Virus record (IMG/VR): IMGVR_UViG_3300030061_002054
Span: 1 to 30,078 of that record
DNA length: 30,078 nt
Strand: one strand, 5' to 3'
From: a virus
In this document: one piece after another, positions 1 through 30,078 of the stretch
Layout of the letters: the number at the start of each line of letters is the position of its first letter
Position numbering within the stretch: the stretch's first letter is position 1
Translations under genes and position numbers: made by a program
Notes under the pieces: model-generated
Databases searched by the model: none
Told to the model about the DNA's origin: nothing
What the model saw: the letters and a program-made list of their open reading frames with translations, nothing else

Positions 1-23
1 GACGGTGAAAATAACTTCAGTCA

Positions 24-242
24 TCAGAATCCGAAGACACCAAAGAAAAATACACTACCGGAAGTAGCATAAGAGATGACAGCAGCAACAAATCCAAGCA
101 TAGCAGTGCGTCCATTTAATTTCTCTGCCTTTTCTGCATAACTCTCATAACCATAACGCTCTGCATCAGTCTGAGAGACGTACATCTGAGGTTCTTTGGC
201 AAACAGATTCTGTTGTCCACAATCATTGGTTGTTACAGTCAC
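24..242 (-). CDS. hli: High-light-inducible protein (Hli/HLIP)
   Basis: This 72-residue protein carries the chlorophyll a/b-binding-like signature AEKLNGRTAMLGF at residues 39-51, with the E40, N43 and R45 pigment and helix-pairing residues. A single hydrophobic helix follows to about residue 60. The family inserts in thylakoid membranes, binds chlorophyll and carotenoid, and protects photosystem II during infection. The first 30 residues are a soluble extension containing EPQMYV, which I recall from cyanophage Hli proteins. The start is GTG at 242, supported by a GGAG Shine-Dalgarno seven bases upstream and by a perfect sigma70 promoter at 270-298. No terminator is visible before the window edge. 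Confidence 0.95.
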   Translation of the reverse strand: MTVTTNDCGQQNLFAKEPQMYVSQTDAERYGYESYAEKAEKLNGRTAMLGFVAAVISYATSGSVFFFGVFGF

Positions 243-269
243 GATACACTCCGTAATGTTTCTTTACAT

Positions 270-298
270 ATTATATAGGTAAAGTAAAGTTTTGTCAA
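270..298 (-). promoter_or_regulatory. Consensus sigma70 promoter for hli
   Basis: Read on the minus strand, TTGACA (298-293) and TATAAT (275-270) are separated by 17 bases, a perfect match to the bacterial consensus. Transcription would start near 263 and give a leader of about 20 bases containing GGAG before the GTG start of hli. Such promoters are the expected early-class promoters of T4-like cyanophages, used by unmodified host RNA polymerase. Confidence 0.9.
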
Positions 299-504
299 TA
301 GTCCATGTCTCCACCATAACGAATGCAGGTCTTTTTGTTTTCTGCTGATGCTCTACACCATTGTCTAACGTAAGAATCTGCATCCATAGTCATTGCATAG
401 TGAGCATGGTTATGCAGTGTCCCTATCAGTGCTATCATTCCCAGCAACAGGAGGGAGGTCAGCGTTCCTGGATTCGTTATGAAAGTTATAAAATATTTTT
501 TCAT
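295..504 (-). CDS. Small single-pass membrane protein, unknown function
   Basis: This 69-residue frame has a short basic N-terminus and one hydrophobic segment at about residues 14-29 (LLLLGMIALIG), followed by a polar tail with two cysteines and an acidic end. I do not recognise a family. The ATG at 504 lies immediately after the T-run of the terminator at 505-531 and has no Shine-Dalgarno sequence, so translation from that start is doubtful. An internal ATG at codon 23 is the alternative. The -35 box of the hli promoter overlaps its last codons. It may be expressed by readthrough from the gene at 570-935. Confidence 0.5.
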   Translation of the reverse strand: MKKYFITFITNPGTLTSLLLLGMIALIGTLHNHAHYAMTMDADSYVRQWCRASAENKKTCIRYGGDMDY

Positions 505-531
505 AAAAAAAGGGGATGCCGTCGCACCCCC
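505..531 (-). terminator. Intrinsic terminator after the beta-barrel gene
   Basis: On the minus strand a GC-rich hairpin (GGGGGTGC pairing with GCATCCCC, one G-T wobble, short loop) is followed directly by seven T residues. It lies 38 bases after the stop codon at 570. This is a textbook rho-independent terminator and suggests a separate transcript for the gene at 570-935. Confidence 0.88.
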
Positions 532-569
532 AGTATAACATCTAGATGTTTATGTGTCTATATGAACGA

Positions 570-935
570 TCAGAAGTTGTACTTGACGCCCAACTTACCA
601 CCAAGACCGAAGTCATCATCGTCTTCTGCGGTCAGGAAGGAGAGCTCACCGTATACTCCGATAGCCTCGGAAACGGGGACGCCAACTCCTGCCTTACCAG
701 AGAACTGGGTGTCAGTTTCTTCACCGTCAACAGCGACGATTGCAGGACCAGCCTGGACATAGTAAGAAGCAGCACCTGCTTCTCCTTCAAAACCTACGTG
801 GAGGTCTGTCGTGGCAGCAGTGTAATCATCGCCAACCCAACCAGCATTGGTTTCTACGTTGACGTAGGGACCTGCAAGGGCAGCGCCAGCGGAAGCGAAC
901 AGAGCAGCGGAGGCTGCGAATACAGATTTAAACAT
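570..935 (-). CDS. Secreted outer-membrane beta-barrel-like protein
   Basis: This 121-residue protein has a clear Sec signal peptide: MFK, then a hydrophobic Ala-rich stretch, with predicted cleavage after ALA at about residue 21. The mature part is about 100 residues of alternating polar and hydrophobic strands rich in Gly, Tyr and acidic residues. It ends in KYNF, the terminal aromatic residue typical of BAM-inserted outer-membrane barrels. Length and pattern resemble small porin-like proteins of marine phages. The start is supported by an AAAGG Shine-Dalgarno nine bases upstream. A TATAAATA late-type box lies 116 bases upstream and a strong terminator downstream, so it is probably a highly expressed monocistronic late gene. 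Its role (host envelope change, virion part or receptor blocking) is unknown. Confidence 0.8.
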   Translation of the reverse strand: MFKSVFAASAALFASAGAALAGPYVNVETNAGWVGDDYTAATTDLHVGFEGEAGAASYYVQAGPAIVAVDGEETDTQFSGKAGVGVPVSEAIGVYGELSFLTAEDDDDFGLGGKLGVKYNF

Positions 936-1050
936 TTTTGTTACCTTTAGTTACTTGCGGAATGGATACCCGCAGATGGATAGGGACTCGACTGTCCCGT
1001 GTTATGAATACCCTTTGTTACTTTAATTAACTGAAAGACAAAAGGTTAAG

Positions 1051-1058
1051 TATTTATA
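1051..1058 (-). promoter_or_regulatory. T4-like late promoter box
   Basis: The minus strand reads TATAAATA, the T4 late promoter -10 consensus recognised by the phage gp55-type sigma factor. It lies between the end of the glycan cluster (1081) and the beta-barrel gene (start 935). The transcript would have a leader of about 110 bases containing two small hairpins (TGCGG/CCGCA near 956-975 and GGGAC/GTCCC near 983-998). Confidence 0.72.
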
Positions 1059-1080
1059 CTACTTGATTTTTTGAATTCTG

Positions 1081-1914
1081 TCAACTAGTAGGGTTTTCCT
1101 CATTTTTTTTCTCCTCTTGAGGTTGAGGAGGGACAGAGTTTGGTGTTGCTCTGCCCAAGTATGGATCATAGTTCATCCACTCTCTAATGTCAACCGTTGC
1201 TCCAGACTGACTCCAGAAGTTCCAAAGTGCATTGTATGGACCCTGATGAAACACATTGATGTGCTCAGGATGAATAGTTGACTGGAAGTCAAGGTTATAA
1301 AGAAAAATAGGAATAGAATAAGTCTTTCCACTCTCAAGGATTGTATCCTCAGATACTGCTCTTGGCTTTACATTGTTATCCAACTTCCATTTATCACCAC
1401 GCATATGATTGCGGAGAACCTTTCCTGCATGGTGACGAGAGATTAAGTAAGCAGCAGCAGAAAAATCATTTACAAACTTCAAATGCAACTTAACATAGAT
1501 GTCTCCAGTTGTAATTGTAGTCAACTGAATACAATCCCAATCATATGGAACATAGGAAAAGAACTCTTTCCAAGTAAAGTTCCAGAACCTAGCAACCTCA
1601 AGCACTGCATCATCTTCCATGATCAGACAATAATCATCATCAGTCTTCTCATAGAAATGCTTGATTGCTTTGAGGTGTGACATACAACAACCAACTTCTT
1701 GTTGGTTCATCATGTCAGGAAATTTTCCCTTCATGTGAGAAGTGACATCATCATCTCTTCCATCATACCCAGAGATACGGGTATGATTTTCAATCTCCCA
1801 ATAATCAAACTGGTTTTCCATATACTCACGTCTTTTGACATCAGCATCAAGATTTAACCAGTAGATATGGGGGAGTCCTTGTAGTTTAAATGCTGACTTA
1901 TTTTTGTCACGCAT
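1081..1914 (-). CDS. Glycosyltransferase family 25 (LPS glycosyltransferase type)
   Basis: The product has about 277 residues. The N-terminus contains IYWLNLD with a following KRREYM, then GCCMSH at about 75-80 and the acidic EDDA motif at about 100-103, all typical of GT25 enzymes that add a hexose to lipooligosaccharide or protein. The C-terminal 20 residues are a low-complexity Pro/Glu/Lys tail that is probably not catalytic. I place the start at ATG 1914, which overlaps the upstream gene's stop by eight bases. An ATG at 1932 would add six residues. It is the last gene of the cluster, and I see no terminator after it. Donor and acceptor are unknown. Confidence 0.85.
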   Translation of the reverse strand: MRDKNKSAFKLQGLPHIYWLNLDADVKRREYMENQFDYWEIENHTRISGYDGRDDDVTSHMKGKFPDMMNQQEVGCCMSHLKAIKHFYEKTDDDYCLIMEDDAVLEVARFWNFTWKEFFSYVPYDWDCIQLTTITTGDIYVKLHLKFVNDFSAAAYLISRHHAGKVLRNHMRGDKWKLDNNVKPRAVSEDTILESGKTYSIPIFLYNLDFQSTIHPEHINVFHQGPYNALWNFWSQSGATVDIREWMNYDPYLGRATPNSVPPQPQEEKKNEENPTS

Positions 1915-2716
1915 CAATTCTTGTCCAGCCATCGGGAATTAAATCAGAAGTATCGTGGTCTTTAGTGTATCCAGTTCCAAACCACTGGACAGGTGCAATA
2001 ACTTTCTTGTTCTTATTTGTAGAGAGCCATGCTCCCCACCAAGAGTAAGTTGAATTTGCAATAATAAAATCAGAACAAAGACTCATCAAACACAGATCAA
2101 CTCTATTGTCATCATTCTCAGAAACCATAAAACGATCATTGGAGAATAGTTCTTGTTCTTTACACCATGCAGGATCATCTGAGAATACAATCACTTGACT
2201 ATCATCAAAGTGCTTCAGTGCCTTCTCATAATAACTAAGCGGACATGGAGGATGATTAGCACTGTTAGAGATGTAATCTGTGCGACGAACATGAAGTGCG
2301 ATAGGATTATCTACAGTCTTAATCATCTCCTTGCAAGGATTTAAAATCTCATCCTTAAAAGTAAAATCATCACGGATCTCTGCTTTGATATTTCTAAAGT
2401 ATTTCTCTGTTTGAAAATATCCTTGCAGACTTACATTATCAGGACATCGGCAAAACATTTCCTCATCATAGTGAAACTGCCTTTCATGAACAGTGGTTGC
2501 TTGACCACCATCTAATAATCCAACATTTACATTAAGATCAAAAGAGTCAAACAATTCTGTCCGAAGCATGTTACCAATACCATCATTCACTGCGTCTTGA
2601 TGATATGGAATAATAATGTCTGTTCCAATATTTCTTGCTATCCCTTTAAGAGCAGCATACTGGAACATCTGATTACCAAGACGACCCATTCGTCCTAGTG
2701 CATTGAATCCTAGCAT
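1907..2716 (-). CDS. GT11 alpha-1,2-fucosyltransferase-like, copy 1
   Basis: This 269-residue protein shows the GT11 landmarks: GRLGNQMFQYAALKG at 11-25, GYFQTEKYF at 99-107, the donor-binding HVRRTDY at 142-148, FSDD at 178-181 and NSTYSWWGAWL at 221-231. Family members transfer L-fucose, or sometimes L-galactose, from GDP in alpha-1,2 linkage. No membrane segment is seen, so it should be cytosolic. It is clearly paralogous to the product of 3533-4390, with one GT-A gene between them. No GDP-fucose synthase is encoded in the window, but a GDP-mannose 3,5-epimerase is (20642-21754). Confidence 0.9.
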   Translation of the reverse strand: MLGFNALGRMGRLGNQMFQYAALKGIARNIGTDIIIPYHQDAVNDGIGNMLRTELFDSFDLNVNVGLLDGGQATTVHERQFHYDEEMFCRCPDNVSLQGYFQTEKYFRNIKAEIRDDFTFKDEILNPCKEMIKTVDNPIALHVRRTDYISNSANHPPCPLSYYEKALKHFDDSQVIVFSDDPAWCKEQELFSNDRFMVSENDDNRVDLCLMSLCSDFIIANSTYSWWGAWLSTNKNKKVIAPVQWFGTGYTKDHDTSDLIPDGWTRIDA

Positions 2717-2717
2717 T

Positions 2718-3533
2718 TTAATTGTTCTTACGTGTTTTCAGATAGTCCTGATTCTCATAATACTCTTTAAGTTGTTCTTTGTCAAACTCCATTAGAGTAT
2801 CATGAAGGTTTTTATTGTTTTGAATGAAAGGATTTGAGAACCAAGAGTTATCAGTTCTTGTATGCTCCATATGGTATACGTGTGCATCCAATCTACACAC
2901 ATTATATCCTAACTTATGAAACCTGAAAAATCTTTCATCATCTTCATATCCATATGCAACAAATCCTTCGTTTTCTAATCCACCCTCAATATATTTTTGA
3001 GTGGAAAAGAATTGGCAAAATCCATACTTTGCATCATAGACTCTAGATTTCTGTCTAAGAATAGAAAGATCATAGTCTTGATTGATAAACTCAGATACTA
3101 ATTCATCCGTGGCTAAAATTTGGAACTGCCAGTTCCCATCACCATATGGATAGACAACATCACATTCACCGGAAAGAATTTTTTCTTCAGACGTAATGTA
3201 TGACTCTAGTGGTAAAATAATATCACAATCATAATTTACCACTACATCTGTGGTAGTCATCATGACCATATCATTTAACAGTTTTGTACGATGAAAATAA
3301 TTTTCATCACTTTGTTCAAAAATATGTGTCAGTCTGTCTGCTTTCTCACCCACACATTCGCGGATTTGTGGTAAAGCCTTCTCAATAAAAACAGAAGTAT
3401 TATCAGACTCTTTGACAATGATTTTACAATCAGTGTTATCAAGAAGATAGATTGAACTTACAATCACATTTCTAAGTCTGTCATCACTCTCAATCCTAAG
3501 AGGAACTATAAAGGTTGTGTTAGATAATTTCAT
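2718..3533 (-). CDS. GT-A glycosyltransferase, GT2/galactosyltransferase-like
   Basis: This 271-residue product has an N-terminal GT-A pattern: TFIVPLRIES near the start, then the acidic triad DCD at 102-104 for metal and nucleotide binding. It also has a C-terminal block GYEDDERF at 195-202 followed by HMEH at 221-224, which resembles the GT7-type galactosyltransferase C-terminal domain. I chose ATG 3533 because it forms a TAATG junction with the stop of the upstream fucosyltransferase gene. The upstream extension to 3548 begins with TTG. The sugar specificity cannot be read from the sequence. Confidence 0.78.
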   Translation of the reverse strand: MKLSNTTFIVPLRIESDDRLRNVIVSSIYLLDNTDCKIIVKESDNTSVFIEKALPQIRECVGEKADRLTHIFEQSDENYFHRTKLLNDMVMMTTTDVVVNYDCDIILPLESYITSEEKILSGECDVVYPYGDGNWQFQILATDELVSEFINQDYDLSILRQKSRVYDAKYGFCQFFSTQKYIEGGLENEGFVAYGYEDDERFFRFHKLGYNVCRLDAHVYHMEHTRTDNSWFSNPFIQNNKNLHDTLMEFDKEQLKEYYENQDYLKTRKNN

Positions 3534-4390
3534 TACACAATCTTCCAACCCTCAGGAATCAAATCATCCATATGGTAGTGATCATACGATGGACCAAACC
3601 ATTCCTTTGGAGTCACAACAACCTTATCTGGATTATCAATCAACCATGCACCCCACCAAGAGAATGATGAGTTAGCAATAATCGCATCAGTACAGAGAGA
3701 CATCAGACATAGATCTGTCCAGGGCAACCTCTGTCCATCAGAGAACTCTTCAGTGCTCTCCGACATAATGAATCTATCCGATGCAAAGAACTCTTGCTCT
3801 TTACACCACTCAATGTGGTCTGAGAAAACTACTACAGGGATATCATCAGGAAATTCTGCAAGAGCCCTCTCATAGTAATCAAAGGTGCAGACAGGATGCG
3901 TTGTCTCAAGGTTCACATATGCCCATGGCAATTTAGGATCACCACGGCGAATATGTAGAAAGATCTTACGGTCACTCTCAATACTATCAATCATCTCTTT
4001 ACAAGGATTGTAAATAGAATCATGAAATTGAAAGTCCTCACGAAGTTCTTTCTCTACGTTTTTAAAATATCTCTCTGTCTGAAAGTATCCTTCAAGATTA
4101 ACATCATCAGGACACTCATCAAATAATTCCTGGTTGAAATGAAACTCTTTCCAGATAGCCCACTGTCTATCACCAGGGATGCCATGATGCTCCTCTGTAG
4201 CACCGGTCATCTTAAAGGTCTCAAACATACAGTAATTGTTTTCACAACCGTACTCATCAACCCCTGATGTCCCTGGAGGGGGAATAACCCAATCAAACCC
4301 ACGATTAGCAGCAATACCTCTTAGAGAGGCATATTGGAACATCTGATTACCAAGACGACCAGACTTACCAAGTTTATTAAACGATAACAT
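3533..4390 (-). CDS. GT11 alpha-1,2-fucosyltransferase-like, copy 2
   Basis: This 285-residue GT11 protein has GRLGNQMFQYASLRG at 11-25, GYFQTERYF at 101-109, HIRRGDP at 146-152, VVFSD at 187-191 and NSSFSWWGAWL at 240-250. It differs from copy 1 by insertions near residues 45-75 and 152-162, around the likely acceptor side, so it probably acts on another acceptor. Its ATG overlaps the stop of the upstream epimerase by one base (TGATG), suggesting coupled translation. Confidence 0.9.
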   Translation of the reverse strand: MLSFNKLGKSGRLGNQMFQYASLRGIAANRGFDWVIPPPGTSGVDEYGCENNYCMFETFKMTGATEEHHGIPGDRQWAIWKEFHFNQELFDECPDDVNLEGYFQTERYFKNVEKELREDFQFHDSIYNPCKEMIDSIESDRKIFLHIRRGDPKLPWAYVNLETTHPVCTFDYYERALAEFPDDIPVVVFSDHIEWCKEQEFFASDRFIMSESTEEFSDGQRLPWTDLCLMSLCTDAIIANSSFSWWGAWLIDNPDKVVVTPKEWFGPSYDHYHMDDLIPEGWKIV

Positions 4391-5241
4391 CAGACATACT
4401 CCTTCTTCATTTCATTGTACACTTTTCTAATGCCAACATCAATAGTAGTTTTAGGAACCCACCAATTTAAAATATAATTGTCTGCTTCATTTCTCTTATC
4501 CATCTGAACACTATCCTTTGCTAGACCAGGTTTGATCTCAATATCATAATTACCATCAACAGCAAAACATCCTTTAATGATAGAGGCAACTTCTTTGATT
4601 GTTTCTGATCTAAATGATGTGATATGAAGCGGATCTTCTGGTTTGAAGTCAGTATAGTTTTCCATAACCGTCTCTAATGCTTCACAGCAGTCCTCTGCAT
4701 ACAAGAACTGACGTTCTTCAGTGCCATCGGTCATCATCTCAAATTGACCCTCTTCAAATCCCTTACGAATGAAGTCAGTGATCACATGAGCCTTCTCATG
4801 ATCTTTCTCTATACCATAGACATTCCAGAACTTAACAGTCAGTCCTTTAAGTGCAGTAGTATGCAGTTCACCAACACGTTTCATTACACCATAAGGAGAG
4901 TAACTCATGTTACTCATTTGAGATGAAGCAAAGACAAATCTCTTTTTATATTTGCCAAGTAAACGAAAAGTATTTGCCATCATACGAGTATTGTTATTCA
5001 CAAACTCAAATGTATGTTGATACTTCTTCAGGTAACGTGATCCACCCACATCAAAGGCAAGAAAGAATACAAAGTCAGCATACTGAATTGCATTCTCTAC
5101 TACAGTGTTAGGTGTCACTCTCAAATCATATTGAACACCATTTACAATATCAACATTGCTTACATGATGTCCTTTATCTTTTAAGTAGTTTGATAGATAA
5201 GCACCGATCTGGCCAGCAGATCCTAAGATTGTAATGTTCAT
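4390..5241 (-). CDS. NAD-dependent sugar epimerase/dehydratase (extended SDR)
   Basis: This 283-residue extended short-chain dehydrogenase has a Rossmann glycine motif GSAGQIG at 7-13, a serine pair at 106-107 and the catalytic pair Y117 and K121 in YGVMK. Such enzymes act on nucleotide-linked sugars. The glycine motif starts with GSAG rather than GGAG and the protein is shorter than RmlB or GalE, so it may be a C-4 reductase or epimerase of an unusual sugar. It sits directly upstream of the second GT11 gene, and its product could feed that transferase (inference). Confidence 0.8.
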   Translation of the reverse strand: MNITILGSAGQIGAYLSNYLKDKGHHVSNVDIVNGVQYDLRVTPNTVVENAIQYADFVFFLAFDVGGSRYLKKYQHTFEFVNNNTRMMANTFRLLGKYKKRFVFASSQMSNMSYSPYGVMKRVGELHTTALKGLTVKFWNVYGIEKDHEKAHVITDFIRKGFEEGQFEMMTDGTEERQFLYAEDCCEALETVMENYTDFKPEDPLHITSFRSETIKEVASIIKGCFAVDGNYDIEIKPGLAKDSVQMDKRNEADNYILNWWVPKTTIDVGIRKVYNEMKKEYV

Positions 5242-5250
5242 ATACTCAAC

Positions 5251-5997
5251 TCAAATACCGTAAATGTGGTCTTGGCAAAAAACTTTAAAAAGCCAATCGT
5301 GTTTTTGATAATCTAGATTATTAATAATCTTAGCATTATAACCTAAAGAGGTATCAGGTGAAAACATGGGGCACCCTTCTTCAGTGATTCTCTGTAGATT
5401 AGAATAGATTGTACCATATTTATCCATAACATCAGACCCACCCCAGGCAATGATATCAAGAATAGCATAGTCCTTGACTCCTGTTTGAACCCAATCAGGT
5501 CCAGGGTTAATATTGAATGTATGTAGTTTATTTGGATCATACTCTTCAAATGGACCAGGATGTTGCATCCAAAGAAGATCAGATCTCATACGAATAACAT
5601 AGTCATACTTAAAGTTATTCTCTTCTTCATACTGCTTCTTCAGATTCATCACCTGCTCAATACCATAAAACATTGAGATTTGATGGTCTTTTGGATGAGT
5701 TGCTCTCCATTTAGTTTGCCAGGTGTCAGCAAACATGTCTGCAAAGTATCTGGGTTTTTCATAAATTATCTTCTTGGGTTTCCAGTTCTCGTCAATCCAA
5801 TTTTTGACACTAACATCTGGCCAAGTTCCCTGACCAACATCAGTTCTAAACTGAGTTCCAACAAGATCATCATCAAACCATATATGAGCAAAAACATCTA
5901 CATCAGGGAGACCTAAACGAAAGTATTGTTTATGGTTTTCATAACATTCTTGATAACTTCTTGGTCTTCCAGAATAACAAAGTGCAATCTTAGTCAT
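5251..5997 (-). CDS. Putative glycosyltransferase-like protein
   Basis: This 248-residue protein begins IALCYSGRPRSY and contains YDYVIRMRSDL near residues 131-141. That combination resembles glycosyltransferase-like proteins scattered through phage and O-antigen clusters. The RxRxDL segment resembles the metal-binding acidic region of GT-A folds, but I cannot assign a CAZy family. It has no signal peptide or membrane segment. It overlaps the upstream GDPD-like gene by eight bases (ATGACTAA) and is separated from the downstream epimerase gene by nine bases, within one polycistron. The function is inferred mainly from context. Confidence 0.62.
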   Translation of the reverse strand: MTKIALCYSGRPRSYQECYENHKQYFRLGLPDVDVFAHIWFDDDLVGTQFRTDVGQGTWPDVSVKNWIDENWKPKKIIYEKPRYFADMFADTWQTKWRATHPKDHQISMFYGIEQVMNLKKQYEEENNFKYDYVIRMRSDLLWMQHPGPFEEYDPNKLHTFNINPGPDWVQTGVKDYAILDIIAWGGSDVMDKYGTIYSNLQRITEEGCPMFSPDTSLGYNAKIINNLDYQKHDWLFKVFCQDHIYGI

Positions 5998-6442
5998 TTA
6001 GCATATAGGGGTAATCTGTACAAATGCCGTATGGCACCTCATTTTTAATATGAGTTTTAAAACTATCTACTATTTCCCAATCAAGAAGTGGAATAATAGT
6101 TTTGTCATCAAAAGTTTGTTCTACATCATGCAACCAAATTTTTCCATTTGATGTATATGAATATGGATCACCAGTGTGACAGAAAGATTGAAATATTTCA
6201 CAGGTCTTTGCTGCTTCTACATTTTTACAATGCATCCAAAGATTATTCTCTCTCTTAAAGAACCAATTCCAAGTTACTTTATATTGTGGTTCGTCATGAC
6301 CCAGCCAGAACTCACCATTAATATCCCATACATCAATCTCTACATCGTATCCATTACCAAGAGCACAGTCAATGTAACTAGGGGCGTTCTCTCTACCAGG
6401 AACTCGTCCCCGAACATTACCTCTGTGAGATATAATTCTCAT
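5990..6442 (-). CDS. Short GDPD/PI-PLC-like phosphodiesterase-fold protein
   Basis: This 150-residue protein has the hallmarks of glycerophosphodiester phosphodiesterases at its N-terminus: ISHRG at 4-8, ENAPSY at 18-23, the metal ligands E35 and D37 in DVEIDVW, and GHDEP at 48-52. Normal GDPD domains are about 240 residues, so it is a minimal or shortened TIM-barrel version. The conserved catalytic residues suggest it may still hydrolyse a phosphodiester, perhaps a nucleotide- or glycerol-linked sugar intermediate. It overlaps the upstream HAD phosphatase gene by four bases, so the two products may act in succession. Confidence 0.7.
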   Translation of the reverse strand: MRIISHRGNVRGRVPGRENAPSYIDCALGNGYDVEIDVWDINGEFWLGHDEPQYKVTWNWFFKRENNLWMHCKNVEAAKTCEIFQSFCHTGDPYSYTSNGKIWLHDVEQTFDDKTIIPLLDWEIVDSFKTHIKNEVPYGICTDYPYMLND

Positions 6443-6750
6443 ACTTCCTCAATGCGTAATGATTTGTCCTCAATGAAGAGATCATAAAATGGTTTATCAA
6501 CACGGAGCTCATGATACTTACAACCCCAATCAGATAGTTGCTGTGCTGTTAGGTTAGTCCAATCAATTTGTTTTCTACTTCCTCTTGCTGTCCAATACAC
6601 AATTGTATTTCCTTGGTCATACAATTCATTAATCTTATCAATGTTATTTTGAATTGGTTTTGCTTTGGTGTAATCGTGAGTTGTTCCAAAATCTGTAGAT
6701 GATTCCCGATTGCAAATCGTTTCATCAATGTCAACATAAATTACTTTCAT
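6439..6750 (-). CDS. Small HAD-superfamily phosphatase, copy 1
   Basis: This 103-residue protein carries the HAD nucleophile motif DIDETIC (D7 and D9), the second motif TAR at 54-56, a conserved WGCKYHEL segment at about 75-82 and a C-terminal KPFYDLFIEDK containing the lysine and acidic residues of motifs III and IV. Small capless HAD proteins of this type occur in capsule and LPS clusters, where they dephosphorylate sugar phosphates. It is a paralog of the product of 10401-10754. Start and stop overlap both neighbours by four bases. Confidence 0.83.
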   Translation of the reverse strand: MKVIYVDIDETICNRESSTDFGTTHDYTKAKPIQNNIDKINELYDQGNTIVYWTARGSRKQIDWTNLTAQQLSDWGCKYHELRVDKPFYDLFIEDKSLRIEEV

Positions 6751-7421
6751 TGATACATTTTTCTCCTGCGTGCTTCACTGGGACACTTATCAATTTCACT
6801 GACCTGTTCTTCTGTAAGGAAGTTTGTTTGACCAAGAATTTTGGCACCAACAAAAATCTCAGCAGATTTTTCGCACATCATAGTTGATGCAACACATTCT
6901 TTAGCAGATGCAGATGCTACAATTATACCATGATTTTGTAGTAATATCAATTTAGGGAAGTACCCTTCCTCTTCTATAAATGCAAGAACACTTTTCTTCA
7001 TCTCTTCAAGCAAAGGTTTACCTGGCATTGCATAAGGAACAACACAAGACTTTGCGCCATTTCTTACCACTTGATCAGGAAATAATCTATGCTCAGCAAA
7101 TGACCAGATTTGTTCAGAGCATGCCACTTGCATAGTTTTAAGTGGATGAGTATGTGCTATAAATTTAATATCATTAAATTCCCTTAAGATCCATGCATGA
7201 AATCCAGTTTCAATACTTGGTTTTGGTCCAAGTGAATCAAAAGGAACCCCACTCAGTTTGCAAGCAACGAGTTGATCTTTCTCTAAAGTGTCTAAGGAAG
7301 TTCCACTTGCCTTGATATAGAAAAGGGTTTGATACTCATCTTCTGCTTTAGCTGACACATTTCCCTCACCGCAAATTGCGTAAGGTCCAAGTGCATGTGC
7401 TAGTTCTAAGAGATTAACCAT
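6747..7421 (-). CDS. Class II aldolase/adducin-family protein
   Basis: The product is about 224 residues with GEGNVSAK at 18-25, KASGTSLD near 37-44, the zinc-binding HTHP at 90-93 and NHG at 163-165. This is the fuculose/rhamnulose-phosphate aldolase fold. Family members cleave or form sugar phosphates with dihydroxyacetone phosphate, or act as epimerases or decarboxylases. I prefer ATG 7421, which matches the usual short N-terminus and overlaps the upstream gene by only 16 bases. ATG 7463 would add 14 residues. In this cluster it could supply an unusual carbon skeleton for the sugar product. Confidence 0.83.
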   Translation of the reverse strand: MVNLLELAHALGPYAICGEGNVSAKAEDEYQTLFYIKASGTSLDTLEKDQLVACKLSGVPFDSLGPKPSIETGFHAWILREFNDIKFIAHTHPLKTMQVACSEQIWSFAEHRLFPDQVVRNGAKSCVVPYAMPGKPLLEEMKKSVLAFIEEEGYFPKLILLQNHGIIVASASAKECVASTMMCEKSAEIFVGAKILGQTNFLTEEQVSEIDKCPSEARRRKMYQ

Positions 7422-8515
7422 TCCGTTAATTTTTTGGATAGTGTATTTAGATCTACTTCCCATGGTGAATTCATACCACCAGAGATTGATAATGATCCTA
7501 CATCATCAACTGTCGCTTCTTTCTCATCAGTAAAACTGGTGTGATCAAAGTGAGTTAGTTGAGTGTGTTCCATAGCATGTTTTAGTCTATCATTAACATC
7601 AAAAAATAATGGACTGTTAATTGATAGAACTTTAGTCTCTGGAGGACAGAATAAGACGTTAGCCATTCCACCACCAATCGGACCAGCAACATACTTTGCT
7701 GAGTTAAAGATACCAATTTTTTCTCTCATTGTCAAGTTTTCACAGAATATTTCTTCAAATCCATGTAAACTAAATGTCTGCATCATCTGGTCTTCATTCA
7801 TACATCTACGTCGTTCAGTGTAGTTTGTACCAATGTTATCAAGATTATTATGTGTCCATGTTCTACGTGAAATATAGACCCTCTCAGGTCCCACATATTC
7901 GCCAGTAAGTCTATTAATTATATCAAACGTAAATCTATGAGGTGGTTTCTCTGACAGACCTCCATGGGTCAAGGAAGACCCAACCAGGACATAGTTATAG
8001 ATGACATCCTGTCTTAGAAAAATGACATCATCTCTAGTTATACCAAGCAGTTCTAATGTTTCCCAGACAAAAGGATACAAATCATCTTTACCTTCAGCAG
8101 GACTTACAAGTAACTTTAAATCTGGATGAATTTTCTTACCATCAAAATAGGTATAGAGATATGGAAGAGTGTCATAAACGAAGTGAAAGTAATTTGCCAT
8201 ATTATAGGCAAAGTAAAAGACTGGGATATCACAACATGACCACGATGAGCACAACTCCATGTCATACTTCATTGTCTCTTCATATACAGTTCCTCTACCT
8301 AAAGACATAAACTTCTCAATTGTCGGTAAACGAAGTTTCTTATCTTTGTGAGAATACATCAACGGCATTGGATAATGTGTTGAGTGTCCAGTAAATTGGA
8401 CTGAAGAAAAATAAGCACACTCAAGAACTCGGCCGTTCTCATCCTCAGGGCAGAGTGTTTTAGTTTTTCCTTCGTTCCAATACTTAATGGGTAAGGTAAT
8501 CTTTTCTGTAGTCAT
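7406..8515 (-). CDS. Glycosyltransferase family 61 (DUF563-type)
   Basis: This 369-residue protein has GT61 features: NYFHFVYDTLP at 108-118, RVYISRR at 212-218, an ERRRCMNED segment near 234-242 and GPIGGGMAN at 278-286. GT61 enzymes use nucleotide sugars such as UDP-xylose or UDP-GlcNAc and occur in eukaryotic glycan and bacterial capsule synthesis. No transmembrane anchor is seen, unlike the plant and animal members. It overlaps the upstream nucleotidyltransferase gene by 32 bases and the downstream aldolase gene by at least 16. Confidence 0.85.
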   Translation of the reverse strand: MTTEKITLPIKYWNEGKTKTLCPEDENGRVLECAYFSSVQFTGHSTHYPMPLMYSHKDKKLRLPTIEKFMSLGRGTVYEETMKYDMELCSSWSCCDIPVFYFAYNMANYFHFVYDTLPYLYTYFDGKKIHPDLKLLVSPAEGKDDLYPFVWETLELLGITRDDVIFLRQDVIYNYVLVGSSLTHGGLSEKPPHRFTFDIINRLTGEYVGPERVYISRRTWTHNNLDNIGTNYTERRRCMNEDQMMQTFSLHGFEEIFCENLTMREKIGIFNSAKYVAGPIGGGMANVLFCPPETKVLSINSPLFFDVNDRLKHAMEHTQLTHFDHTSFTDEKEATVDDVGSLSISGGMNSPWEVDLNTLSKKLTEWLIS

Positions 8516-10049
8516 AAGGATGCCAATTTACTGCATTGAAGAAATTTTGCCAGTAGCGATATGTTTTTAAATCGTCAGGTGTTCCCCAACAGATATAATG
8601 ATCAACCTCAAAGTTCTTAACATTATATCCAAGAGCAATTGCTTCATTTAAAATACTGTCAACATAAAACTCATCGTTGGTTCTAATGTCTTTCTCGTAA
8701 GTTTGTTTTAAAGAGTTTAAATATACATCCTTATTGCGGAAGAACATCGTACCAACAATAGCATACTCATCTACAGGATTATCCCCATTAAATTTTTTAA
8801 CAGAAACACCCTTGACATCATCACCATCTACATCTAACCAAGAATACATATCAGGATTACGATGTGAAGTATAATTATTTCTATAACTCCAAACGACAAT
8901 ATCGGTTTGAGGATCCTCAATTAAATCTGCAAACTTATCAGAGTCATACAATACTCCATTATCACATGCCGACAGAAGAACTGATGTGTCATCATCAATC
9001 TCATTCATAATCTTTTCGGTCGTGCAAGCTTGTCCGTTAAGAACATCATCAATCCATACGACATGAGCATATTCTTCCAAAGGAAGCATACTCATATGAG
9101 AGTTTAAACAAGCATAGATTGTCTTATCCGTCTTTGGTAAACAATATTCTGCTTGATCAACCATGTAGTTGTCATTAACTACAAGAAATGGTTTGGGGAT
9201 AGCAAATCCTTCTGTCCTAAATCTACTACCTGCGCCTGCCATAGGAAGAGCAGTCACACAGTTTTTAATCTTGAGTGGTCTATTACCTTCAAGCACTGCC
9301 TTATAGTAATTTGACCACTGCAGGTACATATTCATATCTAATGGTGTTCCCCACTGAAGCATCACAGGGATTTCATATACCAAGTTTGGCATATCATCAT
9401 TAATCAAAAGATTATGAACCAGGCTTACATAATATTCTCCATTAATATTGATGTCTTCATCAATTAACTGCTGAAAATATTTTTTAATATAACTTCCTTT
9501 CCTAAAATAATAGGTTCCAGTAGAAGCAAACTCTGACATCTTATCAGCAGTAAATGGTTGCTTCTCTCTAATCTCTACTATTTGATTATTATCTACAGTT
9601 TTACAGAAAGCATAGTTGTCACTACCAAGCATATGAGGATGAAATCCAGTGTAACAAACTACACATCCATCACAATTAGTTTGCGTAACAAACTCCTCAA
9701 AATCATTATAATCCCAATGCATTGAGAAGTCGCAGTAATTAACTACGACAGGTTCATCATCATCAATATACTTGGTTGCTTGCAGTACACTATGAACTGG
9801 ACCTTTCTTATGGGACTCAATTGTTAAAATAATAGAATCTTCTACAAGACTGTGTAGAACTTCAACTACATCAGTTTCTTTTGCATGCTTATAGTTAATA
9901 ATAAAAACAAACTCACTGTCTTTAGGATAAAGATCAATGATGTGTTCAATAACTTTCTTTCCATCAATCTCAATGAGATGCTTTGGTGTTTCATATCCGG
10001 CAGAGGTAAATCTACTACTCTGACCTGACATTGGGATAATAACTTTCAT
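8484..10049 (-). CDS. Tandem two-domain sugar nucleotidyltransferase
   Basis: The 521 residues hold two complete nucleotidyltransferase domains in one chain. Domain 1 (about 1-255) has GQSSRF at 8-13, PKHL at 22-25 and QWGTP at 232-236. Domain 2 (about 262-521) has GAGSRF at 272-277, PKPF at 285-288 and a matching CWGTPDD near its end. Both keep the arginine of the NTP-binding loop and the PK pair, so both may be active. Such domains join sugar-1-phosphate and NTP to make NDP-sugar. A clear Shine-Dalgarno (AGGAG) precedes ATG 10049, better than for most cluster genes. Substrates are unknown. Confidence 0.85.
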   Translation of the reverse strand: MKVIIPMSGQSSRFTSAGYETPKHLIEIDGKKVIEHIIDLYPKDSEFVFIINYKHAKETDVVEVLHSLVEDSIILTIESHKKGPVHSVLQATKYIDDDEPVVVNYCDFSMHWDYNDFEEFVTQTNCDGCVVCYTGFHPHMLGSDNYAFCKTVDNNQIVEIREKQPFTADKMSEFASTGTYYFRKGSYIKKYFQQLIDEDININGEYYVSLVHNLLINDDMPNLVYEIPVMLQWGTPLDMNMYLQWSNYYKAVLEGNRPLKIKNCVTALPMAGAGSRFRTEGFAIPKPFLVVNDNYMVDQAEYCLPKTDKTIYACLNSHMSMLPLEEYAHVVWIDDVLNGQACTTEKIMNEIDDDTSVLLSACDNGVLYDSDKFADLIEDPQTDIVVWSYRNNYTSHRNPDMYSWLDVDGDDVKGVSVKKFNGDNPVDEYAIVGTMFFRNKDVYLNSLKQTYEKDIRTNDEFYVDSILNEAIALGYNVKNFEVDHYICWGTPDDLKTYRYWQNFFNAVNWHPYDYRKDYLTH

Positions 10050-10050
10050 A

Positions 10051-10404
10051 TCAGTCTCCTTTCATTATTCTGTAACTGTCCTCATCAAAATGTTGCGTAG
10101 AAAATTCAAATAATTCAGATGGCTCAATAGCAATCATTTGATGTTTGAGTCCACGATAAATGTGAAACTTATCACCAGGTTCAAGTATAACATCCCTTGC
10201 CTCTGCCAGGTCGTCACTATCACCATAGTATAAAAGTATTCTACCAGATTGTAGGTAGAATGTTTCGTCTTTTACTTTATGATAATGCCATGAGCATCTC
10301 TTCCCTTCATTAAAAAATAAGAGTTTACCGCAATACTCTTCAGTATTAACAATCCATTTTTCATATCCCCAACCTTTAGGGACATGTTTTATTTCTGGTG
10401 TCAT
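10051..10404 (-). CDS. Cupin-domain protein, mannose-6-phosphate isomerase type II-like
   Basis: This 117-residue single cupin has HYH at 40-42, E47 and H88, the usual metal-binding set. It also has the GWGYEKWIVN opening and CGKLL-type segment seen in the isomerase half of bifunctional mannose-6-phosphate isomerase/GDP-mannose pyrophosphorylases. As a stand-alone protein beside a nucleotidyltransferase gene it could isomerise or epimerise a phosphorylated sugar. It overlaps the HAD phosphatase gene upstream by four bases and lies one base from the nucleotidyltransferase gene downstream. Confidence 0.8.
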   Translation of the reverse strand: MTPEIKHVPKGWGYEKWIVNTEEYCGKLLFFNEGKRCSWHYHKVKDETFYLQSGRILLYYGDSDDLAEARDVILEPGDKFHIYRGLKHQMIAIEPSELFEFSTQHFDEDSYRIMKGD

Positions 10405-10754
10405 TTCTTATCGCTAAAGAATACATGATCTGGCCATGCTTTATCATCAATGAACATATCTGCGTGTGGTTTACCCATGATTAATTCATGATACTTACAT
10501 CCCCACGTACTCAATTGTTCTTTAGTAAGTGGGTATAGTAATTTATGCGCGATCTCCCGTGCCTCTTCGTAAGGTTTATCACTAGATCTTCCCATCGCTC
10601 TAGCAGTAAAGTAGATGATGTAATTACCTTCATCATACAGATCATTAATTGCAGCAATCCTATCTTTCTTTGGAGTAGCATTTTCATACTGCAGATTCCC
10701 AGATCCTTTACCAGGAGTACAGATAGTTCCATCAATATCAATCACATATCTCAT
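10401..10754 (-). CDS. Small HAD-superfamily phosphatase, copy 2
   Basis: This 117-residue HAD protein begins MRYVIDIDGTIC, giving nucleophile D6 and D8, with TAR near residue 53, WGCKYHEL, and a KPHADMFIDDKA segment for motifs III and IV. I chose ATG 10754 because the nucleophile then falls at the usual position and a GAGAG sequence precedes it. A longer frame to 10787 would overlap the kinase gene more. It lies between a kinase and a cupin gene, where a GmhB-like step (removal of one phosphate from a bisphosphorylated sugar) would be expected in a heptose-type pathway. Confidence 0.82.
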   Translation of the reverse strand: MRYVIDIDGTICTPGKGSGNLQYENATPKKDRIAAINDLYDEGNYIIYFTARAMGRSSDKPYEEAREIAHKLLYPLTKEQLSTWGCKYHELIMGKPHADMFIDDKAWPDHVFFSDKK

Positions 10755-11496
10755 AAATGTCACTCTCTTGTAGTACGTAAGTTCCAAAATGCGTTACAGC
10801 AATAGCAGCTGCTTTATTAGCATATGGTATAGCAACATCTATTTTACCACATCTTAGGTAAAAGTAAACTAGTGCAGATAGAAATGTGTCCCCTGCACCA
10901 CAAACATCAAAGACACTTACTCCAATTGCTGGATAGTTCTTACCTTGATAATCAACTCCCTGCGCTCCCTTGGTGACAATTAGATTAGGAGAATTTTTTA
11001 ATTTCTTATCTAGTTTAGAATATTCATCATCATTAATTTTAATGTATGCATGATCAACGGGTAGATTTGTCTTCTTACTGTCAATAAAGACAGGTCCATC
11101 AAACCACTCAACCAATTCAAACAACTTCTTAGATGTTATAAACCCTTTGTCATAATCAGAGATAACTAAAGCATCAAATTTTTCTTGAGGTAGATCATTT
11201 TCTAAAGGACTTACATCATCTTCACTATCAACTCTTAGGATTTGTTGATTATATCTCTTATCAATATATCTACATTTTACTATTGGTTCTTTTTGAGTGA
11301 GCATCGTCACTTCCATATTAAATGCAGAAAGGTTCTCCTTGACATTCAATGCCATCCCTTTCTGTTTTTCTACATACTCATACTTCAAAATAGGTACAGG
11401 AGCTTCTGGATTCAGACGCTCACATACCCCATACACATATTCATCGGTACAACTATCCCCGATTAATAATATCTTGAATTGTTTTTGTTGTTGCAT
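10738..11496 (-). CDS. PfkB-family kinase, HldE/RfaE kinase-domain-like
   Basis: This 252-residue sugar kinase opens with ILLIGDSCTDEY, then RLNPEAPVPIL at 27-37, which strongly recalls the heptose-7-phosphate kinase domain of HldE. It also has SDYDKG at 113-118 and the catalytic DVCGAGDTF at 197-205. It is shorter than the usual 310-330 residues, and the family GGAANVA segment reads KGMALNV, so the substrate pocket differs. It overlaps the downstream HAD gene and the upstream nucleotidyltransferase gene. With these it forms a kinase-phosphatase-nucleotidyltransferase set like the ADP/GDP-heptose route. True substrate unproven. Confidence 0.83.
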   Translation of the reverse strand: MQQQKQFKILLIGDSCTDEYVYGVCERLNPEAPVPILKYEYVEKQKGMALNVKENLSAFNMEVTMLTQKEPIVKCRYIDKRYNQQILRVDSEDDVSPLENDLPQEKFDALVISDYDKGFITSKKLFELVEWFDGPVFIDSKKTNLPVDHAYIKINDDEYSKLDKKLKNSPNLIVTKGAQGVDYQGKNYPAIGVSVFDVCGAGDTFLSALVYFYLRCGKIDVAIPYANKAAAIAVTHFGTYVLQESDIYEICD

Positions 11497-11854
11497 ACTC
11501 TTCTATTCTATCAAAGAACCTCAACTCGGCAGAATACATTGAACCAATAACTGACTTATCTTTCCAGTCAGATCCTACAACCATTATATCAGGTTTTACT
11601 GTTTTTATACAGCGTTCCAACTCTTCATCACTATCAAAGATTACAATGTAATCAACTGCTTTTAGATTCTGGAGCATGTATGCTCTATCACCTACGCTAT
11701 TTACTGGTCTAGTTGGACCTTTCTTTTCTTGAACTCTACGGTCACTGTCTATACCAACAGTAAGAGTGTCACCCAAAGACTTAGCATAATTAAGAAGTTG
11801 AACATGTCCTGGATGTAGGATATCAAACGTTCCGTTGACAAAGATATGTTTCAT
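11453..11854 (-). CDS. Cytidylyltransferase-fold nucleotidyltransferase, HldE C-terminal/TagD-like
   Basis: This 133-residue protein has the nucleotidyltransferase signature GTFDILHPGH at 8-17, with the HxGH pair, and a C-terminal TTKTIQDII replacing the usual ISSTxxR region. It matches the second half of HldE (heptose-1-phosphate adenylyltransferase) or glycerol-3-phosphate cytidylyltransferase. The partner kinase follows as a separate overlapping gene, so the bacterial fusion is split here. I favour ATG 11854, just before the first strand. ATG 11872 would add six residues. Confidence 0.85.
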   Translation of the reverse strand: MKHIFVNGTFDILHPGHVQLLNYAKSLGDTLTVGIDSDRRVQEKKGPTRPVNSVGDRAYMLQNLKAVDYIVIFDSDEELERCIKTVKPDIMVVGSDWKDKSVIGSMYSAELRFFDRIEEYATTKTIQDIINRG

Positions 11855-12668
11855 AGACTTTACGAATTCCATTTACTAAACCAATATATTCAATAGGCAA
11901 ATTACTTGATTTTCCAACATATGGGAATATGGGATGCTGTCCTTCAGATTGAATATCAACCTTGTAAGGTCCTAGATGATTAATGATCTCAGCAATATCA
12001 CTAAGCATATACTTACGATCGTAAACACAATTCACATCTTTTGGTCCATAATTACCATCAAGATAATACTCAATAATCTTGTAGAGATCATCAGCAAAGA
12101 TAAAATCCATCTTCCGATCTTTGACAAGTCGAATAGGTTTCTTATCAATGTATTGATTAATATTAGTGTTAAAGAATCGTGTGCTCTCCTCATGCTCACC
12201 AAAACATCCAAAGATGCGGAGGTTCACGCCCTTTGGATTATCTAACACACGTTTGGCAATAACATATTTTGAGAATCCATATGGATCACTTGGAATAACT
12301 GTACCAAAGTCCTCTGGTGAGGGTTCATCAACGGGAGCAGGACGACCATATGATGCACCACTATCCAAATTAATGAACATATCAGTCTGATCAACATACT
12401 TATACAGAGTCTCAAACATATTGAGATTAGTATACAGAACTCTATAATCATCATCAAGGTCTCTTCTACCACCGACAATAGCAGCATGAATGATTGCATC
12501 ATAGTGTTGACCATCATCAAATAGAGTAGCAACTTCTTCATCAACCTGAAGACGAATCTGAGTTGATCTGGGTCTGACTACCTCATATCCTGCTTCCTGA
12601 ATGAAAGGAATAATCTGACGACCAATAAAACCATTACCACCAGTGAAAAGAATCTTTTTACTTGTCAT
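11823..12668 (-). CDS. NAD-dependent nucleotide-sugar epimerase/reductase
   Basis: This 281-residue extended SDR has the glycine motif GGNGFIG at 10-16, SGAS at 103-106 and the catalytic Y130/K134 pair in YGFSK. The sequence resembles C-4 reductase or epimerase members of the family in O-antigen clusters. It lies between the heptose-type pair (downstream) and PanB (upstream, overlap of 11 bases), and may reduce or epimerise the 4-keto sugar made by the neighbouring enzymes. Specificity cannot be read. Confidence 0.82.
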   Translation of the reverse strand: MTSKKILFTGGNGFIGRQIIPFIQEAGYEVVRPRSTQIRLQVDEEVATLFDDGQHYDAIIHAAIVGGRRDLDDDYRVLYTNLNMFETLYKYVDQTDMFINLDSGASYGRPAPVDEPSPEDFGTVIPSDPYGFSKYVIAKRVLDNPKGVNLRIFGCFGEHEESTRFFNTNINQYIDKKPIRLVKDRKMDFIFADDLYKIIEYYLDGNYGPKDVNCVYDRKYMLSDIAEIINHLGPYKVDIQSEGQHPIFPYVGKSSNLPIEYIGLVNGIRKVYETYLCQRNV

Positions 12669-13524
12669 GTTTCCAACCTGCTCCTTGTCCTAAAAGTTTT
12701 TCGAGTTCTTCATCTTTGATCTCATAGAAGTTTTCTTGTGCAGGGAACTGAAGATCTCGGACTTCATTAACATAATCCGTGAGAGCAGACTGAATCATTT
12801 GACCAGCTTCACAATAACGCTTCACAAACTTAGATTTAAACTCCCAGAAAAGTCCAACCAAGTCATGCATAATAACCAACTGGCCGTCAACTCTGTCTCC
12901 AGCACCAATACCATACACAGGAATTTGAAGATTGGTTGCAATCATCTCAGCAGACTCTCTAGGCATACCTTCAAGAAGTAGGAAAGTACATCCAGCATCT
13001 TGCAAACTTAAAGCTTGATCAAGAATAACTTTTGCTTGGTCAGCAGTCTTACCCTGAACACGATACCCACCCAGTTTTGCACGGGTATGTGGAGTCAATC
13101 CTAAGTGACTCATCACCATGATACCAGAATCACAGATTGCTTTAATACGTTCTACCATACAACCTTCAACCTTTACAGCATCCATACCTGCCTTGATAAA
13201 GTCTCCAGCATTTCTTACTGCTTCTTCATTGGAGATTTGATAGGACATATAAGGCATATCTCCCACAGTGAATGCACGGTTAGAACCACGGGACACTGCT
13301 CCAGCAGAACGAAGCATATCATCCATAGTCACTGGAATGGTGCTCTTGTACCCTAGAGTGGTCATACCAAGAGAATCACCTACAAGAATCCAATCAACAC
13401 CAGCATTATCTGCCATTAGTGCTTGTGGATAATCATATGCAGTAACACCAACAGTCTTTACATTGTTCTTTTTTTGTTTGCGTAACTTTAGAATAGTTAC
13501 CTTATCTTTATTATCAGCAGGCAT
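12658..13524 (-). CDS. panB: Ketopantoate hydroxymethyltransferase (PanB)
   Basis: This 288-residue protein matches PanB throughout and keeps the active site: AYDY at 29-32, VGDSLGM at 48-54 (metal ligand D50), GDMP with D89, K118 and E120 in VKVEG, H140 in SHLGLTP, E185 in LLEGMP and GIGAG at 205-209. The bacterial enzyme moves a hydroxymethyl group from methylene-tetrahydrofolate to 2-ketoisovalerate, the first step to pantothenate and CoA. It has a longer tail (about 25 residues) than E. coli PanB. Its place in the glycan cluster, one base from a ThDP enzyme gene, suggests either CoA support or hydroxymethylation of a 2-keto acid for sugar branching. Confidence 0.93.
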   Translation of the reverse strand: MPADNKDKVTILKLRKQKKNNVKTVGVTAYDYPQALMADNAGVDWILVGDSLGMTTLGYKSTIPVTMDDMLRSAGAVSRGSNRAFTVGDMPYMSYQISNEEAVRNAGDFIKAGMDAVKVEGCMVERIKAICDSGIMVMSHLGLTPHTRAKLGGYRVQGKTADQAKVILDQALSLQDAGCTFLLLEGMPRESAEMIATNLQIPVYGIGAGDRVDGQLVIMHDLVGLFWEFKSKFVKRYCEAGQMIQSALTDYVNEVRDLQFPAQENFYEIKDEELEKLLGQGAGWKHDK

Positions 13525-13525
13525 G

Positions 13526-15211
13526 TTAATCCAGGGGCTTAATTATCATGTTATCATAAAACTCTTCTCTAGGCAAGAAGGGATACATATCTTCTAATGG
13601 TGGAGCACTGATTGTTCCATCTGGGTTTTTTCTACCCTGTAATGTAGGAACAACTTCTTGCCATCTTTCACAAATGACTTCACAAACGATGGGACCAGGG
13701 TAGTTGAGAGCGTACTCAATTGATCCTTCCAATACATCCGTATCACAACGAACATACTCAAGACCAAAACTCTTTACAACATATTTAATATTGGGAATAG
13801 ATACCCCACTCGATTCATCCGTTCCAATCTCTCTACCCTCAAAGAACTTCTTTTGTGTGGTGCGAATGGAAAGATAACCATCATTGTTCCACACAAATAG
13901 TTTAACAGGAAGATTGTAATGAGCAATAGTCTGAAGTTCTTGTAAGTTCATCATAAACGAACCATCACCAGTCACTCCAATCACATCACCATCCTTGGCA
14001 AACGCGGCACCAATACAGGCAGGAATAGTAAATCCCATCTCTGCTTGAGAACTGGATGTGATATATCTCTGTTGATTTTTAATTGTAGTTGCTTGAGAAC
14101 AAACATAGAATGCAGAACCTGCATCAGAAATTACAACATCATCATCTCTCTTCAGAGTATTCAGACACTGCATGAAGTAGTAGAGATCTACTTTTTCAGA
14201 TGGATTCTTTGTAGGACATACTGGCCATTTTTCTTTCCACTCTTCACAAAGATAATTCCAATCACTCTTGCTACGATCAAACCAATAAAGATCAAGAAAG
14301 TTTTTTGCATCACGATTAATAAATCTATCAATCTTTACTGTATCCTTTGAGTGTTCGTCCTTATCAATATCAACAACAATAACTTCTGCTTCTCTGGCAA
14401 AAGTTTTATAGTTATATCCAGTCACAGGAACAGGAAGACGGCAACCAATTACAAGAAGTAAGTCGCAATTTTGCATTGCAAAGTTACCAGCACGAGTTCC
14501 CTTTACTCCAACTCTACCAACATAGTTTCTATCGTCAGAAGAAATAAGATCAACACCGTTATATGAGGTAACAACGGGAATGTTTGTTTGGTCAACAAAG
14601 AACTTAAACTCTTCTCTTGCTTGAGCACAGTTGATACCGTTGCCAGCAAGAATCAAAGGTCTCTTTGCTCTCTTTACAGCATCCTCAATACTAAAACATT
14701 CAACACCTTGTACGTCCATAGGAATGTCAATCCATACAGGGCCAGGACGACCGTGAGTAGCAATCCGAATCGCATCTTTCATTACCTCATCAATCATCTC
14801 AGGATCTTCAACCACAGTCGCATACTTAGTGATTGGTTTCACAATGTCAATGATATTTGCTTCTTGAACTCCAAGGTTTCTAACACCCTCTGGTGCCATG
14901 TGAGGACGATTAACATTACCAGACACAAAGATAACAGGAACACTATCTTGCCATGCGTCCAGAAGTCCTGTGATAGCATTAGTTCCACCACACCCAGTAG
15001 TAACACAAACAGCACTCAAACTGTTTTTATACTTTGCATATGCAACTGCACCCATTGCACATGCTTGTTCATGATGATTACAAATAGGTTCAATTTTTTC
15101 ATGAGCAGCAATTGCATCATTCAAAAACATCGCACCACCACCAGTTACAAGAAAGATATGTTCACATCCAGCCTTGTAAATCTGATCAATAACATAATCT
15201 GCTACTCTCAT
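13526..15211 (-). CDS. ThDP-dependent enzyme, acetolactate synthase/YerE-like
   Basis: The 561 residues follow the three-domain ThDP fold. The N-terminal Pyr domain has catalytic E48 in NHHEQA, the middle domain (about 185-330) is Rossmann-like, and the PP domain has GDGSF at 415-419 followed by NN at 442-443 for magnesium-diphosphate binding. Close relatives in my memory are ThDP proteins of O-antigen clusters, including YerE, which adds a two-carbon unit from pyruvate to a 3,6-dideoxy-4-keto sugar to make yersiniose. The RfbH-like gene ends at its start codon (four-base overlap), supporting that assignment. Acetolactate synthase itself is the alternative. Confidence 0.85.
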   Translation of the reverse strand: MRVADYVIDQIYKAGCEHIFLVTGGGAMFLNDAIAAHEKIEPICNHHEQACAMGAVAYAKYKNSLSAVCVTTGCGGTNAITGLLDAWQDSVPVIFVSGNVNRPHMAPEGVRNLGVQEANIIDIVKPITKYATVVEDPEMIDEVMKDAIRIATHGRPGPVWIDIPMDVQGVECFSIEDAVKRAKRPLILAGNGINCAQAREEFKFFVDQTNIPVVTSYNGVDLISSDDRNYVGRVGVKGTRAGNFAMQNCDLLLVIGCRLPVPVTGYNYKTFAREAEVIVVDIDKDEHSKDTVKIDRFINRDAKNFLDLYWFDRSKSDWNYLCEEWKEKWPVCPTKNPSEKVDLYYFMQCLNTLKRDDDVVISDAGSAFYVCSQATTIKNQQRYITSSSQAEMGFTIPACIGAAFAKDGDVIGVTGDGSFMMNLQELQTIAHYNLPVKLFVWNNDGYLSIRTTQKKFFEGREIGTDESSGVSIPNIKYVVKSFGLEYVRCDTDVLEGSIEYALNYPGPIVCEVICERWQEVVPTLQGRKNPDGTISAPPLEDMYPFLPREEFYDNMIIKPLD

Positions 15212-16479
15212 TTTTCAAAAGAATCAACTACAGTTCCAACATATTCAATCATCTCCTCAGTAATGGTAGGAGAGCATCCAACAAAGAACACTAAGTCAAG
15301 TACCTTACATGCATTTGGATAGTTCTTATAGTAATCAAGATGACTATATCCAGGATGCATCAGAATATTACCAGCAAAGTAGTTACGAGTCTGAACTTTA
15401 TTATCTTCCAGATGCTTAGTTAGTTTAGTTTTTGTTTCCCTACTATCACAAATAATAGGAACGCCAAACCAACTTGTCTCTGCATCGGGATGTTCATCTA
15501 CACTACGAACACCAGGAATTTTTTCAAAGTGTGCTTGCATCAATTTCTTATTCTTACGACGCAATTCATGGATTTCATCTTGCTTTTCAATTTGAACACA
15601 ACCAATAGAACCTTGGAAGTCCATAGGTTTTAGATTGTATCCCATGATACTATAGACATATTTGTGATCAATGATGCCATCATACTTATCAATCCAAGTA
15701 TCAAATCTCTTACCACAAGTGCCGCAAGCAAGTAAATTTTGAGTGCCAACGCAATAACAATCGCGACCCCACCAAGCAAAACTACGTGCAATATTAATAA
15801 GTTCTTCATCATCAGATGAAATCATACCACCCTCACCAGTGCAAATATGATGAGCAGGATAGAAAGAACATGATGCAGCAATAGAATGATTTGTCAGGTA
15901 GTTATTTTTCCACTTACTACCAAGACTATCACAATTATCTGAAATCAATTCAATTTTATATCTATCACAAATGTCAATAATACAATCATAGTCATAAGGA
16001 TTACCAAGAACAGGAGAAGAAAATAGAGCTTTAGTTCTTGTAGTAATCTTATCTTCAATCTCAGTTACATCCCAGTTTAAATCAGAGAAATCAATATCAA
16101 CAAATACTGGTTTCAATCCATTTTGAACAATAGGTGCAATTGTAGTGGGAAATCCTACACAAGATACAATAATCTCATCACCATCTTGCCAACCTAGTCT
16201 CTTCTTCAGTGCTGCAATCATTACAAGATTTGCAGAACTACCTGAGTTGACCATCAAAGAATACTTCTTCCCAAATTTTTTGGAAAACATCCTCTCAAAC
16301 CGATTAACTTCTTCACCAGATGGCAGCCACTTACCATTCAGAAGTCCATTGACAGCTGCTCCCAACTCTTGGTTATCCCAGTAAGGACCGGAATAATAAA
16401 CAGGATTACCTGGTTTCCATTTACTATTTGCAAAATAAGGGGGATTTACATCTTTTAGAAGTGCTTCAATATCAACCAT
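15208..16479 (-). CDS. rfbH: RfbH/E1-like CDP-4-keto-6-deoxyglucose 3-dehydrase
   Basis: This 423-residue protein of the DegT/aminotransferase fold has histidine instead of the PLP lysine: H210 in FYPAHHICTGEGG. That change defines the E1 3-dehydrases, which use PMP to remove the C-3 hydroxyl. C183, C241 and C243 show the C-x57-C-x-C spacing known for the E1 [2Fe-2S] cluster, and C255 in TCGKRF aligns with the fourth ligand after a short insertion. WGRDCYC and DHKYVYS are also typical. GAGG seven bases upstream supports ATG 16479 over 16491. No E3 reductase gene is present, so host ferredoxin may supply electrons. Confidence 0.9.
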   Translation of the reverse strand: MVDIEALLKDVNPPYFANSKWKPGNPVYYSGPYWDNQELGAAVNGLLNGKWLPSGEEVNRFERMFSKKFGKKYSLMVNSGSSANLVMIAALKKRLGWQDGDEIIVSCVGFPTTIAPIVQNGLKPVFVDIDFSDLNWDVTEIEDKITTRTKALFSSPVLGNPYDYDCIIDICDRYKIELISDNCDSLGSKWKNNYLTNHSIAASCSFYPAHHICTGEGGMISSDDEELINIARSFAWWGRDCYCVGTQNLLACGTCGKRFDTWIDKYDGIIDHKYVYSIMGYNLKPMDFQGSIGCVQIEKQDEIHELRRKNKKLMQAHFEKIPGVRSVDEHPDAETSWFGVPIICDSRETKTKLTKHLEDNKVQTRNYFAGNILMHPGYSHLDYYKNYPNACKVLDLVFFVGCSPTITEEMIEYVGTVVDSFEK

Positions 16480-17323
16480 TTTGAACCTCATTTAAGTAAT
16501 CATTAACTTCATTAGACACAACAGAAGACAACCAATTCCTAAATCCACCTGCTTCTCTATTTAATTTTGCAGCTGCATGTCCACCTGCCTGATGCATGAC
16601 CTTAATGCACATTGGTTCCCCTGTTTTAGGATCATCAAGGTACAGTCTATCATCTTTTACATAAATTTGTGACCAACTGTCCCAGTGTGTATTCTGTCCC
16701 CAGGTGCTGCAGAGTCCGTATGATACTCCTGTTCCCATGGCATCAACTACCTTGGTGCTGTACTTATCAGAATTAAAGATTTGATTTAGAGTATCTTGTT
16801 CATCACCAATTCCATGAGCGTATGGATTGACCTCTCTTTTAATTCTAGCAGCTTCAACATTTAGACCATGCCAGTCATACCAAAACTGTTTACTGTTGGC
16901 ACCGATCATACCTGCATTAATAAAGTTTTGAATTGGAATCTGTTCACCATTACCAAAGGGTGGAAGATGAGTAACTGTGATCCCAGGTCCACAACTTGCA
17001 TTATCCAAAGAGTTATTATTACGAACTCCGATGATGTCCTCATCACTTTCAAAAAACTCTGTCATTGGTCCAGTAACAACAGCATCTGCATCTAGATGAA
17101 TGACCATATCATAATCTTCAACAAAAGGAAGACATGTGGTTGACATCATCCAAATAGGTTTCATCCAAGGCAATTGTTCATGAATCTGTTCAGTCATCTT
17201 TGTGTCAAAGATAATGTGATCTACTTCTGGATGAAAATATTTGACCGAATTAATTAATTTATCTAGACCTAGAAGTTCTGCATAATCATCTGTACACCAA
17301 GTTGTTATAGCAATTTTTTTCAT
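16472..17323 (-). CDS. GT8-like GT-A glycosyltransferase
   Basis: This 283-residue protein starts IAITTWCTDDY and carries the nucleotide/metal motif HLDADAVV at about 76-83, NAGMIG at about 136-141 and a late HQAGGH near 247-252 that may complete the metal site. This order (DxD, NAG, H) is that of GT8-type retaining galactosyl- and glucosyltransferases, though overall similarity cannot be measured here. No membrane segment is seen. It overlaps the RfbH-like gene by eight bases and the upstream methyltransferase gene by four. Confidence 0.75.
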   Translation of the reverse strand: MKKIAITTWCTDDYAELLGLDKLINSVKYFHPEVDHIIFDTKMTEQIHEQLPWMKPIWMMSTTCLPFVEDYDMVIHLDADAVVTGPMTEFFESDEDIIGVRNNNSLDNASCGPGITVTHLPPFGNGEQIPIQNFINAGMIGANSKQFWYDWHGLNVEAARIKREVNPYAHGIGDEQDTLNQIFNSDKYSTKVVDAMGTGVSYGLCSTWGQNTHWDSWSQIYVKDDRLYLDDPKTGEPMCIKVMHQAGGHAAAKLNREAGGFRNWLSSVVSNEVNDYLNEVQNG

Positions 17324-17808
17324 TTGTCTCCCATAGCCATAAATGAATTGTTTAAATCAATACCAGATACAAAAATATTTTCATATCCACGTTCAAACAT
17401 GTAAGCCTCAATAATTTTAGGAGTAAGTACATGCTTATGCTTTCTATTATTCCAAGGTCTCCAATAGACCTGACTAAAATCGGGTAGATATAAAAACAAG
17501 GTTCCTTCCTTCTTGAGATTATCATACCAATAATCCATAGTCGCAACCCAATCAGTTACGTGCTCTAGGCAATGACTAGAGAAAATGTAATCTACTTGAA
17601 CTGGTGGTAGATTATCAGCATCCCATGGATCATCAAAGTCAAGATCAATAGGTGTGGCACCAGGAAATGCCCACTCTGGTTTCATACAACCAATATCATA
17701 TCCAACTCCACTACAAACATGTTTTGCAAAAGGAATTGCAAATTGTGATGCATTCCCTTCTGTTTGAAATTTTGGATACCAGTTTTTCTTATATTCTACT
17801 ACTTGCAT
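17320..17808 (-). CDS. Class I SAM-dependent methyltransferase (type 11-like)
   Basis: This 162-residue protein has a degenerate motif I (DIGC at 38-41), an acidic strand-2 region (PIDLDFDDPWD) and the diagnostic SSHCLEHV at 77-84, with a FLYLPD strand near 110. It is short for this family (usually about 200 or more) and lacks a full glycine-rich GxGxG, but motif order is correct. A role in methylating a sugar or sugar nucleotide is inferred from context. Start and stop overlap both neighbours. Confidence 0.77.
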   Translation of the reverse strand: MQVVEYKKNWYPKFQTEGNASQFAIPFAKHVCSGVGYDIGCMKPEWAFPGATPIDLDFDDPWDADNLPPVQVDYIFSSHCLEHVTDWVATMDYWYDNLKKEGTLFLYLPDFSQVYWRPWNNRKHKHVLTPKIIEAYMFERGYENIFVSGIDLNNSFMAMGDK

Positions 17809-18503
17809 ATTAATGTATGTGGGGTACTGAATAGGTAATCAATCTCAGTCATGTTCTTTTCATTATGTGCAACAACCACATAATTTTCATAAGAGGTGTC
17901 TAAGACATCAATAATATAGTTGAGTGATGTATTGATTGTATAAACACTCTTTGCCTTCTCAAAAACTTTACACCAATCGAACAAAGTATATCCGTCAATG
18001 TATTGTAGTTCTACAACCGGTAAGTTGTAATTTTCTGGAAGCATCAGTTCACAATTCCTTCCTTCATTATAAAGGTTGTTGATAAACACGAACTCGGAAT
18101 CATCCTTGAGACCAAGTACATTATAATACAGATCATCTTCTTTAGCAAAGTCACGATCAAATTTAAACCAATCTTTCCAATCAGAATAATCAAGTCCCAA
18201 CATAGAATACTTTGAACTCATAATCTTACCATCATTATGAGTCATATCAGCAGTTGCCATACTGATAAATGCTGCGTTGTCCTCTACAACAGCACCTGCA
18301 CCATGTTCATAGATATCTTTCATTGGGAAGTCATCTGTTGTCATAGGAAACCAAATATCTTTAATGTATTTTTGAATCCATTGGATATCGGGTTTCAGGG
18401 GCCAGACAACATCATACCCCTTCATCATCATTAACCTAGCAATCTTTTGGCAAAAGAAAACATCACCAATTCCTGCAGGTTGTTTAATCAAACAAGGTTT
18501 CAT
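17799..18503 (-). CDS. GT9/heptosyltransferase-like protein
   Basis: This 234-residue protein begins KPCLIKQPAGIGDVFFCQKIA, resembling the first strand and glycine loop of GT9 (ADP-heptose:LPS heptosyltransferase) GT-B folds. The second half contains VYTINTSLNYI, similar to the GT9 donor-side helix where a diphosphate-binding loop normally sits. It is only two thirds of a normal GT9 (about 330 residues), so it may be a reduced or specialised enzyme. Its presence alongside a heptose-type kinase and nucleotidyltransferase is suggestive, not proof. Confidence 0.65.
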   Translation of the reverse strand: MKPCLIKQPAGIGDVFFCQKIARLMMMKGYDVVWPLKPDIQWIQKYIKDIWFPMTTDDFPMKDIYEHGAGAVVEDNAAFISMATADMTHNDGKIMSSKYSMLGLDYSDWKDWFKFDRDFAKEDDLYYNVLGLKDDSEFVFINNLYNEGRNCELMLPENYNLPVVELQYIDGYTLFDWCKVFEKAKSVYTINTSLNYIIDVLDTSYENYVVVAHNEKNMTEIDYLFSTPHTLICK

Positions 18504-19063
18504 ACGTAAGCTACTAATTCATAATCATCAACTCTACCTTTCTCACCTCCCAGATCGACAGGAAAATATTCAATAGTGTAATCATTATTAATTGATAGAA
18601 GTTTTTCTTCAAGTGCTGCCACTTGTCCACTAAAATATACAGGAATATCATCAATGATAATTGTATGATCTTTGATAGAACTATTTTTAATTACATTCAA
18701 TTCATCAAAAGTAGGTACTCCTCCACCTTCAGCATGAGCATCTAACCAAAAACAAGATTTTTTAGTTAGTGTCTTTACCATTTCAGAAAAACAATCATCA
18801 GATTTTCCTAACCAAAGACTAACATTATCATTGTCTTTGAATCTATTCATGCAATGTTGATATCGATCCTGCATCATCTCACAACTAAGGACTTCATCAA
18901 ATTTATGGTCTAAGGCATATTGAACTCCATTACCAAGATAGGTTCCAGTTTCTACAAAATTTTTACAACCTTTACCAACTCCAAAATCTCTCAAAAGAAA
19001 ATAATAAGTTGGGATGCCAGAAGAAATTGATTCCTGGTAATATTTGTCCTTGTCTGTCATCAT
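18500..19063 (-). CDS. SAM methyltransferase-like protein
   Basis: This 187-residue protein has VETGTYLGNGV at 37-47, in place of motif I, VLSCEM at about 58-63, FWLDAHAEGG near 105-114 and IIIDDI near 135-140. This pattern occurs in FkbM/type-24-like methyltransferases that modify hydroxyls of sugars. Two adjacent ATG codons (19063, 19060) could start it. It is flanked by GT10 and GT9-like genes with direct or four-base junctions. The exact acceptor is unknown. Confidence 0.7.
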   Translation of the reverse strand: MMTDKDKYYQESISSGIPTYYFLLRDFGVGKGCKNFVETGTYLGNGVQYALDHKFDEVLSCEMMQDRYQHCMNRFKDNDNVSLWLGKSDDCFSEMVKTLTKKSCFWLDAHAEGGGVPTFDELNVIKNSSIKDHTIIIDDIPVYFSGQVAALEEKLLSINNDYTIEYFPVDLGGEKGRVDDYELVAYV

Positions 19064-19909
19064 TCATTCTCCGTTTAAGTAGTTTTCATAGATGAAGTCT
19101 TCTAATACTTCCATTTCCAATGCTCTTTCAAAGTTGTCTTTGACTGCATCTATTTTATCATAATACATATCCTCAGTCAAAGATTCAATATCAAAACTGT
19201 TCTCAAGGATAATCATACCTTCAGTATTAAACCATTTTCCAACAGAGGGAGTACCATAGTAAATTGGAATAGTTCCAGTTAAAAAACAATCAAGAAGTTT
19301 TTCACTGAAATACTGATCATTATTCTCAATAGCAACTGAGAACATGTAGTCCGCAAGTGCATCTTCTTTGTATTCTATTTCATTAAAACCACGACCAAAC
19401 AAAGGAGCATAATCCTTTAATTGATCTAACATATGCAATCTCTGTTGGTGGCCAGGAAGATGAGATTTGTTTGATGCTAAAATAGAAATCAATTTATCCT
19501 TTGGATAAATTTGAGGATCACGAATCCAAGATCCGTTACCAGGAATCCAACAAATTCTATCATGAAGGTTGCATAGTTCTTCACTCCAAGTAAAAATCTT
19601 ATCATAAGCATTCATATACTTATCAAGATTACTTTTGATATCATCAATGAGTGGTTGAACTAACCAACAACACTCCAAAATAATTCCATATTTCTTTTTA
19701 CTTACAGTGTCTTGTAGTCCTGGTGAGATATATCCATCAACATAAAATGTTTCATCATCAGATATAAGGTTATTGAAAGTAAGTTTCTGTTTACCCTCAC
19801 CTTCATGAATCCACTTGATATACTTCGACTCTTTACCGTGAGTTGAATATCCTTTATTACCATTGGTAAGATGAATAAAGGTATTGTTCAGTAGTTTAAA
19901 ATTTTTCAT
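19064..19909 (-). CDS. GT10 alpha-1,3/4-fucosyltransferase-like
   Basis: The 281 residues contain the GT10 donor-binding signature: FSVAIEN at 190-196, then FSEKLLDCFLTGTIPIYYG at 201-219, equivalent to the FAFEN...DYxTEKL...G-PVYxG block of bacterial and animal alpha-1,3-fucosyltransferases. The C-terminus lacks the heptad repeats of Helicobacter enzymes. The donor in this family is GDP-L-fucose. With a GDP-mannose 3,5-epimerase gene two positions upstream, GDP-L-galactose is a possible alternative donor. ATG 19909 overlaps the FkbM stop by four bases. Confidence 0.86.
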   Translation of the reverse strand: MKNFKLLNNTFIHLTNGNKGYSTHGKESKYIKWIHEGEGKQKLTFNNLISDDETFYVDGYISPGLQDTVSKKKYGIILECCWLVQPLIDDIKSNLDKYMNAYDKIFTWSEELCNLHDRICWIPGNGSWIRDPQIYPKDKLISILASNKSHLPGHQQRLHMLDQLKDYAPLFGRGFNEIEYKEDALADYMFSVAIENNDQYFSEKLLDCFLTGTIPIYYGTPSVGKWFNTEGMIILENSFDIESLTEDMYYDKIDAVKDNFERALEMEVLEDFIYENYLNGE

Positions 19910-20640
19910 TTCAACAAATACTTTTCTTTGTTAAATGGTTTCAGTTCTCTATCGTTTCTCACAAAAACAGAGTCTCCCCACTGCTCATAACCATAAGAAT
20001 CAGACATCTCATTAAGAGTAAAGTTTCTTTTATCTAACCACTCCACAATAACATCATGAGATGCACCGGTATTGTTTCTATCATCAAGTGAAGTTTCTAG
20101 AAAAATAGTATTGATATATTTAAGATTATCCTCAAAACCTTTCAAGACTTCAAGTTCAGCACCTTCAACATCAATATTCAAAAAATCATACTGATTCATA
20201 TCAATATTATTTTCGTCAATCAATGTAGACAATTTCTTAGTTGTAACATCAACATAATTGCCTTTAGAAAGTTTTGCTGACAGGTGAGCAGAATATGCAA
20301 CTGGATTTAATGTCGAACAGTCGTTTGCAAGATAGAATTTTTTCTTTAATCCATCCTCACTATAAAGACATTCATTAAAACAAAGATATCCACACTCATC
20401 TGCAACTGGTTTTGACATGGTGTCATAAACAAACTTATTTGCCTCTACACCAATAACCTTAGTCCCAGCAAGTTTAGTATAACAATCATGCTCAGGGAAG
20501 TTCCAAAGGCCAACATGAATGATTCCTTTGACATCAACGTTTAATCTTTCAAAGATGCCAGTATATTCTGCAGTTGGATGATCCCATGTGGCATATCCAG
20601 TCTCCTTATCATAAGAAGCATATGGTCCTAATTTACTCAT
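19906..20640 (-). CDS. FkbM-family methyltransferase
   Basis: This 244-residue protein has HVGLW at 42-46 in the motif I position, GVEAN near 64-68 as the SAM ribose-binding acid, and the FkbM hallmark LNIDVEGAELEVLKG at 154-168. FkbM enzymes O-methylate sugars or polyketides with SAM. I set the start at ATG 20640, one base after the stop of the GDP-mannose epimerase gene. A longer open frame to 20751 runs back into that gene and is unlikely to be translated. It probably methylates the glycan product. Confidence 0.86.
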   Translation of the reverse strand: MSKLGPYASYDKETGYATWDHPTAEYTGIFERLNVDVKGIIHVGLWNFPEHDCYTKLAGTKVIGVEANKFVYDTMSKPVADECGYLCFNECLYSEDGLKKKFYLANDCSTLNPVAYSAHLSAKLSKGNYVDVTTKKLSTLIDENNIDMNQYDFLNIDVEGAELEVLKGFEDNLKYINTIFLETSLDDRNNTGASHDVIVEWLDKRNFTLNEMSDSYGYEQWGDSVFVRNDRELKPFNKEKYLLK

Positions 20641-20641
20641 A

Positions 20642-21754
20642 TTAAACGGGGTGATAAAAAGGAACGTAGTTGTCAGATTTAATCTGAGAACTAATCCAAG
20701 AATAAGTTTTGCGAATACCCTCTTCAAGGGTCTGAGAATAATCCCATCCAAGTTCTCTACGGATTACATCATTATTAGAGTTGCGACCACGAACCCCAAG
20801 AGGTCCATCAATATGAATCTTGGAGACTTCTTTGCCAGCAACCTTAGCGGCAGTATCTACAAGTTGGTTAATAGTAACCATCTCTTCAGAACCAATATTC
20901 ACTGGTCCCATGAAGTCACTATCCATCATTCTTCTAGTTGCTTCAATACATTCATCAATGAACAAGAAGGAACGAGTTTGTAACCCATCTCCCCACACCT
21001 CGATTGCTCCACCTTGCTCCGGGAGGAAAGCGACTTTACGGCAGATTGCAGCTGGTGCTTTCTCTCTTCCACCGTCCCAGGTTCCTTCAGGACCGAAGAT
21101 GTTATGATACCTAGCAACCCGAACAGGGATGCCATGATTACGATTGTAAGCAAAGTAGAGACGCTCACTGAAGAGTTTCTCCCATCCATACTCGGAGTCT
21201 GGTTCTGCTGGGTACGCATCATTTTCCCTCAGTCCAGGATTGTTTGTTTCTTCTTGAGCATACTCAGGATACATGCACGCTGATCCAGAGTAGAAAATTT
21301 TAGTAGGTTGCTCTAAGGAAGGACGAACACATGCAGTTCCGTTCTCTTCACCATCAAAGGTTTCATTCAGTTTACGAACTTCCTCAAGAACATTTAAATT
21401 AATTGATACGGAGTTGTGCATGATGTCTGCATCGTTCTCACCTGTGAATACAAAACCTGCTCCACCCATATCAGCAGCAAACTGATAGATCTCATCAAAA
21501 GGACGGATACAGCGATAAGGAACAGAGTTATAAAAATTACCTTGTTCACCTTTGAATTGGATGACACGACGCACGAAAGTTACATCACGCAAGTCACCTT
21601 GCACAAATTCATTTGCTTCTGTGTTAGAGAACTCAGGCAGCTTAAGGTCAACCCCACGCACCCAGTATCCTTCAGAGCGGAGACGTTTGACCATATGCGA
21701 TCCAATAAATCCACCCGCACCAAGCACAAGTGCGGTCTTATTATAGTCAGACAT
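20642..21754 (-). CDS. GDP-mannose 3,5-epimerase (GME-like)
   Basis: This 370-residue extended SDR has the glycine motif GAGGFIG at 12-18, AADMGGAGFV at 93-102, SGSACMYPE at 156-164, the catalytic YGWEK at 189-193 and RYHNIFGPEGTWDGGREKAP shortly after. These are the signature blocks of GDP-D-mannose 3',5'-epimerase, known from plants and some bacteria, which makes GDP-L-galactose and GDP-L-gulose. Insertions at about 65-85 and 133-150 distinguish it from the plant enzyme. It has its own consensus promoter (21781-21809). Confidence 0.88.
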   Translation of the reverse strand: MSDYNKTALVLGAGGFIGSHMVKRLRSEGYWVRGVDLKLPEFSNTEANEFVQGDLRDVTFVRRVIQFKGEQGNFYNSVPYRCIRPFDEIYQFAADMGGAGFVFTGENDADIMHNSVSINLNVLEEVRKLNETFDGEENGTACVRPSLEQPTKIFYSGSACMYPEYAQEETNNPGLRENDAYPAEPDSEYGWEKLFSERLYFAYNRNHGIPVRVARYHNIFGPEGTWDGGREKAPAAICRKVAFLPEQGGAIEVWGDGLQTRSFLFIDECIEATRRMMDSDFMGPVNIGSEEMVTINQLVDTAAKVAGKEVSKIHIDGPLGVRGRNSNNDVIRRELGWDYSQTLEEGIRKTYSWISSQIKSDNYVPFYHPV

Positions 21755-21780
21755 AAAATATTAATGTTGTCATAGTATGT

Positions 21781-21809
21781 ATTATACCTCTCAAAAGGCG
21801 ATTAGTCAA
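21781..21809 (-). promoter_or_regulatory. Sigma70 promoter for the GME-led operon
   Basis: On the minus strand TTGACT (21809-21804) and TATAAT (21786-21781) are spaced 17 bases apart. Transcription would start near 21774, about 20 bases before ATG 21754. The -35 overlaps the stop of the rmlB-like gene and lies in an inverted repeat (GTCAAG 21805-21810 and CTTGAC 21817-21822). It gives the glycan genes an entry point independent of rmlB. Confidence 0.82.
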
Positions 21810-22731
21810 GATACCACTTGACAGTCTCGGCTAAACCTCTATTAAATTCTACACCTGGAAACCACCCGGTTTTTTCTGTGAGTTTAGAAAAATCTGTTCC
21901 ATACCTTTGATCCTGTCCTGGTCTCTCATCAGATTGTCCTATTAGAGAGTGTGGTTTATCAAGAATGTCTAAGATTTTCTTTGTTATATCCATATTTGTG
22001 ACCTCACATGCACCACCAATATTAAACTTATCGTTGATTACTTTCTTTTCTTCCAAAGACCAAATTGCAGTGCAGTGATCAAGTACATGAATCCAGTCCC
22101 TAACTTGATGACCTCCACCATACATGTTAGTGACAGTATCATTCATTCCGTTTAGGATAATTTTTGGAATCAGTTTCTCAGGGTGTTGGCGAGGTCCGTA
22201 GTTGTTAGAAGAACTAGTAATAATATACGGTAGATCATAAGTGTTATTCCATGTCTTTACCATGTGCTCCGCAGATGCCTTTGTAGCAGAATATGGGTTA
22301 CGTGGATCATATGGTGTATTTTCGTTGAAAAGAGAACCATCAAAATCTAAAGATCCATATACCTCATCTGTGGATACATGATGAAATTTTTCAACACCAA
22401 CAGAAACACTAGATGAAAGAAGATTCGTTGTTCCAATAATATTTGTTTTGATGAAAGGAGTCACGTCTCTGATAGAGTTGTCAACATGACTCTCTGCAGC
22501 AAAGTTAAACACCTTTGTTGGTTTTACTTTCTCAAAAATATAATCTACGTGCTCTTTATCAGAAATATCACACCAGATAAATTCTACACCATCTGGTATG
22601 TTAGTTTCCTTACCAGCATATGTGATATTATCTAAAACAATAATCCTATCGTCGGTGACATTTTTTAAAAAGTATAGAAAGTTGCTGCCAATAAATCCAG
22701 CACCTCCAGTCACTAAAATTGTATTAAACAT
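21802..22731 (-). CDS. rmlB: dTDP-glucose 4,6-dehydratase (RmlB-like)
   Basis: This 309-residue protein is RmlB-like: GGAGFIG at 9-15, FAAESHVDNSI at 77-87, STDEVYG at 120-126 with the catalytic T-D-E triad, YSATK at 147-151, and SNNYGPRQHPEKLIP further on. It produces 4-keto-6-deoxy sugar nucleotides, the precursor class needed by the RfbH-like and ThDP enzymes downstream. It is about 40 residues shorter than typical RmlB. The nucleotide (dTDP or CDP) cannot be fixed from motifs, although similarity favours dTDP. It is the first gene of the cluster, with its own promoter at 22751-22779. Confidence 0.9.
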   Translation of the reverse strand: MFNTILVTGGAGFIGSNFLYFLKNVTDDRIIVLDNITYAGKETNIPDGVEFIWCDISDKEHVDYIFEKVKPTKVFNFAAESHVDNSIRDVTPFIKTNIIGTTNLLSSSVSVGVEKFHHVSTDEVYGSLDFDGSLFNENTPYDPRNPYSATKASAEHMVKTWNNTYDLPYIITSSSNNYGPRQHPEKLIPKIILNGMNDTVTNMYGGGHQVRDWIHVLDHCTAIWSLEEKKVINDKFNIGGACEVTNMDITKKILDILDKPHSLIGQSDERPGQDQRYGTDFSKLTEKTGWFPGVEFNRGLAETVKWYLD

Positions 22732-22750
22732 TACTTATGGGTTTTCTTAA

Positions 22751-22779
22751 ATGATACTAAAAAAGACCCTTAATGTCAA
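22751..22779 (-). promoter_or_regulatory. Sigma70 promoter for rmlB, nested in a terminator
   Basis: On the minus strand TTGACA (22779-22774) and TATCAT (22756-22751) are separated by 17 bases. The -35 hexamer covers the loop and part of the stem of the terminator at 22758-22787. Transcription would start near 22744, shortly before ATG 22731. Confidence 0.75.
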
Positions 22780-22787
22780 GGGTCTTT
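22758..22787 (-). terminator. Intrinsic terminator after the coiled-coil gene
   Basis: A perfect 10-bp stem (AAAGACCCTT with AAGGGTCTTT) and 6-base loop is followed on the minus strand by six Ts. It ends the unit containing the gene at 22832-23023. A smaller 7-bp hairpin (CTTGCTT/AAGCAAG, 22806-22824) lies between the stop codon and this terminator. Confidence 0.9.
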
Positions 22788-22831
22788 GGGTCGCCATGCA
22801 CGCCACTTGCTTTTAGGAAGCAAGAAACCAA

Positions 22832-23023
22832 TTAGCTCCAGAGTTGGTTGATTCTAGTCTCCATCTCTACAAACCTTGCATCAACTTCTTGTTGTGCTTT
22901 ATCGCTTGCTTCAAGCGCAGCAACTTTTGCTTCTAGTGCCTGAAGTCTTGCCTCAACCTCAACATCATATTTTGACATTGATGCACCAGATGCAGATTTT
23001 CCTGCTTTTCCTTGAGTTGACAT
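22832..23023 (-). CDS. Small coiled-coil protein
   Basis: This 63-residue protein has an N-terminal Ser/Gly/Lys/Ala-rich stretch, then continuous heptads from about residue 20 to 60 (EARLQALEAKVAALEA), predicting a coiled coil, and ends INQLWS. I do not recognise a family. A CTAAATA late-type box lies 25-31 bases upstream and a strong terminator follows, so it may be a small structural or assembly protein made late as its own transcript. Confidence 0.8.
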   Translation of the reverse strand: MSTQGKAGKSASGASMSKYDVEVEARLQALEAKVAALEASDKAQQEVDARFVEMETRINQLWS

Positions 23024-23047
23024 AATAGTAAAAATTAACTCTTTGAT

Positions 23048-23054
23048 TATTTAG
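23048..23054 (-). promoter_or_regulatory. Possible late promoter box
   Basis: The minus strand reads CTAAATA in the 33-base gap upstream of the coiled-coil gene, close to the T4-like late consensus TATAAATA. Position fits a short leader before ATG 23023. The support is the motif and placement only. Confidence 0.5.
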
Positions 23055-23056
23055 TT

Positions 23057-23314
23057 TTAAGAGGGTCTAATGACTCCACCAGTTCTGTTAAAGTCAATCC
23101 GTGACTTGATAAGATCAATCCTTGCTCTTAAATTTACTTCAGAATCTCTTTGAAGATGCCCATAAAACATATTCATATGAGTCTGAACCGTCTTCCATCC
23201 ATGATACTTTTTATGAGATCTTACTTTCATATAATAATCATGGAGTAGAAGTTTGGCATCATGCACCGTCATCCACTCATGTATAAGAGTTAGGTTGATG
23301 GCATCATTTTCCAT
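23057..23314 (-). CDS. Conserved-type small cyanophage protein, unknown function
   Basis: This 85-residue soluble protein is rich in His, Tyr and Lys, with predicted helices (LIHEWMTVHDAKLLLHDYYM near 10-29) and a basic C-terminal half. No catalytic motif is apparent. It follows the gene at 23315-23593 directly, so it belongs to a three-gene unit read from the promoter at 23823-23852. I do not recognise a family. Confidence 0.7.
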   Translation of the reverse strand: MENDAINLTLIHEWMTVHDAKLLLHDYYMKVRSHKKYHGWKTVQTHMNMFYGHLQRDSEVNLRARIDLIKSRIDFNRTGGVIRPS

Positions 23315-23593
23315 TTATGAAGCAGACACATTGTCTTTTATATAGCAAGGTACACCGTCTGGATCTAACCATTTAGGATATTCTGGATCTTCAATAGCAA
23401 GAAGCATTTGATCTCCATTGTCAAATAAGTAAATGTCAGAATACTTTTTAGTATATTCATTTGCTTTCTGCAAACGAAAATCTGGTTTACCATTTAGTTG
23501 GATGTAACCTCTTTGAACGAACCGATAAGGAAATCGTTCATGAATAACAATGGTTTTTGTGGAAGCAACAGACTTAGGATCTAGATCGTTCAT
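23315..23593 (-). CDS. Small protein of unknown function
   Basis: This 92-residue protein appears to be mostly beta strand (TKTIVIHERFPYRFVQRGY, then YLFDNGDQMLLAIEDPEYP) and has no membrane segment. No known motif was seen. Its ATG overlaps the stop of the upstream gene by four bases (ATGA), so translation is probably coupled. Confidence 0.7.
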   Translation of the reverse strand: MNDLDPKSVASTKTIVIHERFPYRFVQRGYIQLNGKPDFRLQKANEYTKKYSDIYLFDNGDQMLLAIEDPEYPKWLDPDGVPCYIKDNVSAS

Positions 23594-23802
23594 GCTTCAA
23601 CCGTTTCAAGATCAATTGCAACTTGCTCGATCAAAATATCATAATCATCAAGAGGGTCACCAGAGAAAACCAATCCATTGTTCTCATAGTAACGACGAAC
23701 TTTTTTGAGAAGTTTTGGATTCTTCACATCAAGGAAGAAGTCCCCATTTACAGCACCACGAAGGGTTTGAATGTCTTTTTTGAACTTGGTAGTCAGTGTC
23801 AT
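23590..23802 (-). CDS. Small protein of unknown function, first gene of its unit
   Basis: This 70-residue protein has a basic helical N-terminus (TTKFKKDIQTLRGAV) and an acidic C-terminus (DDYDILIEQVAIDLETVEA). No domain was recognised. ATG 23802 lies about 20 bases downstream of a consensus -10 box, making it the first gene of an early transcript with the two following genes. Confidence 0.7.
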   Translation of the reverse strand: MTLTTKFKKDIQTLRGAVNGDFFLDVKNPKLLKKVRRYYENNGLVFSGDPLDDYDILIEQVAIDLETVEA

Positions 23803-23822
23803 TGTCTTGATTGTTGACCTTG

Positions 23823-23852
23823 TTATTATACACGACAGGTAGAGAACCTGTC
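23823..23852 (-). promoter_or_regulatory. Sigma70 promoter overlapping a hairpin
   Basis: On the minus strand TTGACA (23852-23847) and TATAAT (23828-23823) have an 18-base spacer. The -35 begins one base after the 3' end of the CAU tRNA. A 7-bp inverted repeat (GACAGGT/ACCTGTC, 23832-23850) fills the spacer and may help process the tRNA 3' end or affect the promoter. Confidence 0.82.
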
Positions 23853-23927
23853 AATGGGGGTCGCGAGGATCGAACTCGCCTTAGCCGAATTATGAGTTCG
23901 GTGCATTCACCAGATTGCTAGACCCCC
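23853..23927 (-). tRNA. tRNA with CAU anticodon (Met, or Ile2)
   Basis: This 75-base cloverleaf has a 7-bp acceptor stem GGGGGTC/GACCCCC, discriminator A, an anticodon arm CCGAA-CTCATAA-TTCGG and a T-arm GCGAG-TTCGATC-CTCGC. The anticodon is CAU. The paired first base argues against initiator tRNA. Elongator Met and lysidine-modified Ile cannot be separated by eye, but a separate Ile-UAU gene next to it makes Met more likely. CCA is not encoded. Confidence 0.92.
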
Positions 23928-23930
23928 TAA

Positions 23931-24002
23931 TAGGACTGCTGGGAATTGAACCCAGTTTACCCCGTTATAAGCAGAGAGCATTAACCAATATGCGACAGTC
24001 CC
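23931..24002 (-). tRNA. tRNA-Ile (UAU anticodon)
   Basis: This 72-base cloverleaf has acceptor GGGACTG/CAGTCCT (first pair G-T), anticodon arm CTCTG-CTTATAA-CGGGG and T-arm CTGGG-TTCAATT-CCCAG. The anticodon UAU reads AUA, a rare codon in many hosts. The stem of the anticodon arm contains two G-T pairs. It starts directly after the stop of the antitoxin-like gene, with no gap, and lies three bases from the CAU tRNA. Confidence 0.9.
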
Positions 24003-24176
24003 TCAGGATCCTTCGTTGTTCTGTTCGGTGTATATGCGTATGAGTTCATCATCCGCCGGAACCATCACTGCTCTCTCGCCGTTTTTATTTTCCACTCCTA
24101 TTGATTCACCATTCTCTACTTTATCCATCAACTCTTCCCAGTTCTCTTGCCAGTATTCCACTGAATAAAATTCCAT
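24003..24176 (-). CDS. Phd/YefM-type antitoxin-like protein
   Basis: This 57-residue protein was found by translating the gap between tRNA-Ile and purC. It reads EFYSVEYWQENWEELMDKV, then ENGESIGVENKNGERAVMVP, then an acidic tail. This is the order of the Phd/YefM DNA-binding N-terminus: the helix before the VxxGE turn, then the strand with AVMVP. Full-length family antitoxins are about 80 residues, so the C-terminal toxin-neutralising part is short or missing. No toxin gene is adjacent. A host toxin or promoter could be the target. The stop codon touches the tRNA-Ile 5' end. Confidence 0.75.
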   Translation of the reverse strand: MEFYSVEYWQENWEELMDKVENGESIGVENKNGERAVMVPADDELIRIYTEQNNEGS

Positions 24177-24196
24177 AGTTGTTTTATGTATAAACT

Positions 24197-24886
24197 TTAT
24201 AAAAACGATTGCAACTTGTCTAAGATAATCTGATATGCTGGTACTATATCACCCTCATCCATTCTAAACAAGTCCTTGTCATATCTTTCCATATCATTCT
24301 TACCCCACAACCTCATTGAATCTGGTGAAATCTCATCTGCAAGATATAGATCACCATGAGCATCAATGCCAAACTCAATCTTAAAGTCAATCAAATCAAA
24401 TCCAATGAGGTTAAAGATATTAATTAGATAATCATTAATCAATAATGCTTGTTCTTTGAGAGGAGTAGGGTCATATCCCATTAGTCTCACTCTATCCCAG
24501 GTAAGCAATGGATCATGTTTTGAATCATCCTTTAGAAAAAACTCAACAATAGCAGGCATAATTGGTTGACCCTCCTTAATTGTAGTGGTCCTTACGATAG
24601 AACCTGCTGCTCGGTTTCTACAAATTACTTCCAAGGGAATAATATCAACTTTTCTACAAAGCATCTTATTGGGCCCAATCTGCCTATTGTAATGAGTTTT
24701 AATGCCAAGAAATTCTAGTTTATCAAAAAGAATAGAAGATATTTGACAGCATAGTGATCCCTTACCTGCTGGGTAGTCTTCTTTCTCACCATTACCAGCA
24801 GTTACTTTATCATGATACTCAATCAAAACTTCCTCGGGATTTTCAGTATCAAATACAGTTTTGACTTTTCCCTCCACAATCATCAT
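24197..24886 (-). CDS. purC: SAICAR synthetase
   Basis: This 229-residue protein is a PurC: GKVKTVFDT at 6-14, KGSLCCQISS at 42-51, PLEVICRNRAAGS at 84-96, and a C-terminal FKIEFGIDAHG followed by LADEISPDSMRLW. It joins aspartate to CAIR with ATP in purine synthesis. Phage copies are thought to boost nucleotide supply for DNA replication. Length is close to cellular PurC. Two adjacent ATG codons (24886, 24883) are possible starts. The promoter at 24911-24939 lies just upstream. Confidence 0.95.
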   Translation of the reverse strand: MMIVEGKVKTVFDTENPEEVLIEYHDKVTAGNGEKEDYPAGKGSLCCQISSILFDKLEFLGIKTHYNRQIGPNKMLCRKVDIIPLEVICRNRAAGSIVRTTTIKEGQPIMPAIVEFFLKDDSKHDPLLTWDRVRLMGYDPTPLKEQALLINDYLINIFNLIGFDLIDFKIEFGIDAHGDLYLADEISPDSMRLWGKNDMERYDKDLFRMDEGDIVPAYQIILDKLQSFL

Positions 24887-24910
24887 AAGGAATATTATAC
24901 GATATTTTTA

Positions 24911-24939
24911 ATTATAGCACTATGGGTTTCTAGGGTCAA
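24911..24939 (-). promoter_or_regulatory. Sigma70 promoter for purC
   Basis: On the minus strand TTGACC (24939-24934) and TATAAT (24916-24911) are 17 bases apart. Transcription should begin near 24904, giving purC a leader of about 18 bases. A second TATAAT at 24899-24894 has no good -35 and would give a nearly leaderless message. Confidence 0.8.
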
Positions 24940-25093
24940 TACCCAGATTTTCAAGGTATCTTATCCACCAGTCTGGATCTTTTCTTTTCCAATCAGGAAC
25001 TGGCAATCCATGAAGAGAATACCACTCGTTAATCGCTTCATCGATAGTCTGTGCGATCTGTAAATTCTTCTTCCTCTTCATCAACGTCTTCAT
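24920..25093 (-). CDS. Small protein of unknown function, overlapping gene
   Basis: The product is about 57 residues: a basic start (MKTLMKRKKN), a helix (AQTIDEAINEWYSLHG) and a Trp-rich end (VPDWKRKDPDWWIRYLENLGIDP). The Trp-rich C-terminus looks conserved-type, but I recognise no family. Start candidates are ATG 25093 or 25081. A longer open frame to 25171 would overlap the neighbour (25038-25247) even more. The 44-56 base overlap in another frame is long but usual for this phage group. Confidence 0.6.
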   Translation of the reverse strand: MKTLMKRKKNLQIAQTIDEAINEWYSLHGLPVPDWKRKDPDWWIRYLENLGIDPRNP

Positions 25094-25247
25094 ATGGGTT
25101 TGCCACATAAGGTCCGTGAGGTTTTCTGGATTCTGATTTAACATACTTTTGTTCGTTATTGACTGCCGCAATCCACAAACTAAGTTTCATTATAATCCAT
25201 ATTATTCCTATTGGTAAAAAACATGCAAATAGGATTAGTGGTTTCAT
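25038..25247 (-). CDS. Small membrane protein, unknown function
   Basis: This 69-residue protein has a hydrophobic N-terminus (residues 3-28, ILFACFLPIGIIWIIM) that could be a membrane anchor or uncleaved signal, followed by a charged tail with a run of acidic residues (DVDEEEEEF) and a final basic end. No family was identified. Its ATG overlaps the stop of the upstream gene by four bases. Confidence 0.62.
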   Translation of the reverse strand: MKPLILFACFLPIGIIWIIMKLSLWIAAVNNEQKYVKSESRKPHGPYVANPYEDVDEEEEEFTDRTDYR

Positions 25248-25498
25248 GATGGTAATACTCGGAAGACTTCCTCCTTCACTCTATCTATAACTTCATGAAG
25301 AATGTTTACATCAATTCCCATAAACGGAGGAATCATTCCAATAACGCGAAAAAATCCATCCACAAAAAGTGCTAAGAATACAATGCCAAGAGTCATGCTT
25401 ATGATTGACGCATTACGATTGTGTTGACGAATTGCATTGTCAATCATTTCCTGACACTCTTTTTTTGTTACATAATGTACAGGTTTTATTTCATTCAT
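25244..25498 (-). CDS. Small membrane protein, unknown function
   Basis: This 84-residue protein has a basic N-terminal helix (VTKKECQEMIDNAIRQHNRN), one hydrophobic segment (ISMTLGIVFLALFVDGFF, about 32-49) and an amphipathic C-terminus. ATG 25498 overlaps the stop of the upstream small gene (ATGAATGA), which suggests coupled translation. An ATG at 25510 would add four residues. Confidence 0.65.
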   Translation of the reverse strand: MNEIKPVHYVTKKECQEMIDNAIRQHNRNASIISMTLGIVFLALFVDGFFRVIGMIPPFMGIDVNILHEVIDRVKEEVFRVLPS

Positions 25499-25646
25499 CC
25501 TGTGAGGCATTTGGAAAATTCTTCATTGGATCAGGTTGTCCTCCTACTATAGTACAAGCTCGCTTATAATAGTAGTTGTCTATTGTACCGTTTTCCTCAA
25601 ACTTCTCTTTGATGATTGCCCAATTGGATAATTCGTCTGGATGCAT
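25491..25646 (-). CDS. Small conserved-type cyanophage protein
   Basis: This 51-residue frame was read by eye. It begins MHPDELSNWAIIKEKFEENG and contains NYYYKRACTIVGGQPDPMK. This arrangement (helix, tyrosine-rich middle, I-V-x-G-x-P-D-P end) is one I recall from many short cyanophage hypothetical proteins. No function is known. Its stop overlaps the downstream start by eight bases. A TTAAATA late-like box lies about 27 bases upstream. Confidence 0.68.
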   Translation of the reverse strand: MHPDELSNWAIIKEKFEENGTIDNYYYKRACTIVGGQPDPMKNFPNASQDE

Positions 25647-25678
25647 GGTAGAAAGAAAGTGTCTACGATATTATTTAA

Positions 25679-25695
25679 TGTAGCAATGTGCTACA
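25679..25695 (-). other. Hairpin between two small genes
   Basis: A 7-bp perfect inverted repeat (TGTAGCA, 3-base loop, TGCTACA) lies in the 72-base gap between stop 25719 and start 25646. Following it on the minus strand is TTAAATAATAT, too poor in T for a strong terminator, but including the TTAAATA late-like box. It may be a weak terminator or processing site. Confidence 0.4.
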
Positions 25696-25718
25696 CTAAT
25701 GTTAAGTATGTGGATATC

Positions 25719-25967
25719 TTAACGAACATCAAAGTCTAGTCTACGAACTTTACGTCTACGTCTTTCTTCCTGATAGAGAAGTTCTTGAGTAGAGAAATGA
25801 CTATCAATCTTCCTCTCTACATTATTAGTAACCATTACAACCTTATCCAAGTCTTTGGCACCAATTTTGTCATCCACAATACTCATTTGATTTGGGCAAC
25901 CACAAAACTGAACTTTGCTAGTGCTCGTTAATTCTTTTCTACACTCTTTGCATCTGATAGTAATCAT
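25719..25967 (-). CDS. Zinc-ribbon-like small protein
   Basis: This 82-residue protein starts MITIRCKECRKELTS and contains FCGCP, so CxxC and CxC pairs could bind one zinc atom. A middle KDLDKVVMVTN strand is followed by a basic C-terminus (EERRRRKVRRL). The start at ATG 25967 keeps the gene clear of the tRNA-Val gene, while the open frame to 26039 would run through it. A nucleic-acid-binding role is inference from zinc ribbon plus basic tail. Confidence 0.72.
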   Translation of the reverse strand: MITIRCKECRKELTSTSKVQFCGCPNQMSIVDDKIGAKDLDKVVMVTNNVERKIDSHFSTQELLYQEERRRRKVRRLDFDVR

Positions 25968-25989
25968 TAGGCATACATTGAATTCGACA

Positions 25990-26061
25990 TGGGCGAAGAG
26001 GGGATCGAACCCCCGACAACCTCCGTGTAAAGGAGACACTCTACCGCTGAGTTATTCGCCC
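25990..26061 (-). tRNA. tRNA-Val (UAC anticodon)
   Basis: This 72-base cloverleaf has acceptor GGGCGAA/TTCGCCC with discriminator A, D-arm CTCA...GAG, anticodon arm TCTCC-TTTACAC-GGAGG and T-arm with GGGGG-TTCGATC-CCCTC. The anticodon is UAC. CCA is not encoded. It lies two bases from tRNA-Asn. Confidence 0.94.
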
Positions 26062-26063
26062 GG

Positions 26064-26136
26064 CTCCTCCACCTGGACTCGAACCAGGGACAACAGAATT
26101 AACAGTTCCGTGCTCTACCAACTGAGCTATAGAGGA
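26064..26136 (-). tRNA. tRNA-Asn (GUU anticodon)
   Basis: This 73-base cloverleaf has acceptor TCCTCTA/TGGAGGA, discriminator G as expected for Asn, anticodon arm CGGAA-CTGTTAA-TTCTG and T-arm CCTGG-TTCGAGT-CCAGG. Its 5' end overlaps the last codons of the small gene at 26127-26321. Confidence 0.94.
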
Positions 26137-26321
26137 TTATTGTACTCTTTCTTTGTTTTGAAGTAAAGTTTATAGTATCTCTTCTTCATTTCATTAAGAG
26201 TATCCATATCATCTTGAAACCCCATATATTTACATAGTTGGGACGACCCTTCCAATTCACTAATTAATCTTAGTATACTGACAGGATGCCTTTCAAGTCC
26301 TCCAAAATCATACTCTGACAT
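26127..26321 (-). CDS. Small protein of unknown function
   Basis: This 64-residue soluble protein is helical with many Lys, Tyr and Met residues in the second half (NEMKKRYYKLYFKTKKEY). No motif is recognised. Its stop codon lies 7-10 bases inside the tRNA-Asn gene, so tRNA processing would cut its message. Start ATG 26321 is clear of the tRNA-Gly gene by 17 bases. Confidence 0.62.
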   Translation of the reverse strand: MSEYDFGGLERHPVSILRLISELEGSSQLCKYMGFQDDMDTLNEMKKRYYKLYFKTKKEYNNPL

Positions 26322-26338
26322 AATAAAAACTTGGAGAA

Positions 26339-26409
26339 AGCGGAATACCAGAATCGAACTGGTGACGAAAGGTTGGAAACCTTTAGTTTTGCCTCTAAAC
26401 TAATTCCGC
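26339..26409 (-). tRNA. tRNA-Gly (UCC anticodon)
   Basis: This 71-base cloverleaf has acceptor GCGGAAT/ATTCCGC, discriminator T, anticodon arm AAAGG-TTTCCAA-CCTTT and T-arm ACCAG-TTCGATT-CTGGT. The anticodon is UCC, and all stems are perfectly paired. No CCA is encoded. Confidence 0.94.
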
Positions 26410-26413
26410 AGAG

Positions 26414-26486
26414 CGGGTCAGGAGGGATTTGAACCCCCGACCAACGCATTAGAAGTGCGATGCTCTATCCACTGAGCTACTGACCC
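26414..26486 (-). tRNA. tRNA-Arg (UCU anticodon)
   Basis: This 73-base cloverleaf has acceptor GGGTCAG/CTGACCC, discriminator G, anticodon loop CTTCTAA with anticodon UCU and T-arm GGGGG-TTCAAAT-CCCTC. The outer pair of the anticodon stem is T-T. The first three bases of the acceptor also belong to the long hairpin at 26484-26529. Confidence 0.92.
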
Positions 26487-26529
26487 TTGGTGGTAGTTCC
26501 TATCGCCGCTAACCCTGAACTACCAAGGG
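26484..26529 (-). other. Long hairpin joining tRNA-Arg to the upstream gene
   Basis: A 13-bp stem with one 3-base bulge (CCCTTGGT...GTTC paired with GAACTACCAAGGG) and 17-base loop fills the gap between the acidic protein gene and tRNA-Arg. It reaches into the tRNA's first three bases. On the minus strand it directly precedes the tRNA. No T-run follows, so it looks like a processing or folding element, not a classical terminator. Confidence 0.6.
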
Positions 26530-26531
26530 GG

Positions 26532-26756
26532 TTACCGCAGTTGATTACGATCATCAACGTAACTATCATACTCGTCTTCAGAGATTTCGTCAAGTGATAC
26601 AATCTCTAGATCAGGTTCTGGATCAATCCATTCTTCAAACTCTGCCATAATTGCAAACTGGTCATAGATTCTTTCTACACCTTGATCATTATATGATTGT
26701 ACCTTATCAATTGCCCATTGACGAACATTAGATACAATTTCTTCAGTCTCCATCAT
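26532..26756 (-). CDS. Small acidic protein, unknown function
   Basis: This 74-residue, strongly acidic protein begins MMETEEIVSNVRQWAIDKVQ and has a middle helix (YDQFAIMAEFEEWID) and an Asp/Glu-rich end (LDEISEDEYDSYVDDRNQL). No family was found. The start (26756 or 26753) overlaps the stop of the endonuclease-like gene by 11-14 bases. An acidic small protein may mimic DNA or bind a basic partner, but this is speculation. Confidence 0.68.
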   Translation of the reverse strand: MMETEEIVSNVRQWAIDKVQSYNDQGVERIYDQFAIMAEFEEWIDPEPDLEIVSLDEISEDEYDSYVDDRNQLR

Positions 26757-27183
26757 AATAATCTTTTCGGAAGTATCTGCTGAGGATGTTGCTATTGTAG
26801 TAGGCAGGTCCTCCGGTGTCAAGTGATTCGGTAAGGACTCCGTGGGCAAAGAGTTGTCTTGTTTCTTCAAAGTTTGTTTTGCCACCTGTTTTATGTAAAG
26901 ACAGGATAGTTCTACTAAAGTTTTGTCTACCCAATCGTTCAATGTCCTCTTTAAGTTCTGGACAAGACCCATAATATTTTCTCCAATCGGATTCTTGTTT
27001 TACCTTTCGTTTCTTTCCCTTTGGTGTTCGGAACGACCAAAAATACTTTCTCCCAATGTACTGTCGTTGGTTGGTGAGATTGGTAATGTTATAAACAAAA
27101 CCAAAGTTGTCCCGAATAAGGCTACCATCAAAGGGAGTACCCAAATAGATCCATGGATTTTCATAATCAATATCGATACTCAT
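26743..27183 (-). CDS. GIY-YIG/Seg-like endonuclease domain protein
   Basis: This 146-residue protein has GFVYNITN at 28-35, QYIGRKYFW at 41-49 and a following basic region with KKRKVKQESDWRKYYGS. This is the GIY-YIG order: first strand VY, second strand YIG, catalytic R45, and a later acidic or tyrosine residue. Similar proteins recur in T4-like cyanophages. A homing endonuclease role is possible given the adjacent nrdB, since nrd genes host mobile elements in T4. Start ATG 27183 is used rather than the TTG at 27186. Confidence 0.78.
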   Translation of the reverse strand: MSIDIDYENPWIYLGTPFDGSLIRDNFGFVYNITNLTNQRQYIGRKYFWSFRTPKGKKRKVKQESDWRKYYGSCPELKEDIERLGRQNFSRTILSLHKTGGKTNFEETRQLFAHGVLTESLDTGGPAYYNSNILSRYFRKDYYDGD

Positions 27184-27328
27184 CAATGATGTTCAATACC
27201 TTGTCGAGATATTTATGCGCCATATCTCGATCCCCTTGCCACACTGTGTCCGGTTCTTCGTATACATCATTTTTTAATTTGAGTACACGATTTTTTAATT
27301 CTTCTTTCTTCAATTCATTCTTAGGCAT
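27167..27328 (-). CDS. Small conserved-type cyanophage protein
   Basis: This 53-residue protein was read by eye in the nrdB downstream gap. It starts MPKNELKKEELKNRVLKLK and ends with MAHKYLDKVLNIIDEYRY, two amphipathic helices joined by EEPDTVWQGD. The C-terminal AHKYLDKVL-DEYRY pattern is one I recall from other cyanophage short proteins. The stop overlaps the endonuclease start by 17 bases. The ATG lies at the base of the hairpin at 27327-27351. Confidence 0.7.
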   Translation of the reverse strand: MPKNELKKEELKNRVLKLKNDVYEEPDTVWQGDRDMAHKYLDKVLNIIDEYRY

Positions 27329-27351
27329 AGGGGAACCTCATGTTCCCCTAT
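27327..27351 (-). promoter_or_regulatory. RNA hairpin over a start codon
   Basis: A perfect 10-bp inverted repeat with 5-base loop (ATAGGGGAAC, loop ATGAG on the minus strand, GTTCCCCTAT) ends at the ATG of the 53-residue gene, and its loop and closing pair contain GAGG, the only Shine-Dalgarno candidate. No T-run follows, so it is unlikely to terminate. It may control translation or be a processing site between nrdB and the next gene. Confidence 0.6.
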
Positions 27352-27362
27352 TTAAGCAAGGT

Positions 27363-28493
27363 TTAGAGTTGGAATCCACTGAATGTGTCCTTTTTCACAT
27401 CTTGCTTGATTCCACCAACAACATAAGACTCCACCTCAGTCTCCTGTGGTGCTACCTGAAGACCCTTAGAAGAGATCCAGTGCTGTGTCCAGGGTAATGG
27501 ATTAGCAGATGCAGCAATATCATACTGAGGTTTCAGTCCAATTGCTTTCAGGCGACGATTAGCAACCCACTCAACATATTGTTGAAGAAGTTTATCGTTC
27601 AATCCAATCATAGAGCCATCCTTAAACAGATAGTCTGCCCAACGCTTCTCTTCATTTACAGCACGATCAAATGCCTTATAAGTCCACTCCTCTTCTTCCT
27701 TCATAATCTGCTTCATTTCAGGGTCATCCCCTGCTTTCCACTTGTTGAGGATATTTTGAGTAATTGCTAAATGTTGGTTCTCGTCTCTAGCAATAAGGGA
27801 GATAATTTTTGCTGAACCTTCCATGAGTTTAAGTTCACCAAAAGCAAAGCTGCAAGCAAAAGAAACATAAAACCGTATTCCTTCAAGGATGTTGACATTT
27901 GCAACTGCCCTATAAAGTTTTCTCTTAACGTCTTTAATTTCCCACCGTGAAGATGGTGACTCACGGAAATCTTCTTGCCACATGTTTCCATTGCCCCAAG
28001 TTTGAGCACTGTGGATGAAGTCATCATATGCTCCTGTAACGCTGCTAGCACGTTCTAGAATGCGATCGTCGGTAACAATCTTATCAAAGACCTCTGAAGG
28101 GTCTGCATAGACGTTCTTGATGATGTATGTGTATGAGCGACTATGGATCATTTCCATAAATCCCCATACTTCCATACATGCTTCCAGTTCAGGTAAGGAA
28201 CAGTAAGGAATGAATGCCATACCAGGTCCACGACCCTGAATAGAGTCTAGCATAATTTGATACTTCAAATTAGAAGTATAGATATGCTTTTGTTCTGGAC
28301 GAAGTAATTGATAGTCACCACGATCCTTCTGCAAAGAAACCTCTTCAGGTCTCCAGAAGTATCCTAGTTGTTGTGTGGTAAGTTTATCAAATACAGGATA
28401 TTTGTATGAATCATATCTCTGGACACCCAGAGGTTTACCGAAAAACATCGGTTGCTTTTTAGTATTAACTTGTTCAGTGTTAAAGACTGTCAT
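27363..28493 (-). CDS. nrdB: Class Ia ribonucleotide reductase small subunit
   Basis: About 376 residues from ATG 28493. It keeps the R2 diiron ligands: E and ExxH in EVWGFMEMIHSRSYTYII, then DENQH (second ExxH), and a radical-region Tyr. It ends DTFSGFQL, the peptide that docks R2 to NrdA. It supplies the tyrosyl radical and, with NrdA, makes dNTPs for phage replication. A GTG at 28553 preceded by GGAGG would give 396 residues and overlap nrdA, but the ATG start matches usual cyanophage NrdB proteins (MTVFNTEQVN). Confidence 0.95.
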   Translation of the reverse strand: MTVFNTEQVNTKKQPMFFGKPLGVQRYDSYKYPVFDKLTTQQLGYFWRPEEVSLQKDRGDYQLLRPEQKHIYTSNLKYQIMLDSIQGRGPGMAFIPYCSLPELEACMEVWGFMEMIHSRSYTYIIKNVYADPSEVFDKIVTDDRILERASSVTGAYDDFIHSAQTWGNGNMWQEDFRESPSSRWEIKDVKRKLYRAVANVNILEGIRFYVSFACSFAFGELKLMEGSAKIISLIARDENQHLAITQNILNKWKAGDDPEMKQIMKEEEEWTYKAFDRAVNEEKRWADYLFKDGSMIGLNDKLLQQYVEWVANRRLKAIGLKPQYDIAASANPLPWTQHWISSKGLQVAPQETEVESYVVGGIKQDVKKDTFSGFQL

Positions 28494-28533
28494 GCCTTTA
28501 ACTTTAGTTTCCACATTTTCCACTGATGACACC

Positions 28534-30078
28534 TTAAACTGCACAGGATTCACACTCTCCCTCCTCGGCTTGTTCTAATTCGTTTAATAGATTATCTAAA
28601 TTTGATTTTGTTTCTTCTACCATCTCGTCATTTTTCATATCATGAGTATTTTGATAGTAGGAGGTTTTCCAACCGTACTTATATGTAGTTAAAAAATCTT
28701 GTGCCATCACAGAAACTGGAACTTCATTGTCAGGGTAGTTCTCTGGATTATAACTCCAGTTACCAGAAATTGCTTGATCAAAGAACTTTTGCATCACAGC
28801 AACAACGTTAATGTAACCACGATTGGATTGCATATCCCAGAGAAGGGTGTAGTTGTTTTTCAGAGTTCCATATTGTGGAACAATCTGCTTAAGAGGTCCC
28901 TTCTTTGATTTTTTAATGGACAAGTAGTCTCTAGGTGGTTCGATTCCATTGGTTGCATTTGACACAACGGAACTGCTCTCTGAAGGCATCTGTGCGGACA
29001 GAGTGCTGTGTCTGAGTCCGAACTCATTGATAGATGCCCTAAGACCCTCCCAATCATGCTGATACTCCTGAGTGCTAATTTCATCTACATCATTCTTATA
29101 TGTATCAATTGGCAAAATTCCATCTGCATACTTAGTGCGACCAAAGTCAGCACACCATCCTTTCTCTTTAGCAATTTGATTTGATGCTTTCAATAGATAG
29201 AACTGAAAAGATTCTGACAATCCATGAACTGCATCCCATGCTTCCTGAGAGTCATACTTATAACCCAGTTTAGCAAGGTAATGTGCTAGTCCAATAAACC
29301 CAACTCCAAGAGACCTACGTGCCTTTGTAGCGCGTTCTGCAGCAGCAATGGGGTAATCCTGATAGTCAATCAATTCCTCAAGCCCACGAACGGAGAGATC
29401 GCAAAGATCCTCTAATTCTTCATCTTTAGAAACCTTACCAATATTTACAGCAGAGAGAATACAGAGAGCAATCTCCGCACACTCATCATCAATATGCTGA
29501 AGTGGATATGTGGGTAAAGTAATTTCCTGACACAGATTACTCATCTCAATCTTATCTTTAAAAGAGGAGTGAGTATTGCAATGATCAATATTCATGATAT
29601 AGATACGACCAGTCTCTGCTCTCTCTTTGAGCAGATTAAGAATTAGTTCTTGTGCTCCGATAGTCTTTCTTGGAACAGACTCATCTCGTTCAAACCCCAC
29701 ATATAAATCATCGAACCTGTCAGTACCAAAGGAATCATACAGACCCGGTACGTCATGCGGTGAGAACAAGCTAATTTCTCCATTCTGGATGAAACGCTCG
29801 TAGAAAAGTTTTGAAATTTGGATTGAGTAGTCAAGTTTGCGTACCCGATTGTCTTCTGTGCCTTTATTGTTTTTGAGAACAATAATATCTTCTATTTCTT
29901 GGTGCCAGATAGGAAAGTGAACTGTAGCAGAACCACCTCTGATACCGTTTTGTGTGCAGCATCGTACAGTTGATTCAAACTTTTTAAGGAAGGGGACAAC
30001 ACCTGTGTGTTGTACCTCTCCGCCTCTGATTTTAGAGTTGATCCCACGGATTCTGCCTGCGTTAATACCGATACCAGC
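28534..30078 (-). CDS. nrdA: Class Ia ribonucleotide reductase large subunit, 3' part
   Basis: Open to the window edge, this is at least 514 residues of NrdA; the 5' end is missing. Visible blocks are GRIRGINSKIRGGE near the start, CCTQNGIRGGSATVHFP, MSNLCQEITLPT (catalytic NxCxE), LGVGFIGLAHYLAKLG and SAQMPSESSSVVSNATNGIEP. The C-terminal CESC pair is the thioredoxin-accessible cysteine pair. It reduces ribonucleotides together with NrdB. The gene ends 40 bases before the preferred nrdB ATG. Confidence 0.97.
   Translation of the reverse strand, partial: AGIGINAGRIRGINSKIRGGEVQHTGVVPFLKKFESTVRCCTQNGIRGGSATVHFPIWHQEIEDIIVLKNNKGTEDNRVRKLDYSIQISKLFYERFIQNGEISLFSPHDVPGLYDSFGTDRFDDLYVGFERDESVPRKTIGAQELILNLLKERAETGRIYIMNIDHCNTHSSFKDKIEMSNLCQEITLPTYPLQHIDDECAEIALCILSAVNIGKVSKDEELEDLCDLSVRGLEELIDYQDYPIAAAERATKARRSLGVGFIGLAHYLAKLGYKYDSQEAWDAVHGLSESFQFYLLKASNQIAKEKGWCADFGRTKYADGILPIDTYKNDVDEISTQEYQHDWEGLRASINEFGLRHSTLSAQMPSESSSVVSNATNGIEPPRDYLSIKKSKKGPLKQIVPQYGTLKNNYTLLWDMQSNRGYINVVAVMQKFFDQAISGNWSYNPENYPDNEVPVSVMAQDFLTTYKYGWKTSYYQNTHDMKNDEMVEETKSNLDNLLNELEQAEEGECESCAV

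Follow-up and report, generated by a model that had tools for sequence, protein, structure and literature searches.

Large lipopolysaccharide (LPS) gene clusters have already been described in T4-like cyanophages (Sullivan 2010, PMC3037559), and the annotations of S-SM2 and Bellamy likewise contain large sugar/LPS clusters. Branched sugars are the subject of another described system, the yersiniose/erwiniose pathway (YerE/ErwE/JanthE), in which a thiamine-diphosphate (ThDP) carboligase, an E1-type 3-dehydratase, a 4,6-dehydratase and an SDR are encoded in one cluster. ErwE, a relative, has 4-hydroxy-2-oxo acids as its preferred donors (PMC12247030), and the physiological substrates of JanthE are described as unknown (PMC12188165).

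The locus presented here resembles both systems. It lies in a window of 30,078 nt (the whole stretch of DNA that was analysed, from IMG/VR record IMGVR_UViG_3300030061_002054) and occupies the same place as the S-SM2 LPS cluster (SSM2_191-216), flanked by a DUF680-type gene and a tRNA block; the Bellamy sugar cluster has the same tRNA-side flank. While a large cassette as such is already known, what is new is the sub-module at 11823-16491: an SDR, PanB, a YerE/JanthE-like carboligase and an E1/RfbH-type 3-dehydratase. We put at roughly 55% the probability that the locus is a branched-sugar cassette in which PanB makes the donor and glycan assembly is cytosolic.

Gene content and transcription of the cassette

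The original prediction had described a packed 27-gene minus-strand glycan block in a T4-like cyanophage, and both points hold: 27 ORFs span 1081..22731 with 99.7% coding, neighbours being separated by -110 to +47 nt, while nrdA, gp61, gp41, uvsX, gp43 and gp44 follow the cassette, collinear with S-SM2. In this genome, as in other T4-like cyanophages with a large LPS cassette, genes for sugar enzymes and glycosyltransferases cluster close to tRNA genes. The further claim, that the block goes beyond the handful of LPS genes usual in cyanophages, is incorrect, the S-SM2 cluster having 26 genes. The features, in order of transcription, are:

22751..22787 (-), terminator-like hairpin with a TTGACA box and TATCAT 17 nt on, a probable promoter before the cassette (sigma-70-like, 11/12 positions, 22779-22751)
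21802..22731 (-), RmlB, dTDP-glucose 4,6-dehydratase, the cassette's first gene (NCBIfam TIGR01181 369.6 bits, cut-off 365.1)
21781..21809 (-), sigma-70-like site TTGACT-17-TATAAT upstream of the GME-like gene (11/12 positions, consensus match only)
20642..21754 (-), GDP-mannose-3,5-epimerase (GME)-like SDR (Pfam Epimerase 3.2e-33; 86% to S-SM2, 81% to Bellamy)
19906..20751 (-), FkbM methyltransferase (PF05050 1.3e-13; the listed TTG start is probably too far upstream)
19064..19909 (-), GT10 fucosyltransferase-like (PF00852 26.4 bits, cut-off 23.9)
18500..19063 (-), 187-aa protein (no Pfam or PHROG match; relatives in 10 viral loci)
17799..18503 (-), probable GT-B glycosyltransferase, weakly GT9/heptosyltransferase-like (AlphaFold2 pLDDT 87.4)
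17320..17808 (-), SAM methyltransferase (PF13489 6.8e-11)
16472..17323 (-), GT-A glycosyltransferase, GT8/GT6-like (AlphaFold2 pLDDT 88.5)
15208..16491 (-), E1/RfbH-type 3-dehydratase (His replaces the PLP Lys; four FeS-type cysteines retained)
13526..15211 (-), YerE/JanthE-like ThDP carboligase (best PDB match 8rph, JanthE)
12658..13524 (-), PanB, ketopantoate hydroxymethyltransferase family, module-type clade (TIGR00222 279, cut-off 207.55)
11823..12668 (-), SDR, proposed branched-sugar reductase in the YerF role (PF01370)
11453..11872 (-), HldE-like adenylyltransferase domain (TIGR02199 122 bits, under cut-off)
10738..11496 (-), HldE-like heptose kinase domain (TIGR02198 136 bits, under cut-off)
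10401..10787 (-), small HAD phosphatase-like (TIGR01689 24 bits, far under cut-off)
10051..10404 (-), cupin (PF07883)
8484..10049 (-), protein with an N-terminal sugar nucleotidyltransferase domain (PF12804/PF00483 over cut-off, residues 4-187) and, as read from the sequence, probably a second such domain
7406..8515 (-), GT61 (PF04577)
6747..7463 (-), class II aldolase (PF00596)
6439..6750 (-), small HAD phosphatase-like (PF25109 under cut-off; phrog_1238)
5990..6442 (-), protein, GDPD-like by eye alone (no Pfam match; phrog_34507, an unknown-function family)
5251..5997 (-), possible glycosyltransferase (PF25072 under cut-off; phrog_13607, an unknown-function family)
4390..5241 (-), SDR epimerase (PF01370)
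3533..4390 (-), GT11 (PF01531)
2718..3548 (-), GT7-like (PF02709, barely over cut-off)
1907..2716 (-), GT11 (PF01531)
1081..1932 (-), GT25 (PF01755)

Five glycosyltransferase families are recognised by Pfam in six proteins (GT25, GT11 twice, GT7C, GT61 and GT10), and predicted folds add two more. The GT-A model at 16472 matches WbbM, glycogenin, LgtC and alpha-1,3-GalT in Foldseek, and its DxD residues are invariant in an alignment of 17 sequences; the weak GT-B/GT9 model at 17799 matches 3tov (GT9, E 1.5e-4), then WaaC (9.6e-3) and TibC (1.0e-2). The predicted minimum of seven types is thereby reached, two of the seven by predicted fold alone. Of three proposed methyltransferase-like proteins, Pfam recovers those at 17320 and 19906 and finds nothing for the one at 18500, as does PHROG. 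The assignment of rmlB (21802-22731) stands, the protein passing its model. The GME name for 20642..21754 is taken from the original prediction.

Promoters had been placed before rmlB and the GME-like gene. Sites matching at 11/12 positions do lie upstream of both, but over the scanned stretch such sites are no more frequent than chance would give (82 versus 77.1 +/- 8.6 expected). The hairpin/promoter element before rmlB is kept in relatives (8 sequences, 11 pairs), with three pairs changed on both sides in a compensatory manner. Judging by promoter evidence alone, the cassette is probably transcribed as one or two transcripts.

As judged by tblastn, 19/27 cassette genes have a match in the S-SM2 stretch and 12/27 in the Bellamy stretch. 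In neither stretch did we detect a match to the SDRs at 4390..5241 and 11823..12668, PanB, the ThDP enzyme, E1, the GT-A gene at 16472..17323, the methyltransferase at 17320..17808 or FkbM. In S-SM2, about the same slot as that of the PanB module is taken by a transketolase-central-region protein and a Zn-alcohol dehydrogenase. The PanB/YerE-like/E1 module is the unusual part of the cassette and went unmentioned in the original prediction.

The carboligase, the 3-dehydratase and the proposed branched-sugar pathway

The ThDP enzyme of the window scores 386 bits against JanthE (8rph) versus 231 bits for the best acetolactate synthase in the PDB. JanthE is the best PDB match for each PanB-linked ThDP enzyme examined (4/4; three viral, one cellular), and for 5/5 ThDP proteins overall, including one from a NeuB-type locus. 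The much higher JanthE score leads us to reject a plain acetolactate synthase, which NCBIfam hints at with listed models under cut-off.

The E1 protein has 3bcx as its best PDB match (253 bits) and reaches 374 bits with the RfbH model, under the cut-off of 423. The PLP partner within 7 kb of viral PanB carries His in 67/67 cases, along with all four E1 cysteines in 54/67, and on the His site we reject an aminotransferase, the name of its PHROG family. Among DegT homologues of five cell genomes (19 of 30 loci, those that aligned), His occurs in 3/19, two of these three lying in a module-PanB cluster. In 13/80 viral PanB loci there is no DegT gene within 7 kb; four of these (L030, L031, L057 and L059) have a DegT match at 8-10 kb, and in the other nine, including L078 with full flanks, none was found in the fetched stretch. 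In L085 the sole DegT match has Lys and there is no ThDP match.

The cassette differs from the YerE/ErwE/JanthE pathway in having PanB in the donor position and in the E3 reductase: a Fer2 search of 23 records did not find an E3-type partner for E1, the matches in 4/23 being stand-alone ferredoxins of ~100 aa, none of them from the window record. The role could fall to a host enzyme. The 4,6-dehydratase best matches the dTDP type in the window and two viral relatives, as opposed to the CDP type of the YerE pathway; the cellular locus L089 leans towards CDP. Known E1 acts on CDP-sugars.

We propose that the cassette makes several activated sugars, to be joined by seven or eight cytosolic glycosyltransferases, and that the sub-module (11823-16491) together with rmlB yields a C4-branched 3,6-dideoxyhexose. 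RmlB would produce a 4-keto-6-deoxy sugar nucleotide, from which the E1-type PLP enzyme would take off the 3-OH. PanB would use methylene-tetrahydrofolate to hydroxymethylate an alpha-keto acid (ketoisovalerate, or pyruvate/2-oxobutanoate), and the product would be a 4-hydroxy-2-oxo acid, which in PanB-less versions NeuB would supply instead. The YerE-like enzyme would decarboxylate this acid and place the acyl group on the C4 ketone of the 4-keto-3,6-dideoxy sugar, and the SDR would then reduce the new ketone. Gene content, linkage, dehydratase-type active sites, the PanB clade, purifying selection and the absence of PanC and export families from the records searched are observed; what each enzyme takes and yields, the sequence of the reactions and the location of the glycan are inferred. 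Ketopantoate and pantoate do not occur in a review of the YerE-type branched-sugar pathway, and the literature searched, most subscription journals being outside it, contained nothing relevant that ties ketopantoate hydroxymethyltransferase to O-antigen.

Destination of the glycan

The cassette had been likened to a bacterial O-antigen island. No transmembrane protein is predicted in it, and the families Wzx (PF01943), Bac_transf (PF02397) and Wzy_C (PF04932) are found in 0/29 related records, a set that includes complete S-SM2 and Bellamy and stands apart from the window record itself. These families stand for flippase, initiating transferase and polymerase/ligase, and on both results the cassette is not a self-sufficient O-antigen island: of the overall reading, the glycan-biosynthesis cassette in a T4-like cyanophage stands and the island likeness fails on export and assembly. 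Assembly would take place in the cytosol, the glycan being built either onto a virion protein or onto lipid-linked carriers of the host, and we favour the virion protein because no export machinery was found. Mimiviruses and chloroviruses encode their own virion glycosylation. They resemble the cassette in combining cytosolic enzymes and glycosyltransferases with no export genes, virion glycosylation being a prediction in the cassette's case. On cyanophage virion glycosylation we found no paper in the literature searched, which has most subscription journals outside it.

The strongest competitor, which we take seriously while betting against it, is that the cassette remodels the host O-antigen for superinfection exclusion or defence, using the host's flippase, polymerase and ligase, and does not glycosylate the virion. 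The gene types are indeed those of LPS clusters, and while 278/300 host-family genomes have a PanB match, two carry the module type (74% and 62%; next best 43%), both with an adjacent ThDP match. Against it stand the 0/29 count and the cassette's heptose-type genes, heptose being absent from the LPS of two marine Synechococcus strains (PMC4515613). The same report speaks against the heptose pathway as an LPS-core mimic.

The role of viral PanB and selection on the cassette

Removal of identical copies and of one unusable copy (L083) before tree building left 69 distinct viral PanB rows, the window included; all 69 keep the six residues that we take to be catalytic. In a second tree, built with 24 of these rows, all ThDP-paired rows group in a single clade (UFBoot 97 / SH-aLRT 96), with the host copies outside it. 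Module PanB has near-fixed substitutions of its own; module-only changes flank active-site residues, and a short segment is missing after the metal-binding Glu motif. In 79/80 viral PanB loci a ThDP gene is found on the same strand no more than 300 nt away, the exception being L006, whose PanB is 332 nt from the contig end and which still has a ThDP tblastn match; some SDR lies within 7 kb in 78/80. One PanB inside the clade, that of L088, has no ThDP match nearby.

Searching from the ThDP gene instead, we found PanB adjacent in 54 of 82 loci, a NeuB-family gene in 16 (15 adjacent, one a gene away), neither in 8 (in four of which the ThDP frame is split) and 4 loci at a contig edge. Pooling both searches and removing duplicates gave 83 PanB loci, 14 NeuB loci and none with both beside the ThDP gene. 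This exclusivity concerns the slot beside the ThDP gene only, because seven PanB loci hold a NeuB gene 5-9 kb off. Known NeuB relatives make free keto acids. The replacement fits donor synthesis better than action after the carboligase, in which PanB would hydroxymethylate the acetyl branch once the YerE-like enzyme has attached it to the sugar (as an alpha-hydroxy ketone it could bind the metal). That order of events is unlikely, although the same linkage data fit it, and the module-only substitutions near the active site and the loss after the Glu motif would suit a new substrate. If PanB makes the 4-hydroxy-2-oxo acid donor for the sugar branch, the PanB/NeuB exchange next to the same type of carboligase predicts specific donors for enzymes such as JanthE (PMC12188165). 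More doubtful than the donor-maker account itself is its widest form, in which a PanB subfamily has left B5 synthesis and become interchangeable with a NeuB-family synthase, the sugars form a coat on T4-like marine phage virions, and viral panB, counted as a vitamin AMG, belongs to glycan synthesis. PanB and NeuB would here be two unrelated C-C bond-forming enzymes feeding one donor class.

As a donor maker, viral PanB is probably a glycan gene rather than a vitamin-B5 gene. The vitamin reading, that it raises pantothenate and coenzyme A (CoA) in the infected host as for oxygen-minimum-zone viruses, is improbable. Viral PanB does pass the equivalog model and shares family, length and catalytic residues with the vitamin enzyme, and pantoate transferase, the most abundant pantothenate-related viral gene in one ocean study, is read there as CoA support (PMC8940887). 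However, viral PanB forms a separate clade linked to glycan genes; PanC, a second pantothenate gene, occurs in 0/50 viral records (mostly fragments; PanB, as control, in 50/50) versus 9/14 control genomes, and most host-family genomes already have PanB, nearly always of a type other than the module one. A second PanB is present in 4/5 cell genomes that hold a module copy. We do not count a Pelagibacter MAG copy (L086) as evidence of a cellular module, because the contig that carries it may be viral: in the aligned part, this PanB is identical to that of viral L049. The ocean study (PMC8940887) was the sole match for panB in cyanophages or as a viral AMG in the literature searched, most subscription journals being outside it, and a query for 3-methyl-2-oxobutanoate hydroxymethyltransferase and phage gave no paper on viral panB among the matches listed, as judged from the title or the opening of the abstract. 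Should viral PanB be a glycan gene, the CoA-support reading changes, and the 'pantothenate' label in viral metagenomes becomes a marker of a branched-sugar pathway.

That the cassette is functionless stuffer DNA for headful packaging, raised as possible in 2010 (PMC3037559), is scarcely tenable given 27 intact frames across 21.6 kb and dN/dS of 0.03-0.24 in 27/27 genes, a sign of purifying selection that refutes it, barring severe bias in the estimates (some dS values approach saturation). The selection test thus answers the question posed then, functional clusters or stuffer. In one subclass of loci, a B12/radical-SAM gene lies beside PanB or the ThDP gene.

The cassette, its promoter and its counterparts

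The window covers bases 1–30078 of the source record, an IMG/VR virus of 50,584 bases. The packing of the minus-strand genes was borne out: 27 ORFs fill the cassette (99.7% coding, with intergenic gaps of −110 to +47 nt), and tRNA genes follow. The features referred to below, all on the minus strand, are:

1081–22731 (−): sugar cassette
10738–11872 (−): HldE-like kinase and adenylyltransferase, split
11823–16491 (−): module of SDR, PanB, ThDP carboligase and 3-dehydratase
12658–13524 (−): PanB
16472 and 17799 (−): glycosyltransferase-like genes
21802–22731 (−): rmlB, first gene of the cassette
22751–22787 (−): hairpin with promoter boxes

Past the cassette, the gene order nrdA, gp61, gp41, uvsX, gp43, gp44 matches that of cyanophage S-SM2 (best pieces 64–91% identity), and because this stretch is collinear, the source phage is, as judged by gene order, a T4-like cyanophage close to S-SM2, in agreement with the original prediction. 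The accompanying claim that the cassette exceeds the usual cyanophage LPS gene sets did not hold, as the S-SM2 cluster at the same genomic place contains 26 genes (SSM2_191–216); a large sugar cassette of this sort is already known. A tblastn search matched 19 of the 27 window genes to the S-SM2 cluster and 12 to the fetched stretch of cyanophage Bellamy. RmlB is matched weakly in the S-SM2 (31%) and Bellamy (29%) stretches, probably by another SDR, and PanB has no tblastn match in either. S-SM2 is without the PanB module; roughly where the window has PanB, the ThDP enzyme and E1, it encodes a Zn-alcohol dehydrogenase and a protein with a transketolase central region (L001, 18954–21176), which may form a different thiamine-based module for sugar branching.

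Upstream of rmlB we found a terminator-like hairpin with TTGACA, followed by TATCAT at a distance of 17 nt. The same element precedes the GME-like gene in six viral relatives (L005, L008, L010, L011, L013 and L023), and a variant lies upstream of SSM2_191; among these relatives the stem bases covary through compensatory changes, while the −35 box and TATNAT are constant. This recurrence with compensatory changes supports a predicted conserved promoter driving the cassette. The −35 box is inside the hairpin and the −10 box past the T-run. In L004 the promoter boxes are present but the hairpin is missing, and the hairpin look-alike of Bellamy falls outside the alignment.

A PanB-linked carboligase module

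The window PanB scores 279 against an equivalog cut-off of 207.55. Only 13 of 50,697 phage records screened have a PanB match, all below 60% identity and none from a marine cyanophage. In IMG/VR, a PanB relative is encoded in 99 of 138 candidate stretches; among the best 80 of these 99, which we retained (72–99% identity), a ThDP gene lies within 300 nt of PanB on the same strand in 79. No more than 7 kb away, 78 of the 80 loci have an SDR of any kind and 67 have a DegT-family gene. Four of the other 13 loci have a DegT match 8–10 kb off, and in nine none is present in the fetched stretch, several of these stretches being incomplete. The T4-type capsid gene gp23 is found in 5 of 50 PanB viral records, covering two ThDP subclasses; the window's subclass is linked to T4-like phages through synteny with S-SM2, and the viral origin of the remaining contigs is the IMG/VR assignment. 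The PanB of L086, a contig of Pelagibacter MAG MED605, is identical across the aligned part to that of the viral locus L049, and the MAG contig may for this reason itself be viral.

The best PDB match of the window ThDP enzyme is 8rph (386 bits, versus 231 for acetolactate synthase), which is also the best match for the PanB-linked ThDP enzymes of viral L030, viral L071 and cellular L089. PMC12188165 names 8rph as JanthE, and PMC12247030 describes JanthE as YerE-like, with YerE placing an acetyl unit onto CDP-3,6-dideoxy-4-keto-glucose and ErwE preferring 4-hydroxy-2-oxo acids and not using pyruvate. The window PLP partner resembles the E1 3-dehydratase (3bcx, 253 bits). His replaces the catalytic Lys in all 67 viral PLP partners within 7 kb of PanB, 54 of which retain all four E1 cysteines; His is found in three of the 19 alignable DegT homologues from five cell genomes, and two of these three lie in the cluster of a module PanB. 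An exception is cellular L085, where module PanB accompanies a Lys-type DegT and no ThDP match was found. The window RfbH falls under its model cut-off, which L071 and L052 pass. The cassette 4,6-dehydratase is of the dTDP type, and a search of 23 records for an E3 reductase found none.

A second search, started from ThDP enzymes, yielded 82 loci: PanB is adjacent in 54, a NeuB-family gene accompanies the enzyme in 16 (directly next to it in 15, separated by a single gene in the other), neither is present in eight, and four are cut by a contig edge. With both searches pooled and duplicates removed, the counts are 83, 14, eight and four, respectively, and no pooled locus has PanB and NeuB beside one ThDP gene. 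All four NeuB-type genes tested exceed the PF03102 cut-off, and JanthE is the best match of the ThDP enzyme from a NeuB-type locus too. PanB transfers a one-carbon unit to a keto acid and NeuB joins PEP to an aldehyde, each giving a 4-hydroxy-2-oxo acid. It is mainly because both yield the donor class preferred by ErwE that we place PanB before the carboligase, to which it would supply the donor.

The ThDP frame is split in four of the eight loci with neither gene: in L280, L282, L303 and L304 the YerE-like frame is broken into at least two ORFs, with neither PanB nor NeuB beside it. In seven PanB loci (L032, L034, L039, L045, L049, L050 and L058) a NeuB gene lies 5–9 kb from the ThDP gene, perhaps reflecting a sialic-acid-like pathway alongside; L032 has a PseF-like cytidylyltransferase nearby. 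In the PanB-less module of L263, a 3-dehydroquinate-synthase-like gene (5140–6249) adjoins NeuB. In one subclass, the L030 type, a B12/radical-SAM gene of ~510–520 aa adjoins PanB or the ThDP gene (L029, 8431–9999; L030, 8446–9999; L296, 2108–3652; L029 and L296 were the examples scanned), which suggests a further methylated branch.

The lineage of the module PanB

In a set of 50 viral records, every one has PanB and none has PanC. Of 300 genomes in the family to which Prochlorococcus genome G001 belongs, 278 show a match to PanB, and the module-like form occurs only in G001 (74%) and G112 (62%), the next best being 43%; in both, a ThDP match adjoins it. A second PanB is present in four of the five cell genomes with module PanB. 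Module PanB rows form one clade in the first tree (SH-aLRT 100; 69 viral and two cell rows) and a wider clade in the second (UFBoot 97, SH-aLRT 96), separate from host copies, several of which have long branches. What we take to be the six catalytic residues of E. coli PanB are retained in all 69 viral rows, and ten further positions are near-fixed for a different residue. In the window PanB the metal-binding Glu motif is followed by a loss of two residues, and the one position of this loss that was checked is gapped in 69/69 viral rows.

Destination of the glycan

The predicted likeness to a bacterial O-antigen island was not upheld: flippase (PF01943), initiating transferase (PF02397) and polymerase/ligase (PF04932) families are absent from all 29 related records (complete S-SM2, complete Bellamy and 27 viral contigs, mostly fragments, the window record excluded), and no product exporter was found. 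No 19-residue stretch reaches transmembrane hydrophobicity in 26 of the 27 cassette proteins; the sole transmembrane-like stretch, at the N-terminus of the FkbM protein, lies upstream of the likelier start. Given the lack of export genes, and since two marine Synechococcus strains have LPS without heptose or KDO according to PMC4515613, we favour attachment of the glycan in the cytosol to a virion protein. Alternatively, host machinery may be used for the product. That the cassette is stuffer DNA, a choice left undecided by Sullivan and colleagues, who described such clusters in 2010 (PMC3037559), is at odds with dN/dS values of 0.03 to 0.24 across all its genes, PanB being lowest (Nei–Gojobori, two nearest usable relatives per gene, some dS near saturation).

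Among the cassette proteins, Pfam identifies GT25, two GT11, GT7-like, GT61 and GT10 glycosyltransferases. AlphaFold2 models searched with Foldseek add a GT8/GT6-like GT-A enzyme (gene at 16472) and a weak GT9 match (gene at 17799; 3tov, E 1.5e-4; heptosyltransferases WaaC and TibC, E about 0.01). TibC is a protein heptosyltransferase. Together with the HldE-like kinase and adenylyltransferase, each under its equivalog cut-off, the GT9-like gene hints at heptose transfer.
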